The notes beneath the pieces were generated by a model. That model saw only the letters and a list, made by a program, of their open reading frames with translations. It ran no database searches and was not told the origin of the DNA. This document shows positions 1-64,000 of a stretch of 64,000 bases of DNA, in pieces. Positions within the stretch are counted from its first letter, which is position 1. Each line of letters opens with the position of its first letter. Source of the DNA: Asticcacaulis machinosus (lineage in GTDB: Bacteria > Pseudomonadota > Alphaproteobacteria > Caulobacterales > Caulobacteraceae); NCBI RefSeq assembly GCF_028550435.1, contig NZ_JAQQKV010000001.1:1364001-1428000 (forward strand), read 5' to 3'. Made by a program: the position numbers and the translations under genes.

Positions 1-756
1 GGTGACTATGTCAATGGCCAGAGCCATGTGGTGCTGGACAGTGCCCGCGACCGGGATTTCAACGGTACGGAACTGTTGTCGATCATCCGCGCCCGTCAGC
101 CGCTGTACCGCGCCCAACCGGGGGCCGCCTGGCTCTATTCCAATTCGGCCTTTACCCTGTTGAGCATTATTGTTGAGCAGCTATCCGGCATGTCGTTCGC
201 GCAGTTCTGCGCCGAGCGGTTGTTCCAGCCCGCAGGTATGACGCAGTCGTCGATTGATACGGTGGATACAGTCATCACCGGCGGCTCTAACGGCTATCGC
301 CCTGAATTTCGTGCGCCGCATGGCTTTGTGGAAAATAAGCCCCTGTCGGCGACGTTTATCGCGGGTGCCGGTGCGATCCGCTCCACCACCGAAGACCTGA
401 TCCTGTGGCACCATGCCCTGATGAACGGCAAGGTGCTGAAGCCCGACAGTGTGGCCGCCATGATGACCCCGGCCCTGCTGAAGAACGGCCAACCGGCGTT
501 TGAACGGCGTGGGGCCGAGCCGCTGGAGTACGGTTTTGGTCTGGGGCTGGGTCTTGAGGATGAGCGACGCTTTGCCACCCACGGCGGGCGGATCAATGGC
601 TTTACCGGCCATCTGCGCAGCTATCATGATGACCAGTTGACGCTGGCCATCCTATATAACTGTGACGGATCGGGTGCTGCCCAGTTCATGCCGATGCAGA
701 AAAAGCTGCGCAAGGAAGCCTCGAAACTGGGACTGGCTGAAGCCATCTCAGCCTAA
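1..756 (+). CDS. Serine hydrolase, beta-lactamase/esterase family (5' truncated)
   Basis: C-terminal part of a penicillin-binding-protein-like serine hydrolase (class C beta-lactamase/esterase fold). The frame is open from base 1, so the true start lies outside the window; the first internal start-type codon (GTG, 28) is only the first one visible. A Tyr-Ser-Asn triad is encoded at 136-144 and a His-Gly-Gly motif at 580-588, the usual second and third active-site motifs; the Ser-x-x-Lys nucleophile would be upstream. About 250 residues are visible. HGG in place of KTG is typical of esterase or D-aminopeptidase-like members rather than true beta-lactamases, so the substrate is unknown. An AraC gene follows after 38 bases on the same strand and may be co-transcribed. 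Confidence 0.8.
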   Translation, partial: GDYVNGQSHVVLDSARDRDFNGTELLSIIRARQPLYRAQPGAAWLYSNSAFTLLSIIVEQLSGMSFAQFCAERLFQPAGMTQSSIDTVDTVITGGSNGYRPEFRAPHGFVENKPLSATFIAGAGAIRSTTEDLILWHHALMNGKVLKPDSVAAMMTPALLKNGQPAFERRGAEPLEYGFGLGLGLEDERRFATHGGRINGFTGHLRSYHDDQLTLAILYNCDGSGAAQFMPMQKKLRKEASKLGLAEAISA

Positions 757-794
757 CCCATTGCTTAAAGTGGAAACCGTGGCAAGGTGAGGTC

Positions 795-1829
795 ATGTTA
801 CCCTTGCTCGCCGCCGCTACGGCCTCTGCCCTGCTGATGATTGCGCTGTGGCTGAGACATGTCGCTTATCTTCCCGGACGGACAGATATCCGGCTGGGGC
901 TCATCTCCGGATCAGCTTTTTATATCTATCTGGCCAGCCAAAGACCTGCATGGCTTTTGCCACTGGTGCTGGCGGGCCCGGTGGCGTGCAACCGCAGCCT
1001 CAAGGCCGGATTTGAACTGCCCCTGCGCCGACCTGTGACCGACGCAGGTGTGGCGGTTATACTGCTCACGGCGGGCTTAACCGGCTATATCTGGCCGCAT
1101 GACGCGATGGCCGCGCGTCTCTATGACGGGCTGGCGCTTTATCTGTTTTGCGAACCGCTGGGGCTGATGATCCTGAAATGGTCCGACGATATGGTCGAGG
1201 GCCGCAGACGTTTGCGCGTGGCCCTCATTGGCATCAGCGCCATCATCGGCCCGGTAGTGGCCATCGGCACCGCCACCGGATCAGGTGAGACGGCAGCCAC
1301 CATCGGAGCCGCCCTGACCCTGACCTTAAGTTTTATCGTTTCGGCCTTTGCCCCACGGCTGCTGAACACATGGCGCGCGCCGCCAATAACTCCATCATCT
1401 ACGCCCGCCCTCGATGCCCGTGAGCAAAAAATTCTTGGCCGGCTGCGTGCCCTGATGGCAACAGACGAAGCCTTTCGCGATCCGGCGCTTACCCTGTCCA
1501 GCCTGGCCCGCCGCCTTGAGGTGCCTGAGCACCGTCTGCGCCGCATCATCCATCTGGGCGAAGGTGGGCGCAACTTCAGCCTCTATCTCAACAGCTACCG
1601 GATTGCCGCCATCAAAGCGGCCCTCGAAACCGATGAGGACATAACCATCCTCGCTCTGGCGCTGGAGGCCGGTTACAATTCGCTGTCGGCCTTTAACCGT
1701 GCGTTTATGGCCTCGGAAGGCGTCACCCCCACGGCATACCGGCGCGCCCGCATGGCGGCCCGGACCGCAAACCCAATCGCTGCGACTGAACCGGCGCCCG
1801 ACACCACCACCGCCGTCAAGGCTACCTGA
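795..1829 (+). CDS. AraC-family regulator with N-terminal membrane region
   Basis: 344-residue predicted transcription regulator. The first ~190 residues contain several hydrophobic segments (a membrane sensor-like module), and residues ~235-316 form an AraC-type double helix-turn-helix including the conserved stretch ALEAGYNSLSAFNRAF. The start has a good ribosome binding site (AAGGTGAGG just upstream). Membrane-plus-AraC architecture is common in Caulobacterales and usually governs neighbouring genes; the ligand is unknown. The last ~52 codons overlap the tail of the convergent gene on the minus strand. The residues after the HTH (about 317-344) are Ala/Thr/Pro-rich and look like a non-conserved extension. 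Confidence 0.85.
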   Translation: MLPLLAAATASALLMIALWLRHVAYLPGRTDIRLGLISGSAFYIYLASQRPAWLLPLVLAGPVACNRSLKAGFELPLRRPVTDAGVAVILLTAGLTGYIWPHDAMAARLYDGLALYLFCEPLGLMILKWSDDMVEGRRRLRVALIGISAIIGPVVAIGTATGSGETAATIGAALTLTLSFIVSAFAPRLLNTWRAPPITPSSTPALDAREQKILGRLRALMATDEAFRDPALTLSSLARRLEVPEHRLRRIIHLGEGGRNFSLYLNSYRIAAIKAALETDEDITILALALEAGYNSLSAFNRAFMASEGVTPTAYRRARMAARTANPIAATEPAPDTTTAVKAT

Positions 1830-2380
1830 TCCTTAAGCAGGGTGGCCGCAGCCACCGTAATCAGCGCCCCGATCAGGCCCGACATCTTAAAGGCATGTTC
1901 CGCCGGATTGAGCCACAGACGCCAATGGGCGGGCAGCAGGGTCTTTGCGACATCATAGCCGCCATAAAACAGCGTGGCTCCGATCACGCCCTTGACCAGA
2001 CCCGACTCCCAAAAAAACGAGCCCCCAGAGGCCGACAGAATAAGCAGCGTCACCCCGCCCAGAAACATCATCAGGGCCGGAATCACATCGGCCATCTCAC
2101 GCCCGTTGTTTTTAAGGTGCAGCGCCCTCACCCCCGACCATAGCTGATAGGCCACCAGAATACTGATGCCGATCAGATCGGGCCGCGCCCGAAACATTAA
2201 CGCGCCAAACAGGGCGCTGGCCACCGTCAGAGTGATAATCCCCACAACGATCCGCCCGCCCAAGCGGTGCACCCTGTCGCCCTTGCGGCGGGCCAGCAGG
2301 AAAAGCCCGCCGATGATGGCGACCGATCCGGACACAACATGGATGATAATATTGAGGGTATGAATGGCCTCTGACGTCAT
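1673..2380 (-). CDS. DUF2306-like integral membrane protein
   Basis: 235-residue protein with about seven hydrophobic segments and a conserved-looking loop (KGDRVHRLGGR, residues ~33-43) resembling the DUF2306/COG5395 group of uncharacterised membrane proteins. The start is supported by AAGGAG about 10 bases upstream of the ATG. The gene converges on the AraC gene, and the two coding regions share 157 bases (1673-1829). The overlapping C-terminal tail (after about residue 185) is Ala/Val/Arg-rich and may be an extension acquired by stop-codon loss. Function unknown; a heme- or redox-related membrane role has been suggested for relatives, but nothing here proves it. Confidence 0.7.
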   Translation of the reverse strand: MTSEAIHTLNIIIHVVSGSVAIIGGLFLLARRKGDRVHRLGGRIVVGIITLTVASALFGALMFRARPDLIGISILVAYQLWSGVRALHLKNNGREMADVIPALMMFLGGVTLLILSASGGSFFWESGLVKGVIGATLFYGGYDVAKTLLPAHWRLWLNPAEHAFKMSGLIGALITVAAATLLKDQVALTAVVVSGAGSVAAIGFAVRAAMRARRYAVGVTPSEAINARLKADSEL

Positions 2381-2484
2381 CGTAACAAACTCCTTAAGTT
2401 GAGGAGTCTGATTTTGGCGCGGCCAGTGCTGCCCATCCGGTCGATTTCAGAAATCAGTCAGACCGTTCAGCCAGATATAGAACC

Positions 2485-3963
2485 TCAGAAAAAGTTAGGC
2501 TCTTGCGCCCGAAGTCGCGCCTCATATTCTCCGACGCTGGCCATCGCGCCGGATCTCCAATCCGGATCTACCACACGACCTAAATCCCAAGCCTGCCATG
2601 CCCTGTCCATTTCATAGTTACTGTAATGGTGATCACCAAGGTCCTTGAAGGCGTTAGAGGCGAAGGGATAGGCCGCAATATGAATCCAGTAACAGTCCTT
2701 GAGCGATGGCATGGAACCCCAAATCGCTTTATCCCACCTATCCGTCCCCTTAGATGTGCGGACAAGATTGGCAAATGTGACATAGCGGAATGTCCCAAAC
2801 CTCAAACCATCAAATTGCTTAGCTCCGGCCAGATATTTAGCCGCCGCCTCTCGCCCCTCGGACACTTCCGTTGATCCCGCCAGATTCGACGCTTGCCAGA
2901 ATTGAGTGGTCTTTGGCCCCTCAATCGTTTTCGTAAGTACCGGCCCCAGCGCTCTGATCTTAGCCAGTCTACCTGAATCGGGCTGCAACTCGGCGGTATA
3001 TTGCTGGGTGATCAGAAAGAACCACATCAACGCCTGTTCCATCTGATCCGATGCCGCTGCCGATTGCATCTGCGTCAAGGCCTCATCGAAACCGGGCTTT
3101 GGCGATTCCATAGTTCCGGCAATGGCTTTCAGGGATGATTTTAAGCCTGACGCATATACGGTATTGCCTTCAGACATTCTGACAATGGCGGGTTTAAGAT
3201 GGGCTGGCAGCGGGTATTGCGCTGTGAGACGCCGCACATTTGAAAACCTGATAGTCTCAGTGGCCCGTCGGTTCGCGTGATTACTTTCTATAGCTATTCC
3301 ATGTGGAATTTGGCCGTTCTCCAAAACAGCCTTCAGTATTTGCGGATGCAGCCCCACATGGCGGGCGAAATAGCGCGCTATGGCCTTGCGTTCAGCATCT
3401 GAAAAAGGTTCGCCAGCATTACTTAGCCGTGCAACGGCTTCGTCCTCAACGGACCAGACGATCTGCTCACCCGCCTGACTTTGCACCAAGGGAAGCGATG
3501 TCTTATCAACCACAGCCAGTTCCTGTTCTGGCCAATAGCTGGCAAGCTTGGTTTCCTGTGCCGACTTTTTATCACCGGTGGCCATATTCAACAGCGACTG
3601 CAAATAACGCCGATTTTTCAGCTCCAAAATACGAAATGCCGGACTGACAAAACAGCTATCGTTGTTAAATTCTGTGTCCGTAGCTTTCCAGGTCATTGTA
3701 CGGCACAGGGCAAAGTCATCGAGGTAGCGCGCATCTGCGGCTTCAACATAAATGAAGTCCGAAGCGAGCGTGACCTTGCCGCTTTCTGTTTGCACAGCTC
3801 CGTCTTTAAATCGGACTTCTTTTTGGTAGGAGAATTCGATCGTCGGCGCCTCCGCAGAGCGGGCACCACGAATGCGCGGGGCATCCCAATCCGGTGATAC
3901 CGTCGCGGCCTGACATATGACGGCTGATATTCCCCACAAGACGACTAATAAGCGCTTTAACAT
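2485..3963 (-). CDS. Exported protein of unknown function
   Basis: 492 residues from the ATG at 3963, chosen because a strong purine-rich ribosome binding site (AAGGGGGGAAG) lies directly upstream and the protein then begins with a clean signal peptide (MLKRLLVVLWGISAVICQA). The frame is open for 14 codons further upstream, but that part lacks these features. No family recognised. The mature protein has a beta-rich N-terminal half with three Cys (near DFALCRTMTW, NNDSCFV and LKDCYW) and a helical C-terminal part with a TPR-like stretch near residues 455-480. Base composition looks less GC-rich than the neighbours, a possible sign of transfer. It stands alone, divergent from carA. Confidence 0.7.
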   Translation of the reverse strand: MLKRLLVVLWGISAVICQAATVSPDWDAPRIRGARSAEAPTIEFSYQKEVRFKDGAVQTESGKVTLASDFIYVEAADARYLDDFALCRTMTWKATDTEFNNDSCFVSPAFRILELKNRRYLQSLLNMATGDKKSAQETKLASYWPEQELAVVDKTSLPLVQSQAGEQIVWSVEDEAVARLSNAGEPFSDAERKAIARYFARHVGLHPQILKAVLENGQIPHGIAIESNHANRRATETIRFSNVRRLTAQYPLPAHLKPAIVRMSEGNTVYASGLKSSLKAIAGTMESPKPGFDEALTQMQSAAASDQMEQALMWFFLITQQYTAELQPDSGRLAKIRALGPVLTKTIEGPKTTQFWQASNLAGSTEVSEGREAAAKYLAGAKQFDGLRFGTFRYVTFANLVRTSKGTDRWDKAIWGSMPSLKDCYWIHIAAYPFASNAFKDLGDHHYSNYEMDRAWQAWDLGRVVDPDWRSGAMASVGEYEARLRAQEPNFF

Positions 3964-4067
3964 CTTCCCCCCCTTTACACTCACCTCAGACTTATCGTCA
4001 GCCATTTCAATCTGTCAACTTTGAGCCGCAACACGCCCGCTCACATTCCGCAAGCGATCGTGATCTG

Positions 4068-4082
4068 TTAATTCATCCTTAA
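4068..4082. promoter_or_regulatory. Candidate CtrA box upstream of carA
   Basis: Exact TTAA-N7-TTAA (TTAA 4068-4071, TTAA 4079-4082), the full consensus of the Caulobacter cell-cycle regulator CtrA. It sits 86 bases upstream of the carA start in the divergent gap with the unknown exported gene. Sequence match only; an 8-base degenerate site can occur by chance. Confidence 0.4.
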
Positions 4083-4167
4083 TGCTGAAAATTCATTGAC
4101 CCCGCAGCCTGTGGCCCCTATGTGTGCCGCCGTTTAACCTGAGCCCACCCAAGGAGTGCCAAAGCCC

Positions 4168-5346
4168 ATGACCACTGAATTATTAAAAGGTGTTACGGGG
4201 GTTCTGGTTCTGGCCGATGGCACCGTCTATCAGGGCATAGGCCACGGTGCGTCCGGTTCCGCCCTGGGCGAAGTGTGCTTTAACACCGCCATGACCGGCT
4301 ATCAGGAAATTCTGACCGATCCGTCTTACATGGATCAGATCGTGGCCTTCACCTTCCCGCACGTCGGCAATGTCGGCGTCAATCCGGACGATGTTGAGCA
4401 ACTGGGCAATGATCCGACCCGCGCGGCTAAGGGCGCGATCTTTCGTGACGCCCCGACCCCGCCGGCCAACTGGCGCTCGACCATGAGCTTCAACGACTGG
4501 CTGGTATCACGCGGCGTGGTCGCTCTGTCGGGCATCGATACCCGTGCCCTGACCAAGCGTATCCGCGAACACGGTATGCCCCACGGCGTCATCGCCCACG
4601 ATCCGAACGGTAATTTCGATATCGCCGCCCTGCAAAAACAAGCCGCTGAGTGGGCCGGTCTGGTCGGGCTTGATCTGGCCATCAAAGCCACCTCGGCGCA
4701 GTCTTCGGACTACACCACCGACCTGTGGCAGTGGCCGGAGGGCTACAAGGACGGCACCAGGCATGAGCACAATGTCGTGGTCATCGACTATGGTGTTAAG
4801 CAAAACATCCTGCGCGCGCTGATAGGTATCGGCGCGAAGGTCAAGATTGTGCCTGCCGAGACCAAGGCCGAAGACATTCTGGCGCTTAAGCCCGATGGCG
4901 TATTGCTGTCGAACGGCCCCGGCGATCCGGCGGCCACCGGCGCCTATGCCGTGCCTGAGATTCAGAAGCTTGTGCAGTCGGGCAAGCCGGTGTTTGGGAT
5001 TTGTCTGGGCCACCAGATGCTGGCTCTGGCGCTGGGTGCGAAGACCGTCAAGATGGATCAGGGCCACCACGGCGCCAACCATCCGGTCAAGGACATCACC
5101 ACCGATAAGGTTGAAATCGTGTCGATGAACCACGGTTTTGCGGTCGATCGCGAGTCCTTACCTGCCGGTGTGGTCGAGACCCACGTGTCGTTGTTTGACA
5201 ACACCAACTGCGGCATTGCGCTGGCGAACCAGCCGGTGTTTTCGGTTCAGCACCACCCCGAAGCCTCCCCCGGCCCGGTCGATTCTTTGTATCTGTTTGA
5301 ACGCTTCGCCGGATATATGAAAGACGCGAAGGCGGTTGTGGCGTGA
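4168..5346 (+). CDS. carA: Carbamoyl-phosphate synthase small subunit
   Basis: Glutaminase subunit that releases ammonia from glutamine for carbamoyl phosphate, the precursor of pyrimidines and arginine; cytoplasmic, works with CarB. 392 residues. The ATG at 4168 is preferred to the in-frame GTG at 4156, because AAGGAG (4151-4156) sits 11 bases from the ATG but overlaps the GTG. N-terminal CPSase small-chain domain (to ~150), then a class I glutamine amidotransferase domain with nucleophile Cys279 in GICLGHQM and the His363/Glu365 pair in QHHPEAS. carB follows in the same direction after an unusually long gap of 307 bases filled by a palindromic element. Confidence 0.97.
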   Translation: MTTELLKGVTGVLVLADGTVYQGIGHGASGSALGEVCFNTAMTGYQEILTDPSYMDQIVAFTFPHVGNVGVNPDDVEQLGNDPTRAAKGAIFRDAPTPPANWRSTMSFNDWLVSRGVVALSGIDTRALTKRIREHGMPHGVIAHDPNGNFDIAALQKQAAEWAGLVGLDLAIKATSAQSSDYTTDLWQWPEGYKDGTRHEHNVVVIDYGVKQNILRALIGIGAKVKIVPAETKAEDILALKPDGVLLSNGPGDPAATGAYAVPEIQKLVQSGKPVFGICLGHQMLALALGAKTVKMDQGHHGANHPVKDITTDKVEIVSMNHGFAVDRESLPAGVVETHVSLFDNTNCGIALANQPVFSVQHHPEASPGPVDSLYLFERFAGYMKDAKAVVA

Positions 5347-5348
5347 CC

Positions 5349-5496
5349 CTTAAGAACTCCCCCTGTTGCAGGGGGAGCTTTCTTTTAAGCCCAGCTTAAA
5401 AGAAAGAGGGGGTAATTACCCCACCACCACGCCGATAAATCGACGCGGTCCCCGGCACCGGCCGCCCCCCTCCCCTGCAACAGGGGAGGTTCTAAG
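5349..5496. repeat. GC-rich palindromic intergenic element, copy 1 (carA|carB)
   Basis: About 148 bases with matching inverted ends: CTTAAGAACTCCCCC at the left and GGGGAGGTTCTAAG at the right. Each end is also a local hairpin (CTCCCCCTG/CAGGGGGAG and CTCCCCTG/CAGGGGAG). A further arm pair, TTTCTTTTAAG/CTTAAAAGAAA, lies inside. The core holds CCCCACCACC and ACGCGGTCCCC, shared with the copies at 21.8 and 35.4 kb. No ORF, no transposase. The remainder of the gap (5497-5653) is AT-richer and precedes carB; no clear promoter was identified there. Confidence 0.85.
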
Positions 5497-5653
5497 TGAG
5501 ATTAACCAAACATAAAGGGTTGCTTTACGGCCCCCAAGGCTCTAAAGCACCCGCTTAGCCTACATCAAAAATGACCTGAAATGGTCGCCCGCCCGTAACC
5601 GGATTTGCGTTTTCGCTCATCCGCTATTTGCGCACGAAAGTATCAGAAGACCT

Positions 5654-8600
5654 ATGCCCAAACGTACCGATATTAAATCCATCCTCATTATCGGCGCCGG
5701 TCCGATCGTCATTGGTCAGGCCTGTGAGTTTGACTATTCCGGCGTTCAGGCCTGTAAGGCATTGCGCGAAGAAGGCTACCGGATCATTCTGGTGAACTCC
5801 AATCCGGCGACGATCATGACCGATCCCAATATCGCCGACGCCACCTATATCGAACCGATCACCCCTGATATTGTTGAGAAAATCATAGCCAAAGAGCGTC
5901 CCGATGCGCTGTTACCTACTATGGGCGGTCAAACGGCGCTGAACTGCGCGCTGGCGCTGGATGCCGCAGGCATCCTTACCAAATACAATGTCGAAATGAT
6001 CGGCGCCAAGGCCGAAGTCATCGATAAGGCCGAAGACCGCCAGAAGTTCCGCGACGCTATGGACAAGCTCGGCCTAGAGTCAGCCAAGTCGGCGGTCGCC
6101 CATAGCTGGGATGAGGCCGTGGCGGGCTTAGAGGCCATCGGCGGCCTGCCCGCGGTCATCCGCCCCAGCTTTACGCTGGCCGGCACCGGCGGCGGCATTG
6201 CCTACAATCAGGAAGAGTTTAAGGAAATCGTCGAACGCGGCCTTGACCTTTCCCCCACCACCGAAGTCCTGATCGAGGAATCCATCGTCGGCTGGAAAGA
6301 ATATGAGATGGAAGTCGTGCGTGACCGCGCCGACAACTGCATCATCGTCTGTTCCATTGAAAACGTCGATCCAATGGGTGTGCATACCGGTGATTCGATC
6401 ACCGTCGCTCCGGCCCTGACCCTGACCGACAAAGAATATCAGATCATGCGCTCGGCCTCGATCGCCGTCCTGCGCGAAATCGGCGTGGAAACCGGCGGCT
6501 CGAACGTGCAGTTCGCGCTCAACCCTGCCGATGGCCGCATGATCGTCATCGAGATGAACCCGCGCGTGTCGCGCTCTTCCGCTCTGGCCTCCAAGGCGAC
6601 CGGCTTTCCAATTGCCAAAATCGCGGCCAAGCTGGCGGTCGGCTATACGCTGGATGAACTGTCCAACGACATCACCAAGGTCACCCCGGCCTCGTTTGAG
6701 CCGTCGATCGACTATGTGGTCACCAAGATCCCGCGCTTTGCCTTTGAGAAATATCCGGGCTCTGAGCCCCTGCTCGGCACCTCGATGAAGTCGGTCGGTG
6801 AAGTCATGGCCATTGGCCGCACCTTTGCCGAGTCGGTACAAAAGGCCCTGCGCGGTCTGGAAACTGGCTTGTCCGGCTTTGATGAGGTCGATATCCCCGG
6901 CGTGAAAACGGCGGAAAGCGCCCATGCCGTGCGTGAAGCCGTGGTGCGTGAGCTGGGTCGCCCGACACCTGATCGTCTGCGCGTGATTGCTCAGGCTTTC
7001 CGTCATGGGTTGAGCGTCGAAGACATCAACGCCGCCTGTGCCTATGAGCCGTGGTTCCTGCGCCAAATTGAAACCATCGTCGCTGAAGAAGCCAAGATCA
7101 CAGCGCTTGGCCTACCCGCTGATGCCCATGCCATGCGCCTCCTTAAAGGCCTTGGTTTCTCCGATGCCCGTCTGGCGACTCTGACGCAACAGACCGAGGC
7201 CGAAGTGCGCAATGCCCGCCGCGGCTTAGGCGTGCGTCCGGTCTTTAAGCGCATCGACACTTGCGCGGCGGAATTTGCGTCGTCGACCGCCTATATGTAT
7301 TCGACCTATGAAACCGGCGCGCTCGGTCAGGTGCCGGAATGCGAAGCCGCCCCGTCCGACCGTAAGAAGGCCATTATTCTGGGCGGCGGGCCGAACCGGA
7401 TCGGACAGGGCATCGAGTTCGACTACTGCTGCTGCCATGCCGCCTTTGCGTTCAAGGACATCGACCTTGAAGCCATCATGGTCAATTGCAACCCTGAAAC
7501 CGTGTCGACCGATTATGATACTTCCGACCGCCTTTATTTCGAGCCGCTGACCGCCGAAGACGTGCTGGAGCTGATCAGCGTTGAAATGTCCAAGGGCGAA
7601 CTGGCCGGTGTGGTCGTCCAATTCGGCGGCCAGACCCCGCTTAAGCTGGCTCAGGCGCTTGAGGACGAAGGCATCCCTATTCTTGGCACCACGCCCGATG
7701 CGATTGATCTGGCCGAAGACCGCGAACGCTTTCAGCAATTGCTGAAAGAGATCGGCCTGCGCCAGCCGATCAACGCGATTGCCCGCTCCCCTGAAGAAGC
7801 CTTTAAGGCCTGCCACGAAGTCGGCTACCCTATCGTCATCCGCCCGTCCTATGTGCTGGGTGGCCGCGCCATGGAAATCATCCGCGACGATGAGCAACTG
7901 ACGCGCTATGTCACTGAGGCTGTTAAGGTTTCGGGGTCTTCGCCCGTCCTGATCGATCAGTATCTGTCGGCAGCGATTGAGGTCGATGCCGATGCGCTCG
8001 CCGACGGCGACACGGTGTTTGTGGCTGGCATCATGGAACATATCGAAGAAGCCGGCGTCCATTCCGGCGACTCGGCGTGTTCGCTGCCGCCGTTTTCACT
8101 CAAGCCCGAAACCGTCAAAGAGCTTGAGCGTCAGACGATCGAACTGGCCAGGGCGCTTAAGGTGCGCGGCCTGATGAACGTGCAGTTTGCGATCGAAAAC
8201 CCCTATACCGACCCAAAGATCTACGTGCTTGAGGTCAACCCGCGCGCCTCACGGACCGTGCCGTTCGTCGCCAAGACCCTGGGACAGCCTCTGGCCGGTA
8301 TCGCCGCCAAGGTCATGGCCGGTAAGCCCCTGTCGGGCTTTGGTCTGAAGCCGCGCGATTACCGCCATGTGGCCGTAAAAGAAGCCGTCTTCCCGTTTGC
8401 GCGTTTTGCCAATGTCGATACGGTGCTTGGCCCTGAGATGCGATCGACCGGCGAAGTCATGGGCCTTGACTGGGTGCGTGACGGCGAAGAGATGATCGAC
8501 GCGTTCTCACGCGCCTTTGCCAAGTCGCAACTGGGCGGTGGCACGGTTCTGCCGACATCGGGCACCGTGTTCGTTTCGGTCAAGGATCAGGACAAACCCA

Positions 8601-8950
8601 CCATTATCGAACCGGTCAAAACCCTGCTGGCACAGGGCTTTAAGGTCGTCTCGACCGGCGGCACCTGCGACTATCTGGCCGAACAGGGCGTTGCGGTTGA
8701 GCGCATCAAAAAGGTGCTCGAAGGCCGTCCTAACATTCTGGATGCTATGAAAAACGGTGAGATCCAGCTTCTGTTCAACACCACCGAAGGCAAGCAGTCT
8801 CTGGCCGATTCGTTCTCTATCCGCCGCACGGCCCTGATGATGAAGATCCCCTACTACACCACGGCCTCCGGGGCTGTGGCGGCTGCGCGGGCTATTGCGT
8901 CCGGCCGCAAAGAGGACCTCGACGTGCGATCCATTCAGGAATACGCATAG
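5654..8950 (+). CDS. carB: Carbamoyl-phosphate synthase large subunit
   Basis: 1098 residues, full length for the family (E. coli about 1073). Two homologous ATP-grasp halves: the first phosphorylates bicarbonate, the second carbamate. They are visible as paralogous N-terminal motifs ([19 protein letters not shown] near residue 12 and [18 protein letters not shown] near residue 575). The C-terminal ~140 residues form the MGS-like allosteric domain ([15 protein letters not shown]). Catalyses carbamoyl phosphate formation from glutamine-derived ammonia, bicarbonate and two ATP, with CarA. A strong terminator follows directly. The long gap to carA may mean separate transcription or processing. 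Confidence 0.97.
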
Positions 8951-8976
8951 TCCTTATTGCCGTTCAAAAATTAAAC

Positions 8977-9009
8977 CCTCCTGCGATGCGTATCGCGGGA
9001 GGTTTTTTT
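8977..9009 (+). terminator. Rho-independent terminator after carB
   Basis: Stem CCTCCTGCGAT (8977-8987) and ATCGCGGGAGG (8992-9002) with one G-T pair, four-base loop, followed by seven T. Confidence 0.9.
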
Positions 9010-9155
9010 ACACCGTCTTCCCCGGCTTCACGATTTCGTGTATGGTCGCGTGATCGGCAGGGCATTTATTTCGCACTTGCAAAATGTGATTTCACGGCAG
9101 CGATCGGCTTTGGTATGGCGGAGCGCTATTTTTAACCAAGGACATATTCGGTTTC

Positions 9156-11279
9156 ATGAACCTGCTGGAACGTGTGGATACTCTGCTGGGCGACAAAAAA
9201 GATCTGACCAAACAGATCGCACTGGTCGCCGCCCCCATCCTGATTTTCCTGTGGTTTTTTCATCCGGCCGTGCTCGACCCGACCAATGTAAGCTGGCTGT
9301 TCCAGAAAGACTGGGGCCAGCATGTGCTGGGTTGGCACGCCTTTCGTTATGGCGCTGATGGCTTCAACCATCAGAATTTGCTGGCTCACCCGACGGGTTT
9401 GAGCGTCATCTATACCGACTCCAATCCGCTGTTTGCCCTGCCGCTGAAGCTGATATCTCCGCTCCTGCCCGCCAATTTCCAGTATATCGGGCCGTGGTTC
9501 CTGTTCTGCATTTGCGCCCATTTTTATCTGGCCTATAAGCTGCTGGAGCGCCACGCCCCGTCATTTTGGGCGGCGCTTACCGGTGCCATTCTGCTGACGC
9601 TGGTGCCAACCCTATTCAACCGCATCATGCACGATACGCTGGTGGCACAATTCCTGATCCTGTGGGCGTTTTACATCTATTTCGAGATCAATGAGCCGCG
9701 CCGCAAAGCCATTCATTGGGCGATCATGCTGGGGGTGACGGGCTTTATTCACCCCTATATTCTGATCATGGTGCTGGCCCTGTGGGGCGGTGAGCAACTC
9801 CGCCGCGTCTGGCCGCAACTTATGACGCGTGAGTTCGTGCAGGTCGCCCGCACCGTCGGGGTGGCAATTCTCACCTTGCTGGCGCCCATCATTACGCTCG
9901 GCCTGTCAGGCGCCTATGCCGCAGGTCAAAGTGCGGGCAGCTTCGGCTATGGCTTCTATTCTATGGGCCTTGACGCCCTGTTCAATCCGGCACGTAAGGA
10001 TTTCACCTTCGGCGGTCTGGTCTCGGTGCCTCAGGACTCAGGGCAGGCGATGGAAGGCTTCATGTATATGGGCGCAGGGCTTTTGTTCCTGATCGTCGCC
10101 GCCACTGTGTTGTTTTACCGCTCAGAAAGCGCGCGCACTATTCGCGACACCCTGTTAAAATCGGTGTGGCTGATCGGGCCATTTGCGGTGTTGTTCATCA
10201 TTGCTTTGTCGAGCAAGGTGCAGTTCTACGACATTGAAATCTTTAAGTATGAGACGCCCAAGGCCCTCGACGGCGTACTGGGCATCATGCGGGCGTCTGG
10301 GCGGATGTTCTGGCCGATGGCCTATTTTATGGTGCTGCTGGCGATCCTGACCGTGTACCGCACCCGCCTCAAGACCGTGGCAATTATCCTGCCCTTGGCT
10401 CTGGTGATACAGGTCATCGACATCGCCCCGTTTGCCAAGTCGGTGCACTCCGAAACCGCGATGGCCGCCAACCGAACCGTCTATCAGAAGGTGCCGTCAA
10501 AGCTGTGGGACGACCTGATCACCAACTCTGATCTGGTGTCGTTTCAGCCCGCCAATGCCCACATCAATAAGCGCCTGTTTTATGAGCTAACCTGGCGCTC
10601 GGTGTCCCACGCCGTGCCGGTAAACACCATGTACGCGGCCCGTCCACATCCGCGCCAGACCCAGCTTGAGCGCATTGCTCACACCAATTTTGTGGAGGGT
10701 AAGCTCGATCCGAATACCCTCTATGTCTTTTTCAATAAGTGTCAGGCTCCGGCCGGCGCGCAGGCCCGTCTGCGCGAACTGGACGGCGTGTTTATCCTGC
10801 CACCGGTGAAGATGCTGGATAAACTGCCTGCCGATCCGCAGGTACCGGGTATCGAATACGGCGAAGACTATAACTTCACCTGGAACGCACAGGGCGCCTG
10901 CTTCCTTGAGGACAACTGGCTGTCGCCTGACTCAAAAGGCGTATGGAGCCGCGCCGGTCAACCGGCAGAGCTTAACCTGCCGCTGGCCGACCGACCACGC
11001 CATGACATCAGCCTGTCGATGAGCCTGTTAAGCTTCCTGAGCGGCAATAAAACAAAGGTTTATGTCAATGATCGCCTGCTGACGCACCTTGATCTTACGA
11101 CCCAGATCACCGACCATGAAATTGTCATTCCGCGCCGCTGGGTTAAGGGCAAATCCCTGAACATCCGCCTAGAGCCCGATATTGAGGCCTCGCTCAAGCC
11201 GTCGCCCAAAGCGTCTGCCAGCGCCCGCAAGCTCGGCATCCGGCTTTATGACCTGCGCCTGAGTGAAACCAAGGGCTGA
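9156..11279 (+). CDS. Multi-pass membrane protein, DUF6311-like, paralogue 1
   Basis: 707 residues. The first ~420 contain about ten to twelve hydrophobic segments separated by short loops; the rest is soluble and probably periplasmic, ending in a predicted beta-sandwich-like region. The N-terminal periplasmic loop has acidic/aromatic motifs (DWGQHVLGWHAFRYG, TDSNPLFALPLKL, FQYIGPW) that resemble the DUF6311 family, which has a GT-C glycosyltransferase-like layout. A role in transferring lipid-linked sugars at the cell surface is therefore an inference, not shown. AAGGA lies about 12 bases upstream of the ATG. A clear paralogue follows on the same strand after 151 bases. Confidence 0.75.
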   Translation: MNLLERVDTLLGDKKDLTKQIALVAAPILIFLWFFHPAVLDPTNVSWLFQKDWGQHVLGWHAFRYGADGFNHQNLLAHPTGLSVIYTDSNPLFALPLKLISPLLPANFQYIGPWFLFCICAHFYLAYKLLERHAPSFWAALTGAILLTLVPTLFNRIMHDTLVAQFLILWAFYIYFEINEPRRKAIHWAIMLGVTGFIHPYILIMVLALWGGEQLRRVWPQLMTREFVQVARTVGVAILTLLAPIITLGLSGAYAAGQSAGSFGYGFYSMGLDALFNPARKDFTFGGLVSVPQDSGQAMEGFMYMGAGLLFLIVAATVLFYRSESARTIRDTLLKSVWLIGPFAVLFIIALSSKVQFYDIEIFKYETPKALDGVLGIMRASGRMFWPMAYFMVLLAILTVYRTRLKTVAIILPLALVIQVIDIAPFAKSVHSETAMAANRTVYQKVPSKLWDDLITNSDLVSFQPANAHINKRLFYELTWRSVSHAVPVNTMYAARPHPRQTQLERIAHTNFVEGKLDPNTLYVFFNKCQAPAGAQARLRELDGVFILPPVKMLDKLPADPQVPGIEYGEDYNFTWNAQGACFLEDNWLSPDSKGVWSRAGQPAELNLPLADRPRHDISLSMSLLSFLSGNKTKVYVNDRLLTHLDLTTQITDHEIVIPRRWVKGKSLNIRLEPDIEASLKPSPKASASARKLGIRLYDLRLSETKG

Positions 11280-11430
11280 AAACAGTTCGCAATCCCTTGA
11301 ATTCTCAGTGTGCCCGGCTATAGTCGACGGGCATTGGGGGCGGGTTTAAATTACCGTAGCATTGTTGGGCTAAATCCAGCGAACTTCGTTTGCACGCCTG
11401 CATCCGTTCGCTGTTTTTAAGTCTGAGACC

Positions 11431-13515
11431 ATGCCTGATAATTCGTCTGCGCCCTACCATACGGTTCTGAAATTCACAGCCCCTATCCTGCTGTTTCTGC
11501 TGTTTTTTACGCCGGACATACTTGATCCGACCAATGTCGGCTGGCTGATGCGCGGCGACTGGGCGCAGCATTTTCTGGGCTGGCATGCCTATCGTAACGG
11601 CGCCGACGGCTTTAACCATCAGAACCTGCTCGGTTATCCCACGGGTCAGAGCGTTATCTACACCGACTCAAATCCGTTTCTCGCCTTTCCGTTCAAGCTG
11701 ATTTCCCCCCTGCTGCCCGATTATTTCCAATATATAGGCCCGTGGTTTTTGCTATGTATCTGCCTGCATTATTTTATTGCCTATAGGCTGGTGTCACGCC
11801 ATGCGCCGGGGCCGTGGTCAGCACTGGCCGGCGCGGTTCTGCTGACCCTATTGCCGACGCTTTTTGGGCGTATCGGCCACGATACGCTGGTGGCGCACTG
11901 GCTCATTCTCGGCGCAATTTATATCTTTTTTGAGGTTGATGGCGAAAAGCGCAAATGGATTGCCTACAGTGGGCTGCTGGCTCTGTGTGGGTTTATCCAT
12001 CCCTATATTCTGGTCATGGTTCTGGCGATATGGGGTGCTGACTGGTTGCGCATCCTTGGCCCGCAGTGGCAAACCAAGGACGTGAAGGGGCTTGGGGTTT
12101 CAGGCCTTAAAATGGCGGTGACCTTACTGGCACCCATTGTAGCTCTTGCGATTTCCGGCGCGTTTTCTGGCTCCAGCGCCAAAAGCGGCGGGTTTGGCCT
12201 CTATTCGATGGGGCTGGACGCACCGTTCAACCCGTCCAACAAATCCTTCATGCTGCCGTTCCTGTCGGTACAGCAGGACGAAGGACAGGCCTTTGAAGGC
12301 TTTCAGTATCTGGGCCTTGGGCTTTTGTTCCTGATCGGGGCGGCCATCTGGCTCTACCGTAAATCCGAAGAGTCACGCACCGTCAAAGAGATACTGATTA
12401 AGGCCAAACCGCTCAAATGGCCAATGATCGCGCTGCTGGTGCTGGCTATATCGCACAAGATCCAGTTTTATAACATATTGCTCTTAAAACTGCCCCTGCC
12501 GGATTTTCTTGAAGACCTGTTCAACATCGTGCGGGCCTCAGGCCGCCTGTTTTGGCCAATCGCCTATCTTATGGTGTTTCTGGCGCTGCTGACGCTGTAC
12601 CGGTCACGCCCGAAGACCATGACCATCGTCCTGTCCGCGGCCGTTGTTTTGCAATTCATGGATTTGTCAGGCTTTGCCACCCAGACCAAGGGCCTGACGG
12701 CGCGCGCCTCTGACCGGACCGTCTTCACCATCGCCAAAAGCCCTGAGTGGGATAAGCTGATCAAAGGCAGCGATCTGGTGTCGTTTCAAGCCCCTTCGGT
12801 CCATAGCAACCAGCCCCTGTTCTACGAAGTGACCATGCACGCCGTCTCCCATAAGGTGCCGGTCAATACTATGTATGCCGCCCGTGATAACCTCAAACAA
12901 TCGGCATTGGAGTATGAAGAATATAAGCGTTACCTGAACGGTCAGCTTAATCCGCACCACCTTTACGTCATGCTCAACAAATGCCCTGCCCCCAAAGGGG
13001 TGGAGCATCGTCTGCGCGAACTGGACGGCATCTGGGTCATTCCGCCCGCCGGGCTGGAAACCCGGCTCAAGACCATTCCGCAGGTGCCGACATTTGAGAT
13101 CAATAAACCCCACCCCATAACCTGGGACAGTCCGGCAGCGTGCCTGTTTGGTCAGGGCTGGCGGCTGCCGGAGCGGGTCGGCGTGTGGACCGAAGGGCCA
13201 AAGGCTGAGGTCAACATCTCCCTGCCGGCCCCCTCCCTCACCGCTATGACTTTGGATATCAATGCCCGCGCCATGAAGGCGGCTCAGGTCGATATCTATG
13301 CCAATGGTGTGCCGGTCGGCCGATTCGAAATGCCGAAAAAGGATGCCGACTATTCGGTCACTATTCCGCAAACCGTAGCGGCTCAATCTCAAACGCTGAA
13401 TATCCGCTTTGTGGTAACCCCGCCCCCCGAAGACTTAAAAAAGCCCCTACAGAAAGATCTGAAACCCGAACATTTACGGCTTAAGATTTCAAGTTTCACC
13501 CTCAAAAACACCTGA
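11431..13515 (+). CDS. Multi-pass membrane protein, DUF6311-like, paralogue 2
   Basis: 694 residues, the same architecture as the preceding gene and alignable over its whole length by eye: DWAQHFLGWHAYRNGADGF, TDSNPFLAFPFKLISPLLP and FQYIGPWFLL in the N-terminal part, SGRLFWPIAYLMV in the last membrane part, then a soluble half with SHKVPVNTMYAA and LYVMLNKCPAP matching the paralogue. A tandem duplication that has diverged well beyond recent copies. No strong ribosome binding site before the ATG. Likely a membrane glycosyltransferase-like or envelope assembly protein; substrate unknown. The gap to greA (13516-13747) has no gene. Confidence 0.75.
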   Translation: MPDNSSAPYHTVLKFTAPILLFLLFFTPDILDPTNVGWLMRGDWAQHFLGWHAYRNGADGFNHQNLLGYPTGQSVIYTDSNPFLAFPFKLISPLLPDYFQYIGPWFLLCICLHYFIAYRLVSRHAPGPWSALAGAVLLTLLPTLFGRIGHDTLVAHWLILGAIYIFFEVDGEKRKWIAYSGLLALCGFIHPYILVMVLAIWGADWLRILGPQWQTKDVKGLGVSGLKMAVTLLAPIVALAISGAFSGSSAKSGGFGLYSMGLDAPFNPSNKSFMLPFLSVQQDEGQAFEGFQYLGLGLLFLIGAAIWLYRKSEESRTVKEILIKAKPLKWPMIALLVLAISHKIQFYNILLLKLPLPDFLEDLFNIVRASGRLFWPIAYLMVFLALLTLYRSRPKTMTIVLSAAVVLQFMDLSGFATQTKGLTARASDRTVFTIAKSPEWDKLIKGSDLVSFQAPSVHSNQPLFYEVTMHAVSHKVPVNTMYAARDNLKQSALEYEEYKRYLNGQLNPHHLYVMLNKCPAPKGVEHRLRELDGIWVIPPAGLETRLKTIPQVPTFEINKPHPITWDSPAACLFGQGWRLPERVGVWTEGPKAEVNISLPAPSLTAMTLDINARAMKAAQVDIYANGVPVGRFEMPKKDADYSVTIPQTVAAQSQTLNIRFVVTPPPEDLKKPLQKDLKPEHLRLKISSFTLKNT

Positions 13516-13747
13516 AATCATAGCCTTAAGGCCCTCGCAATTTAAGGGGTTTAACCTTGCGGCAAAACACGATATAAGGCCGCCCCGGATGAAATCCCCC
13601 TTTGCGTTTTATACAGTTTTTAGTCGCGAAGATCGCTTGCAACCGGCATAAACCGTATCTATCTTTTCACTTCGGTCGTAGGCACCCTCGACCGGACGTG
13701 AAATCTTTTTTTTATTCCTCTGGGTGCATTTAAGAAATCAATCGCAC

Positions 13748-14221
13748 ATGGAAAAAGTGCCGATGACGGGCGAAGGCTATCGCGCCCTCGACGAAGAATT
13801 GAAGCGTTTGAAGTCTATTGAGCGTCCAACCGTGATTGCGGCGATCTCTGAGGCGCGCTCGCACGGCGACCTGTCGGAAAACGCCGAATACCATGCCGCT
13901 AAGGAGCGTCAGGGCTGGATCGAAGGCCGAATCGCTGAGATCGAAGATAAGATCAGCCGCGCTCAGGTCATCGATGTGACCAAGCTGTCGGGTGAGAACA
14001 TCAAATTCGGCGCGACCGTAACCGTCGTTGACGAAGACACCGAAGAAGAAGGCCGCTATCAGGTGGTGGGCGAACACGAAGCCGATGTGAAATCGGGCAA
14101 GATTTCGCTGACCTCGCCGCTATCGCGCGCCATGATGGGCAAGGAAGTCGGCGATGTCGTCGAAGTCCCGACCCCCAGCGGCGTCAAGGCCTATGAGATT
14201 CTTAAGGTCGAATGGATCTAG
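13748..14221 (+). CDS. greA: Transcription elongation factor GreA
   Basis: 157 residues, the standard GreA length. Stimulates cleavage of the transcript 3' end in backtracked RNA polymerase. N-terminal antiparallel coiled coil (to ~75) with the acidic tip (residues 40-48, [15 protein letters not shown] context), then the C-terminal FKBP-like domain ending in YEILKVEWI. The ATG at 13748 ([10 protein letters not shown]) is used because it gives the family N-terminus; a GTG 24 bases earlier would add an unsupported extension. Followed by two hairpins, the second a strong terminator. Confidence 0.96.
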
Positions 14222-14281
14222 GCTGATCGCAAAAAAGTTTGAGGCTACGCCTCAATACATTTTTCGCGTAACATTAAAGGT

Positions 14282-14326
14282 CAAAGACTTGCTCGGGGCG
14301 GCCCGTCGCAAGTCTTTGGCTTTTTT
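14282..14326 (+). terminator. Terminator after greA
   Basis: Perfect 11-base stem CAAAGACTTGC (14282-14292) and GCAAGTCTTTG (14308-14318) followed by GC and six T. A smaller hairpin TTGAGGC-TAC-GCCTCAA (14239-14255) lies just after the greA stop. Confidence 0.9.
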
Positions 14327-14331
14327 AGTAA

Positions 14332-15372
14332 ATGGAAGACATGACGGCCTCTGACGATACCCTGCATATTCCCGAAGGGCGACCGCTGACCATCTGGGCG
14401 GTGTCGGACGGGCGCGCGGGCATGGAAAATCAGGTGCTGGGGCTGGCGCAGGCGATTGCGCGCAAAACCCACGCCCAGATCGTCACCCGCCATATCCGCT
14501 ATCGCCGCCTGTTTGATCGCTGGCCAACGTTCCTGAAGCTATGGCCCGATCAGATGCTTAAGCGCGATTCCGATCCGGTCGGACCGCCCTATCCTGACAT
14601 ATGGATTGCCGCTGGCCGCGCCACCCTGCCCCACAGCCTGCGTATGAAAGCCGCCTCACAGGGTAAGACCCTGGTGGTGCAGCTTCAGGACCCGCGTGCA
14701 AATCTGAGCGCCTTCGATCTGGTCGTCGCCCCCCAGCATGATCAGGTAACCGGCGATAATGTGCTGTCGATTCTGGGCGCCCCTCACCGCATCACAAAAG
14801 AACGACTGGCCGCCGAATTCGCACCGTGGGCCGAACGCTTCAAAGACTTCTCCGGCCCATTCGTGGCCGTACTGATCGGTGGAAAATCCAAGTCCCATGA
14901 CCTTAGCCGCGACCGCGCCGAGACGATGGCTGCCGATATCCGCCGGGCTGTTGTAGCCACTAAGGGGACATTGCTGCTGACCATTTCACGCCGCACGCCT
15001 GAGGCCGCCCGCGATATATTGGTGAGCGCCCTCAAAGACCTGCCCGGCCTGATCTACACCGGCGGCGGCGACAACCCCTATTTCGCCTTCCTGCACAAGT
15101 GCGACCACATCTTAGTCACCGAAGACTCGATCAATATGGCGGTTGAAGCGGCCGCGACCGGCAAACCCGTCCACATCCTCAGCATGGATCGCCGCTCGGC
15201 ACTGAAATCAACGCGCAAGTTCGATGAGTTCCACCGCGCTTTGCAGGACTACGGCGCCGCGCGTCCTTTTAATGGTGAGTTGCGCACATGGTCATATACG
15301 CCCTTGAATGAAACCGCCCGCGCCGCCGAAGCCGTGCTCGCGCTACTAAAATCACGAGCGACACCATCTTAA
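14332..15372 (+). CDS. ELM1-family protein (mitochondrial fission ELM1-like)
   Basis: 346 residues resembling the bacterial members of the ELM1 family (PF06258-like). Recognisable parts are an N-terminal VSDGRAGMENQVLGLAQA, a Rossmann-like IAAGRATLPHSLRMK, GGKSKSHDL near residue 185 and TEDSINMAVEAAATGKPVH near residue 265, the last resembling the donor-binding end of GT-B glycosyltransferases. Plant ELM1 acts in mitochondrial fission; the bacterial role is not established. The start is uncertain between ATG 14332 and ATG 14341; only weak ribosome-binding sequence is present and the greA terminator ends six bases upstream. No obvious operon partner. Confidence 0.75.
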   Translation: MEDMTASDDTLHIPEGRPLTIWAVSDGRAGMENQVLGLAQAIARKTHAQIVTRHIRYRRLFDRWPTFLKLWPDQMLKRDSDPVGPPYPDIWIAAGRATLPHSLRMKAASQGKTLVVQLQDPRANLSAFDLVVAPQHDQVTGDNVLSILGAPHRITKERLAAEFAPWAERFKDFSGPFVAVLIGGKSKSHDLSRDRAETMAADIRRAVVATKGTLLLTISRRTPEAARDILVSALKDLPGLIYTGGGDNPYFAFLHKCDHILVTEDSINMAVEAAATGKPVHILSMDRRSALKSTRKFDEFHRALQDYGAARPFNGELRTWSYTPLNETARAAEAVLALLKSRATPS

Positions 15373-15462
15373 CGGATGACAATCGCACCCCCGATACCTA
15401 TCTAAAGACCCATCGCGTAAGTTTGCGCAAATCCATTTCACGCCTGATCAGAAGTTAGCCTC

Positions 15463-16464
15463 ATGTCCCTTCCCCGCCCCTTGCGTTGCGCCATCATCGG
15501 TTCCGGCCCCGCCGGCTGGACCGCCGCCATCTATGCCGCGCGCGGCCTGCTGCATCCGGTGGTGTTTACAGGCCCACAGGCCGGTGGCCAGCTCACCATC
15601 ACCACCGATGTCGAAAACTATCCGGGCTTCTCAGAGGTCATTCAGGGGCCGTGGCTGATGGATCAGATGCAGGCTCAGGCCGTGCACATGGGCACCGAAG
15701 TCATCAACGACATCGTCGTCAAGGCTGACCTGAGTAAGCGCCCGTTCCTTCTGGAAACCGAAACGGGTGCTACCTACCTTGCCGAAACCGTCATCATCTC
15801 GACAGGCGCCCAAGCCAAGTGGCTGGGGCTGGACTCAGAAAAAACCTATCAGGGCTTTGGCGTGTCGGCCTGTGCGACCTGCGACGGGTTCTTCTATCGC
15901 AATAAGGTCGTGGCCGTCGTCGGCGGCGGCAACACCGCGGTCGAAGAAGCGCTGTTCCTGACCAAGTTTGCCTCAAAGGTTTACCTGATCCACCGCCGCG
16001 AAGAGCTGCGTTCGGAAAAAATCCTCAGTGAGCGTTTGCTGGCCGACCCGAAGATTGAGCCGATCTGGAATGTCGGCATCGATGAAATCCTAGGCGACAC
16101 CAATGAATTTGGCGCGGCGGGGGTCACCGGTGTGCGCCTCAAACACGTTGAAACCGGCGAAAAGTACGAAATCCCGCTTGATGGGGTGTTCATCGCCATT
16201 GGCCACGCCCCATCTTCGCAACTGTTTGCCGGTCAGCTTGAAACCAATTCCGGCGGCTATCTGCGCGTCCAGCCGGGCACGCCCAAGACCGCAATCGAGG
16301 GCGTATTTGCCGCCGGTGACGTGACCGACGATGTCTATCGTCAGGCGGTTACCGCGGCGGGTATGGGCTGCATGGCCGCGCTGGAGGCCGTGCGGCTGCT
16401 GGCCGAAGAAGACCACCATAAGGGCCAGAACCACGAAAACCCGGCCAAAATCGGAGCGTACTAA
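15463..16464 (+). CDS. trxB: Thioredoxin-disulfide reductase
   Basis: 333-residue FAD-dependent, NADPH-using enzyme that reduces thioredoxin. FAD-binding GSGPAGWTAAIYAARG at residues ~12-27, redox pair Cys137/Cys140 in CATCDGFFY, NADPH-binding GGGNTAVEEALFL just after it, and the C-terminal FAD motif FAAGDVTDDVYRQAVTAAG. Full length and in the normal domain order of low-molecular-weight bacterial TrxB. No strong ribosome binding site precedes the ATG. Its terminator overlaps the translation start signals of the next gene. Confidence 0.96.
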   Translation: MSLPRPLRCAIIGSGPAGWTAAIYAARGLLHPVVFTGPQAGGQLTITTDVENYPGFSEVIQGPWLMDQMQAQAVHMGTEVINDIVVKADLSKRPFLLETETGATYLAETVIISTGAQAKWLGLDSEKTYQGFGVSACATCDGFFYRNKVVAVVGGGNTAVEEALFLTKFASKVYLIHRREELRSEKILSERLLADPKIEPIWNVGIDEILGDTNEFGAAGVTGVRLKHVETGEKYEIPLDGVFIAIGHAPSSQLFAGQLETNSGGYLRVQPGTPKTAIEGVFAAGDVTDDVYRQAVTAAGMGCMAALEAVRLLAEEDHHKGQNHENPAKIGAY

Positions 16465-16502
16465 AATAGTAAACTGACACTGCACTGTCATACGCTACCC
16501 CT

Positions 16503-16534
16503 AAAAGGCTCCTGAGTTTTCAAGGAGCCTTTTT
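16503..16534 (+). terminator. Terminator of trxB that also contains the next gene's ribosome binding site
   Basis: Perfect 11-base stem AAAAGGCTCCT (16503-16513) and AGGAGCCTTTT (16523-16533), nine-base loop, T run. The AAGGAG (16522-16527) that should serve the alkaline phosphatase ATG at 16536 lies in the loop edge and 3' arm, so folding would hide it. Confidence 0.85.
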
Positions 16535-16535
16535 C

Positions 16536-18029
16536 ATGCGTGCCTCACAGATATGGTCATCCGCTTGCCTGACGGCGCTTATGGTGCTGACAACGCAGGC
16601 GTCTGCGCAAACGGATGCGGCAAACCCATATTATAGTGCCGCGCAAACGGAACTGAGCCGGAAACTGGCCGTTCAGCCTAATACGTCTAAGGCCCGCAAC
16701 ATCATCATCTTTGTCGGCGACGGCATGGGGGTATCAACCACGACCGCGGCCCGGATTCTGGCCGGACAAGAGGCGGGCAAGGACGGCGAAGCCTATGTCA
16801 TGACGATGGACGCCCTGCCGTTTTCAGGGCTGGTCAAAACCTATTCCCACGATTCGCAGGTGGCCGATTCGGCTCCGACCGCCACGGCCCTCATGTCCGG
16901 TGTCAAAAGCCGCAACAGCATTATCGGCCTGAGCCATGAGGCTGAGGTCGGCAACTGCGCGTCGGCCCAAACCACGCGTGTGGCTTCCCTGATCGAACTG
17001 GCCGAAGATGCGGGGCTGGCGACCGGTGTCGTGACCACGACCCGCATTACCCATGCCACCCCGGCCTCGGCCTATGCCCACACTCCGGAACGGGACTGGG
17101 AAGACGACGTGGAATTATCCAAGGCCGTGCGCGCCGAGGCCTGCGTCGATATCGCCCGCCAGTTGATAGAGTTCAATCATGGTGACGGGCTTGAGGTGGT
17201 GCTGGGCGGCGGGCGGCGTCATTTCCTGCCGCAAACCGTGGCCGATCCGGAATATGCCGATAAAAAAGGCCGCCGCAAGGATGGCCGCAACCTGATTGCC
17301 GACTGGCAAAAAGCCCATCCCAAGGGTCAGTATGTCTGGGATGCCAAGGGGTTTAAGGGCCTTGATCTCACCGCCAAAGGCCCGATCCTGGGGCTGTTTG
17401 AACCCGATCATATGCAGTACGAAGTCGATCGCGCCAGGGACAAGGCCGGGGAGCCGTCGCTGGCGGAGATGACCGCGCTGGCCATCACCCGCCTGAAATC
17501 CAATCCAAAAGGCTTTGTGCTGCTGGTCGAAGGCGGACGCATCGATCACGCCCATCACGCCGGTCAGGCCGGGCGCGCCCTGCATGACACCGTCGCGCTC
17601 GATAAGGCGTTACGCACAGCGCAGGAGATGACCGACAGCCGCGATACCCTGATTATCGTCACCGCCGACCACAGCCACGGCCTGACCATGAGCGGCTATC
17701 CGGCGCGCGGCAACCCGATTCTGGGGCTGGCAAAAGATTCCGAGGGGAAAGTGATCAAGGCGGCCGATGGCAAGCCCTACACGACGCTTACCTATGCCAC
17801 CGGCCCCGGCGCCGAGATCAACAAACCGCGCGGCGACATCAGCGCCGTCAACACCGAGGATCCCGATTACCATCAGCAGGCCCTGCTGCCCGCCCCGTCC
17901 GCCGCCCATTCCGGTGAAGACGTGGCGGTGCGCGCCTCAGGCCCGTTCGCGCACCTGCTGCAAGGCACGATCGAGCAGAACCTGATTTTCCACGTCATGC
18001 GACACGCGGCGCAGATACCTGCACCATAG
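16536..18029 (+). CDS. Alkaline phosphatase (PhoA family), exported
   Basis: 497 residues. An N-terminal signal peptide ending near TQASAQ sends it to the periplasm. It hydrolyses phosphate monoesters with two zinc ions and one magnesium. Motifs: metal-binding VGDGMG (~residue 60), phosphorylated serine Ser112 in DSAPTATA, metal ligands in EGGRIDHAHHAG and TADHSHGL. Longer than minimal PhoA, with an insert carrying the crown-like region around 380-450. Its start codon sits six bases behind the trxB hairpin, which holds its AAGGAG site. It converges with the xylanase gene, six bases separating the stops. Confidence 0.93.
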   Translation: MRASQIWSSACLTALMVLTTQASAQTDAANPYYSAAQTELSRKLAVQPNTSKARNIIIFVGDGMGVSTTTAARILAGQEAGKDGEAYVMTMDALPFSGLVKTYSHDSQVADSAPTATALMSGVKSRNSIIGLSHEAEVGNCASAQTTRVASLIELAEDAGLATGVVTTTRITHATPASAYAHTPERDWEDDVELSKAVRAEACVDIARQLIEFNHGDGLEVVLGGGRRHFLPQTVADPEYADKKGRRKDGRNLIADWQKAHPKGQYVWDAKGFKGLDLTAKGPILGLFEPDHMQYEVDRARDKAGEPSLAEMTALAITRLKSNPKGFVLLVEGGRIDHAHHAGQAGRALHDTVALDKALRTAQEMTDSRDTLIIVTADHSHGLTMSGYPARGNPILGLAKDSEGKVIKAADGKPYTTLTYATGPGAEINKPRGDISAVNTEDPDYHQQALLPAPSAAHSGEDVAVRASGPFAHLLQGTIEQNLIFHVMRHAAQIPAP

Positions 18030-18035
18030 GATTTT

Positions 18036-19277
18036 TTACGGCACAAACGCCGGATCGACCACTGCCCAGAAGGCTGATTTCGGATTACCCGCCGTATCAA
18101 ACAGTAACGGTTGATTCAGGCGCGTCACCGGGAAAGTGGTAAGCCAGCTATGGTTATCAGCCACACCCCAGGTCGTAACTGACTTCACGCTGGCGCGGGC
18201 AGCAAACACATTATACAGCGCCCGGTATTGCAGGGCCTGTGCGCGCAAGGTTGTGGTCACTGCCGCCGATCCGGCGACCAGTCCCGTCTGGCACCCCGTC
18301 TGATTGGCAAAGCATGAGCCCGGATCAGTGTAGAACGACACATCCAGTTCGGTGACATGGTTGATCAGGTTTTTCGCCTCAACCTCGATCAGGGCTTGCT
18401 GAACCTGTGCGGCGCTGGGATAGGTCGTCGAAATATGGAACTGATGCCCCACCCCATTAATCGGCACGCCGCGATCAAGCAGTGTCTGGATAATCGTCAT
18501 ATAACGGGCACGTTTGCCGGGGTCTTCGGTACTGTAATCATTGATAAACAGCTCGACATCGGGATCGGCGGCGCGGGCGGCGCGAAAGGCGATATCGAGA
18601 TAGCTGTCGCCGAAAATCTGGTACCATTCCGAATTACGATAGGTTGATCCGGCATCATCACTGGTCGGTTCATTGACCACATCCCAGGCATAGACCTTAC
18701 CCTTAAAATGGGTGACGACATCTGTGATATAGGTTTCAAGTCGCTGCCGCACCAGCGCCCGAAACGCCGTCATATCGCTGCGGTCACCGGCAAAGAACCA
18801 TGCCGGCGTCGACTGATGCCACAGCAGGGCATGGCCGCGCACGGCGATGTTGTTGGCCTGCGCGAACGTCACCACCTGATCGGCCGGGCCGTAATTATAG
18901 ACCCCGGCACTGGTGCCCATCGTCTGGGCCTTCATGACGTTCTCAGCCGTGATCGAACCCGCGTGCTTGATCAGGATCGCCTGACTTGGGGCATCATTTA
19001 TCCAAGTCGGATCGGCGGTGAAGCCAACCTTGAACTTTGCATTGAAGAAGGTCTTAAGCGCCGGTGCGGTGGCCGGATCGGGCAGGTTGCCAGCACTTGA
19101 TGATGATGAAGACGAACTCGAAGAGGCCGAACTGCTTGAGGACGATGATCCGCCCCCGCCGCCAGAGGAACCGCCTCCTCCGCCGCCACCACCACAAGCC
19201 GCGGTGGCCAGCATAGCGCCTGCACCGGTCGCACCCATGAGGAAGCGACGGCGATTATGTGCCGTTGTCTGTGTCAT
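18036..19277 (-). CDS. GH10 endo-1,4-beta-xylanase, Tat lipoprotein
   Basis: 413 residues. The N-terminus has a twin-arginine motif (NRRRFLMG) and a lipobox-like end (ATAAC), followed by a low-complexity Gly then Ser linker (residues ~30-62) that probably tethers the catalytic domain to the membrane. The rest is a GH10 barrel that cleaves internal xylan bonds: acid/base Glu203 in WDVVNEP and nucleophile Glu310 in VTELDVS, with the GH10 markers RGHALLWHQ and TTWGVADNHSW. Linker codons are mixed, so the repeats are kept at the protein level. It starts alone, with no PUL-type partners next to it. Confidence 0.93.
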   Translation of the reverse strand: MTQTTAHNRRRFLMGATGAGAMLATAACGGGGGGGGSSGGGGGSSSSSSSASSSSSSSSSSAGNLPDPATAPALKTFFNAKFKVGFTADPTWINDAPSQAILIKHAGSITAENVMKAQTMGTSAGVYNYGPADQVVTFAQANNIAVRGHALLWHQSTPAWFFAGDRSDMTAFRALVRQRLETYITDVVTHFKGKVYAWDVVNEPTSDDAGSTYRNSEWYQIFGDSYLDIAFRAARAADPDVELFINDYSTEDPGKRARYMTIIQTLLDRGVPINGVGHQFHISTTYPSAAQVQQALIEVEAKNLINHVTELDVSFYTDPGSCFANQTGCQTGLVAGSAAVTTTLRAQALQYRALYNVFAARASVKSVTTWGVADNHSWLTTFPVTRLNQPLLFDTAGNPKSAFWAVVDPAFVP

Positions 19278-19401
19278 TGTGTTTCTCCCGTTGTTAGCGC
19301 CTCTATTTTGGATCGGGCGCTGTTAGCGGTAACAATGACAGATGTCGATAAGGTGTCAATACACCCAAGGTATTGTAATATAATAGCTATTTTTGTCAGA
19401 C

Positions 19402-19830
19402 TTACTCATCGTCCAGCGATGGGGCTTTGCGCCCTGACTTGACCGTCGCGCGGATCGCCTTACCGACCAGTCGGCGTTTGACCGCACCACGGGTTGGTTT
19501 GGTGGCGATACGCGGGGGCGGGGGCGGCGCGGCAGCCTTTTGCAGCAGTTCAACGAACCGTTCACGGGCGGCTTTGCGGTTCATGTCCTGAGTGCGGTGC
19601 GTCTGGACAAACAGCACCAGCACCCCTTCCTGCGTCACTCGTCGGCCGGCCAGCTTGATCAGCCGCATCTTGACGTCATAGGGAATGGTCAGGTTCTCAA
19701 AGATCGAAAACCGCAGCTCAACCGCGGTCGAGACCTTATTGACGTTCTGCCCGCCCGCGCCCGATGAGCGGACAAAGTTTTCCGTCAGTTCGGCTTCATC
19801 GATGGAAATGCGGGGGGTAATGAACAGCAT
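19402..19830 (-). CDS. arfB: Peptidyl-tRNA hydrolase ArfB (ribosome rescue)
   Basis: 142 residues. Releases stalled ribosomes on non-stop mRNA by hydrolysing peptidyl-tRNA. The GGQ motif is at residues 26-28 within SSGAGGQNVNKVSTAVELR, and a basic C-terminal tail (from ~100, with KRRLVGKAIRATVKSGRK) would occupy the empty mRNA channel. Both are ArfB hallmarks that distinguish it from RF1/RF2. The ATG at 19830 fits the family N-terminus; an in-frame TTG at 19848 is possible. This ATG is the last three bases of a perfect 14-base-pair hairpin and has no Shine-Dalgarno sequence. Confidence 0.92.
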   Translation of the reverse strand: MLFITPRISIDEAELTENFVRSSGAGGQNVNKVSTAVELRFSIFENLTIPYDVKMRLIKLAGRRVTQEGVLVLFVQTHRTQDMNRKAARERFVELLQKAAAPPPPPRIATKPTRGAVKRRLVGKAIRATVKSGRKAPSLDDE

Positions 19831-19859
19831 AGCCCGGTTTGTATCCAAACCGGGCTATG
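19828..19859. promoter_or_regulatory. Perfect hairpin covering the arfB start codon
   Basis: CATAGCCCGGTTTG (19828-19841) and CAAACCGGGCTATG (19846-19859), 14 perfect pairs with a four-base loop. On the arfB strand the ATG is the 3' end of the stem, so the folded mRNA hides the start. No T run follows on either strand, which argues against a terminator. Confidence 0.75.
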
Positions 19860-19864
19860 ATTCA

Positions 19865-19932
19865 AGAGAAGAATACCCCCTCTTCGCATCGATAAATCGA
19901 AGCGAAGCTCCCCCTGCTACAGGGGGAATTCT
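19865..19932. repeat. Short member of the GC-rich palindromic element family
   Basis: Between dps and arfB. Contains CTTCGCATCGAT/ATCGAAGCGAAG, an imperfect internal palindrome, and CCCCCTGCTACAGGGGG ending in AATTCTTTAG, which resembles the right end of the larger elements (GGGGAGGTTCTTAG). The left end is degenerate (AATACCCCCTC), so this is a shortened or decayed copy. Confidence 0.6.
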
Positions 19933-20400
19933 TTAGGACAGTGTCGCCTTGATCATCCACAGGTGCTTTTCGTGGGCGGTCAGGCGTTGGGTGGCCAGAT
20001 CAGCCGACGACACATCACCGACCTCTTCCGACAGTTCGACCACGCTTTTTAAAGTCGCGATGACCGTCTCATGACCCGATTTCAGGTCTTTCAGCATCTC
20101 TTCGGATGAGAATGTCGGATCGCCATCCTTGATCGAGGTCAGGTTACCGAGCGCCGAACCCGACTGCGGGGCCAGTTCGCCAAGCGCGCGGATGCGTTCA
20201 GCAATATCGTCAATCGCGTTCCACATTTCGGTGTACTGCTCCATAAACAGGCTATGCAGCGACGAAAAGGTCGGGCCCGTCACGTTCCAGTGGTAGCCGT
20301 GAGTTTTCTGATACAGCGTATAGCTGTCGGCCAGAAGCTTCGACAGTTCGTGAGCTACTTTTTTGTCGTGATCGACAGCAGACGCTTTGGAAGCGGGCAT
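19933..20400 (-). CDS. dps: Dps family DNA-binding ferritin-like protein
   Basis: 155 residues, normal Dps size. Forms a dodecamer that oxidises and stores iron and protects DNA in stress and stationary phase. The ferroxidase and nucleation residues lie in HGYHWNVTGPTFSSLHSLF (residues ~36-54) and in the following EMWNAIDDIAERIRALG. A short Lys-containing N-terminus precedes helix A. Excellent ribosome binding site (AAGGAGAT) before the ATG. Divergent from the nadABC operon with a 256-base gap; arfB lies downstream on the same strand after a palindromic element. Confidence 0.95.
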   Translation of the reverse strand: MPASKASAVDHDKKVAHELSKLLADSYTLYQKTHGYHWNVTGPTFSSLHSLFMEQYTEMWNAIDDIAERIRALGELAPQSGSALGNLTSIKDGDPTFSSEEMLKDLKSGHETVIATLKSVVELSEEVGDVSSADLATQRLTAHEKHLWMIKATLS

Positions 20401-20565
20401 GGCTTTATCTCCTTATGAATCCGGTATGGGATATATGATAATGCCCACATAAATATGCAATTAAATCCTTCGGCATCACCCGAAATGAGCCATAAAAACT
20501 GTTGCTTAGAATGTGCGTCATGTCACCGCATCGTCATATTTATTTGGCCGCTGCGCAAAATGGGC

Positions 20566-20593
20566 TTGAATAGTTCCGAGATAGGACTATTTT
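20566..20593 (+). promoter_or_regulatory. Candidate sigma-70-type promoter of nadABC
   Basis: TTGAAT (20566-20571), 16-base spacer, TATTTT (20588-20593). It sits just before the nad operator, so a bound repressor would block initiation or early elongation. Inferred from sequence only. Confidence 0.4.
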
Positions 20594-20597
20594 AATG

Positions 20598-20628
20598 ATA
20601 CCTTATGCTAAAAATGAGCATAAGGTAT
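20598..20628. promoter_or_regulatory. Palindromic operator upstream of nadABC
   Basis: Perfect 12-base inverted arms ATACCTTATGCT (20598-20609) and AGCATAAGGTAT (20617-20628) around a seven-base centre. It starts right after the candidate -10 and ends 28 bases before the nadA ATG. The placement suits repression of NAD synthesis; the palindrome type recalls NadQ sites of alphaproteobacteria, but the regulator is not identified here. Confidence 0.75.
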
Positions 20629-20656
20629 TGCCCTTGCGGTTGTACAGGAGAGGCCC

Positions 20657-21778
20657 ATGCCTTCGACTACCCTTGAGTTCACGCCCGCCGCTAAGGCCCC
20701 GCCTGTAGCTCTGGACTTTACGCCGCAGGTCGAAGCCGAAACCGCCGAAATCTATGCGCGCCTCAAAGGGAAAGTCTCCCCCATCGAATGGCAGCTTCAG
20801 GCCCCGCTGATTGCGGAGATTAACCGCCTTAAGCGCGAAATGAACGCGGTCATTCTGGCTCACAACTATATGACGCCGGAAATCTTTCATGGCGTCGGCG
20901 ATTATGTAGGCGATTCCTTAGGTCTGGCTCGTGAAGCCGCGAAATCCAAAGCCGACATTATCGTGCAGGGCGGCGTCCATTTCATGGCCGAAACCTCAAA
21001 GATTCTGGCCCCTGAAAAGACCGTGCTGATCCCCGATCTGCGCGCCGGCTGTTCGCTGGCGTCGTCGCTCAACGGTGAGCAACTGCGCCTGATCAAGCAG
21101 CGCTATCCCGGCCTGCCGGTCGTCACCTATGTCAACACTACCGCCGATGTGAAGGCCGAAACCGACATTTGCTGCACCTCGGCCAATGCGGTGCAGGTTG
21201 TCGAACACATTGCCAAAGAATGGGGCGTCGACCGCGTGATTATGGTGCCGGATGAGTTTCTGGCCCGCAATGTGGCGCGCCAGACGAACATCGGCATCAT
21301 TGCCTACAAAGGCGCGTGTGAGGTTCATGAACGCTTTGATGCGTCGGACATCGCCGATGTGCGCGCCGCCCATCCGGATGCGATCGTGCTCGGCCACCCC
21401 GAATGTCCGCCGGATGTGATCGCGGCCTGCGATTTCACGGGTTCGACCACCGCCATGATCGACTATGTCACCGACCATAAGCCCAAGCAGGTCGTGCTGG
21501 TGACCGAATGTTCGATGGCCGATAATGTCGCCGCCGATGTCGAAGGCGTCGAGTTCCTGCGCCCGTGCAATCTGTGCCCGCACATGAAACGCATCACCCT
21601 CGAAAACATCTACGCCTCGCTGGTCAACCGTCAGTATGAAGTCACCGTCGATCCGGCCATTATCGACAAAGCCCGTATCGCCGTGCAGCGCATGATCGAC
21701 ATGCCGCCTCTGAAAGTCCCCGCGCGCTACGACATGATCAAAGCCCGCCACCATGTCGATGTTGAGTTGATTAGCTAA
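20657..21778 (+). CDS. nadA: Quinolinate synthase
   Basis: 373 residues. Condenses iminoaspartate with dihydroxyacetone phosphate to quinolinate, the second step of de novo NAD synthesis, using a [4Fe-4S] cluster. Cysteines in the expected places are Cys132 in RAGCSLAS, Cys250 in GHPECPPDV and Cys304/Cys307 in PCNLCPHMK; three of them bind the cluster. The substrate-binding [20 protein letters not shown] motif is near residue 75. The N-terminus is ~40 residues longer than minimal NadA, as in other alphaproteobacteria. First gene of nadA-nadB-nadC, preceded by a palindromic operator and separated from nadB by 200 bases with an inserted palindromic element. Confidence 0.96.
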
Positions 21779-21788
21779 GGTTTGTCTT

Positions 21789-21944
21789 CAAAGAACCTCC
21801 CCTAATTTTAGGGGAGCCGGGCGGCCGGTGCCGATACCCCCGAAGGGGGGTGGTGGGGTTAAACCCGCTGAACATGAACCCCACCCGTCATCCGATCCTG
21901 ACGGATCGTCTGCCACCCTCCCCTCCCTGAGGGGAGGTTCTAAG
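21789..21944. repeat. GC-rich palindromic intergenic element, copy 2 (nadA|nadB)
   Basis: About 156 bases with inverted ends AGAACCTCCCCT and AGGGGAGGTTCTAAG, matching the carA|carB and 35.4 kb copies. Internal palindromes include CCCCCGAAGGGGG, GTGGGGTT/AACCCCAC and GATCCTGACGGATC. It starts 11 bases after the nadA stop and ends 34 bases before nadB. No ORF. Confidence 0.85.
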
Positions 21945-21978
21945 AAAACGCCCCTCTAAGGACAGTCTGGAGGCCCGC

Positions 21979-23532
21979 ATGGCCGCTGAAACCTACATTC
22001 ATAACGGCCCGCTGGTGATCGGCGCAGGACTGGCGGGGCTGTCCGTCGCCCTTCATACCGCGCCGCTTAAAACGCTGGTGCTGGCACCGGTGGCACTGGG
22101 CGTGGCCTGTTCGTCGGCCTGGGCGCAAGGCGGGATTGCCGCCGCCCTGTCGGATCAGGACACCCCCGAAGCCCATGCCAAAGACACCCTCGATGCCGGG
22201 GCCGGTATCGTCGATCCGCTCGCCGCCAGGACTCTGACCGAAATGGGCAAGCATGTGGTTAAGCAACTGTCTGACCTTGGTGCGCCCTTTGACCGCAACA
22301 CCGATGGGTCGTTTGTGCTCAACCGAGAGGCTGCCCACGGCCTGGCCCGTGTCGCCCGCGTCGGGGGCGATCTGGCCGGCAAGGCCATCCTCACCGCCGT
22401 CGCCGATGCCGCCCGCAACGCCCCCCATATCGAAATCTGGGAGCAAGCCTTCGCCACCGGCCTGATCACGTCCCCCGACGGCGCGGTCATCGGCGCAGTC
22501 GTGTCACATGAAGGCAAGACCCTGCATGTCTATGCGCCGGTCACGGTCATGGCGTCCGGTGGCCTTGGCGGACTTTATGCCGTGACCACTAACCCGCCCA
22601 ACCTGCGCGGCGACGGCATGGCGATGGCCGCCCTTGCCGGTGCGGTGATCGCTGACCCTGAATTTGTGCAGTTTCACCCGACCGCGCTTAATGTCGGCCT
22701 CGACCCGGCCCCTTTAGCAACCGAAGCTTTGCGCGGCGAAGGGGCGACCCTGATCGACAAAAACGGGGTGCGCTTTGTGCTTGAGGATCACCCTGACGGC
22801 GAACTGGCCCCGCGTGATATCGTAGCCCGTGCCGTCCATAAGGCCAATGTCAGCGGTCGGGGGGCGTTTCTTGATGCCACGACGGCGATTGGCGACCACT
22901 TCCCCGCCGAGTTCCCGACCGTGTTCGCCTCCTGCCAGAGCGTCGGTATCGACCCACGCACAGAGCCCATGCCCGTCGCCCCCGCCGCCCACTATCACAT
23001 GGGCGGGATTTCGACCGACATCCACGGTCGCTCATCGCTCAAGGGGCTTTACGCCGTTGGCGAATGTGCCTCAACCGGCGTACACGGGGCCAATCGTCTG
23101 GCGTCCAACTCCTTACTCGAAGCCGCAGCCTTCGGGGAACGGGTCGGCCTTGAATGCGCGCAGACCTTAAGTGACACACCGTTCACACCTGATACTGCCG
23201 CGGCCGCCATCCCGGCTTTACCGCCGGTTCTGCCGCCCGAAACCCTGCAAAGCTTACGCGACGCCATCAGCCGCTATGCCGGTGTCGTGCGCGATGAAAC
23301 GGGCCTGAAAACCCTGCTGGAGCAGATCGAAGACCTTGAAAAGCAGTATGCCGGATCGCTGGCGCTGATAAATGCGCGCCTGATTGCACTTTCGGCCTTG
23401 CGCCGAAAGGAAAGTCGGGGTTCTCATTACCGTAGCGACTACCCCATGCTCAGTGACCGCGCACAACGCACCTTCACCACATGGTCACAATGTAGCGCTA
23501 CGACACCGGAGCCCCAACTGGAGATCTTCTGA
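21979..23532 (+). CDS. nadB: L-aspartate oxidase
   Basis: 517-residue flavoprotein that oxidises L-aspartate to iminoaspartate, the substrate of NadA. FAD-binding VIGAGLAGLSVALHTAP at residues ~14-30, then the succinate dehydrogenase/fumarate reductase-like fold: SSAWAQGGIAAALSDQD, the VMASGGLGGLYAVTTNP segment, EFVQFHPTAL, and HYHMGGISTDIHGRS with substrate-binding His/Arg residues. The C-terminal helical domain is complete. Its stop overlaps the nadC start by one base (TGATG), indicating translational coupling. Confidence 0.96.
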   Translation: MAAETYIHNGPLVIGAGLAGLSVALHTAPLKTLVLAPVALGVACSSAWAQGGIAAALSDQDTPEAHAKDTLDAGAGIVDPLAARTLTEMGKHVVKQLSDLGAPFDRNTDGSFVLNREAAHGLARVARVGGDLAGKAILTAVADAARNAPHIEIWEQAFATGLITSPDGAVIGAVVSHEGKTLHVYAPVTVMASGGLGGLYAVTTNPPNLRGDGMAMAALAGAVIADPEFVQFHPTALNVGLDPAPLATEALRGEGATLIDKNGVRFVLEDHPDGELAPRDIVARAVHKANVSGRGAFLDATTAIGDHFPAEFPTVFASCQSVGIDPRTEPMPVAPAAHYHMGGISTDIHGRSSLKGLYAVGECASTGVHGANRLASNSLLEAAAFGERVGLECAQTLSDTPFTPDTAAAAIPALPPVLPPETLQSLRDAISRYAGVVRDETGLKTLLEQIEDLEKQYAGSLALINARLIALSALRRKESRGSHYRSDYPMLSDRAQRTFTTWSQCSATTPEPQLEIF

Positions 23533-24413
23533 TGGACAAAGCCGTAGCCCCTGCCAAAGCCTTAAGCATGATGACGGGTCTGCCAGACATATTGGTCGAG
23601 CCTGTTATCCGCGATGCTTTGCGCGAAGATCTGGGGCTGGCGGGTGATGTCACCGGCATGGCCTGTATCCCGCCCAAGGCGCGCTTTAAGGCCGAGTTCC
23701 GCGCGCGCGGCAATGGTGTCACCGCCGGTATCGACTGTGCCCGTCTGGCGATGGCTTTGATGGATCATCAGGTACGGTTTGAAATTGTCGCCCCGGACTC
23801 GACCCACGTTAAGGCCGGTGATGTTATCGCCCGCGTCGAAGGCAATGCCCGCGCCATTCTGGCCGCCGAGCGGGTGGCGCTGAACATGCTGTGCCACCTG
23901 TCGGGGGTGGCGACCCTGACCCACAAATTTGTCGCCTCTATCGCCGATCTGCCCGCCCGCATCGCCTGTACGCGCAAGACCACGCCCCTGCTGCGCGGCC
24001 TTGAAAAACATGCCGTCAAATGCGGCGGCGGCCACAACCACCGTTACGGTCTGGATGACGCCATCCTGATCAAGGACAACCATATCGCCGTCTGCGGCGG
24101 CGTCGCTCAGGCCATGGAGCGCGCCAAGGCCGCCGCCGGACACCTGATGAAAATCGAACTCGAAGTCGATTCCATCGCGCAGTTGAAGCAGGCCCTGCCG
24201 TTCCAGCCCGACGTGCTGCTGCTCGATAATTTCACGCTTGATATGTTCAAGGAAGCCGTCAACCTGGCTAAGGGCAAGACGATCCTTGAGGCATCCGGCG
24301 GGGTCAATCTCGATACCGTGCGCGCCATTGCCGAAGCCGGGGTCGACATTATCTCGATCGGTGCCCTGACCCACTCCGCGCCGGTGTTCGATATCGGACT
24401 GGATGCGGTGTAA
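23532..24413 (+). CDS. nadC: Nicotinate-nucleotide diphosphorylase (quinolinate phosphoribosyltransferase)
   Basis: 293 residues. Converts quinolinate and PRPP to nicotinate mononucleotide, completing the pathway of nadA and nadB. Family motifs: ALREDLGLAGDVTG near the N-terminus, ERVALNMLCHLSGVATLT, the Arg/Lys-rich ARIACTRKTTPLLR (residues ~140-155), KCGGGHNHRYGLDDAILIKDN (positions ~161-181), EVDS and EASGGV. Start overlaps the nadB stop. Its TAA provides the first base of a dispersed 44-base repeat. Confidence 0.97.
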   Translation: MDKAVAPAKALSMMTGLPDILVEPVIRDALREDLGLAGDVTGMACIPPKARFKAEFRARGNGVTAGIDCARLAMALMDHQVRFEIVAPDSTHVKAGDVIARVEGNARAILAAERVALNMLCHLSGVATLTHKFVASIADLPARIACTRKTTPLLRGLEKHAVKCGGGHNHRYGLDDAILIKDNHIAVCGGVAQAMERAKAAAGHLMKIELEVDSIAQLKQALPFQPDVLLLDNFTLDMFKEAVNLAKGKTILEASGGVNLDTVRAIAEAGVDIISIGALTHSAPVFDIGLDAV

Positions 24414-24456
24414 GCGCATTCCAAAAAGTGTGCAGCGGTTTTTGGATCAAATGCGC
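24413..24456 (+). repeat. Dispersed 44-base palindromic repeat, copy A
   Basis: Runs from AGCGCATTCC to GGATCAAATGCGC; the outer arms GCGCAT/ATGCGC and CCAAAAA/TTTTTGG are inverted. A second copy, inverted, is at 62524-62567 and differs at three of 44 positions. Similar palindromes are familiar in alphaproteobacterial genomes. It begins in the nadC stop codon. Confidence 0.85.
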
Positions 24457-24471
24457 GACAAAAAATGATCT

Positions 24472-24503
24472 CATCTCAAAACGCTTAAGGGCGTTTTGAG
24501 ATG
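24472..24503. other. Perfect hairpin between nadC and the toxin-antitoxin pair
   Basis: CATCTCAAAACGC (24472-24484) and GCGTTTTGAGATG (24491-24503), 13 pairs with loop TTAAGG. No clear T run follows in either direction, so a transcription barrier or processing site is possible but it is not a canonical terminator. Confidence 0.6.
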
Positions 24504-24530
24504 GAAAGTATTGTATTTTGGCGAAAGTTA

Positions 24531-24550
24531 TTGTACAAAAATAAGTACAA
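24531..24550. promoter_or_regulatory. Operator of the yefM-yoeB-type pair
   Basis: Inverted repeat TTGTAC-N8-GTACAA, ten bases upstream of the antitoxin ATG. In E. coli the YefM-YoeB complex binds palindromes with a TGTACA core; the same core is visible here, so autoregulation is likely. Confidence 0.75.
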
Positions 24551-24560
24551 GGATGCCGCC

Positions 24561-24815
24561 ATGAAACATGTCACCTATTCCACTTTTCGCGCTGATCTGG
24601 CCAATATGCTGGATAAGGTCAATGACGATCATGTGCCGCTGCTGATTACCCGTCAGAACGGCCGTCCGGCGGTCGTCATGTCGCTGGAGGATTTCGCGTC
24701 ATGGCAGGAAACGGCCTATCTGATGGCCAGCCCGAAAAACGCGGAAAGACTGCGCCGGTCGATTGCTGAACTCGAAGCGGGGGGCGGCACTGTTCGCGAC
24801 CTGATCGAAGAATGA
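24561..24815 (+). CDS. Antitoxin of the Phd/YefM family
   Basis: 84 residues. The ATG at 24561 is chosen for AAGGA nearby and the family N-terminus (MKHVTYSTFRADL); a 20-residue upstream extension would run through a hairpin arm and the operator. N-terminal DNA-binding fold, then the hallmark VVMSLEDFASWQETAYLM, then an acidic, disordered C-terminus (ELEAGGGTVRDLIEE) that would wrap the toxin. Overlaps the toxin start by four bases (ATGA). Represses its own operon with the toxin as co-repressor, by analogy with YefM. Confidence 0.92.
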   Translation: MKHVTYSTFRADLANMLDKVNDDHVPLLITRQNGRPAVVMSLEDFASWQETAYLMASPKNAERLRRSIAELEAGGGTVRDLIEE

Positions 24816-25063
24816 AGATCATATTCGCCGAGGATGCCTGGGACGATTATCTTTTCTGGCAATCTGATAAAGCCCAACTCAAACGCATCAATGCGCTCAT
24901 CAAAGATATACGCCGCCACCCGTTTGAAGGCATCGGCCAACCAGAGGCCCTCAAGCATGATTGGGCTGGCTTCTGGTCGCGCCGCATAGATCAGGAGCAC
25001 AGGTTTATTTACCGCGTGATGGATGACGCAATTCTTATAGCCCAGTGCCGCTACCACTACTGA
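24812..25063 (+). CDS. YoeB/Txe-type endoribonuclease toxin
   Basis: 83 residues. Ribosome-dependent mRNA interferase of the RelE superfamily. The catalytic set of E. coli YoeB (Glu46, Arg65, His83, Tyr84) maps to Glu45, Arg64, His82 and Tyr83 here, all present, with the C-terminal RYHY ending. GxxFWSRR and EHRFIYRV motifs are intact, so the toxin looks active. Translationally coupled to the antitoxin. Its 3' end overlaps the convergent acyltransferase gene by 29 bases. Confidence 0.92.
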   Translation: MKIIFAEDAWDDYLFWQSDKAQLKRINALIKDIRRHPFEGIGQPEALKHDWAGFWSRRIDQEHRFIYRVMDDAILIAQCRYHY

Positions 25064-26147
25064 GCCGCCTCTGCACCCACTGGCTTAAGGGGCGGTCAAC
25101 CATCGCCTCAAACACAAACGCCACCACAATGGCCGTGACAATCCCGCTGCCCCACACGGCCCACTGCGCAGGCATGGACAGATCAAACCGGTCGGTGAGT
25201 TTCGGGATCAGGGCAAACCACACGGCTCCGACCAGCGAATGGGTCAGGAACAATGAAAACGACGCCCGCCCCATCTGATGAGTCAGGTGATTGCCGCGCA
25301 AGGTCACGGCCCCGCCAAGGCCAATGATAGCCGCCAGCAGAGATAGCCCAATCACATCGCTGATCAGTCCCCGCCCTTGGGTTTCCAAAGCCACAATCGC
25401 CAGCACCGCCGCCGCAAGGCCTGCAAAAAAAGATGATTTTCCAATACTCACCGGTGCCAGTAGCCGCTCGATCAGGGTGCCAGCCACAAACAATGGCACC
25501 GCCCGCATCAGGGCAAACCGAAATGGCAGGTCGGCAAAAGCGTGATCGACCGCGTGTGCCCCCGCAAAGGCCGCCACCATGAGCCCCGCCAACAGCGCTG
25601 ATAAGCCCGCACGCGACAGGGGCTGCACATGTCGGGCATAAAGCGCAAAGGCGGCATAACACACTATCAGGGCTGACAGGGTCCAGGTCGGCACGTTCCA
25701 GCCCGGTTCCTCAAATCCGCCCCAGCCATGCACCATGAACATCTGCGCCACAAAGTCGGTCAGGCTGTATTTTTCCGGATTATTCGGCGGATAGCCAAGT
25801 GCTGTCCCGCCCATGATCAGCACCGCCAGCAACAGCAAAACCACCATATGCGACGGCCACAACCGCCCGATCCGGCGCATCATGAAGGGCCCCGCTGTGA
25901 TGCGCCCGGCCGCCAGTCGCGCCCCGTAGGCCCGTGACAGCACAAATCCCGACAGGATCAAAAAGAAATCGGTCGCCAGCCAGCCCTGATCAAACACCGG
26001 CGACAACTCAGGCAATATGACCGGCGCGTTCTGACCGAAGTGATAGATCAGGATAAAGCCTGCCGCCAGAAACCGCAGGACATCAAGACTTGTGGCCCCT
26101 TTGCGCGGGGCGGTCTCAACTCTGGTGTCGCGGGAATCTCTGCTCAT
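25035..26147 (-). CDS. Acyltransferase family 3 membrane protein
   Basis: 370 residues with about ten membrane segments, matching the acyltransferase-3 (OafA/NodX-like) family that O-acylates polysaccharides or other surface molecules. The N-terminal TSLDVLRFLAAGFILIYHFG holds the conserved Arg-x10-His pattern, followed by a typical FLILSGFVLSRAYG. The ATG at 26147 has AAGAGG upstream; a TTG at 26183 is rejected. Substrate unknown. Not in an obvious polysaccharide cluster. Confidence 0.87.
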   Translation of the reverse strand: MSRDSRDTRVETAPRKGATSLDVLRFLAAGFILIYHFGQNAPVILPELSPVFDQGWLATDFFLILSGFVLSRAYGARLAAGRITAGPFMMRRIGRLWPSHMVVLLLLAVLIMGGTALGYPPNNPEKYSLTDFVAQMFMVHGWGGFEEPGWNVPTWTLSALIVCYAAFALYARHVQPLSRAGLSALLAGLMVAAFAGAHAVDHAFADLPFRFALMRAVPLFVAGTLIERLLAPVSIGKSSFFAGLAAAVLAIVALETQGRGLISDVIGLSLLAAIIGLGGAVTLRGNHLTHQMGRASFSLFLTHSLVGAVWFALIPKLTDRFDLSMPAQWAVWGSGIVTAIVVAFVFEAMVDRPLSQWVQRRLSSGSGTGL

Positions 26148-26194
26148 ACAACCTCTTAAATATCCAACGCTGAGGCTGTGCAATAAGCGAGCCT

Positions 26195-26230
26195 AAAAAA
26201 AAGCCCCCGGCCGGTAAAGGGCGCGGGGGC
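26195..26230 (-). terminator. Terminator of the ABC export operon
   Basis: Read on the minus strand: GCCCCCG (26230-26224), loop, CGGGGGC (26209-26203), then a run of T (A run 26195-26202 on the plus strand). Lies just after the adaptor stop. Confidence 0.88.
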
Positions 26231-26267
26231 AGTTGGCTCGAAAGAAACGCTTTAGGCTTACTCGAAC

Positions 26268-27260
26268 TTATTTCTTTGCCGCTTTGGGATCTACCGGTTT
26301 GGGCGCTTCACGCTTAATGCCTGCCTGTTCGCCCGGCTTCATGAACTTAACCAGCACCCGCTGACCGATCAGGAATGGCGCGTCGTTGGCCGTGACCACC
26401 ACCTCGACCACTCGTTCGTCGGAGGCTTCGTTGCCACTGTCGGATTTCAGCTTGCGCGCCCCAAAGGTGGCCGCGATACGCTTAACCGACCCGATATAGA
26501 CCTTGGTCTGATCGACTTCAGGGATAATCTCGACCGGCTGCCCTACGGTTACGTCCGGGATCGAGCTTTCGACGATTTCAGAGCGGATGATGCGTTCAGT
26601 CTTCGGCTCCAGATCGAACATGGTCGAGACGTTCAGGGTCGATGCCCCCGCGCCCGGATTGGCATAGCGGCGAACAATACGGCCATCAGCGGGCGCGATG
26701 ATACGGGTCAGTTCCAGATCGTACTGAGCCTGAGCCAGTGAGGCGCGCGCGGTCGCCACTGATGCCTGTTGTGAGGCCAGAGTGGCCTCAGCCTCACGAA
26801 TGGCATCGCGGGTCGAATCGAGCTTGGTGCCTGCAACAAAATTGTCCTTGGCCAGCGCATTATAGCGCTCAAATTCGCGGCGGGCGGTATCGAGGCGCAC
26901 CTGCGTCAGGCGCATGGCCGCAGTCGCTTCCTGCACGGTGGCCGAGGCGCGCGCCACGGTCAGACGGGCAGCGTCATCTTCCTGCTTGGCCAGAATCTGG
27001 CCCTTGGTGACTTCGTCGCCTTCCTGAACAAAGACTTCCTGCACGATGCCGGCGCGGCGGGCAGCCACTTCGATCACGCCCCCTTCAACATCGGCCTTAC
27101 CGTTGGCGATAGCGGCATAGGGGCTGGGCGGAGCCTTGACCTCTGCCTTTTTTTCGTCAGGCTTTGGCATTCCGCAGCCCGACAGGCCCGCCGCCGACAG
27201 CACCGCGACGGGCAGGGCCACCAGCATGGTTTTCATAAGATTTGAGCGTCTGACTGACAT
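26268..27260 (-). CDS. HlyD/MacA-type periplasmic adaptor lipoprotein
   Basis: 330 residues from the ATG at 27260 (MSVRRSNL); the frame is open further upstream and the start is uncertain. The lipobox ends in LSGC at about residue 28, so the mature protein is probably an inner-membrane lipoprotein. Next comes a lipoyl/barrel-sandwich half (GIVQEVFVQEGDEVTKGQILAKQE), a long helical hairpin rich in Ala/Arg/Gln (~100-165), the second lipoyl half (APADGRIVRRYANPGAG) and a beta-barrel domain. It links an ABC pump to the outer membrane. Last gene of permease-ATPase-adaptor, resembling DevBCA/MacAB-type exporters. Confidence 0.9.
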   Translation of the reverse strand: MSVRRSNLMKTMLVALPVAVLSAAGLSGCGMPKPDEKKAEVKAPPSPYAAIANGKADVEGGVIEVAARRAGIVQEVFVQEGDEVTKGQILAKQEDDAARLTVARASATVQEATAAMRLTQVRLDTARREFERYNALAKDNFVAGTKLDSTRDAIREAEATLASQQASVATARASLAQAQYDLELTRIIAPADGRIVRRYANPGAGASTLNVSTMFDLEPKTERIIRSEIVESSIPDVTVGQPVEIIPEVDQTKVYIGSVKRIAATFGARKLKSDSGNEASDERVVEVVVTANDAPFLIGQRVLVKFMKPGEQAGIKREAPKPVDPKAAKK

Positions 27261-27288
27261 GTTGTTTCTCGTGTACATCTTAAATAAT

Positions 27289-27993
27289 TCAGGTGAGCGG
27301 CGTAATCTGGCGGTCATCCAGAATCTTGCCATCTTCCATGTGAATAATGCGGTCGGCATAGGCTTCAAGGCGCGGATCGTGGGTCACGCAGATCACCGCC
27401 GCCCCATGTTCTTTGGCCGCCCGGTGCAGCAGTTTAATGACCACCTGACCACTCACCGAATCGAGCGCCGAGGTCGGCTCATCGGCAAACAGCAGTTGCG
27501 GATTTTTCGACAGGGCGCGCGCAATGGCGACCCGTTGTTTTTCCCCGCCCGACAATGCGGCCGGAGTCTGCTTCAGGCGGTGGCCAAGCCCCACTTCCTC
27601 AAGGGCGGCAATCGCACGCCTGCGGGCTTCGGTCTTGCTGGCCTTGCAATATTTCAGCACCTGCTCGACCTGCTGGGTGGCATTAAGCGCCGGAAACAGG
27701 TTGAAGCCCTGAAAGATGAAGCCGCAGTGATCCAGACGGAACTGATCGATCTTTGACTTCTTCTTTTTCCACAGGCTTTCACCCAGAGCAATAACCTCAC
27801 CTTCATCAGGTTTCATTAGCCCGGACAGGGCGGCAATCAGGGTGGACTTGCCCGAACCGGACGGCCCCATCACCATAGTCACCTGACCATGATAGGCGTT
27901 GAAATCGACGTCTTTGAGCACCTGTTGTTTGGTTTTGCCGATCTTATAGCCCTTCGACAGGCCCTTGGCATCAATGGCTAGTTTTTCACTCAT
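27289..27993 (-). CDS. ABC transporter ATP-binding protein (MacB/DevA/LolD type)
   Basis: 234 residues. Walker A GPSGSGKSTL (~residue 45), Q-loop near FIFQGFNLFPAL, signature LSGGEKQRVAIARAL, Walker B LLFADEPTSALD, His-switch in VICVTHDPR. The ATG at 27993 overlaps the permease stop by four bases (ATGA), so a longer upstream start is not needed. It energises the FtsX-type permease encoded just before it; the partner adaptor follows. The exported substrate is unknown. Confidence 0.94.
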   Translation of the reverse strand: MSEKLAIDAKGLSKGYKIGKTKQQVLKDVDFNAYHGQVTMVMGPSGSGKSTLIAALSGLMKPDEGEVIALGESLWKKKKSKIDQFRLDHCGFIFQGFNLFPALNATQQVEQVLKYCKASKTEARRRAIAALEEVGLGHRLKQTPAALSGGEKQRVAIARALSKNPQLLFADEPTSALDSVSGQVVIKLLHRAAKEHGAAVICVTHDPRLEAYADRIIHMEDGKILDDRQITPLT

Positions 27994-29123
27994 CGCAACA
28001 GATCCGCAGGCTGGCTCTTTTTCAGGACGCCCAGTGACAACAGACCGGACAGGACGGCGATCGTCAGCAACATGGCGCCGATCGTAAGGATGGACCAAAG
28101 GGGATAGTACATGGTCAGGTTAAACGCCCCCGCCAGCGCATTGACCCCCATCAGCAGAATGGCCGTCATCCCAAGCCCGGCGATACCGACCCAGAAGCTA
28201 AGTTCCATGATGATCAGGTTCAGCGCGCCCATCGACACCCCTAAGGCGCGCAGAGACGCAAACTCCTTGATATTGGCCAGGATAGCCCCCTGAAGGGTCT
28301 GCCAGGTGATGACCACCCCGATGAATATCCCGACCAGCAGCATGAAGCCCAGAATAATCACGATGAAGGATTCTTTGAACATCGCTTCCTGATTTTTCTC
28401 GGACAGTTGCGCGCGAGTCCAGGCCTTATACTGGCCCTTGCCCATGCTATTGAGTTCTTCGACCACCTGATCGGTACGGGCCGGATCGGCCACCTTAACC
28501 AGCAAAGATCCGACGCGCGGCCCTTCATCGGCGAGATTCAACAGCTTGGCGGTCTGGCGTGAGGTAAATACCATAGCGTTAAACAGGCTGGGATAGTTGG
28601 CAACCGTGGCGCGCACCGTGACAGTCCGGCCGTTCATAGTGGCCTTATCGCCCACCTTCACCCCCAGCTTGGCCAGACTGCTCTGATCGATCACCACCGT
28701 ATAGGGTTCCTGAAGCGCCATAATGACATCTTCGTTGAAGTCATTAGGCATGGTCACCGCCCCCTTGACCGGATCGACCACTATGGTCTGAACCCCGTCG
28801 CGCTTGGCGGGCTGACCGGCTGCCGGAAAGTTTGACCACATGGCCCAGCGGACAGTGTAGGGTTGCACCTCTACGACTTCAGGATGCTGAAAAAGGGCGG
28901 GGATGTTGCGCCTAGGCTGGGTTGCCCCGCCAAAACCTTCGGAATCAGGCGGCAGAACCATCAGATGGGCCGGAGAACGGTCAATGGTGGCCGAAAAGGT
29001 CTTGCCGATCCCCATGAACATACCGACCAGAGACAAAACCAGCAAACCGGCCACAGCCAGCGCGATAACGGCCGCCATATACCGGCGCCATTCAAAAATC
29101 AGGGTAGATAAAGCTAAAGACAT
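27990..29123 (-). CDS. FtsX/MacB-like ABC transporter permease
   Basis: 377 residues. A first membrane helix (~15-38), then a large periplasmic domain (~40-250, MacB-PCD-like), and three C-terminal membrane helices (~260-370): the FtsX permease layout. Ribosome binding site GGAAGGGG directly upstream. First gene of a three-gene operon with ATPase and adaptor. The sequence (DRSPAHLMVLPPDSEGFGG) resembles DevC-type permeases known for glycolipid export in cyanobacteria; a lipid or peptide substrate is only a guess. The next 219 bases (29124-29342) hold only an 8-base hairpin. Confidence 0.9.
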   Translation of the reverse strand: MSLALSTLIFEWRRYMAAVIALAVAGLLVLSLVGMFMGIGKTFSATIDRSPAHLMVLPPDSEGFGGATQPRRNIPALFQHPEVVEVQPYTVRWAMWSNFPAAGQPAKRDGVQTIVVDPVKGAVTMPNDFNEDVIMALQEPYTVVIDQSSLAKLGVKVGDKATMNGRTVTVRATVANYPSLFNAMVFTSRQTAKLLNLADEGPRVGSLLVKVADPARTDQVVEELNSMGKGQYKAWTRAQLSEKNQEAMFKESFIVIILGFMLLVGIFIGVVITWQTLQGAILANIKEFASLRALGVSMGALNLIIMELSFWVGIAGLGMTAILLMGVNALAGAFNLTMYYPLWSILTIGAMLLTIAVLSGLLSLGVLKKSQPADLLR

Positions 29124-29282
29124 AGAACCCCTTCCTCACTGGGCTCAACATGTTAGCTTTTGCAACAAAGGTCTAATTAAATCGCTGTAATGCGCATTAC
29201 CGTTTGTTTATGCGCAGTCCCACTTCCTTTGCACCGCCGCTGAAATCGTGAGATTTGAGTCAGATAATAGCCGACAAGCGCC

Positions 29283-29303
29283 GCAGGTAGACTAACTACC
29301 TGC
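29283..29303. other. Hairpin downstream of pgsA
   Basis: GCAGGTAG-ACTAA-CTACCTGC, 8 pairs. It follows the pgsA stop on the minus strand. No T run, so only a weak candidate for a 3' end or processing signal. Confidence 0.4.
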
Positions 29304-29342
29304 AAGCGCAGACTGCGTATTAGCTGGCCAAAGACCGCGATT

Positions 29343-29966
29343 TCAAATGTCGTGCTTGGCAGCGATAAAGTAGGCCGCTCCCGTCCAGACGGTGATGGCC
29401 GCGGCGATCCAGATCAACCAGTTAGCGATCAGGTCAACAATCGGGAGATGTGCCGGATCAAAGTCAAAGGCCCCCCAGCTTTGGGTCAGTAATAAAACGC
29501 CCAGCGCCACAAGCTGAATGGTCGTCTTCCACTTGGCCAGCAGGGTCACCGGCACGGCCACACCGCGACCGGCGGCGGCTTCACGCAGGGCGCTGACGGC
29601 AAATTCGCGAAACAGGATCAGGGCGGTCGGCAGGGCGATCACCGGCTGGGCGCCCAAAGCAAACAACCCAAGGATCGTGCCGCAGACCAGAATCTTATCG
29701 GCGATCGGATCAAGAATGGCGCCCCAGCGGGTTTCCGCGTGCAGTTTGCGCGCCAGATAACCGTCGGCGAAATCGGTCACCGAGGCCACCACAAAGGCGA
29801 CGCAGGCCCATCTTTGCATGGCAAACTGGTCATCGATGGTAAGATACGCGCTCAGAAACGGCACGCCCCCGGCTGCCCCGGCCAGCAGCACGAACATGAC
29901 CAGCCCGACCACCAGACGCACGGCCGTGATGGCATTAGGAATGGGGCTGACGGCTTCTTTGGTCAT
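29343..29966 (-). CDS. pgsA: CDP-diacylglycerol-glycerol-3-phosphate 3-phosphatidyltransferase
   Basis: 207 residues. Inner-membrane enzyme making phosphatidylglycerol phosphate, the committed step to phosphatidylglycerol and cardiolipin. The CDP-alcohol phosphotransferase motif is complete: DFADGYLARKL followed by RWGAILDPIADK, giving D-x2-DG-x2-AR-x8-G-x3-D-x3-D. About five membrane segments. The start at 29966 (MTKEAVSPIPNAITAVRL) matches the family and has AGGG upstream. uvrC is the next conserved gene upstream on the same strand, a neighbourhood common in proteobacteria. Confidence 0.94.
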   Translation of the reverse strand: MTKEAVSPIPNAITAVRLVVGLVMFVLLAGAAGGVPFLSAYLTIDDQFAMQRWACVAFVVASVTDFADGYLARKLHAETRWGAILDPIADKILVCGTILGLFALGAQPVIALPTALILFREFAVSALREAAAGRGVAVPVTLLAKWKTTIQLVALGVLLLTQSWGAFDFDPAHLPIVDLIANWLIWIAAAITVWTGAAYFIAAKHDI

Positions 29967-30030
29967 GGGGAATCCCTGCGATCTGAACTGGTTGTTCTTT
30001 TGGCATTTAATTACACTGCGCTCAAGACCC

Positions 30031-30059
30031 GCGCTCAAGGAACGAAGTGTTAGCGCAAC
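30031..30059 (+). repeat. Dispersed GCGCTCAAGG repeat, short variant
   Basis: GCGCTCAAGGAACGAA joined directly to GTGTTAGCGCAAC. It matches both ends of the 45-base copy just downstream, with the middle missing, which suggests an internal deletion. Confidence 0.75.
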
Positions 30060-30070
30060 AAAAAAACTCC

Positions 30071-30115
30071 GCGCTCAAGGGGCGAACTGGGCCGCCACTG
30101 CGGTGTTAGCGCAAC
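30071..30115 (+). repeat. Dispersed GCGCTCAAGG repeat, full copy
   Basis: 45 bases from GCGCTCAAGG through GGCCGCCACTGCGG to GTTAGCGCAAC. The inverse copy at 47465-47508 is nearly identical. Inner palindromic piece GGCCGCCACTGCGG; outer GCGC ends. Confidence 0.8.
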
Positions 30116-30404
30116 TTAATTTGGGCGAGCCTGTCTCACAATTGCACAACCGTAAGCGGGCATATGTCCCGCAAACGATGAGTCCGCGACAGGTAATGCG
30201 CTTACGCACCTATCCACAGGCGAATCCATCCGCCGGATTTTTATAAATATATCATAAAGATAGCGGGATTGGTCTTTATCAGGACGGTTTATCCCATAAG
30301 CGGACGGCGGCGGCCCGCTTTATGCACTTAAGGCACCAAATGGCCAAAACGGCGTGCAAACGTCTGACTGGCTTTAGGTTTTATGTCGAAAGGCCGGTAG
30401 TATC

Positions 30405-30632
30405 ATGTCGTTAATGTCCCCGTTCCACAACGAAGCGTCAACTGAGCGCCGCGACCATAGCTGGCTGGGCTGGGTATTTCTGGTCTCCTGGGTGGTTGTG
30501 ATCGCGCTGACGGTCATGGTTCACAAAACTGCAACTGATTTCACCCATGCCTACGCCCTGCCGGTTATCGCAGGCAGCCTGTGGATGTCGGTCTATCTGC
30601 TGTTCCTGACGCCGGACCTCAAGGCCGAGTAA
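30405..30632 (+). CDS. Small two-helix membrane protein
   Basis: 75 residues, unrecognised. A charged N-terminus (NEASTERRDHSW) leads into two hydrophobic segments (~20-40 and ~48-68), ending LFLTPDLKAE. Two starts are possible (ATG 30405 and 30414). Isolated between pgsA and uvrC, which it faces. Probably real, because the helices are typical and codon use is GC-rich at third positions, but function cannot be named. Confidence 0.6.
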   Translation: MSLMSPFHNEASTERRDHSWLGWVFLVSWVVVIALTVMVHKTATDFTHAYALPVIAGSLWMSVYLLFLTPDLKAE

Positions 30633-30646
30633 AGCAGACCTGAAAA

Positions 30647-32524
30647 TTAGCCGTGAAAATAGTCATATATTTTCTGCGCCATAGCGGCATTGATGCCTTC
30701 GATCTTCATCAGGTCTTCGACGCGGGCTTCACCCACTTCGCGGGCCGAGCCAAAGGCCTGTAGCAGGGCCCGCTTGCGGCGCGCACCGATGCCATCGATC
30801 TCATCCAGCGGGTTTTTAGTCATTGCGGCGGCCCGTTTCTGACGATTGGCGCCAATGGCATAACGGTGGGCTTCGTCGCGTAGCCGTTGCAGGTAGTACA
30901 AGACCGGCGACTTGGGCTCCATCATGAACGGCAGCCGCCCCGGCATGAAAAAGCGCTCCATGCCCGCATCACGATTTGGCCCCTTAGCGACACCGACGAT
31001 TTTGATATCGCTCATGCCCAATTCGTCCATGACCCCCAGCACGGCATCAAGCTGCCCCTGCCCGCCGTCGACCAGCACCAGATCCGGCCGCCCGAAACCT
31101 TCGTCTTCTGACGCATCGGCCGCGCGGTTCTTAAGGCGCAGGAACCGCCGGCGAAACACTTCGCGCATCATGGCATAGTCATCCCCCGCCACCGTATCGA
31201 GGTCGCGGATGGTGAATTTGCGGTACTGCCCCTTCATGAACCCTTCGGGGCCGGCCACCACCATGCCGCCAACGGCATGGGTACCACCCAGATGGGAGTT
31301 ATCGTAGATTTCGATGCGCGTCGGGGGCGTCTCAAGCCCAAAGATCTCCGCCACCCCTTGCAGCAGTTTGGATTGCGCCGACTGTTCCGCCATCCGCCGC
31401 CCCAGCGCCGCCTTGGCATTATTGAGCGCGTGCTGAACCACATCGAGCTTTTCACCCCGCTGCGGGCAGGTGATCTGCACCTTGCGCTCTGCCTTGAGAC
31501 TCAGCGCCTCCATCATCAGGTCGGGTTCGCTCAATCCATGAGACACCAGCACCAGCTTCGGCACCGGTTTGTCCTGATAGAACTGGCCCAGAAACGCATC
31601 AAGGATATCACCCTCAGAATCTGAGATATCAACCCGCGGGAAATAGGCCCGGTCGCCCCAGTTCTGCCCCGCCCGGTAAAACACACTCTGGACGCAGGCA
31701 TAGCCGCCTTCGGCATGGACGGCAAAGACATCGGCCTCGGCCTCGTTCAGCCCCACCGACGACGACATGACGACGTGATTTAGGGCCCGCATACGGTCGC
31801 GCAGATGAGCGGCGCGTTCAAATTCCATGTCCTCCGAGGCCCGCATCATGCGCGCCGACAGATCTTCGATCACCGCGCGGCTCTTGCCATTCAAAAAGGT
31901 CTGGGCCTGCTTGACGAGTTCACCATAAGCCTCAAGGCTGATTTCACCGGTGCAAGGTGCTGAGCAGCGCTTGATCTGGTGCAGCATGCACGGACGGGTG
32001 CGGCTGGCATAGACACTGTCGGTGCAGGTGCGCAGCAGAAACGCCCGTTGCAGGGTATCGAGCGTGCGGTTGACGGCCTGGGTCGAGGCAAACGGCCCGT
32101 AATATTCGCCCTTTATGCTGTGCGAGCCGCGATGTTTGGTGATCTGCGGCGCTTCGTGATCCTTGCGTACCAGTATCTCCGCAAAGGATTTATCGTCGCG
32201 CAAAAGGACGTTGTAACGGGGCTTCAGCGACTTGATCAGCCGCGCTTCAAGCAGCAGCGCCTCACCTTCGGTTTCGGTACGCACCAGCACCATCTCACGG
32301 GTCAGCGACACCATGCGGGCGATGCGGTTGGAATGGAACCGGCCTTGGGCGTACTGAAGGATACGTTTTTTTAAGCTCTTGGCCTTGCCGACATAGAGCA
32401 CCTCTGAGTCAGTACCGATCATGCGATAAACACCGGGCTTATCGGGGGCCAGGGCTGCCTCTTTGCGGATCAGTTCACCGCCGATCAGAAGCTCATTCAC
32501 GGCCTCAAGATCAATCGGCGGCAT
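30647..32524 (-). CDS. uvrC: Excinuclease ABC subunit C
   Basis: 625 residues from ATG 32524. Makes the dual incisions in nucleotide excision repair with UvrA and UvrB. N-terminal GIY-YIG nuclease domain ([26 protein letters not shown]), UVR motif near residue 210 ([10 protein letters not shown]), RNase H-like 5'-incision domain with DNSHLGG and [11 protein letters not shown], and C-terminal helix-hairpin-helix pairs ([25 protein letters not shown]). The open frame extends 45 codons further upstream, but that part translates the palindromic repeat and is not family-like, so it is rejected. Confidence 0.96.
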
Positions 32525-32873
32525 GATCGGCGTATCTTCCGGCAATGTCGGTTCGGTGGTCAATCGGGGTTCCTTATTCGGCTCCCTCTCCCCGCATGCG
32601 GGGAGAGGGCTGGGGTGAGGGGCACTTGCAGAGCGTGAAACTAGCGTCACAACCTGCAAGTATCGGCGCCGTTTTGCCCCTCATCCGACCTGAAGAAACG
32701 ATAATACCGTTTCGTCAGGTCACCTTCTCCCCGTGAACGGGGAGAAGGGAAAGACTCGAAGCTCATCAGATGGATAAATAAGCTGCACTTTGACCAATAC
32801 AATCTCTTTTTGTTCTCATCACGGCATTTTGCCCCTTGTCATTTTGGCCAAACCCGATACGGAGCGGCCCAGA
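32525..32873. other. Gap between uvrC and acyltransferase, mostly repeat
   Basis: 349 bases. The centre (32576-32758) is a set of GC-rich hairpins described separately. The rest has no convincing ORF or terminator. Promoters for the two divergent genes must lie here. Confidence 0.5.
32576..32758. repeat. GC-rich hairpin repeat between uvrC and acyltransferase
   Basis: Contains CCCTCTCCCCGC/GCGGGGAGAGGG (32583-32609), a central CCTGAAGAAACG/CGTTTCGTCAGG palindrome, and CTTCTCCCCGT/ACGGGGAGAAG at the right end. The architecture (two outer G/C hairpins and an inner one) resembles the other intergenic elements, but the end sequences differ, so it is a separate subfamily common in alphaproteobacteria. 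It creates the false N-terminal extension of uvrC. Confidence 0.75.
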
Positions 32874-33938
32874 ATGTCGACCGCGCACCCCGAAATCAAA
32901 TCCGAGATCAAAGCCCTGACCGGCCTGCGCGGGATCGCGGCCATCTATGTCGTGCTGTACCACATGACGGGCCATTACCGCTTTCCGGACGCCATTCGCC
33001 CGTTCATAAAGCACGGTTATATTTCCGTAGATTTGTTCTTTATCTTAAGCGGTTTCGTCATGGCCCTAACCTATGGCAAGCTGTTTATCGACGGAGTTAA
33101 GTGGCCGGACTATAAACGCTTTCTGCTGGTGCGCATCGCGCGGGTCTATCCACTTTATCTGTTGATGACTGTGATCACCGCGATCCTGATTGTGACGGTA
33201 CTGGGCAAGACCTACTTCCGCGAAGACCTTGTGCGCGCGATCCTGCCCAACCTGACCATGACCCAGGCGTGGGGACTGGCCAATTCGATCGTGCGCCCGA
33301 CCTGGTCGATCTCGACCGAATGGATGGCTTACCTGCTGTTTCCCCTGTTCGTATGGGGGGCCTTGCGGGTGCCGAAACGATGGGCAATGGCAGGCGTGGC
33401 GTTCAGTTTATGCGTTCTGGCCCTAATCGCCTTTGGCCCGACATTTTTGGCCAAAACCGAGCTTTTGCGCCGCACCGGCCCGCTTGATATCGCCTCCTCC
33501 TATGCGCCGGGGACCATGCTCAGGTGCCTGACCTCGTTTTTTATCGGTCTGGCCGCCTACAGGTTCAGGGATTATGTCAGCGCAAAATGGGTCACCCCGA
33601 CCGTCATCGCTATCCTTGCCCTTCTGCTGTGGCGCTTCAGCGACATCGCGCTGATTGCTCTGTTTATGGTGCTGATCATGGGCTTAAGCCACGATGAGGG
33701 ATCCATTGCCCGCGCCATCAATGTCAACTGGGTGCATGGGCTGGGGCTGTTATCCTATGCCATCTACCTGATCCACGACGCGGTGCTGTATCTGATGTTC
33801 AAGGCCGCCCCGCCCCTGCCTGGCCCCAAGGAGCTTTGGCTGATCATCAGCTTAGGTCTAATCATCGGCCTGTCGGCACTGGCTCACTATGGCTTTGAGG
33901 TGCCGTCGCGGCGCTATATCCGCAAATACGTCAAATAG
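32874..33938 (+). CDS. Acyltransferase family 3 membrane protein
   Basis: 354 residues from ATG 32874 (GGAG upstream). The family start is clear: IKALTGLRGIAAIYVVLYHM with the Arg-x10-His catalytic pattern, then VDLFFILSGFVMALTYG. About ten membrane segments. O-acetyl or other acyl transfer to an envelope glycan is the family role; the target is unknown. It shares only the fold with the 25 kb acyltransferase. Converges with the Nudix gene, two bases between stops. Confidence 0.88.
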   Translation: MSTAHPEIKSEIKALTGLRGIAAIYVVLYHMTGHYRFPDAIRPFIKHGYISVDLFFILSGFVMALTYGKLFIDGVKWPDYKRFLLVRIARVYPLYLLMTVITAILIVTVLGKTYFREDLVRAILPNLTMTQAWGLANSIVRPTWSISTEWMAYLLFPLFVWGALRVPKRWAMAGVAFSLCVLALIAFGPTFLAKTELLRRTGPLDIASSYAPGTMLRCLTSFFIGLAAYRFRDYVSAKWVTPTVIAILALLLWRFSDIALIALFMVLIMGLSHDEGSIARAINVNWVHGLGLLSYAIYLIHDAVLYLMFKAAPPLPGPKELWLIISLGLIIGLSALAHYGFEVPSRRYIRKYVK

Positions 33939-33940
33939 GA

Positions 33941-34414
33941 TTACCAAAGAGGGTCTGTCGGAAAGCCGCGCATGGCCTCATTGATCCGGTTCAGTGATCC
34001 GCGATTGGTATCTTCGGGCAGGTCGTCGATCGCAAAAAAATCGACATTCTTGATTTCCCCGTGTGAGGTCATGTCGCCCGCCTCAAACTGATCGACCCGA
34101 AACAGCAAGACATGATCGCCGGGAAAGAACAGCTCATTGGAGTGAACGGACAGCAGCTTCGGCGGCTCAAGCGCAATGACACCCGCCTCTTCCTTAAGCT
34201 CACGCACCACGGCATCGCCGGCCGTTTCGCCGGCATCGACGCCCCCGCCCGGCAGCCACCAGCCCTTGAGATAGGTATGCTCGACCAGCAATACCCGCTC
34301 ACGCTCATCAACCACCAGCCCGCGCACGCCTAAGGTCTTGCCCCGCGTCATGCGCGAATGGGCAAAGAACAAAGGCCGTGTGTAAGGCTCAACGACGCGT
34401 TTCCAGTCTTCCAT
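33941..34414 (-). CDS. Nudix hydrolase
   Basis: 157 residues. The Nudix box is complete at residues ~55-78 (GGVDAGETAGDAVVREL followed by KEEAGV), the Mg2+-binding pyrophosphatase signature. The N-terminal beta-sheet (TLGVRGLVVDERERVLLVEHTY) is typical. Substrate not predictable; nucleoside diphosphate derivatives are usual. Weak ribosome binding site. Confidence 0.9.
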   Translation of the reverse strand: MEDWKRVVEPYTRPLFFAHSRMTRGKTLGVRGLVVDERERVLLVEHTYLKGWWLPGGGVDAGETAGDAVVRELKEEAGVIALEPPKLLSVHSNELFFPGDHVLLFRVDQFEAGDMTSHGEIKNVDFFAIDDLPEDTNRGSLNRINEAMRGFPTDPLW

Positions 34415-34543
34415 GCAGGCTACTTTTTATCTAAATTATTATTTCAATCTTCATATAACATATAAAAAGACAACCCACCCGACGCAAGGCTTGTCACGGC
34501 TAAACGGTCGGGTTAAGGCAGTAACATAATCGTTTAGGAGATA

Positions 34544-34627
34544 ATGATGGTAGCCATCGGTGTTCTGTCCTGCTTTCTGGGTTTCATTGTGTTGCTGAAC
34601 CTCATCGATTTCGGTCGTATTGACTAA
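34544..34627 (+). CDS. Putative 26-27-residue membrane peptide
   Basis: Small ORF with two adjacent ATGs (34544 and 34547). AGGAG (34536-34540) is six bases from the second ATG, a near-ideal Shine-Dalgarno position. The encoded peptide is one hydrophobic helix (starting MVAIGVLSCFLGFIVLLN) with a short polar tail, IDFGRID. Its stop overlaps the TTG start of the reductase gene by eight bases, so it may be translationally coupled or serve as a leader. Not known to belong to a family. Confidence rests on the strong ribosome site and single helix. Confidence 0.5.
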   Translation: MMVAIGVLSCFLGFIVLLNLIDFGRID

Positions 34628-35381
34628 GACTGCCCGCAAATCGGCACTGGTAACGGGAGCGGCCAAGCGCATTGGCCGCGCCATTGCCTTTGAGCTGGCC
34701 CGTCAGGGATATGATATCGGCGTCCACTATGGTCGCTCCGACGCAGATGCGCGTAAGCTTAAAGATCAATTGTTGGCGCTGGGCGTCACAGCCGTGACCG
34801 TCCAGGCCGACCTGAGCGACACGGGCAGCGTCAAGGCTCTGCTGCCCAAGGCGGTCGAAGCGCTCGGCCCCATCAGCCTGCTGGTCAATAATGCCTCGGT
34901 CTTTGCCGATGACCGGCTGGGGTCGATGACCGAGGAAAGCTGGCAATCCCATATCGACACCAACCTTAAGGCGCCGATCCTGTTGTCGCAGGCCTTTGCC
35001 GCACAGGCCGAGGTGCCGGACGGCGCCTCGATCATCAACATCATCGACCAGCGGGTGCTGAAACCCTCCCCGCCGTTTTTCAGCTATGGCCTGTCCAAGG
35101 CGGGCCTGTGGCACGCCACGCGGACTTTGGCGCAGGAACTGGCGCCTAAAATCCGCGTCAATGCGGTCGGTCCCGGCCCGACCCTGCCGTCGATTCACCA
35201 GAGCGCCGAGGATTTTGCCGAGGAAGCCCGCTCGATCCTGCTGCAAAAGCCGACCACACCCGAAGAAATCGCCGCCGCCGTCGCCTATCTGGCGCAAGCG
35301 TCGTCTGTTACGGGACAGATGATCTGCGTCGATGGCGGCCAGCATCTTAACTGGCGCACCCCCGATATGGCGGGGCTGTAG
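34620..35381 (+). CDS. Short-chain dehydrogenase, pteridine reductase (PTR1/FolM) type
   Basis: 253 residues from TTG 34620. The cofactor motif is TGAAKRIG, the TGxxxRxG variant that marks pteridine reductases (Leishmania PTR1, E. coli FolM) and favours NADPH. The catalytic Tyr/Lys pair is in SYGLSKAG, with NNAS near residue 88. Likely reduces dihydropterin or biopterin to the tetrahydro form. Coupled to the tiny upstream membrane ORF. A palindromic element separates it from a PTPS/QueD-like gene and folB on the same strand, supporting a pterin role. Confidence 0.85.
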   Translation: MTKTARKSALVTGAAKRIGRAIAFELARQGYDIGVHYGRSDADARKLKDQLLALGVTAVTVQADLSDTGSVKALLPKAVEALGPISLLVNNASVFADDRLGSMTEESWQSHIDTNLKAPILLSQAFAAQAEVPDGASIINIIDQRVLKPSPPFFSYGLSKAGLWHATRTLAQELAPKIRVNAVGPGPTLPSIHQSAEDFAEEARSILLQKPTTPEEIAAAVAYLAQASSVTGQMICVDGGQHLNWRTPDMAGL

Positions 35382-35514
35382 CTTAAGAACCTCCCCTGAT
35401 TTAAGGGGAGGATGTCACGTAGTGACAGGTGGGGTTAACCTCACTTTCAGCGCCGAATTAACCCCACCACCGCTAACGCGGTCCCCCTCCCCTAAAATTA
35501 GGGGAGGTTCTTAG
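35382..35514. repeat. GC-rich palindromic intergenic element, copy 3 (reductase|PTPS)
   Basis: 133 bases: left end CTTAAGAACCTCCCCT, right end AGGGGAGGTTCTTAG. Core GTGGGGTTAAC and AATTAACCCCACCACC plus CGCTAACGCGGTCCCCC. It starts in the base after the reductase stop codon. Confidence 0.88.
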
Positions 35515-35578
35515 TTTGACATCATGCCCTATATAGGATTTAGCAACCCTAAGTTTTTTCGCCTGTCTTGAGCACAGT

Positions 35579-36133
35579 ATGCCCCAGATTCAGTTCACCC
35601 GCCGCTTTTCCATGGCCCACCGCCTGCGCGCCGACGCCTCGTCGAAGTGCCTGACCCCGCATGGCCATAACGAGTTCGTCAAGGTGACCTTAAAGGCCAA
35701 GCCCTCGGCCCCGGCCGTTGCGTGGGGCCACCGCAACTATGCCTTAAGTTTTGAGGCCCTGAAACGCGACTGGCACGCCTTTGTTGACAACGCGCTCGAT
35801 CACGCTTTTCAGCTTGGCCATGACGACCCGATGATCGGCTATTTCCGCAACCATGAGCCGCACCTACTGCCGCGTCTGCTGGTCATCACAGGCGACCCGA
35901 CGACTGAGGCCGTAGCGATGGCGCTCTATCATAAGCTTAATGCCATCCTGTCCGCCCATGTGCCGGATTTCGAATGCGTGCGCTTTGAGATCGAAGAAAC
36001 CCCGACCAACAGCGTCATCCTGACCCTCGAGGATCTGGCCGAATGTACCTTTAATTTCGGGGCCTGGACGCACCGTCCCGACCAAAGCATCAACGATCTG
36101 GAGCCTGGACATAACTTGGAATTTGGCGCATGA
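35579..36133 (+). CDS. 6-pyruvoyl-tetrahydropterin synthase/QueD-like enzyme
   Basis: 184 residues, T-fold family. Zinc ligands His14 (FSMAHRL), His28 and His30 (CLTPHGH), with catalytic Cys24; LDHAF and EETPTNS supply the other catalytic residues. The Cys24 pattern CxxxHGH suits QueD or PTPS rather than the folate-bypass PTPS-III type, which has Glu there. It is longer than minimal QueD (~120) because of an insert around 45-75. Makes 6-carboxytetrahydropterin (queuosine) or tetrahydropterin from dihydroneopterin triphosphate. Overlaps folB by four bases (ATGA). Confidence 0.88.
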   Translation: MPQIQFTRRFSMAHRLRADASSKCLTPHGHNEFVKVTLKAKPSAPAVAWGHRNYALSFEALKRDWHAFVDNALDHAFQLGHDDPMIGYFRNHEPHLLPRLLVITGDPTTEAVAMALYHKLNAILSAHVPDFECVRFEIEETPTNSVILTLEDLAECTFNFGAWTHRPDQSINDLEPGHNLEFGA

Positions 36134-36483
36134 ACCTGAAATCTCGTAAGATTTTTGTCCGGGGTTTAAAGGTTGAGGCCGCCATCGGCATCTATGATCA
36201 TGAACATGGGCGAACCCAGCCCCTGATCATCGATGCGGTGATCACGGTCGGCACCCATCCCATCCACGGCCTGAAAGACACGCTCAACTATGAGCTCGTC
36301 GGGCAGTTTGCGCGCGACATTATCGCCCGCGGCCACATCAAGCTGGTGGAGTCTCTGGCCGAGGACATCGCCACCCACCTGCTGGAACTGCCGATCGCAC
36401 AGGCCGTCGAGGTCACCATCAACAAACCCGAAGCCCTGTCCGATGCCGATCAGGCTGGCTGCACGGTCGTCCTTGAGCGATGA
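36130..36483 (+). CDS. folB: Dihydroneopterin aldolase
   Basis: 117 residues, normal FolB length. Splits dihydroneopterin into hydroxymethyl-dihydropterin and glycolaldehyde in folate synthesis. Conserved Glu in AAIGIYDHEHGR and catalytic Lys in TINKPEAL near the C-terminus are present. Overlaps both neighbours by four bases, so a translationally coupled PTPS-folB-DinB unit. Confidence 0.93.
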   Translation: MNLKSRKIFVRGLKVEAAIGIYDHEHGRTQPLIIDAVITVGTHPIHGLKDTLNYELVGQFARDIIARGHIKLVESLAEDIATHLLELPIAQAVEVTINKPEALSDADQAGCTVVLER

Positions 36484-37010
36484 GCCATAAAGCTGCCCTT
36501 GCCCTGCTGGCGCAATACAATTCGTGGATGAACGCCAAACTGATCGAAGCTATCCGCGGCTTAAGTCACGAGGATTTGTGGGCCGATCGCGGTGCTTTTT
36601 TTGGCTCGGTCATGGGTACGCTCAACCATCTGATCGTCGCTGACATCATCTGGGGTAAGCGCCTGGCCGGTCATGCGACCAGCGGCGCGCTCACGCCAAT
36701 CCATGATTACCCCATGCCTACCGGGCTAAATGCCGTCCTTTTTGAGCGGCTGGAGGACTATATTCCCGCCCGTCAGGCGCTTGACCAGTTGATGATCGAC
36801 TATATCGGCAGCCTTGATGACGATATGCTGGAAACCCCGCTTAGCTATGTGCGCGGCAATAATGAGCCCCACACCAAGGCGCTCGGCCTCGTCCTGACCC
36901 ATATCTTTAATCACCAGACTCACCACCGCGGTCAGATCACGACCTTGTTGTCGCAAATGGGCATCGATGTAGGGGTGACGGATATACTGGCTTTGGTGCC
37001 CGAACTTTAA
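36480..37010 (+). CDS. DinB-like putative metalloenzyme
   Basis: 176 residues, four-helix DinB/YfiT-like fold. Three-His metal site: NHLIVADIIW (helix 2) and IFNHQTHHRGQ (helix 4). Family members are thiol-dependent transferases or of unknown function; the substrate here is not known. Start overlaps the folB stop, so it is co-expressed with the pterin genes. Confidence 0.88.
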   Translation: MSHKAALALLAQYNSWMNAKLIEAIRGLSHEDLWADRGAFFGSVMGTLNHLIVADIIWGKRLAGHATSGALTPIHDYPMPTGLNAVLFERLEDYIPARQALDQLMIDYIGSLDDDMLETPLSYVRGNNEPHTKALGLVLTHIFNHQTHHRGQITTLLSQMGIDVGVTDILALVPEL

Positions 37011-37072
37011 CCCCTTGCGTCCGGTGGAGTTTTGCCTAAGTTAGACCGGTCTTTATTTATTAGTCAGTGATC

Positions 37073-37474
37073 ATGTCCCCCGAAACGCCTGCCCCTATTT
37101 CCGAAAAACCTGCGTCCCAGCTCAAAGCCTTTTTCGGCAATCCGCGTCTGGTGCCGATGATCAACTATCTGCTGTTCTTTATCTTCCTGATGAGTCTGGG
37201 CTTTACCGGGATTTTGGCGATTACATTGATTTACCTGTTTCAGGACAATGCCCCCGACTGGCTGAAATCCCACTATGAATTTCAGAAGCGCACCTTCTGG
37301 ATCGGGATTCCTCTGGTCATCGCACTGATCGTGATTACCGGCCTTAAAATCCCGTTTCTGGCCTGGGTGGCGTTCGGCAGTGTCTTTATCTGGACGGTGG
37401 GTCGCAGCGTGGTCGGTTTCAACCATCTGGTTCACAACCGCCCCTACCCCACCCCCAAAGGCTGGTTGATTTAA
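37073..37474 (+). CDS. COG3671-like small membrane protein
   Basis: 133 residues. Soluble N-terminus, then about three hydrophobic helices, with HYEFQKRTFWIG and a C-terminal GFNHLVHNRPYPTPKGW. The pattern matches the COG3671/DUF4870-like membrane proteins of unknown function. ATG 37073 preferred over GTG 37067; no strong ribosome binding site. Converges directly on the DUF3617 gene (stops adjacent). Confidence 0.8.
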   Translation: MSPETPAPISEKPASQLKAFFGNPRLVPMINYLLFFIFLMSLGFTGILAITLIYLFQDNAPDWLKSHYEFQKRTFWIGIPLVIALIVITGLKIPFLAWVAFGSVFIWTVGRSVVGFNHLVHNRPYPTPKGWLI

Positions 37475-38080
37475 TTACTGGCCTTCGGGCGGAACCACCG
37501 ACATATCAAACAGGTTCATCTTCACATCACCGGGCATGATCACATCGCCGCCCTTCATGCTGGCCGGACACGCACCCACGCGGCGCGATTTGACGGTGAT
37601 ATTGACGACACGGTTCATATGCTCCAGCGCCGCCCCGGTTGTCTGAGACCGCGCGGTAAAAGTATAGTTGGACGTATAGTCGCCAACAAATTTGCCGTTG
37701 ATTTCGGTCTTGCCGCCTGAGCCCATGTCACATTCGGCAATCATGGCCCAATAGGGCTTGCCATCTTCGTCTTCCATGCGCGACACGGCCGTTTTGGTGC
37801 ACTTGTCGCCCGACAGGTCATTGCCGGTGATCCCTAAATGCTTATCGGTCTCGGCATCGATGCAGATTTTCATGACCGGCGCCACCCCGTCAGAGCCTTC
37901 TTCGGAATAGGCTGTCTCCCACAAACCGGGCTTGCGGGCGGGCATGGTATCCATCGGCGGGGGCTTAGGGGCTTCGACCACCGGGGTCGGCGCAGGCGGC
38001 GGCGCCTCTTCCTTTTTGCCGCAGCCCGATAAGGTGGTCACAGCTACGACAGCGGCGGCAATAAAGTATGAACTCCGCAT
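37475..38080 (-). CDS. DUF3617-like lipoprotein
   Basis: 201 residues. Excellent ribosome binding site GGAGGTACT before ATG 38080. Lipobox LSGC at about residue 20, then a Pro/Ala-rich spacer (KKEEAPPPAPTPVVEAPKP), then the DUF3617 domain beginning RKPGLWETAYSEEG, with CIDAETDKHL and a closing Cys pair (GDKCTK, AECDMG). Periplasm-facing lipoprotein; the family has no known function. Confidence 0.85.
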   Translation of the reverse strand: MRSSYFIAAAVVAVTTLSGCGKKEEAPPPAPTPVVEAPKPPPMDTMPARKPGLWETAYSEEGSDGVAPVMKICIDAETDKHLGITGNDLSGDKCTKTAVSRMEDEDGKPYWAMIAECDMGSGGKTEINGKFVGDYTSNYTFTARSQTTGAALEHMNRVVNITVKSRRVGACPASMKGGDVIMPGDVKMNLFDMSVVPPEGQ

Positions 38081-38167
38081 AGTACCTCCGCTGACACGAC
38101 GATGACCCGCATTCATAGGAAATTATCCCACGGATAGCGAGTCATTTTCGGTTAACAGCCAAAAGGC

Positions 38168-38641
38168 CTAGTTGCGCTTAGTGATCGCCTGCAAGGTTTG
38201 CAGCGTGCGCGGCAGTTCATCAGCCAGACGGCGGCACAGTTCGCGCGATCCGACCGAATAGATATCCCCGCCATCGGCGATATCGAGCGCCATCTTGGCG
38301 GTGGCTTCCAGCAGCACTTCAAACTCAAGGATCTGCTCACGCGCCAGACGCTTGGCTTCTTCCTGAAGCTTGCGCACCCGCTCATTGCGGCTTTCGCCCT
38401 TGGCCAGATAGGCCTCGGCCATACTGGCGGTCACGCTAACCTCTGGCAGATTCATCGACGGCATATCGAGCGCAATCGTGGCCAAGGTCCCATTGTGAGG
38501 CCCGCCATCGCCGTTAAAGGCAGCGTCGATGACATTGCTGTGGCCATTCATGTGCCCGTTGGCCGCATGACCATTTGAGCCATTGTCTTTGCCGTTCGGC
38601 TTGGAGACAGGCGGCACGACATTTAAACGAGTTCTACGCAT
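38168..38641 (-). CDS. Unrecognised protein with Asn/Gly/His-rich N-terminus
   Basis: 157 residues. The N-terminal third is disordered and rich in Asn, Gly and His (KDNGSNGHAANGHMNGHSN); the C-terminal 80 residues are a charged helix and a region (ESRNERVRKLQEEAKRLARE, ADGGDIYSVGSRELCRRL) that looks structured and likely conserved. Start at 38641 is close to an AGG; the upstream frame is unsupported. No known motif. Possibly a regulatory or cell-cycle accessory protein of Caulobacterales, but nothing proves it. Confidence 0.65.
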   Translation of the reverse strand: MRRTRLNVVPPVSKPNGKDNGSNGHAANGHMNGHSNVIDAAFNGDGGPHNGTLATIALDMPSMNLPEVSVTASMAEAYLAKGESRNERVRKLQEEAKRLAREQILEFEVLLEATAKMALDIADGGDIYSVGSRELCRRLADELPRTLQTLQAITKRN

Positions 38642-38972
38642 CCTATTAAACCCCACAATCCGTGTTTTAACGCGCTTTACAACCGGACACTTCGTAGTGA
38701 CCAAGCCGAGTTATGCACAGGCTGGGCCACGCTGAAATGCGGCCATATTACCCATCGTAAAGGCGTTTTTCCCTTTTCGTGCCACATTAGCACATTTAAG
38801 TCTCAGCGGTGTGACATTTTGCAACAGACAACGCGTGATCACAGCCTTGTTATTTACTTATATTTATAGGAACAGCGAGCAAACACCAGTGCGCAAATAA
38901 AGCCCCCTTCGGTCATTAAAAAGCGATAGGCATAATTATTGAGACAATGAATTGTGACCTTTGTAGCACACC
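38642..38972. other. Gene-free gap
   Basis: 331 bases between the Asn-rich gene and the four-helix membrane gene. A small hairpin GTGC-CACATTA-GCAC lies near 38780; 38850-38880 is AT-rich. No convincing ORF, no clear terminator. Promoters of the upstream minus-strand gene should lie at the left end. Confidence 0.5.
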
Positions 38973-39416
38973 TTACTGAGAGTACAGCACATTGCGCTTT
39001 ATCAAAGTCCGTATGTACAGAATCAGAGCCCCCATAAGGACACCTATCAGGGCCGGCATAAACCACATATCGCCGGTCGCCGCGATACCCGCGGACAGAG
39101 CATAGAGGTAAACCCCGTAAGCGGTCGTGCCCAGAAGACTCAAAACCACCCCCCACAGGGCACTGCCGCGGCGCAGGATAAACAGCCCCGCGCTGATCAC
39201 CCCCGCCCACACCGACAGGGTCCACGCCCCCGTAACCCACAGGGGCAGCGCACTGAAATAGGCGACTTGCGCCTCGGTCATACCAGACGCCCGGTAATAG
39301 GCCTCCCGCTGTGTGACGCTAAATATATAATCCGATGCCGCCAGCACGTTCCACACGGCCCAGAGCGCGCCGATCAGCCAGCAATGCCACGGCGCACGAT
39401 TAAGGGGGATAGTCAT
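38973..39416 (-). CDS. Small four-helix membrane protein
   Basis: 147 residues with about four hydrophobic segments. Resembles the small membrane proteins often annotated as sugar-transporter-like: SGMTEAQVAYFSALPLWVTG followed by a typical second half. Strong ribosome binding site AAGGAG seven bases from the ATG. Divergent from an AraC regulator (135 bases apart), which may control it. Confidence 0.75.
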   Translation of the reverse strand: MTIPLNRAPWHCWLIGALWAVWNVLAASDYIFSVTQREAYYRASGMTEAQVAYFSALPLWVTGAWTLSVWAGVISAGLFILRRGSALWGVVLSLLGTTAYGVYLYALSAGIAATGDMWFMPALIGVLMGALILYIRTLIKRNVLYSQ

Positions 39417-39551
39417 ATCTGATCTCCTTCAGAGTTTAGGACTGCCCCATGCACGATTTTGGTTCCGCGATCGTCCTGGCGTACAGGCGCGAACTTCACA
39501 CGGCTGCGAAATATGTTAGGCCTGTACCCAAAAAGAGCGGCGGGAGAGGAC

Positions 39552-40682
39552 ATGAGCGATATCATCAACGGGCTGGCGACCGTTTCATTGGGGATGATCC
39601 TGCTTTGCCTGTCTCTGTTAGGGATACGCCCTGACCTGAGGGCCCGCCTGCCGCTGGTGCTGGTTTTAAGCCTTGTCGGGCTGATCCTGCTGCCTGCGGC
39701 CCTGCCTCATACTCTGGCGCCAAATATATTGCCTTTTGGTCTGTGGGCGCATCTGGCCCTGGCCCCCGCCCTGTGGCTCTATGTTGCGGCCCTGACCGCA
39801 GACACTCCCTTTGCGCTCCGCAAACATCATTTGCGCCATGCCCTCATTCCCGTTTTTGGCCTGATCGTGCCAGCGCTTACGCTTCTGCTGCCCCTACCGG
39901 TGCGTGAGGCCATGCTGATGCGCGGCGAAGCCGTAAATGAGCCGTGGGCGCTTGGGCTTGCCGTCATGGCATTTGGGTTGATCCTGTTATGGATCGGGCA
40001 ATCCAGCGTCTATATCTGGCAGATTGAGCGACGCCTGAGCACCTACCGAAAACGATTGCGCGACGTCTATGCCAATACTGATGGACGGGAACTTCGGTGG
40101 CTGAGCCTTGTGACCGCCCTGATCGGCGGGCTGTGGGGCCTTCTTCTGCTCTCAACCGCCATAGAGGCGATGGGGGCAACCTCACCCGTTCCAGCGTCCG
40201 CTCTGTACCTTCCGGCCTTTTTAGGCATATGGGCGTTGGCTGTGTTTGGCCTGTCCCAGAGGCCAGGATTTGAAGGCCGCTATGCCGAAGCCGCAGATGC
40301 GTCGGCAACACAGGCACAGGCAAAATACAGCCGCTCCGCCCTCACCGAACCTCAGGCCCAGCGCATCGCCGCGCGTCTGGATAAGGCCATGCAGGATCAA
40401 CAGCTTTATCTCGACCCGACCCTTTCACTTCCGGCCCTGTCAAAACGGGTCGGCATATCCGCCAACAACATCTCCCAGACGCTCAACGGCCATCTGAACG
40501 AAACCTTTTTTGAATATATCAACCGCTGGCGCGCCGAAGCGGCCCGGCCCCTGCTGATGGAAACCGACAAGACGGTGCTGGAAATCGCGCTGGAGGTCGG
40601 CTTTAACTCTAAATCCGCCTTCTATAGCGCCTTCCGGCGGGCCACCGGCACCACGCCGACCGCCTGCCGCAAGGCCGGTTAG
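39552..40682 (+). CDS. AraC-family regulator with membrane domain
   Basis: 376 residues from ATG 39552, chosen for the GGGAGAGGAC ribosome site. Residues 1-~240 have about seven hydrophobic segments, the C-terminal ~100 form the AraC double helix-turn-helix ([21 protein letters not shown]). The same architecture as the regulator at 795-1829. Its stop overlaps the uvrB stop region by four bases, tail to tail. Confidence 0.87.
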
Positions 40683-42880
40683 CTGCTACCACTAATCATA
40701 TCTTTAGCAAACTCCAGATCGAGCAGCTTCAGCCGCTTGACCTCATCGCGCAGGCGAGCCGCTTCCTCGAACTCCAGATTACTAGCGGCTTCGCGCATCC
40801 GGTTCTCAAGGTCTTTGAGCGTCGCCTGAAAGTTGGAGCCCAGAAACGGCTTGGCGTCTTTTTCGGCCACGCCCATCGGCACATTGACCCGATCGGCCTT
40901 CTCATAGGGGCTGTCGAGGATATCGGCGATGCCGCGCTTGACCGATTCCGGCGTGATGCCATGCTCGGCATTATAGGCCAGTTGCTTGTCGCGGCGGCGG
41001 CTGGTCTCCGCCAGAGCCCGCTCCATCGATCCGGTCATCTTGTCGGCATAGAGGATCACCCGTCCGTCGACATTACGCGCCGCCCGCCCGATCGTCTGGA
41101 TCAGCGAGGTTTCCGACCGCAGGAAACCTTCCTTATCGGCATCCAGTATCGCCACGAAGCCACATTCGGGGATATCCAGCCCCTCCCGCAGCAGGTTGAT
41201 CCCGATCAGCACATCAAACGCGCCCAGCCGAAGGTCGCGGATGATCTCGATCCGCTCCAGCGTGTCGATATCCGAGTGCATATAGCGCACCCGCACCCCC
41301 TGCTCGTGCATATACTCAGTCAGGTTTTCTGCCATCTTTTTGGTCAGAACCGTCACAAGGCTGCGATAGCCCTGTTTAGCGACCTGGCGCACCTCGGCAA
41401 TGACATCATCAACTTGGTTCGCGCCGTCTTTCGACACCGGACGTATCTCAACCGGCGGATCGATCAGGCCGGTCGGACGAATGACCTGCTCAGCAAAGAC
41501 GCCTTGGGTACGGTCCATCTCCCAGTTGCCGGGCGTAGCGGACACATAGATGGACTGCGGGCGCATGGCGTCCCATTCCTCGAACTTGAGTGGCCGGTTA
41601 TCGAGGCACGACGGCAAGCGGAAGCCGTATTCCGACAGGGTCGATTTACGCGCAAAGTCGCCCTTATACATGCCGCCGATCTGCGAAACCGAGACATGGC
41701 TTTCATCGACAAACAGCAGGGCATTCTCCGGCAGATATTCAAAAAAGGTCGGCGGCGGATCGCCCGGATTACGACCGGTCAGATAGCGGGAATAGTTTTC
41801 GATCCCTGCACAGGCCCCGGTCGCCTCCATCATCTCAAGGTCAAAGGTCGTGCGCTGCTCAAGGCGCTGAGCCTCCAGCAGCTTGCCCTCGGCGCGCAGT
41901 TGATCAAGGCGCAGCTTAAGCTCGGCCTTGATGCGGTCGATGGCCTGCTTCAGGGTCGGGCGCGGGGTGACATAGTGGCTGGCGGCATAGACCTTAAGGT
42001 CGTTCAGATCGGCGGTCTTCTTACCCGTCAGCGGATCAAACTCGGTCAGGGCCTCGATCTCATCGCCAAACAGCGAAATCCGCCAGGCGCGGTCTTCGTA
42101 GTGGGCTGGAAATATCTCGATAACATCACCCCGCCGCCTGAAACTACCGCGCTCAAACGCCATATCATTGCGCTTATATTGCAGGGCCACCAGATCGGCG
42201 CGCAGTTGTGCCTCATCGATGATCTGACCGACTTTCAGCTCAAAGGTCATGGCGGTATAGGTCTCGACCGAACCGATACCGTAGATGCACGAAACGGATG
42301 CCACAATGATCACGTCATCGCGTTCCAGAATCGCCCGTGTCGCCGAATGCCGCATCCGGTCGATCTGCTCGTTAATCGACGAATCCTTTTCGATATAGGT
42401 GTCGGTGCGCGGGACGTAGGCTTCGGGCTGGTAATAGTCGTAGTAAGAGACGAAATATTCGACGGCATTATCGGGAAAGAACGCCTTGAACTCACTATAA
42501 AGCTGGGCGGCCAGGGTCTTATTGTGGGCCATGATCAGGGCTGGCCGCTGGGTCTGTTCGATAATCTTGGCCATGGTGAAGGTCTTACCCGACCCGGTCA
42601 CCCCCAGCAGCACCTGATCGCGCTCATGGCCCTCAATCCCCGCCAGCAGATCGGCAATGGCCGTTGGCTGATCGCCGGCCGGTTCATAGGGCGCATTGAG
42701 GCGAAAGCGCTTACCGCCCTCGGACTTATCGGGCCGCTCAGGCTTATGCGGCACCCACAGAACAGGACTGACGTCCTGAACAAAGCCCCCCGAATGATCC
42801 GAAAAGCCGGACGGGGCCATATCTGAAACGGAAAACGGCGCGATGAGATGAGCCGACGTGCTGAGAGGAGAACGTGTCAT
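40679..42880 (-). CDS. uvrB: Excinuclease ABC subunit B
   Basis: 733 residues from ATG 42880. DNA helicase-like damage verifier of nucleotide excision repair. Walker [14 protein letters not shown], beta-hairpin [12 protein letters not shown], helicase motifs [14 protein letters not shown] and [39 protein letters not shown], and a C-terminal UVR domain ([18 protein letters not shown]) that contacts UvrC. Starts further upstream lack support. No LexA-type GTTC-N7-GTTC site was seen at the start. Confidence 0.97.
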
Positions 42881-43548
42881 GAACACAATGTAGCTTTTTA
42901 AAATAAAAATGAAAGGTGCCAACACAAAATGTTTCACCCGCCCCCTTTTCAGCCCCGTCCGTCCGCACACCGCCTATTGACATGTATTCGCTGGAAAGGG
43001 GCCCGCGCGAATTTCCTCATAGAGATCAAGGCCATTTACCCCCTCTGTGGATAGCCGCATCGCTCAATACGGTAAAAATCGCAGCGCCCTCCCGTTTAAA
43101 ACTTTATTAACAGGCCATTAAATTGACTAACGATCAGCGAATACAGAACAGACCAACAATAAAAATCAGGCAAAACGAAGAGCGAAAGTAATTTGTACTT
43201 ACAAAATCATGTCAATATAAATCGCATTAACTATGACATCCGCCCCTTATGAACTGTAGCTATAGTCTATTGTTTTGAGGCAGAACTGTGCTAAGTTCAG
43301 AACATATTCATGGCGAACACATTTCCGCCACATTTGTGATGTTAACCGCACCTCCGAACGCGGTGGCCCTGTTATCCCTGCCAAGTGCTTCAGGGCGCCC
43401 GCGCGGCAAAAAGCCGTAGGTTCAGACTTTAAGTTAGTACGCTTAAGCCGAGTTGAATTTTACGCACCTTTTCCGGGGAGCCTCAAAGGCTCTCGTCACA
43501 TAGGACTCGAAACCTTTGGTTTTGAAACTCAACCTGCGTGTTCCGAAG
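42881..43548. other. Long gene-free gap between uvrB and the SleB gene
   Basis: 668 bases. Holds a TTAA-N7-TTAA box (43107-43121), a GAACT-N6-AGTTC palindrome (43283-43298) and an AT-rich middle (43080-43260). A GAGCC/GGCTC hairpin sits at ~43479. No long ORF convinces; a small RNA cannot be excluded. Confidence 0.5.
43107..43121. promoter_or_regulatory. Candidate CtrA box upstream of the cell-wall hydrolase gene
   Basis: TTAA (43107-43110), seven bases, TTAA (43118-43121). Exact CtrA consensus in the AT-rich part of the uvrB/SleB gap, about 430 bases before the SleB ATG. Could serve either divergent gene. Confidence 0.4.
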
Positions 43549-44736
43549 ATGAACCTCAAAGACCGCACCAAAGCGCGGGCTATGATGGCGGCGTCATCGA
43601 TCGGTCTCCTGCTGGGCGCTGCCGTGGGCGCTGCCTGGCTGGGCGGCCACATGTCACGCAACTCCAATGTCCACTTTCAGGCCGAGCGCCTGCTTGACGT
43701 TGCCGATAACGGCTTCGCGGACGAACACTTTCTGAATATGTCAGCCGTGGCACCGGTGCGGGCCACACATAACCCAATCGCCCTCTCTACCGATCAGGCC
43801 TCCATCGACCGCAGCGCTATGGCCATTGCCATGCGTTACGATCCCGCCGTCAGCCCGTCTCAGGCCCTGCGCGACCGTCAGTCGATCCTGCTGGCGCAAA
43901 ACCTGTCCTCCTTACGCGCCGATCCGCATCGCCCTCAGCGTCAGATCCGCACCCGCAAACAGGGCGGAGATGACGCTCAGATCGTTCAGGCCAGCTTAGG
44001 GATGGGCCTTAGCAAAGAGGGCCTTCTGGGCCGGCCTCGTTCTCAGGCGGCCGCCCCCTTTGCGCTTGAGGGCCGCTCCCGCAGCGATATGGACTGCCTG
44101 ACTCAGGCCGTCTACCACGAAGCCCGCGGCGAAACCGAAGCCGGTCAGCGCGCCGTAGCTCAGGTTATCCTGAACCGCGTCCGCCACCCCGCCTTCCCCA
44201 AGACCATCTGTAATGTGGTCTATCAGGGCGCCTATCACCGCACCGGCTGCCAGTTCAGCTTTACCTGTAACGGTGCTTTGGGCCGCCGCGTTGAAAACTG
44301 GGCCTGGAAGCGCGCCGAGAAGATCGCCTCTGACGCCCTGTCCGGTCAGGTGATGGCCAGCGTCGGCACCTCAACCCATTTTCACACCACTCAGGTCAAT
44401 CCGTCATGGTCAGGCCGCATGGATCGCATTGCCACCGTCGGCAGCCACGTCTTTTATCAGTTCAAGGGTGCCCGCTCCCAGATGGCGCGTAACAACCGCG
44501 GCATCAGCCCGTCAGCCGCTCCACAACTGGTCAAGGCCCCCGAAACCGAAGCTGTGATCGAAGCGCCCGCCGATGACGTTACGACCGTTCTGAACCGTCA
44601 GCAGGCCCCGGAAATTCGGGCCATGCAGGTAACCGATACCCTCAAAGGTACGCCCGCAAATGAGCTGGTCAGCACCCTGACCAAGCCCGCCAAGGCCGCC
44701 CCGCCTGAAAAAACAGCCCCCGGCAACGCCTCTTAA
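43549..44736 (+). CDS. SleB-like cell-wall hydrolase
   Basis: 395 residues. One N-terminal membrane anchor (~15-36) puts the rest in the periplasm. The SleB/Hydrolase_2 domain (~residues 180-310) starts DMDCLTQAVYHEARGETEAG, with the catalytic Glu in YHEARGE, and includes ILNRVRHPAFPKTICNVVYQ and FSFTCNG. It acts on peptidoglycan (lytic transglycosylase or amidase like). A Pro/Ala-rich C-terminus follows. The ATG 43549 is used; a TTG 33 bases upstream has no ribosome site. Ends at a strong terminator. Confidence 0.9.
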   Translation: MNLKDRTKARAMMAASSIGLLLGAAVGAAWLGGHMSRNSNVHFQAERLLDVADNGFADEHFLNMSAVAPVRATHNPIALSTDQASIDRSAMAIAMRYDPAVSPSQALRDRQSILLAQNLSSLRADPHRPQRQIRTRKQGGDDAQIVQASLGMGLSKEGLLGRPRSQAAAPFALEGRSRSDMDCLTQAVYHEARGETEAGQRAVAQVILNRVRHPAFPKTICNVVYQGAYHRTGCQFSFTCNGALGRRVENWAWKRAEKIASDALSGQVMASVGTSTHFHTTQVNPSWSGRMDRIATVGSHVFYQFKGARSQMARNNRGISPSAAPQLVKAPETEAVIEAPADDVTTVLNRQQAPEIRAMQVTDTLKGTPANELVSTLTKPAKAAPPEKTAPGNAS

Positions 44737-44776
44737 GACTAAAAATCGGCCTGAAATCGTTAATGGCTCAAAATTT

Positions 44777-44805
44777 AAGGCCCTGCCCTCCGGCAGGGCC
44801 TTTTT
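44777..44805 (+). terminator. Terminator after SleB gene
   Basis: AAGGCCCTGCC (44777-44787), loop CTCC, GGCAGGGCCTT (44792-44802), T run. Perfect 11-base stem. Confidence 0.92.
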
Positions 44806-44995
44806 CACACCAAAGCCATACCAATGAATACCTTAATCGCGCCAGATGAGGCCTGACTGCGGCCGCAACGGGCATTGCCGCCCCCCAAATATGGTTAACG
44901 CCACGCCCGGTAACCATCTTCCTTTACCCTGTTAGGAATTCGACAACTATAATCTGACATGTTTGCGCCCAAGGCTTGAGGTCTGCGACTCATGC

Positions 44996-45023
44996 CGTGA
45001 GGCCGATTGATTCGGTACTCACG
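44996..45023 (+). promoter_or_regulatory. Stacked hairpin in receptor leader
   Basis: CGTGAG (44996-45001) pairs with CTCACG (45018-45023), enclosing CCGA/TCGG. It lies 117 bases before the receptor start. No match to a known riboswitch was found by eye. Confidence 0.45.
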
Positions 45024-45139
45024 CACCGACCCGTGGATCACAGGCGATGGAGGATGCTCTTGAATATCAGGGGGGCAGCTTCTTGTTTATGAATCTGGAC
45101 TGGACCGGGGGAAACCCGGCAGGCATTAAGGGGCCACTC

Positions 45140-46867
45140 ATGACGAAGCCAACCAAGATCCGCACCAAGGGCGGCGGCATCAATATTTCCAACTGGTCAT
45201 TCACGCTTAAGTTCATGGCGCCGGCCGCCGTGGCCACCGCGCTGATCGCCGCTCTGGCGGGCGGTGCGATCTACACCATGAACCAGCAAAGCAAGGCCAT
45301 TGACGCCATCAATAACAAAAGCCTGCCGCAAGCCGTCGAGATGGGCGAGATCAAGGCTGAGATCCGCGAAGCCAACGGCGAGTTCTTCCGCATCCTGACG
45401 GCTCAGGCCGCGGGTGTCGGCACCAACTCTGCCGCCAAATCCGCCGAGGTCGTCGCCGACATTGGCAAGATCGAAACCCACATCAAGCAGGTCGATGCCA
45501 CCGTCACCGACCCGGCCCAGAAGAAACTGCTGGGCGAACTGTCCAAGGAAGTGAAGACCTATAAAGAAGCCGTGGATTTCGCCGGTCAGGTCATGGAATT
45601 GGACTTCGCCTCGGTCGTCGGTTTCCTTGAGCAGTTCGATGCCGGTTACGCCAAGATGTCGGACCTCAGCGACCAACTGATCAAGGCCAGCGTCGCCTCA
45701 GCCAAGGCCGACGGCACCAAGGCTCAGCAAACCCAGAATTCGGCTATCGGCCTTCTGACCATCTTCGCCGTCATCATGGCCGCCGCCTCCTGCACCATCG
45801 CCTATCTGTTCTCGCGCACCACGGTCGCCGGCATCAACCGCATCGCCAAGACAACCGAAGAACTGGCCAACGGCAATCTGGGCGTTGACATCAGCGCCCT
45901 GGCCCGCCGCGACGAATTGAAGTCGGTGGTCGAAAGCCTGAACGTGTTCAAATCGAACGCCGAGGAAAAAGAGCGCCTGATGGCTATCGAAGCCGCCACG
46001 GCCAAGACCCGCGAAGAGCGCGCCCGTCAGATGTCCGAGCTGGCCGAACGCTTCCGTCACGAAGCTCAGGATATGCTGGATGCGCTGGGTTCCGCCGCGT
46101 CTGACCTTGATGCCAACGGTCGCACCCTGCTGACCATCGCTCAGGAAAATGAGCGCCGCTCGCAATCCGCCGTCTATTCGATCCGCAACTCGGCCGATAA
46201 CGTTCAGAACGTCGCCTCGGCCACGACTGAGCTTTCCGCCTCGATCGGCGTCATTGGTGATCAGGCCGTCCGCTCGGTGGAGATCGCTGCTGAGGCCGTG
46301 TCTGAAGCCGACCGCACCAACGACAGCATGGCCGAACTGAGCCGCGCCGCTGACCAGATCGGCGAAGTGGTCGACCTGATTAACGCCATCGCCCAGCAAA
46401 CCAACCTGCTGGCCCTGAACGCCACCATCGAGTCGGCCCGCGCCGGTGAAGCCGGTAAGGGCTTTGCGGTTGTGGCCTCAGAAGTGAAGTCTCTGGCCCA
46501 GCAAACCGCCAAGGCGACCGATGAAATCCGCGATCGTATCAAGGACATTCAGGGTGCTGCCCAGAACGGCGTCAACGCCATCCGCGGCATCGGTGAAACC
46601 ATCAAGCACATGAACGAGATCGCCGCCTCGATCGCCGACTCGGTACATCAGCAAGGCGACGCCACCAACGAAATCGCCCGCAACGTCAACGAAGCCTCTG
46701 ACGGCACCACGACCGCCTCGTCTTCGGTCGAGCAACTGTCAGCCTCAGCCGCAGACACTGAAAAGGCCTCGACTGAGATGCTGGGCGCCGCCCGTCAGTT
46801 GACTGACCGCACTCAGGCGATGAGCGAGAACATCCGCCGCTTCTTAAGTGAATTAACTGCGGCTTAA
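45140..46867 (+). CDS. Methyl-accepting chemotaxis protein
   Basis: 575 residues from ATG 45140 (AAGGGG eight bases upstream); the longer frame from 45047 is leader sequence. Membrane helix 1 (~24-46), periplasmic four-helix sensor (~47-200), membrane helix 2 (~202-224), HAMP (~225-277), cytoplasmic signalling coiled coil (~330-565) with the tip [20 protein letters not shown] and [16 protein letters not shown]. No CheB/CheR pentapeptide is seen at the C-terminus. Signals to CheA/CheW encoded elsewhere; ligand unknown. Confidence 0.94.
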
Positions 46868-46917
46868 CTATAAATACTAAAAATCACGACTATAGTTACA
46901 CCATGTAACGCAAAGAG

Positions 46918-46948
46918 AACGGAGAAGTGCTTACTTCTCCGTTTTTTT
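46918..46948 (+). terminator. Terminator after receptor gene
   Basis: AACGGAGAAGT (46918-46928), loop GCTT, ACTTCTCCGTT (46933-46943), then T run. Confidence 0.92.
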
Positions 46949-47038
46949 GTTGTTTTGATCCGTTTCTTTTACGTCGCTTTAACTGTGCTCTTATATATTG
47001 GCCTTCTCCGTACCCCATTCAGAATGAGTGATCTTTAC

Positions 47039-47407
47039 ATGCGCAAGTCCCTTTTCATCGCCACCGCCTTTGCTGTCAGCGCCCTGTCGGCCCAAGCCTT
47101 CGCCGAGTGCGATGAAGCCCAGGAAGGCGTCGCCGGTAAGGCCGTAGCCGCCGCCGCGAAAACCGAAGTCTCCAAGGCCGTTCCCGTCACCGGCAAGCAG
47201 ATGGTGACCCTGAACACCTGCGAAGTCCGCGCCGGCACCACCATCGTTGACTATAAGTATAACTTCCTCGGCGCCGATGGCCTGTACTGGGTCGAAGGTT
47301 CGGCCAAGGTTGCCGGTGGCGCCGTTTCGGAAATCAAGCTGCGCAAGCTGTCGCCGAACCTGGCCGACGCTTCGGGTAAGGCTGGCGTGAAGCTCGCTTC
47401 GAACTAA
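47039..47407 (+). CDS. Small secreted protein of unknown function
   Basis: 122 residues. Signal peptide MRKSLFIATAFAVSALSAQA with cleavage near AFAE. The mature ~100 residues contain two Cys (AECDEA, NTCEVR) that may form a disulfide, and no known motif. The ATG 47039 is chosen for the signal peptide; the open frame extends upstream without support. Single gene, terminators on both sides. Confidence 0.75.
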   Translation: MRKSLFIATAFAVSALSAQAFAECDEAQEGVAGKAVAAAAKTEVSKAVPVTGKQMVTLNTCEVRAGTTIVDYKYNFLGADGLYWVEGSAKVAGGAVSEIKLRKLSPNLADASGKAGVKLASN

Positions 47408-47428
47408 GCCTGAATAATAATAAAAGAG

Positions 47429-47463
47429 AAAGCCTCTGCGTGAATAACGCAGAGGCTTTTTTA
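47429..47463. terminator. Terminator after small secreted protein gene
   Basis: AAAGCCTCTGCGT (47429-47441), loop GAATA, ACGCAGAGGCTTT (47447-47459), T run on plus. On the minus strand it lies downstream of the small gene at 47673-47536 and could serve it too. Confidence 0.9.
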
Positions 47464-47464
47464 T

Positions 47465-47508
47465 TTGCGCTAACACCGCAATGGCGGCCCAGTTCGTTCC
47501 TTGAGCGC
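47465..47508 (-). repeat. Dispersed GCGCTCAAGG repeat, inverse copy
   Basis: Runs TTGCGCTAAC through GGCGGCC to TTGAGCGC; the inverse of the 30071-30115 copy with only a few differences. It abuts the preceding terminator. Confidence 0.8.
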
Positions 47509-47535
47509 AGCGCTTTATTTAGGTCAACTCAGGAA

Positions 47536-47673
47536 CTACTTCTTACCTGTCGGTTTATAGTCCTGAGGACGACTGCCTGCGCCCGATGATTTCGGCCGGT
47601 TATTGACCAGGATGCCGCCCAAAAATGCGAATGAATTCAGGGCGTGTTGCATGTTTTTGTCGTTGTCCTTCAA
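47536..47673 (-). CDS. Putative 45-residue protein
   Basis: Small gene on the minus strand. TTG start at 47673 with a perfect AAGGAG seven bases upstream; an internal ATG at 47652 also fits. The predicted protein starts MKDNDKNMQHALNSFAFLGG, then has a short hydrophobic stretch and a basic, Gly/Pro-rich tail (SRPQDYKPTGKK). No family recognised. Supported by the ribosome binding site and GC-rich third positions; not longer than chance alone would allow. Confidence 0.5.
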   Translation of the reverse strand: MKDNDKNMQHALNSFAFLGGILVNNRPKSSGAGSRPQDYKPTGKK

Positions 47674-48014
47674 TTTGCGTCTCCTTTTCCAACAAACATA
47701 ACAAATGGACAAAGAGACGCGTCGCGGCTCGCAGGGGTTTTCACCCTCTCAGTCGTCGTCGCGTCACCCACATATGGTGACACAGAATTTACCAAACGCA
47801 AGAATTAATCCGAACCCTGAGCATATATTTTTCGTAAAAATATATAATATATTGTTTTATAACAAAATTTATGATAGTCAAATTTTACAAAAACGAAAAT
47901 ACAGCATCCGAAAAATCCCACATCCCGATTCACTCTATAAAAACCATCTTCGGTTAGACTGATCCCCAAGGCGTAAAAAGCGCCGCCACAGATGGTTGGT
48001 TGGGATCAAATCCT
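47674..48014. other. AT-rich gene-free region
   Basis: 341 bases. The stretch 47800-47960 is strongly AT-rich compared with all flanking DNA and contains an ATAT-rich core. An 85-codon ORF here (47705-47962) reads as random sequence. Possible promoter zone or binding site for an AT-specific DNA-structuring protein. Confidence 0.55.
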
Positions 48015-48536
48015 ATGTTGAAGTCAGCTGTTATACTTACATGCGCCGTCGCCTGCGCTTTGTTTACGGGCCACACGGTTATGGCGCTGGATGATAATCT
48101 CTCGGCGCAATCCGTAAAAGCCGAGGTCATGCCGGTTCAGACGATCCCGTCCCCGCCCGCCAACAGTGGCAGCACGACCTCGATCCCAAAGTCTCAGGAC
48201 GGCCACTACTGGGCCGAAGCCCGCGTCAATGACGCCTCCGTGAAATTTCTGGTCGATACCGGCGCCACCATTGTCGCCCTCACCCCGTCCGACGCCCTGC
48301 GTCTGGGCGTCGATGCCGATGAGCTGAGATACGACCGTCAGGTCACGACCGCGATGGGCCAGACCGCCGCCGCCGTCGTCAAACTGCGCTCCGTCCATAT
48401 CGGCCAGACCGAAGTGCGCGATGTCGACGCCATCGTCATCCGTGAGGGCCTGAGCACATCCCTGCTGGGCATGAGCTATCTCGGCCGCCTGTCGGGCTTT
48501 GAAGCCACCCGCACGGCGCTTATTTTGAAGCCGTAA
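48015..48536 (+). CDS. Retropepsin-like aspartic protease, exported
   Basis: 173 residues. Signal peptide (MLKSAVILTCAVACALFTG), then a single aspartic protease domain with Asp81-Thr-Gly in VKFLVDTGATIVALT; it would act as a homodimer like retroviral proteases. Resembles the TIGR02281 clan AA family. The DDATE... spacer before the domain is Pro/Ser-rich. ATG 48015 preferred to an in-frame TTG. Followed by a GC-rich palindromic element. Confidence 0.85.
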   Translation: MLKSAVILTCAVACALFTGHTVMALDDNLSAQSVKAEVMPVQTIPSPPANSGSTTSIPKSQDGHYWAEARVNDASVKFLVDTGATIVALTPSDALRLGVDADELRYDRQVTTAMGQTAAAVVKLRSVHIGQTEVRDVDAIVIREGLSTSLLGMSYLGRLSGFEATRTALILKP

Positions 48537-48550
48537 CCCATGCGGGTGCG

Positions 48551-48740
48551 CCCTCCCGATCGAGGACGGGGAGGCTGACGGCTTTTTCCGATTTTTTAAG
48601 TAAAGAGCCCCCACCACCATCCGGCTCCGCCGGACGGTCCCCCTCCCCATTAAAATGGGGAGGTATAAGTGTAACTTTTTCTTATACTCCCCCGACGTGT
48701 CGGGGGAGGTGGCGCGCCAAAGGCGTGACGGTGGGGGGCT
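48551..48740. repeat. GC-rich palindromic element region, copy 4
   Basis: Several stems: CCTCCCGATCGAGGACGGGGAGG, a CCGGCTCCGCCGG palindrome, CCCCATTAAAATGGGG, and CCCCCGACGTGTCGGGGG, with CCCCACCACC and GGTCCCCCTCCCC core shared with copies 1 and 3. The inverted AACCTCCCC ends of the full copies are missing or altered, so it is a composite or decayed copy. Confidence 0.7.
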
Positions 48741-48748
48741 TCTTAGCC

Positions 48749-49258
48749 TTAGCTGCTGTCCGGCACAGACTGAGGCCGATAAGCGGCCTTAAAGGCATCC
48801 CTGCCGTCCAACTCAGGCACCACAGGCGCACTTACAGTCTCGGACGCAATCTCACTGGCGTCATCGTCCAGACCATCATCCTCAAAGCCATAGCCTTCAA
48901 ACTCATCAACCCAGTCTGTAGGTGACGCAGGCTCTGGCTCTGGCTCTGGCTCTGGCTTCGGTTTAGCCAGACCCCAGCGCGCCAGAAACTGCTGGTAATG
49001 AAGTTCGTTCTCGTGGCGGCACTCAGCAATTTCCTCGTCTGTGCGCTCACGCGGCGGCGCTTTGCGTTCAGCCGCATCAACACGGGCATATAACCGCTCG
49101 ATCAGCAGCCCCACGCGTACGGTGCGCTCCATCTCGGCCACATCTTCCGGCGGCGGCAGATCCTCCAACTGATCCAGCATCCGGTCGGCAAAGGCGCGCA
49201 GCCGCGCCCGCCGGTCTTCGGGCGTATAGCGTTCGGTTGCGGGCGCGTCAGGAGTCAT
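48749..49258 (-). CDS. Acidic hypothetical protein with Pro-Glu repeats
   Basis: 169 residues. A charged N-terminal part (YTPEDRRARLRAFADRMLD), a helical middle, a linker with KPEPEPEPEPEP, then an acidic C-terminus rich in Asp, Glu and Ser. No known family. ATG 49258 (MTPDAP) is preferred to an upstream TTG. Probably a cytoplasmic protein with a rigid extended linker. Overlaps nothing, separate from neighbours. Confidence 0.65.
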   Translation of the reverse strand: MTPDAPATERYTPEDRRARLRAFADRMLDQLEDLPPPEDVAEMERTVRVGLLIERLYARVDAAERKAPPRERTDEEIAECRHENELHYQQFLARWGLAKPKPEPEPEPEPASPTDWVDEFEGYGFEDDGLDDDASEIASETVSAPVVPELDGRDAFKAAYRPQSVPDSS

Positions 49259-49359
49259 CCCGTAAGCATGGGGCAAACGGGCACAGCGGGGATAAGTGGC
49301 GCTGGATTGTCAGGCCGCGAAGGCGTTATATGTTCACCACAACCGCAAAGGAGGCCTGC

Positions 49360-49971
49360 GTGGGTTACGATTATCTGGATCGCCTGATCACGCCTGCGGT
49401 CAAGGCCGCGCAAGGTGCCAACGGGGCGGCAAGCCTGTGGGAGCGCAATCATGACCGCCCCTCAGACCGCTTTACGCCAGCCGAGGCCGCCTTTATCGCC
49501 CAGCGCGACAGCTTTTACATGGCCAGCGTGTCAGAGAACGGATGGCCCTATGTTCAGCATCGCGGCGGACCGGCAGGCTTTCTAAAGGTGCTGGATGACA
49601 CCCACCTTGGGTTTGCGGATTTTCGCGGCAATCGCCAGTATATCAGCCTGGGTAATGTCAGCGCCGATGACCGCGTGTCGCTGTTTCTGATGGACTATCC
49701 CCATCAGGCCCGCCTTAAGGTGCTGGCCCATGCGTCGGTGCATGATCTTAAGGCCGAGCCAGACCTGGCCGAAAAGCTGGCCACGCCGGGCTATCGCGGG
49801 GTGGCCGAACGCGGGATTGTGCTGAGGCTGGAGGCCTTTGACTGGAACTGCCCGCAGCATATCACGCCCCGCTTCACCGCCTCAGAGATCGAGACCGCCA
49901 CCGCCCCTATGCGCAACCGCATTGCCGAACTGGAGGCCGAGGTCGCCGCCCTGCGCAAGGCGGGGGTATAA
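49360..49971 (+). CDS. Pyridoxamine 5'-phosphate oxidase-family flavoprotein
   Basis: 203 residues. The GTG at 49360 is chosen because AAAGGAGG sits just five bases upstream; an ATG 30 bases earlier and longer frames lack this. The split-barrel fold shows in DSFYMASVSENGWPYVQHRG, FLKVLDDTHLGFADFRGNRQ, and the short SLFLMDYPHQARLKVLAHA. Family members bind FMN or F420; not PdxH itself. The substrate is unknown. Confidence 0.85.
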   Translation: MGYDYLDRLITPAVKAAQGANGAASLWERNHDRPSDRFTPAEAAFIAQRDSFYMASVSENGWPYVQHRGGPAGFLKVLDDTHLGFADFRGNRQYISLGNVSADDRVSLFLMDYPHQARLKVLAHASVHDLKAEPDLAEKLATPGYRGVAERGIVLRLEAFDWNCPQHITPRFTASEIETATAPMRNRIAELEAEVAALRKAGV

Positions 49972-49972
49972 C

Positions 49973-50145
49973 CCCTTCTCCTCCCTGTGCTTTCTCCTCC
50001 CTGTTGCGCAGCAATGGGGAGGTGGCGCGGCGAAGTCCGCGACGGAGGGGGACGGCTGAGGCACTACCAACGCACAGACTTTTGAGGCGTTACTTCCAAA
50101 CGCCGCTCAGGCATTGAGGGCGGCGCATTCCCCCTCCGTCACGGA
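49973..50145. repeat. GC-rich repeat region between PPOX and GNAT genes
   Basis: Contains CCCTGTTGCGCAGCAATGGGGAGG and a second half CTCCGTCACGGAG; GGCGGCGCATTCCCCCTCCG echoes the copy 4 core. Arms are less perfect than in the other elements. No ORF. Confidence 0.5.
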
Positions 50146-50170
50146 GTTGGAAGATATCTAATGACCTTAC

Positions 50171-50632
50171 CTACTCGGATCTTACAGGTATCCGCCGTAC
50201 CTGAAAGCCCGTTTTCGACGGCTCAAATCCAGCAGCTTCGTAAAAGGCGAGAGTTGAGGGCTGTTTGGAGCCGGTCATAAGCATCACCTTATAGCACCCT
50301 TGTGTCCATGCGCGATCCACCGCTGCAGCTAAAATGGCTTTTCCATAGCCTCGATTACGATAGTCGGCGTGAGTGACCACGTTCTCAATCAGCGCATAAG
50401 GGGTACCGCCACGGGTTAGATTTGGGATGACTATGAGGGTGCAACTTGCCACCAATTTAGCGTCAAGGCAGCCAATTAATATGTTGCTACCATTGTAGCG
50501 GAGAAACTGTTCTAAGACGCCAATGGCTTTATCGGACGGACAGCGAGTGTCCTGCGCGTCAAGATAACGGTATAAGTCCAGCAGTCCCGGCAGATCGGCC
50601 TGTTCCGCAGAACCGATAACAAGTGTTGTCAT
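50171..50632 (-). CDS. GNAT-family N-acetyltransferase
   Basis: 153 residues. The acetyl-CoA pyrophosphate loop is in THADYRNRGYGKAILAAA (Q/RxxGxG/A type), followed by AFYEAAGFEPSKTGFQ. Substrate unknown. Its start overlaps the dusA stop by four bases, so it is translated from the same transcript. Base composition looks less GC-rich than neighbours. Confidence 0.88.
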   Translation of the reverse strand: MTTLVIGSAEQADLPGLLDLYRYLDAQDTRCPSDKAIGVLEQFLRYNGSNILIGCLDAKLVASCTLIVIPNLTRGGTPYALIENVVTHADYRNRGYGKAILAAAVDRAWTQGCYKVMLMTGSKQPSTLAFYEAAGFEPSKTGFQVRRIPVRSE

Positions 50633-51672
50633 GTCGGCAATCCCGTTATGACCTTCTGAACAGTCGCATAGGCTTCGCGGCGGGCGTGGGCGGCGGACAT
50701 AGCGTCATGGACGGCGGCGATGGCCATATCCAGCACCTCAATACCGGCGCCGTCGCGGATAGATTCCACCGTCATAATCCGCCGGAAAGCGCGCGCGCCG
50801 GGCAGGCCGTGCATGATCCCCAGCATGTGGCGCGTCATGGCGGGCAGGCTGACGCCCGCCTCCAGTTGCGCCTGCATATAGGGCCGGTAGGCCTCAAGCG
50901 CCTCAAACGGGCCGATGTCGCCGCCTGCGCCAAACAAACGCCGATCGACCTGACCCAGAAAGGCCGGTTCCTGATAGGCGGTGCGGCCCAGCATCACCCC
51001 ATCAACGTGCATCAGGTGCTCATCGATCGCCTCAAAGCTGGTGATGCCGCCATTGATGACGATGTTCAGCTCCGGATGGGCGCGTTTCAGAGCATAGACC
51101 AGCGGATAATTCAGCGGCGGGATGTCGCGGTTTTCCTTGGGCGACAGGCCTTTTAACCACGCTTTGCGCGCATGGACGATAAAGGTGTTCACCCCGGCCT
51201 TGGCGCAGGCCTCAATAAGCGCAAACAGGGCGGCTTCCTCGTCCTGATCATCGACGCCGATGCGGCATTTGACGGTGACGGGCAGGGTCACAGCCTCTGC
51301 CATCGCCTGCATACAGTCGGCCACAAGCTGCGGCTCGCGCATCAGGCAGGCGCCGAACGAGCCTGACTGCACCCGCTCGGACGGGCAGCCGCAATTGAGA
51401 TTGACCTCATCATAGCCCCAGTCCTGCGCGATCTTCGCACACGCCGCCAGTTCATCCGGTTCCGATCCACCAATTTGCAGCGCGACCGGATGCTCAACCG
51501 GTGAATAGCCCAGCAGTTTTTCGCGGTCGCCGTGGATGATCGCCCGCGACGTCACCATCTCAGTATAGAGCAGCGCCTCCTTGGTCAGGGCGCGGTGAAA
51601 GGCACGGCAATGCCGGTCCGTCCAGTCCATGAGCGGGGCAACGGCAAATTTATGCGACTGGGTTCTATTCAT
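50629..51672 (-). CDS. dusA: tRNA-dihydrouridine synthase A
   Basis: 347 residues. FMN enzyme that reduces uridines at positions 20/20a of tRNA. Catalytic Cys in the NCGCPSERVQSGSFGACLM motif, FMN-binding NGGITSFEAIDEHLMHVDGVMLGR, substrate loop KCRIGVDDQDEE. Full family length (~330-345). First gene of a two-gene unit with the GNAT enzyme. Preceded by a large inverted palindrome (51715-51768) that lies between it and the GH95 gene. Confidence 0.95.
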   Translation of the reverse strand: MNRTQSHKFAVAPLMDWTDRHCRAFHRALTKEALLYTEMVTSRAIIHGDREKLLGYSPVEHPVALQIGGSEPDELAACAKIAQDWGYDEVNLNCGCPSERVQSGSFGACLMREPQLVADCMQAMAEAVTLPVTVKCRIGVDDQDEEAALFALIEACAKAGVNTFIVHARKAWLKGLSPKENRDIPPLNYPLVYALKRAHPELNIVINGGITSFEAIDEHLMHVDGVMLGRTAYQEPAFLGQVDRRLFGAGGDIGPFEALEAYRPYMQAQLEAGVSLPAMTRHMLGIMHGLPGARAFRRIMTVESIRDGAGIEVLDMAIAAVHDAMSAAHARREAYATVQKVITGLPT

Positions 51673-51714
51673 TTTTACTGGATTTCAACGACGGAAAACG
51701 AGACTGACTAAGAC

Positions 51715-51768
51715 CTTTGCGCGGCCTTATAGCGCTTCATATCGCAGATATGAAGGCGGCCCGCAAAG
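51715..51768. other. Large imperfect palindrome between dusA and GH95 gene
   Basis: Outer CTTTGCGCGGCC/GGCCCGCAAAG and inner CTTCATATC-GCA-GATATGAAG (51735-51755). The inner stem is perfect. No T run on either strand. Sits 21 bases from the GH95 stop and 42 bases before the dusA ATG. Confidence 0.65.
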
Positions 51769-51789
51769 AATCAGATGTCGAGAAATGAT

Positions 51790-54147
51790 TCAGGCGCGGT
51801 ACAGCCGCCCCTCTCGCCCCGTAAGACGGATCGTTTCGCCGGATTTGAGGGATACCGCCAGCGAGGATGCCCCCCATACCACGCGGGTTTTTCCGGCTTT
51901 TTTAGCGGTAAGGCTCACCTCGGTCACCGACCGGTCGCGCCATGACAGGGCCACCTCAAAACCGCCCCTGGCTTTCAGTCCGGTAAAGCGCCCCTGCGGC
52001 CAGGCTGACGGCAGGGCGGGCAATAGCTCAATCCGGTTGCCGTGGGTTTGCAGCAGCATTTCGGCTATCCCCGCCGCTCCGCCAAAGTTGCCGTCAATCT
52101 GGAACGGCGGGTGGGCGTCAAACAGGTTCGGGTATGACCGGCGCGGATGCAGCAGGCGCTCAACCACACTATAGGCGCGGTCGCCGTCCTTCAGGCGCGC
52201 CCACAGATTGATGCGCCAGCCAATCCCCCAACCGGTGGCGTCATCGCCTCTGATTTCCAGCGATTTACGCGCCGCGGCGGCCAGTGCGGGCGCAGCTTCG
52301 ACCGTGATCTGATCGGACGGATGCAGGGCATAAAGGTGCGAGACATGGCGGTGATGAATATCGGGCGCGTCCATGTCCCAGTCGGCCTGCCATTCCTGCA
52401 ACTGACCGGCCTTACCGATCTTTTCCGGCGGCAGTTTGGCCCGCATGGTAAGGCACGCTTTGGCAAAGGCCGCATCGGTTTTCAGCACCTTAGCCGATTG
52501 TGCCACATGGGCAAACAGGTCGCGCAGCAACTGATTGTCCATCGCCGGCCCCGCACTGAGCGATGAGCCCATCGGGTGGCGATTTTCCGGAGAATTGGAC
52601 GGATTGGTGACCATGTAGCCGGTGTTCGGGTCTTTGATCAGGGTCGCCAGATAGAACGCGGCGGCCCCCTTCATCAGCGGATAGATGCGCTTCAGATAGG
52701 CGGTATCGCCATTATAAAGCCACGTCTCCCACAGGTTCTGCAGCAGCCACGGCCCGCCCATCGGCCACAGGGCCCACACCGCACCGTCCGGCGGCGAAGC
52801 GACGCGCCAGACATCGGTATTGTTGAAAATGACCCAACCCGGCGCGCCGTACATGTCCCTGGCCAGTTTGGCGCCGGTTTCGCTGAGGTCTTCGACCATG
52901 CACACCAGCGGGTCCATCATCTCGCTCAGGTTACAGACCTCGGCGGGCCAGTAGTTCATCTGGGCATTGATGTTGAGCGTCCATTTGGACTGCCAGGATG
53001 GATTGAGCTTATCGTTCCAGATACCTTGCAGGTTGGCCGGTTGACGCGACCCGCGCGACGACGACATCAAAAGATAGCGCCCGTACTGCAGATAAAGCGC
53101 CGATAATCCGGGGTCCTTGCCTTCGCCAAAGCGGGCAATGCGCTGATCGGTCGGCAGTTTGGCGTTTTCCCCCTGCCCCAGATCGAGGCTGACCCGCTCA
53201 AACAGCGTTTTGTAATCCTTGAGGTAATCGTCTCTGATGGCGGCATAGCCCTTGCGCGAGGCCTTGGCCAGAACGCCTGCGTTAAACGCGGCAGGGTCAC
53301 CCGAAATATCATTATAGCGGCGATAGCCCGTGGCCGCCGTGATCAGAATGACCACATCCTCTGCCCCCGTGACATAGACGCCGCCTTCACGTGCCGTCAG
53401 TGTGCCGGTGGGAGAGATGACCTGCGCGCGCACCTCAAAAGGCAATTTGCCTTCAACGCCCTGCTGGGTCGGACTGACGCCGCGGATGATGATCGTATTC
53501 CCCAACGTTTCAATCTCGGATTTTTGCGGGCTGGACAGGCCGATATCCACCGTGACCGCCTTGCCCTTATCACCCGACAAGCGCACCACCATGACCTGAT
53601 CGACGGCGGAGACAAACACTTCGCGACGATGACGGGTCGAACCCGTATTAAATTCCGTCGCGACCATGCCCGCCTCAAGATCGAGGCTGCGCTCATAGCG
53701 TGAGGTGTTATCAAGTCCCGGAAACAACAGGATCAGATCACCGATCGGCTGATAGGCCATCTGTTTATTGGGCGTACTGATCAGGGTATCATTGGCCAGT
53801 TTTTCAGCCTCAGCATACTTGCCTTCAAAGACCAGTTTCTGAACCTGCGGCAGGCCGTCTTTTGACCTTGGGTTGGTCGGATTGTAAGGCCCGCCCGCAA
53901 AGAAGGTATCCTCATTGAGCTGAATGCGCTCAAAGGCCACGCCCCCGAACACCATGCCGCCCAGACGGCCATTCCCGACCGGCAGCGCCTTCACCCATTC
54001 ATCGGCCGGGCGATCATACCACAGCCGCAGATCACCTTTGTCCGGCAGTGCTGCCACCGGCTGCGCGGACGCCAGCGGGGCCATGACCGCCCCTGCACTG
54101 ACCGCGGCCACGCTGGTCATCAGGTGGCGACGATTGAGTTCGGACAT
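51790..54147 (-). CDS. GH95 alpha-L-fucosidase, Tat-exported
   Basis: 785 residues from ATG 54147, which has a strong AGGAGG site. Tat-type signal NRRHLMTSVAAVSAGAVMA to a cleavage near PLASA. N-terminal GH95 beta-domain (DLRLWYDRPADEW, PVGNGRLGGMVFGG, FERIQLNEDTFFAGG), then the (alpha/alpha)6 barrel with WPAEVCNLSEMMDPLV and the C-terminal beta-sandwich. The family inverts and removes alpha-1,2-linked L-fucose. Divergent from an IclR regulator and near two GH29 enzymes: a fucose-glycan locus. Confidence 0.92.
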   Translation of the reverse strand: MSELNRRHLMTSVAAVSAGAVMAPLASAQPVAALPDKGDLRLWYDRPADEWVKALPVGNGRLGGMVFGGVAFERIQLNEDTFFAGGPYNPTNPRSKDGLPQVQKLVFEGKYAEAEKLANDTLISTPNKQMAYQPIGDLILLFPGLDNTSRYERSLDLEAGMVATEFNTGSTRHRREVFVSAVDQVMVVRLSGDKGKAVTVDIGLSSPQKSEIETLGNTIIIRGVSPTQQGVEGKLPFEVRAQVISPTGTLTAREGGVYVTGAEDVVILITAATGYRRYNDISGDPAAFNAGVLAKASRKGYAAIRDDYLKDYKTLFERVSLDLGQGENAKLPTDQRIARFGEGKDPGLSALYLQYGRYLLMSSSRGSRQPANLQGIWNDKLNPSWQSKWTLNINAQMNYWPAEVCNLSEMMDPLVCMVEDLSETGAKLARDMYGAPGWVIFNNTDVWRVASPPDGAVWALWPMGGPWLLQNLWETWLYNGDTAYLKRIYPLMKGAAAFYLATLIKDPNTGYMVTNPSNSPENRHPMGSSLSAGPAMDNQLLRDLFAHVAQSAKVLKTDAAFAKACLTMRAKLPPEKIGKAGQLQEWQADWDMDAPDIHHRHVSHLYALHPSDQITVEAAPALAAAARKSLEIRGDDATGWGIGWRINLWARLKDGDRAYSVVERLLHPRRSYPNLFDAHPPFQIDGNFGGAAGIAEMLLQTHGNRIELLPALPSAWPQGRFTGLKARGGFEVALSWRDRSVTEVSLTAKKAGKTRVVWGASSLAVSLKSGETIRLTGREGRLYRA

Positions 54148-54230
54148 GGGTTGCCTCCTGCAATGGGCGCGGACTTTGTGGATCTGTTGCCGCAGCTTTG
54201 TTTCCCATATGAAAGTTAATACCATTAGCA

Positions 54231-54257
54231 GCACTATTGCAAGATATTGCACTATTG
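54231..54257. promoter_or_regulatory. Direct repeat operator candidate in the GH95/IclR gap
   Basis: GCACTATTG twice (54231-54239 and 54249-54257), 18 bases apart, almost two helical turns. The second copy continues as GCACTATTGTGC, itself near palindromic. In the 216-base divergent gap, so probably bound by the IclR regulator. Confidence 0.5.
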
Positions 54258-54260
54258 TGC

Positions 54261-54279
54261 TTGAAAAAGATTTTTTCAA
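54261..54279. promoter_or_regulatory. Inverted repeat in the GH95/IclR gap
   Basis: TTGAAAAA-GAT-TTTTTCAA, arms of eight bases with a three-base centre. Adjoins the direct repeat. IclR proteins usually bind 15-20-base palindromes; this one has that size. Confidence 0.5.
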
Positions 54280-54363
54280 TGGAGTGATCTCCTGCGAAAC
54301 CCTTTTGCCGATATAGGCGGGCGCGTCTTGCCAATAATCTGACAACGGCATAGTCATGGGATC

Positions 54364-55164
54364 ATGCCCAGATCCGAATCCAAAACCCGCCCGCAGCCGT
54401 CGATCAGCACCTATGCCGCCCCCGCGCTGGAAAAGGGATTCAACGTCATTGAACTGCTGGCAACAGAACCGCAGGGCCTGACGATTTCGGAGATCGCGGC
54501 CCGGTTAAAACTGCGCTCTATCAGCGAAATCTTCCGGGTGATCGTGGTGATGCAACGGCGCGGCTGGGTGTTTCGCGACCCCAAGACCGATAAGGTGACA
54601 GTGACGTACAAGGTGCTGGAACTGGCCTTTCGCGCGACACCGGCGCAGGAACTGACCTCGGTGGCCGCCCCCCTCATGCACGATCTGGCCGATGAGATCG
54701 ATCAGTCCTGCCATCTGGTCATCAATACCGGCGTGCGCGGGCTTGTGGTCTTACGTCAGGAAACACCGGGCCCCACCGGCATGGTCGTGCGTCTGGGGTC
54801 GGACATCCCCTTGCCACAAAGCTGTTCCGGCCATGTGCTGCTGGCCTTTGCCGATGCGACCCAACGTACGGACGCACTTAAAGGATGGGACGGCGCCCCC
54901 CACGACCACGCAGCCCTCAACGCCCGCCTCGATAAGGTCAGGCGGCAGGGTTATGAGCAGATGCCGAGCGCCAGGACCCGCGGCGTCACCGACATGAGCT
55001 ATCCGATATTTGGCTTTGATGGCGCCGTCTCAGCCGCCCTTACCGTGCCGTTTCTTGAGGTCATCGACGGCACGCAGATCATCAACCGCGACGAAGCCCG
55101 CCTGCGGCTGGGGGCCTGTGCCCGCGCCATATCTGGCAAGCTGGGCAACCGTTTGCCATCGTAA
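54364..55164 (+). CDS. IclR-family transcription regulator
   Basis: 266 residues. N-terminal winged helix (residues ~20-80; FNVIELLATEPQGLTISEIAARLKL) and C-terminal effector domain. Governs sugar-acid or aromatic pathways in other bacteria. Divergent from the GH95 fucosidase and upstream of a Zn dehydrogenase and two GH29 fucosidases; likely the locus regulator, with a fucose-derived effector. Its start lies 3 bases after ATC, no strong ribosome site. Confidence 0.93.
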   Translation: MPRSESKTRPQPSISTYAAPALEKGFNVIELLATEPQGLTISEIAARLKLRSISEIFRVIVVMQRRGWVFRDPKTDKVTVTYKVLELAFRATPAQELTSVAAPLMHDLADEIDQSCHLVINTGVRGLVVLRQETPGPTGMVVRLGSDIPLPQSCSGHVLLAFADATQRTDALKGWDGAPHDHAALNARLDKVRRQGYEQMPSARTRGVTDMSYPIFGFDGAVSAALTVPFLEVIDGTQIINRDEARLRLGACARAISGKLGNRLPS

Positions 55165-55271
55165 TCATTCCTGATCCTCGTGTGTGAGCCGTGTCAGAAA
55201 CGGTATAATCACGCCCCTTGTCAACTTTCACAAGCGGTAGTAACTATCACATATGATTTTCAGAGGATCTC

Positions 55272-56282
55272 ATGAAGTCCGTCATATGTGAAGCCCCGCA
55301 CGCACTGGGCATAGGTGAGCGTTCCCTCCCCGAACGACACGCGGGCGAAGTCCTGATCCGCATCGGCCGCGTCGGTCTGTGCGGCACCGACTATCATATC
55401 TTTGCGGGCAATCAGCCGTTCCTCGCCTATCCGCGCGTCATGGGCCATGAACTGGCTGGCACTGTGGCGGAAACCGACGCGGGCTCAGCCTTCCGAGAAG
55501 GCGATCTGGTCACCGTCAATCCGTACCTGCCCTGTGGCCGCTGCATTGCCTGCCGTAAGGGCAAACCCAACTGCTGCGTCGATATCCGGGTCTTAGGTGT
55601 GCACATCGACGGCGGCATGACTGAGTTTGTGTCCGTGCCGGAAAGTGCCGTCATCGCCGTTGAGGGCTTGACCCCGGATCAGGCCGCAATGGTTGAGTTT
55701 CTGGCCGTCGGTGCCCATGCCGTCCGGCGCGGCAATGCCAGGGTCGCAGACCGCGCGCTGATCGTCGGGGCCGGGCCGATTGGGGTGGGTACAGCTCTGT
55801 TTGCCGCCATGTCCGGAGCCGATGTCACCCTGATCGATACCAGTTCTGAGCGCCTGACCTACGCGCGCGAGCGGATCGGCATAGCCCACACGGCCGTGGT
55901 TGATGCGCATGTCGACACCTATCTGAGCGACCGCACTGACGGCGAATTTTTCGATATCGTCTTTGACTGTACCGGCAGCGCCAGAGCTATTGAGAAAGGC
56001 TTCGCTTACGTGGCGCACGGCGGGCGCTATGTGCTGGTCAGCGTCGTCAAGGACACCATCAGCTTTGCCGACCCGGAGTTCCATAAGCGTGAGATGCAGT
56101 TGATCGGCAGCCGTAACGCCACCTCAGAGGACTTCGCGCGGGTCATCAGTGCCATCCGGCAGGGTCATATACCGACCGATGCCTTGAAAACCCACAGCTT
56201 TGCCCTGTTTGATCTGCCGCAGGTCATCCCCGACCTGATCGCCCATCAGGGCTCGGTACTAAAAGCCATAGCCGAGTTGTAA
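55272..56282 (+). CDS. Zinc-dependent alcohol dehydrogenase family oxidoreductase
   Basis: 336 residues, medium-chain dehydrogenase. Catalytic zinc ligands Cys37 (GLCGTDYH) and His59/Glu60 (MGHE), structural zinc cysteines in LPCGRCIACRKGKPNCC, and NAD-binding VGAGPIGVGTALF followed by TLID, whose Asp favours NAD+. Similar to L-galactonate/threonine-type dehydrogenases. In a fucosidase locus it may oxidise L-fucose, fuconate or a related polyol; not proven. Upstream gap 55165-55271 has a CTTGT-N8-ACAAG inverted repeat. Confidence 0.9.
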   Translation: MKSVICEAPHALGIGERSLPERHAGEVLIRIGRVGLCGTDYHIFAGNQPFLAYPRVMGHELAGTVAETDAGSAFREGDLVTVNPYLPCGRCIACRKGKPNCCVDIRVLGVHIDGGMTEFVSVPESAVIAVEGLTPDQAAMVEFLAVGAHAVRRGNARVADRALIVGAGPIGVGTALFAAMSGADVTLIDTSSERLTYARERIGIAHTAVVDAHVDTYLSDRTDGEFFDIVFDCTGSARAIEKGFAYVAHGGRYVLVSVVKDTISFADPEFHKREMQLIGSRNATSEDFARVISAIRQGHIPTDALKTHSFALFDLPQVIPDLIAHQGSVLKAIAEL

Positions 56283-56336
56283 CACCCGGCGATCATCGAA
56301 ACCGTCAATTAAAATAACATCAGCGAGGCGATGCCC

Positions 56337-57980
56337 ATGTCCTATACCAAACGTGATCTTCTGCGCAGTGCCACCGGCCTCGGATTGGCCTCGGCCCTGC
56401 CCGCTCAGGCGGTGGAACTGGCTGAACCCGGCTTCGATACGATTGCTGAGGGCAAGTTCAAGCCGAACTGGAAATCCTTTGAAACCGATTACCAGACCCC
56501 GGACTGGTTCCGGGATGCCAAGTTCGGCATCTGGGCGCACTGGGGGCCGCAGTGCGTGCCCGAAGCGGGCGACTGGTATGCGCGCAACATGTATATGCAG
56601 GGCAGCGGGTCATATAAGCACTTCGTCGATACCTATGGTCATCCCGCCGACACCGGCTTCATGGATCTGCTGCCTAAGTGGGAAGCCGAGCATTGGAACC
56701 CCGATGATCTGCTTGATCTCTATACCAAGGCCGGGGCCAAATATTTCATGGCTATGGCCAATCACCACGACAATTTCGATATGTACGATTCAAAGTTCCA
56801 CGACTGGAACTCGACCCGCATTGGCCCGAAGAAGGACATCATCGGTATCTGGGAAAAGGCCGCCAGGGCGCGCGGCCTGCGCTTTGGGGTTTCCAACCAC
56901 TCCGCCCATGCCTGGCACTGGTTTCAGACGGCCTATGGCTATGACCCCGAAGGCCCGCGCCGGGGTGAGCGCTATGACGCCTATAAGCTCAATGCGCTGG
57001 ATGGCAAAGGCAAGTGGTGGGAAGGGCTTGATCCCAAATCGTTTTACGGCGATCCGGTTATGGCCTTGCCCGCGGGTTTCGACACCATCACCGCCGCCAA
57101 TGCCTGGCATGAACTGAACGACCGGGTCTGGGACGAAAAGCCGCCGCTCAACAGCCCGGCCTTTGTGCGCCAGTGGTATCTGCGCTGCAAGGATCTGATC
57201 GACAGCTATAAGCCTGACATGGTCTATTTTGATAATTTCGATCTGCCGCTGGGGCAGGTCGGCCTCGATATCACGGCGCACTATTACAATGCCTCTGCCC
57301 AGTGGAACAACGGCAAGGTCGACGCGGTCGTGAACATCAAACCGCATGGCCCGTTCAATGGCGGCGTGGTGGCGGATGTCGAGCGCGGTTCAAAATCACA
57401 AATTGATGAGCGGCCTTGGCAGACCTGTACCTGCATCGGGCAGTGGCACTATAACCGGCGGCTTTATACCGAGAAAAAATACCTGCCTGCCGCCGATGTC
57501 ATCCACCGCCTGTGCGATATCGTCTCAAAGAACGGCAATCTGCTGCTGAGCGTGCCGGTGCGGGCCGATGGCTCTATAGATTCTGAGGAACGTCGCATTG
57601 TCGAAGAGATTGCCGGCTGGATGGCGCGCTTTGGAGACGCCATCTACGGCACGCGGCCGTGGCGGGTGTTCGGCGAAGGCCCCACTCAGGTCGGCACCGG
57701 CATGTTCGGCGAGCGCGACCAGAAGTCCTTCACCAGCGAAGACATCCGTTTCACGACCAAAGATAAGGCGCTCTATGCCATTCCTCTGGGAAGGCCCGCC
57801 GGTTCCGTGACCATCAAATCGTTGAGTGCGCGAGAACAGCGCCGGGTTAAGCGCGTCGAAGCTGCAGGCCACCCCGCCCCCCTGACCTTCCGTCAAAGTG
57901 ACGCGGGGCTGGTGATTGATGTGCCGCCCGCCGCCAGCCACGACTTTGGACTGGCTCTGAAAATCTTCGGGGTGATTTGA
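56337..57980 (+). CDS. GH29 alpha-L-fucosidase, Tat-like signal (first)
   Basis: 547 residues from ATG 56337 (GAGG seven bases upstream); ATG 56331 also possible. N-terminal signal TKRDLLRSATGLGLASALP with Tat-like KR. GH29 barrel starts DWFRDAKFGIWAHWGPQC, with NHHDNFDMYDS; nucleophile Asp299 in DMVYFDNFD; C-terminal beta-sandwich. Retaining fucosidase for alpha-1,3/1,4/1,6-linked fucose. Followed 15 bases later by a second GH29. Confidence 0.93.
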   Translation: MSYTKRDLLRSATGLGLASALPAQAVELAEPGFDTIAEGKFKPNWKSFETDYQTPDWFRDAKFGIWAHWGPQCVPEAGDWYARNMYMQGSGSYKHFVDTYGHPADTGFMDLLPKWEAEHWNPDDLLDLYTKAGAKYFMAMANHHDNFDMYDSKFHDWNSTRIGPKKDIIGIWEKAARARGLRFGVSNHSAHAWHWFQTAYGYDPEGPRRGERYDAYKLNALDGKGKWWEGLDPKSFYGDPVMALPAGFDTITAANAWHELNDRVWDEKPPLNSPAFVRQWYLRCKDLIDSYKPDMVYFDNFDLPLGQVGLDITAHYYNASAQWNNGKVDAVVNIKPHGPFNGGVVADVERGSKSQIDERPWQTCTCIGQWHYNRRLYTEKKYLPAADVIHRLCDIVSKNGNLLLSVPVRADGSIDSEERRIVEEIAGWMARFGDAIYGTRPWRVFGEGPTQVGTGMFGERDQKSFTSEDIRFTTKDKALYAIPLGRPAGSVTIKSLSAREQRRVKRVEAAGHPAPLTFRQSDAGLVIDVPPAASHDFGLALKIFGVI

Positions 57981-57995
57981 GGAAGAGACGTTTCA

Positions 57996-59780
57996 ATGAC
58001 CGCAATATCCAGACGACAACTCCTGGCCGGTTCAAGCGCGTTGGCCGTGACCCTGAATGGCATTCTGCACAGCGCTCCGGGTTTTGCGGCCACGCCGTTC
58101 CGATTGCCCGAACTGCCGCCCATGCCCGACCTCGCACCCGCCCGCCCCGAAGAGTCGGTCGATATGGCCGACCCCAGCGAATGGGCCGAGACCAAACTCT
58201 CCTTCCCGATCGCCGACGGGCCGTTTGGTTCAAGCTGGCCCGAGATTGAGAAGGCCTATCCGGACAAGGGGACAGAATGGCTGAGAGAAGCGAAGTTCGG
58301 CATCTGGGTACATTTCGGTCCTCAGGCTGCCGGTAATTCCGGCGACTGGTACGCCAAGTATATGTATGATCCCACGGGGCGTTGGGGCAATAAGGCTTAC
58401 GACAACCATGTTCGCAATTTCGGCCACCCTAGCGAAGTCGGCTACAAGGATATCCTCAAGGACTGGAACCCGACCAACCTGCATCCGGATACGCTTGTCG
58501 ACCTCTATAAGAAAGCCGGTGCCAAATTCCTGCTCGTTCAGGGCGTGCACCATGATAATTACGACAACTGGGATTCCAAGTACCAGAAATGGAACTCTGT
58601 AAACATTGGCCCTAAACGCGATCTGTTGGGCGAATGGGTGACTGCGGCGCGTCAGGCCGGGCTCAAGTACGGCGTCACCTTTCACCATGAATATACCTGG
58701 TGGTGGTGGCAGACGGCGTTTGGGGCCGACACAACCGGCCCGAAAGCGGGTGTTCCTTATGACGGCCATCTCACAGAGGCTGATGGCAAGGGCACATGGT
58801 GGGAGGGCCTTGATCCCCGGATGCTTTATACGGTGAACCTGCGCGAATATCGGGGGCTGGATACGCGCTGGGCACCGGCGCGCGGTATATTCCAGAACCA
58901 TGAGAAATACGCGGAATGGTACGCTACATGGTGGGCGTACCGCATCATGGATGTCATCGAGAATTACGATCCCGACTTCATCTATACCGATGGGGACTCA
59001 CAGAACCCCTACACCGGTGAAAAGAGCGGCACCGGCGCCAAGAACGATGCCGCCAGCCGCGTGATTGCCCACTATTACAATCGCACGAAGGCCCGGCGAA
59101 ACACGGTCGACACGTTCAGCGTCATTAAATTCAAAAAGCCGACCAAGGGCTTGGTCACGACCGAAGAGGGCGGCTTTCCCGAAGGGATCAAGCGCGAACA
59201 GCCGTGGATCGGTGAAGTGCCGATCGGCGACTGGTTCTACGGGCCGGGCTTTATTTATGAAGCCAGCTCTGTCATTCGTTATGTGCTGGAGACGGCATCA
59301 AGAGATGGCGCATCGGCTGTGTGTATTCCGATGCGTCCCGATGGTTCACTGGACCCCGAGTGTCTCTCCCTGCTGAGCGAAGTCGGAGAGTGGATGGCGC
59401 TCAACGGCGAAGGGATTTATGGAAGCTCGGCCTGGCGCGTGCTCGGCGAAGGTGAGATGATTGATGGGAAACTCAAGGTCGCGCGCAAAGGCGCCCTGGG
59501 CGTACGTCAGCATTCGGTGTCCTTCGACCAGAGGGATTTCCGTTTTACGCAGGGACGCGATGGGGCCGTCTATGCCTTCTGCCTTGTGGTGCCTGAGGCA
59601 GGCACCAGACTTACGATCCGAAGCCTTGCGGACGACGGGACTGACAAGGTGAAGTCTGTCCATCTGCTTGGCCGTGACCGTCAGCCCAAATGGAAGCACA
59701 CATCGGATGGATTGACCATCGAAGTCCCTCGCAACCACGGCCACAGCATCACCATGAGCTTCAGGATAGTTACAACGTGA
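57996..59780 (+). CDS. GH29 alpha-L-fucosidase, Tat signal (second)
   Basis: 594 residues. Tat signal ISRRQLLAGSSALAVTLNG, then a ~55-residue linker, then the barrel: EWLREAKFGIWVHFGPQAAG, QGVHHDNYDNWDS, nucleophile Asp332 in DFIYTDGD. Differs clearly from the first GH29 (Trp-rich insert at TWWWWQTAF), so a different linkage specificity is likely. Co-transcribed with the first by proximity. The 115-base gap to the metalloprotease stop has nothing of note. Confidence 0.93.
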   Translation: MTAISRRQLLAGSSALAVTLNGILHSAPGFAATPFRLPELPPMPDLAPARPEESVDMADPSEWAETKLSFPIADGPFGSSWPEIEKAYPDKGTEWLREAKFGIWVHFGPQAAGNSGDWYAKYMYDPTGRWGNKAYDNHVRNFGHPSEVGYKDILKDWNPTNLHPDTLVDLYKKAGAKFLLVQGVHHDNYDNWDSKYQKWNSVNIGPKRDLLGEWVTAARQAGLKYGVTFHHEYTWWWWQTAFGADTTGPKAGVPYDGHLTEADGKGTWWEGLDPRMLYTVNLREYRGLDTRWAPARGIFQNHEKYAEWYATWWAYRIMDVIENYDPDFIYTDGDSQNPYTGEKSGTGAKNDAASRVIAHYYNRTKARRNTVDTFSVIKFKKPTKGLVTTEEGGFPEGIKREQPWIGEVPIGDWFYGPGFIYEASSVIRYVLETASRDGASAVCIPMRPDGSLDPECLSLLSEVGEWMALNGEGIYGSSAWRVLGEGEMIDGKLKVARKGALGVRQHSVSFDQRDFRFTQGRDGAVYAFCLVVPEAGTRLTIRSLADDGTDKVKSVHLLGRDRQPKWKHTSDGLTIEVPRNHGHSITMSFRIVTT

Positions 59781-59895
59781 TGTATGCTGAATGCTTACCG
59801 GTAATGACAATCTTACCACATCAAGCCAACAGATTGCCCACCTGAGCGCTGTGTGCACTGATCATGACATAGATTGTTCGGTCTAGATAGGCACT

Positions 59896-62412
59896 CTAAA
59901 TCGGTTCTCCGGGCGGAATGCGGACATCATAGCGCCCGCTGGCCAGAAGCGTCTTCATAGCCTCAGAATCGGCAATCAGTTCCGAAAGCCAGGCGTCCTG
60001 CGCGGCCTGAAGCGGGTCTTTCGACTTTGCTTTTTTGAGCTTACTCCCCAGCGCCTTGAGTCGGCCTGAGACCACCGCTGCCGCGACCGGTGACAGCACC
60101 GCGTCATTGCGCCCGGCAATCGCGCCCGGTGTTGTGCCCAGCGCCACGCCATTGATATGGCGCGCCAGCATCAGCACGGTGCGCATCTGCACCCTGCGCG
60201 CCGCTTCGGCTTCCATCGGGGTTGCAACCGATGGAGCAAACACCGCCGATATGACGCGGTCGAGCACGGCCTCCAGCTTCAGCGCCTCACCATCACGCAC
60301 TTCGGCGACGGCGAGCCGGTTGAGGCGTTCGGGTGCAAACAGGGCCGACAGGGTCACTTCGGCGGCGGTTTCAGTGGCCACGCCCGGGTCGAATGACCGG
60401 CCCATGCGGCTGCCGAAAATCTCGGTCTCATACTGCGGATCGGCATCCCCTGTCGTCTGGGCCGCCAGCAGTTTCAGTTGCACATCGCTTAAAGTTAGTT
60501 CCGAAGGTTTGAGCGTGGCAATCAGGGCGTCCAGCGCTGCCGATTGTTGTGAAATCGGCACCGGCGTCAGCACGGCTTCCGCCCCGCCGCCCTTGACCGG
60601 ATAGGCATAGTCCGTGCCGCCGATCAGCTTGGCGGTGGCCGACACCTGATAGCGATGCAGCAGAAACACCGGCACCAGACGGCGGCGCAGTTCATTGACC
60701 GCCACCCCTTCAGGCAGGCTGTTCAGGCCAAAATTAGTGAGCGCAATCCGGCGCACCTGCATCAGGTGAGTGATCTCCGCCACCGGATCGGCGCCATTGT
60801 CCCACGAACTGGCATAGGGATTGCCGGTCGAATCCGCGCGGCCATCGATATCGGCGCGGAAGCGCAGACGTGCGGCCCCGGCATCGATGCGGTCTTTCAG
60901 GCCAGCCTCAGCACCATAAAGGGCATCAACCGAGAACTTATCCCACTCACCGATCCCGACCCCATAGGCATCGGCAAAATCAAGCGCGTCGCCCTTAATG
61001 TCGATCCTGGCGACCGGATAGTCCATGACCGAGGTTCGGCCTTGGCCGGAGGCGGCAAAATTGTGCTGAAAGCCGAGCGCATGACCGACTTCGTGGGCCG
61101 AAAGCTGCCGCGCCCGCGCCAGAGCGATTTCGACCGGATCGTTAGGGCCGCCTTTGGCGGTTTTGTCGACCCCCAGCATGGTCTCGAACATGATGATGTT
61201 CTGGCGGATGCGCTGGGAGCCCAGAATAACCGCCCCGCGCACAATCTCGCCGGTACGCGGATCGGTGACCGTCTGGCCATACGACCAGCTTCGCGTCAGG
61301 CGATTGGCCCAGAAGATGACATTATAGCGCGTATCCATCGGATCAACACCTTCGGGCAGAACCTCGACCCGGTAGGCATCGATATAGCCCGCCGCCTCAA
61401 ACGCGTCTTTCCACCACAGGGCCCCGTCAACCAGAGCGCTGCGGATCGGCTCAGGGGCGGAATTATCAACATAGAACACGATCGGTTTTTTGACGGTGGA
61501 ACGCGCTGCCGACGGATCGGTCTTTTCCAGCCGGAATCGGCGCGCCAGCCGCGTCACGAGAGCTTGCCCCAGCGGTGCGGAAAAATCAGTAATCAGAATA
61601 TCATTTTCGGCGGTGCGCGGATCAAATACCCGCGGCGTATAACCGGCATCGGGCAGGCGGATGAAACTGTGGTGCATGACAAAGGTCAGGCTGGTCGGAT
61701 CAGAGGCGATATTGCTGATTTCACGGCCCGGATTTTCCGACGCGAAGGTAAATATGGCATCCATCTCAAGATTATCAGGAAAGGCCTTGACGGTTGTGGT
61801 GTCGGTCAGGGTCAGCTCAGGGGCGGCACGAAACGTGCCCTGCCCTGAACGGTTAAGGCTGTCGCGCATCCCCCAGGCGTCACGGGTCAGAAAGGCGGTG
61901 ATGTCGACGATTACCGATCCGTCACCAAGGGTTGCCACCACCGGCCCGGCCCAGACCGCCGAGTCGGGAAAGGCGTCATCGACGGCCTTGGCCTCTTCTT
62001 TCGTGCCCGACGCCTTGAACTCCGGCGTCTTATATTCGGCCAGCACCTTGCCGCCGATTTTGCGGAATTGCAAAAGGCGGGTCGGGCCGAACTGACCACG
62101 CTCAGGGCGCACGCTGGCCGAGCCCATGCCTTCCTTGATCAGGGTGTGGTGCAAAACCTCCGTCATCACCCCGTCAGCCTTGGCGGGTGGCAACTGCATG
62201 AACACCCGCCCCCCGGTCGCATCGACAAACAGCGGCAGCAGGCCGTCAAGGCGCTTATAGGCCGCCGATTGCGCCGCCCAGCCGGGGGCAGGCGCTGAGG
62301 CCGCGGGCTTGGTCTGCGCCAGCGCCAGCACCGGCACCGGCGCAGACGCCATAAGGATAAGGGCCAGAAGGGTTGAGACCTGATAATTTGCGTGCCGCAC
62401 CGCGTACCTCAT
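59896..62412 (-). CDS. Large zinc metalloprotease (DUF5117/DUF4953-like), exported
   Basis: 838 residues. Signal peptide ending around PVLALAQ. The zincin motif HEVGHALGFQH (Glu441) is complete (HExxHxxGxxH, metzincin-like). N-terminal ~350 residues form the DUF5117-type domain (RVFMQLPPAKADGV), the C-terminal part is helical. Related proteins are large secreted or periplasmic peptidases of unknown substrate. Weak ribosome binding site. Upstream lies a dispersed repeat and the M20 gene, both on the same strand. Confidence 0.85.
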   Translation of the reverse strand: MRYAVRHANYQVSTLLALILMASAPVPVLALAQTKPAASAPAPGWAAQSAAYKRLDGLLPLFVDATGGRVFMQLPPAKADGVMTEVLHHTLIKEGMGSASVRPERGQFGPTRLLQFRKIGGKVLAEYKTPEFKASGTKEEAKAVDDAFPDSAVWAGPVVATLGDGSVIVDITAFLTRDAWGMRDSLNRSGQGTFRAAPELTLTDTTTVKAFPDNLEMDAIFTFASENPGREISNIASDPTSLTFVMHHSFIRLPDAGYTPRVFDPRTAENDILITDFSAPLGQALVTRLARRFRLEKTDPSAARSTVKKPIVFYVDNSAPEPIRSALVDGALWWKDAFEAAGYIDAYRVEVLPEGVDPMDTRYNVIFWANRLTRSWSYGQTVTDPRTGEIVRGAVILGSQRIRQNIIMFETMLGVDKTAKGGPNDPVEIALARARQLSAHEVGHALGFQHNFAASGQGRTSVMDYPVARIDIKGDALDFADAYGVGIGEWDKFSVDALYGAEAGLKDRIDAGAARLRFRADIDGRADSTGNPYASSWDNGADPVAEITHLMQVRRIALTNFGLNSLPEGVAVNELRRRLVPVFLLHRYQVSATAKLIGGTDYAYPVKGGGAEAVLTPVPISQQSAALDALIATLKPSELTLSDVQLKLLAAQTTGDADPQYETEIFGSRMGRSFDPGVATETAAEVTLSALFAPERLNRLAVAEVRDGEALKLEAVLDRVISAVFAPSVATPMEAEAARRVQMRTVLMLARHINGVALGTTPGAIAGRNDAVLSPVAAAVVSGRLKALGSKLKKAKSKDPLQAAQDAWLSELIADSEAMKTLLASGRYDVRIPPGEPI

Positions 62413-62523
62413 TGATAAAAATCACAAAAACAGAAAAATGATCCGCGCCGTCGCTTCCCGGCGCGGATCAGGCCCAAAAGACAGAACCAAGGGGGATAGG
62501 GCCGAGTTACATTTTAAGTTTAC

Positions 62524-62567
62524 GCGCATCTTATCCAAAAACCGCTGCACACTTTTTGGGATGCGCT
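62524..62567 (-). repeat. Dispersed 44-base palindromic repeat, copy B
   Basis: Inverse copy of the 24413-24456 repeat, three mismatches in 44. It ends five bases before the stop codon of the M20 gene (62572), close to the placing of copy A at the nadC stop. Confidence 0.85.
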
Positions 62568-62571
62568 TCGC

Positions 62572-64000
62572 TTATTTCTTGGCCGCTGGCAGAACCGCAG
62601 GCGCCGGATATTTGACGCCAAGCTGCTCCAGATAAGAGCTATACTTGGTCGGATCGTAATAGAGCGGCTCCATCTGCGGACGCAGACGCTCCATCGTTTC
62701 CTTATTGAGATGAATGGCTGGTGTATCTTCGGCCGTCAGAACCGGATCATATTTCATATCCTTAAACTGGACGGTCTGCTGATAGTCCTTGGCGGACTGC
62801 ACCAGTGACGGGGTCGTCACAATATCCATGATGGTCATGGCCAGAACCTGAGCGCCATTGACCGCCCCTTTGTGGGCAATAGGCGTGGCCATAGCGATGG
62901 CGGCGGTGACGTTATGGCCGATGGTGTTGGGGATATTGGACGGGAAGCGGATGGTGATGGTCGGCACCGTCCACATGATATCGCCAATATCGTCTGACCC
63001 GCCGCCCATGGACGGCCCGCGCGTTTCAGGCGTCGACAGAGGTGCCAGTTTCGTCGTCAGCGGTTTCAGCGCAAAGCCGTTGGTTTCCTGCACAGCCTTG
63101 GCAAAGGCCTGATCATCAGCCGACCATTTGGGCAGGCCGACCTTCTGCATATTGGCATAGGCCGCTTCGGCCAGAGGTTTATTACCATAGTTCGGCGCCG
63201 CATAGCCCAGAACGCGGCGGGTGACCGTCGTGCCGGTGGCTTTGGCCGCCGCCTCTGAGATCGTGTTGCCGGTCTCATAGAGGTTGCGGATAGACTCGAA
63301 GGTCTGCTCACGGAAATAGTACCAGACGCTGGCCTCACCCGGCACGATGTTGGGCTGGCTGCCGCCATTGGTGATGATGTAGTGCGACCGCTGCGTCACC
63401 GGCAAATGCTCGCGCTTCATGTTCCAGGCGGCGTTCATCAGCTCCACTCCGTCAAGGGCGCTGCGACCGGCCCACGGCGCACCGGCCGAGTGCGAGGTCT
63501 TGCCCTTAAAGGTGTATTCGACTGACACCATGCCGTTATTGCCAGCCGGGCCCCATGAGGTGCCCAGTTCATTGGCCACGTGGGTGAAGATCGAGACATC
63601 GACGCCTTTGAACACGCCGTCACGGACATAAAACGCCTTGGTCGCCAGCAGTTCTTCGGCCACACCGGGCCAGATCATCAGACGTCCCTTGATGTTGTTG
63701 GCGACCATCACATCTTTGGCAGCCAGAGCGGCCACGACCACCAGCGGCATACCGGAGTTATGGCCTTCGCCGTGACCCGGCGCGCCCGGCAACTGCGGGG
63801 TAATCACCGGATTACCCGGCACCTGCGACAAGCCCAACAGGCCGTCGATATCAGAGCCTAGTGCAATCATCGGGCCGCCCTCACCCCACGTTGCCGTCCA
63901 CGCGGTAGGTATTCCCGCCACGCCACGGGTGATGGTAAAACCGTTCTTTTCCAGAATGCCCGTGACGTACTCAGAAGTTTTATATTCCTGAAAACCGGGT
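62572..64000 (-). CDS. M20-type amidohydrolase (AbgB-like), 5' truncated
   Basis: Frame is open to the right edge (visible ~475 residues), so the true start is outside. Metal-binding GHGEGHNSGMP, VAEELLATK, SHSAGAPWAGRSALDG and a C-terminal GGGSDDIGDIMW fit the M20 amidohydrolase group related to p-aminobenzoyl-glutamate hydrolase. It cleaves an amide bond of an N-acyl amino acid or similar; the substrate is not known. Lies upstream of the metalloprotease on the same strand, 159 bases apart. Confidence 0.88.
   Translation of the reverse strand, partial: PGFQEYKTSEYVTGILEKNGFTITRGVAGIPTAWTATWGEGGPMIALGSDIDGLLGLSQVPGNPVITPQLPGAPGHGEGHNSGMPLVVVAALAAKDVMVANNIKGRLMIWPGVAEELLATKAFYVRDGVFKGVDVSIFTHVANELGTSWGPAGNNGMVSVEYTFKGKTSHSAGAPWAGRSALDGVELMNAAWNMKREHLPVTQRSHYIITNGGSQPNIVPGEASVWYYFREQTFESIRNLYETGNTISEAAAKATGTTVTRRVLGYAAPNYGNKPLAEAAYANMQKVGLPKWSADDQAFAKAVQETNGFALKPLTTKLAPLSTPETRGPSMGGGSDDIGDIMWTVPTITIRFPSNIPNTIGHNVTAAIAMATPIAHKGAVNGAQVLAMTIMDIVTTPSLVQSAKDYQQTVQFKDMKYDPVLTAEDTPAIHLNKETMERLRPQMEPLYYDPTKYSSYLEQLGVKYPAPAVLPAAKK

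Follow-up and report, generated by a model that had tools for sequence, protein, structure and literature searches.

Palindromic elements that lie between consecutive genes raise the question of what they are and how they came to be there. A sequence-only reading of the window, the whole 64,000-nucleotide stretch of Asticcacaulis machinosus DNA analysed here, had described three such elements, each separating genes that it placed in one pathway, and had proposed non-autonomous mobile elements or mRNA hairpins. The host is an Asticcacaulis close to A. endophyticus.

Palindromes in the window

All three palindromes were borne out, with the coordinates first listed correct to within a few bases and a size of about 130–155 bp each:

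5349..5496, no strand: element A, between the carA stop (5346) and the carB start (5654)
21789..21944, no strand: element B, between the nadA stop (21778) and the nadB start (21979)
35382..35514, no strand: element C, separating the SDR gene (stop at 35381) from the PTPS gene (35579)
35387..35411, + strand: left end hairpin of C, GAACCTCCCCT..AGGGGAGG (C1:1399387-1399411)
35486..35510, - strand: right end hairpin of C (C1:1399486-1399510)

Each consists of an outer stem with inner arms; folded on each strand, the native sequences alone formed one long stem of this kind, at -79.7 to -90.3 kcal/mol. Terminal inverted repeats were present in the folds and alignments of elements of this type. The half-element model, R1, matched each palindrome twice, once per strand (A, 5350-5417/+ and 5414-5496/-; B, 21789-21864/+ and 21873-21944/-; C, 35383-35440/+ and 35456-35514/-). 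Common ends and a common core had also been claimed, and two details of these were corrected: A is a heterodimer with a 5-C half on the left (CTCCCCC) and a 4-C half on the right (CTCCCC), and the core of B is GGTGGTGGGG on the + strand. The palindromes A, B and C exceed chance, and the end palindrome CTCCCCTN6AGGGGAG with at most two mismatches occurred four times in the window compared with 0.20 expected, a count reached in none of 100 shuffles. No family reached the gathering score in an Rfam scan of the window.

Among the shorter relatives that had been suggested, one proved to be a real half, while the R1 scores of the other two were not significant by themselves:

19871..19935, - strand: half element of 5-C type, directly 3' of a ferritin-like gene (R1 29.5 bits, E 1.9e-6)
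48609..48663, - strand: weak relative with TATAC ends, a sister family by eye (R1 14.2 bits, E 0.1)
49966..50029, - strand: very weak relative with TTCTCC ends, a sister family by eye (R1 12 bits, E 0.5)

A half like that at 19871-19935 was found in two related genomes (G020 and G017) and was missing from a third (G005).

Neighbouring genes and genome-wide distribution

The genes and putative promoters next to elements A and C were as follows:

4156..5346, + strand: carA (PF00988/PF00117)
5520..5561, + strand: putative promoter-like block 5' of carB, TTGCTTTACG..CTCTAAAGCACCCGCTTAGCC
5654..8950, + strand: carB (PF02786)
35515..35544, + strand: putative promoter-like block 5' of PTPS, TTTGACA..GGATTTAGC

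The genes at carA|carB and nadA|nadB do belong together, but PTPS is preceded by a short-chain dehydrogenase (SDR) of generic type. This SDR did not adjoin PTPS in 20 of 24 relatives, and despite its absence there the TTGAC promoter-like block 5' of PTPS was kept in all 25 genomes. The carB block occurs in the genome studied. Of 15 Asticcacaulis loci, seven have it, including two in which carA and carB are separated by other DNA; in the remaining eight it was not found. Because of these promoter-like blocks, element C is taken to lie where one transcription unit ends, not inside an operon, and the same probably holds for element A. The nadA|nadB gap looks like a true operon gap.

R1 placed elements at no fewer than 92 sites in the genome, comprising 129 halves (144 model matches less 15 short antisense readings of other halves); this is a lower bound because scoring covered only 150 of the 1056 candidates from the first look. 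Thirty-one halves were read by eye, and 22 of these were taken into the next step. The 92 places were distributed between co-directional genes (64), convergent genes (25) and divergent genes (2), with one inside a gene. About five of 14 tight co-directional gaps with an element join obviously linked genes, judged from Pfam names. On this census there is no rule that the palindromes separate genes of the same pathway, and the idea that they mark gaps inside pathways was rejected on the census together with the promoter-like blocks.

Gain, loss and replacement at orthologous sites

Orthologous gaps were compared where both flanking genes could be located, in the same orientation and close together. 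Site C was empty in four close relatives (G005, G013, G017 and G020; junctions read in three), and at this single clean site no target-site duplication was found, and some 11 bp present at empty sites were missing. Element A was also present in A. endophyticus (L023), and the carA-carB gap of A. tiandongensis (L031) was short, at 140 bp, and without it. The nadA|nadB gaps of other species were short or held different palindromes. Palindromes at orthologous 3' ends were thus gained, lost and replaced between relatives, and in one gap (L208 gap 7) the halves of a single element came from different families. The proposal of a non-autonomous mobile element is supported by the empty sites, by different elements at one site in different species and by a partner element that shares the ends and carries an ORF (see below).

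Two conventional movers were considered. The elements could be MITEs of the classical kind, belonging to a so far unseen insertion sequence whose DDE transposase recognizes AGAACCTCCCC ends, and their terminal inverted repeats, many copies and ORF-less as well as ORF-bearing forms are in keeping with this. However, there is no target duplication at site C, hybrid elements have differing ends, and the ORF between the ends encodes a PD-(D/E)XK-type nuclease, so that this origin appears very improbable. Alternatively, they could be palindromic dimers of a REPIN/RAYT-like system that once depended on a Y1 tyrosine transposase, now lost. The inverted hairpin pairs, able to fold as one long stem, and the solo hairpins, as possible decay products, are in keeping with this, but a profile search for the Y1 transposase (Y1_Tnp, PF01797) gave no match in the genome studied (G000) and matches in four of 25 genus genomes, none of them among the five richest in R1 matches (G000, G018, G014, G012 and G020). 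Y1/RAYT was rejected as the mover on the lack of a match in the genome studied; this explanation, already disfavoured, is the least probable of those weighed here.

ORF-bearing copies encode a DUF559 nuclease

Some copies have an ORF of about 121 codons between the same two halves, which encodes DUF559, a Vsr-like nuclease. Two such copies are present in the genome studied (C2:424537-425040 and C3:85186-85687), with Pfam E-values of 1e-26 and 1e-25 and PF04480 scores of 90.2 and 93.4 bits compared with a gathering cut-off of 20.6. In the examples read, the ORF fits between the two cores.

The association was quantified for 133 distinct DUF559 ORFs, 119 short (mostly from Caulobacteraceae) and 14 long, from loci that were best-scoring matches or chosen rather than a random sample; two apparently frame-broken copies, L296 and L367, are each represented by two ORFs, and all three ORFs of L285 have repeats in common. 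The flanking inverted-repeat score was at least 15 for 75 of the 119 short ORFs and at least 18 for 67, and was at least 15 for none of the 14 long ORFs; 12 of the long ORFs had a palindrome upstream. The same thresholds were reached by five and two of 335 control genes, and among 100 short control genes taken from regions rich in elements none reached a score of 15. Two sets of random windows gave 14 of 833 and four of 368 at a score of 15, and ten and none, respectively, at 18. A two-sided repeat was missing from 44 of the 119 short ORFs, some of which are fragments, and from 20 of 30 loci in a class sample. By hand count, the ORF stop lay -12 to +11 nt from the inner right repeat edge in 29 of 43 repeat-bearing Asticcacaulis loci.

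The nuclease and the arm families co-varied, with r=0.44 across 74 loci and r=0.45 across 42 Asticcacaulis loci (0 of 2000 permutations), and r=0.16 for pairs less than 60% identical (2 of 2000 permutations). Orthologous loci and shared descent account for part of this co-variation. The continuous measure was preferred because a crude arm-class label gave a weak neighbour test (same class in 29 of 42; shuffled mean 18.2, maximum 30). Values of dN/dS were 0.07–0.21 in ten pairs of 5-C type ORFs, with some dS saturated, and on these substitution ratios purifying selection acts on the ORF of this one type. The G-tract core is the ribosome-binding site of DUF559 in the six 5-C copies listed; as a universal DUF559 ribosome-binding site it was rejected, with a G-rich or Shine-Dalgarno-like motif in only 30 of 69. 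One genome (G006) had eight R1 matches and no DUF559 match in the genome profile search, and counts of DUF559 per genome may miss some members because the same search missed E. coli YcjD (E 1.4e-49).

DUF559 genes were present in Caulobacter and in E. coli K-12. Six residues (E20, D49, E60, H66, D62 and D75) were invariant in all 14 of the chosen DUF559 sequences, and in our mapping E20, D62, H66 and D75 would be the E..D..H..D residues of the EDxHD type. Matches in the PDB included a solved homologue, 3hrl (E 3.5e-32), and a 'mobile intron protein', 3r3p (E 2.3e-4), which we take to be I-Bth0305I. At chosen named DUF559 loci a palindrome was seen by eye on at least one side in 14 of 14, with a two-sided repeat in only three. 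The stop of ycjD, which lies between sapF and fabI, falls inside a decayed CCCTCTCCC palindrome (flanking score 8), and in K-12 this palindrome is on the 3' side only. The enterobacterial CCCTCTCCC..GGGAGAGGG repeats are presumably box C. At the sapF-fabI site, ycjD is reported to be present in some E. coli lineages only (PMC12817139).

Placement against stop codons and a possible 3'-end role

Random placement, which would have spoken against the sequence-only reading, was looked for genome-wide and was not found, because the placement of elements is strongly non-random, the rule being position against stop codons. Of the 76 cases in which an element half faced a stop codon, 57 had the element end -5 to +15 nt from it; another 38 stop-facing sides lacked such a half and were excluded. 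For two-ended co-directional copies the proportion was 19 of 25, compared with a null mean of 11.8 and a maximum of 18 in 5000 draws.

Such abutment on stop codons is in keeping with the view that these are ordinary repetitive extragenic palindromes with a 3'-end role, as terminators, mRNA stabilizers or ribosome-stalling hairpins, and that the DUF559 genes are passengers in repeat-rich gaps. Palindromes are indeed common beside other genes: in regions fetched around elements, 160 of 338 genes of this genome had one on at least one side and 18 on both, and adjacency on one side is weak evidence because such palindromes are common in gaps. T-tract terminators were rarer at 3' ends with an element, both convergent (4 of 50 compared with 13 of 42 without) and co-directional (12 of 62 compared with 31 of 108), in a scan that is biased because the element itself fills the 110 nt covered. 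In the genome studied, an element stands at L208 gap 2, a position at which an intrinsic terminator is present in three relatives. In addition, REPs in E. coli are reported to lower translation when they lie no more than 15 nt from a stop codon (PMC12306157). That the elements are terminators has this one clear replacement and the rarer T-tract terminators on its side, but the scan is biased, and a terminator function was kept as a possible side role and not as the general explanation. The passenger view is set against the matched two-sided repeats of 75 of 119 short DUF559 ORFs and none of 100 short control genes, the stop codons of DUF559 mostly at the inner repeat edge, and the co-variation of nuclease and arm families; we regard it as unlikely, though well ahead of the two conventional movers.

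A proposed mechanism and its meaning

The explanation that we favour, and consider fairly likely, involves a modular element in two forms. One form carries, between the two inverted halves, an ORF for a small DUF559 nuclease of the Vsr-like PD-(D/E)XK type; the palindromes would be relatives of it that lack the ORF, and the nuclease would spread or replace the elements. The elements of the window were probably mobilized by DUF559 elements, and the family as a whole may spread such palindromes, because palindromes and nuclease-carrying elements have the same two ends. The nuclease would act on the palindrome as a cruciform or hairpin, and repair of the break, copied from another palindrome, would spread or replace the element in the manner of homing endonucleases. 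ORF-less copies would be moved in trans and would survive where they are least harmful, directly 3' of a stop codon, where they may double as 3' hairpins or supply a Shine-Dalgarno-like GGGGAGG to the next gene.

A 2013 survey of CGTC-type palindromic repeats, which are common in alphaproteobacteria, did not settle which enzyme mobilizes them (PMC3733652). If short DUF559 nucleases move such palindromes, a family labelled 'unknown function' or 'Vsr-like repair' gains a role and many intergenic repeats, some of them inside operons, gain an origin; a number of genes now annotated as repair nucleases might then belong to mobile elements. A wider and distinctly more tentative proposal, which we hold to be possible rather than probable, is that short DUF559 genes form a distinct class of mobile element, with a Vsr-like nuclease homing into hairpin-forming palindromes. 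Their ORF-less copies would explain a large share of the CTCCC-type intergenic repeats in Proteobacteria, CGTC REPs and enterobacterial CCCTCTCCC repeats perhaps among them, and similar palindromes in Deinococcus, and arms would be exchanged between families, so that one site is re-colonized by different elements across species.

Comparison with known systems

REPIN/RAYT (TnpA-REP) systems comprise intergenic inverted palindrome pairs and solo copies, with a Y1 HUH transposase as the enzyme. The elements described here resemble them in the pairs, in the solo copies and in having a nuclease gene with these repeats on either side, but the enzyme is a Vsr-like PD-(D/E)XK protein. GTAG, the tag at the foot of REPIN hairpins, was seen only inside arm loops in the 31 halves read by eye. 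Set beside MITEs, the partner that has the same ends encodes DUF559 and not a known transposase, and in contrast to a classical transposon the two halves of one element can differ in family.

CGTC-tagged REPs are reported to be commonest in alphaproteobacteria, to form head-to-head dimers between co-directional or convergent genes, to have stems of 8-9 bp starting with A-T pairs and to 'apparently lack a dedicated transposase' (Di Nocera 2013, PMC3733652). The elements here are similar in their dimer form and gene context. Some inner arms read CGTC-hairpin-(G)CCA by eye (L005, L381), and the 8-9 bp stem starting with A-T pairs was not seen in the few CGTC arms so read. The EDxHD homing endonucleases, such as I-Bth0305I (PMC3943268), are alike in being small mobile ORFs with site occupancy that varies among relatives, and in the nuclease domain if 3r3p is that enzyme; the DUF559 ORFs differ in being short, palindrome-flanked, outside introns and inteins and without an added DNA-binding region. 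E. coli YcjD with its CCCTCTCCC..GGGAGAGGG repeats shares an ORF stop inside such a palindrome and differs in the one-sided arrangement of K-12. The E. coli REPs near stop codons (PMC12306157) are alike in position and differ in sequence and length.

Architecture and genome-wide distribution of the elements

The three palindromes that the sequence-only reading had placed in the window, between carA and carB (element A), nadA and nadB (element B) and the SDR and PTPS genes (element C), were present as described, and their end palindrome was above chance. In all three, two end palindromes (CTCCCCT..AGGGGAG) form the outer stem. Enclosed by it are, in order, a variable hairpin, a core with a G-tract that usually ends in TTAA, a loop, the core in inverted form and another variable hairpin. 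Sixteen elements (15 from the own genome and one from A. endophyticus) yielded 31 core-bearing halves and a single coreless one. By eye, the end of 29 of the 31 had as many Cs (4, 5 or 6) as the core of that half had Gs. Left and right halves of one element can differ in type, as in element A.

The sequence-only reading had also proposed a search of the full genome. A covariance model of one half (R1) gave 144 matches there, clustered into at least 92 places. Matches with E≤1e-6 occurred in 15 of 25 Asticcacaulis genomes, the own genome included. Among the matches listed, places were dense at 84-109 kb of contig C3 and 78-154 kb of contig C4, and none fell in G000:C1:30476-556748 of the own genome (G000), an absence that may be only apparent.

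Placement relative to genes

With gene calls from a custom script, the 92 listed places were co-directional (64), convergent (25), divergent (2) or inside a gene (1); unoccupied gaps of at least 40 nt in the same regions were co-directional (120), convergent (24) or divergent (56). Halves facing a stop codon lay at -5 to +15 nt from it on 57 of 76 sides, a count that excludes 38 further stop-facing sides without a recognised half, while ends facing a start codon were as a rule more distant (45 sides). Of the 25 co-directional copies with both ends recognised, 14 left no more than 35 nt of the gap free on either side. Pfam names suggested linked neighbours in about five of these 14, and did not do so for pairs such as DnaJ and DapB.

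Linked gene pairs around tightly filled gaps (basis: Pfam names)
CobS and CobT
ABC permease and ATPase
molybdopterin oxidoreductase and tetrapyrrole methylase
two phage-tail genes
two DUF885 paralogues

One copy (L199:10284-10436; G000:C3:92349-92486) separates a phage tail-completion gene from a tail-tube gene; since it sits between two phage-tail genes, prophage-like operons also host the element.

DUF559 genes between the halves

Two longer copies in the own genome (C2:424537-425040 and C3:85186-85687) contain an ORF between their halves, in both cases DUF559 (PF04480). DUF559 had 10 matches in the own genome. Genomes with at least one match numbered 23 of 25 in Asticcacaulis, 76 of 99 sampled in the family and, weak matches included, 64 of 190 in the class. 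Among loci that were best-scoring matches or hand-picked, not a random sample, flanking inverted repeats scored ≥18 for 40 of 71 ORFs in a first set and ≥15 for 75 of 119 short ORFs compared with 0 of 14 long ORFs in the full set; in the class sample 10 of 30 scored ≥15. A score of ≥15 was reached by 5 of 335 control genes (two of them ≥18), 0 of 100 short control genes, and 14 of 833 and 4 of 368 random windows. Protein identity co-varied with arm similarity. Ten pairs of one type had dN/dS of 0.07-0.21, and dS was saturated in most other pairs. The long ORFs (L274-L280, L283, L289, L290, and L281, L321, L327, L343) measured 885-1068 nt (ten) or 456-537 nt (four) from the domain start; a C-tract palindrome lay upstream in 12 of the 14 and downstream in none.

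DUF559 is likely a nuclease, because it has invariant residues (E20, D49, E60, D62, H66 and D75) and matches 3hrl, PvuRts1I and a mobile intron protein. DUF559 elements may spread from palindrome to palindrome in a homing-like manner.

Occupied, empty and replaced orthologous sites

At a site on contig C3, the DUF559 element had the same orientation in the own genome and the close relative G017, where it appeared frame-broken, and the opposite orientation in G013; G005 and G020 had a solo end hairpin only. Recombination between the ends may have removed the element, or the element may have entered a hairpin that was already there; the pattern fits both.

The sequence-only reading had proposed comparing orthologous gaps for empty sites with target duplications. 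At site C, four close relatives had a 69-75 bp gap without the element; at the junctions of three relatives there was no duplication, the element standing in place of their CCCTCACATTA. At site B (window 21779-21978; orthologues L210-L235), 15 of 24 relatives had, by eye, a palindromic element, these elements belonging to several families, and the remaining nine had none; G005, G013 and G017 had a 60-bp gap holding a small hairpin. The nadA-nadB gap is a hot spot, occupied in apparently independent events.

Host CarA is 94% identical to that of A. endophyticus and of Asticcacaulis sp. UBA2476. Site A held the same element in A. endophyticus, a different element in G017, 513 bp filled with other DNA in G020, and a 140-bp gap without an element in A. 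tiandongensis. The UBA2476 gap (L022:3836-4753) contains a 241-codon open frame and, of the palindrome, only a right end that looks decayed.

Across a 17.7-kb stretch, one gap that measures 5 bp in both G005 and G017 contained elements of 125-131 bp in the own genome, G013 and G020, that of G020 being from a sister family. Four of five divergent gaps in this stretch were near-constant in length (226, 82, 155 and 340 bp) and the fifth (L208 gap 8) was variable; some divergent gaps of the window differed by up to about 100 bp.

Two other features of the window were recorded. At 24414-24460, behind the 3' end of a gene, stands a repeat of another kind (GCGCATTCCAAAAAGTGTG..TTTTTGGATCAAATGCGC) that is absent from G005, G017 and G020; a similar repeat lies behind window position 37010 in those three genomes and is absent in the own genome. 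A 506-codon ORF at 2485-4005 is atypical in its codon usage, matches no Pfam family and was possibly acquired.

Breadth beyond Asticcacaulis and known systems

The plasmid database gave 38 and 34 records with a DUF559 match. In 14 records picked for spread, a C-tract/G-tract palindrome was seen by eye on at least one side of every DUF559 ORF, and three had a two-sided repeat scoring ≥15. The S. parapaucimobilis DUF559 genes lie in the sufB-sufC gap and between two transhydrogenase genes.

Two-sided repeats in the chosen records
S. meliloti, score 104
Deinococcus proteolyticus, score 48.5
Sphingomonas parapaucimobilis, score 23

No link between DUF559 and palindromic repeats appeared in the titles and abstract openings searched; preprints and most subscription journals lay outside this search, and a prior report may exist. 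A 2013 survey describes CGTC REPs as without a known transposase (PMC3733652). A Caulobacter DUF559 protein has been named VsrA and proposed to be a mismatch-repair enzyme (PMC12907096). E. coli K-12 ycjD, between sapF and fabI, is itself DUF559 (E=1.4e-49); a two-sided repeat was not found around it (score 8). Its stop codon lies inside a decayed palindrome, CCCTCTCCCTGAAAGAGCGAGG, with a second palindrome after it, and YcjD was earlier assigned to the PD-(D/E)XK superfamily (PMC1189080).
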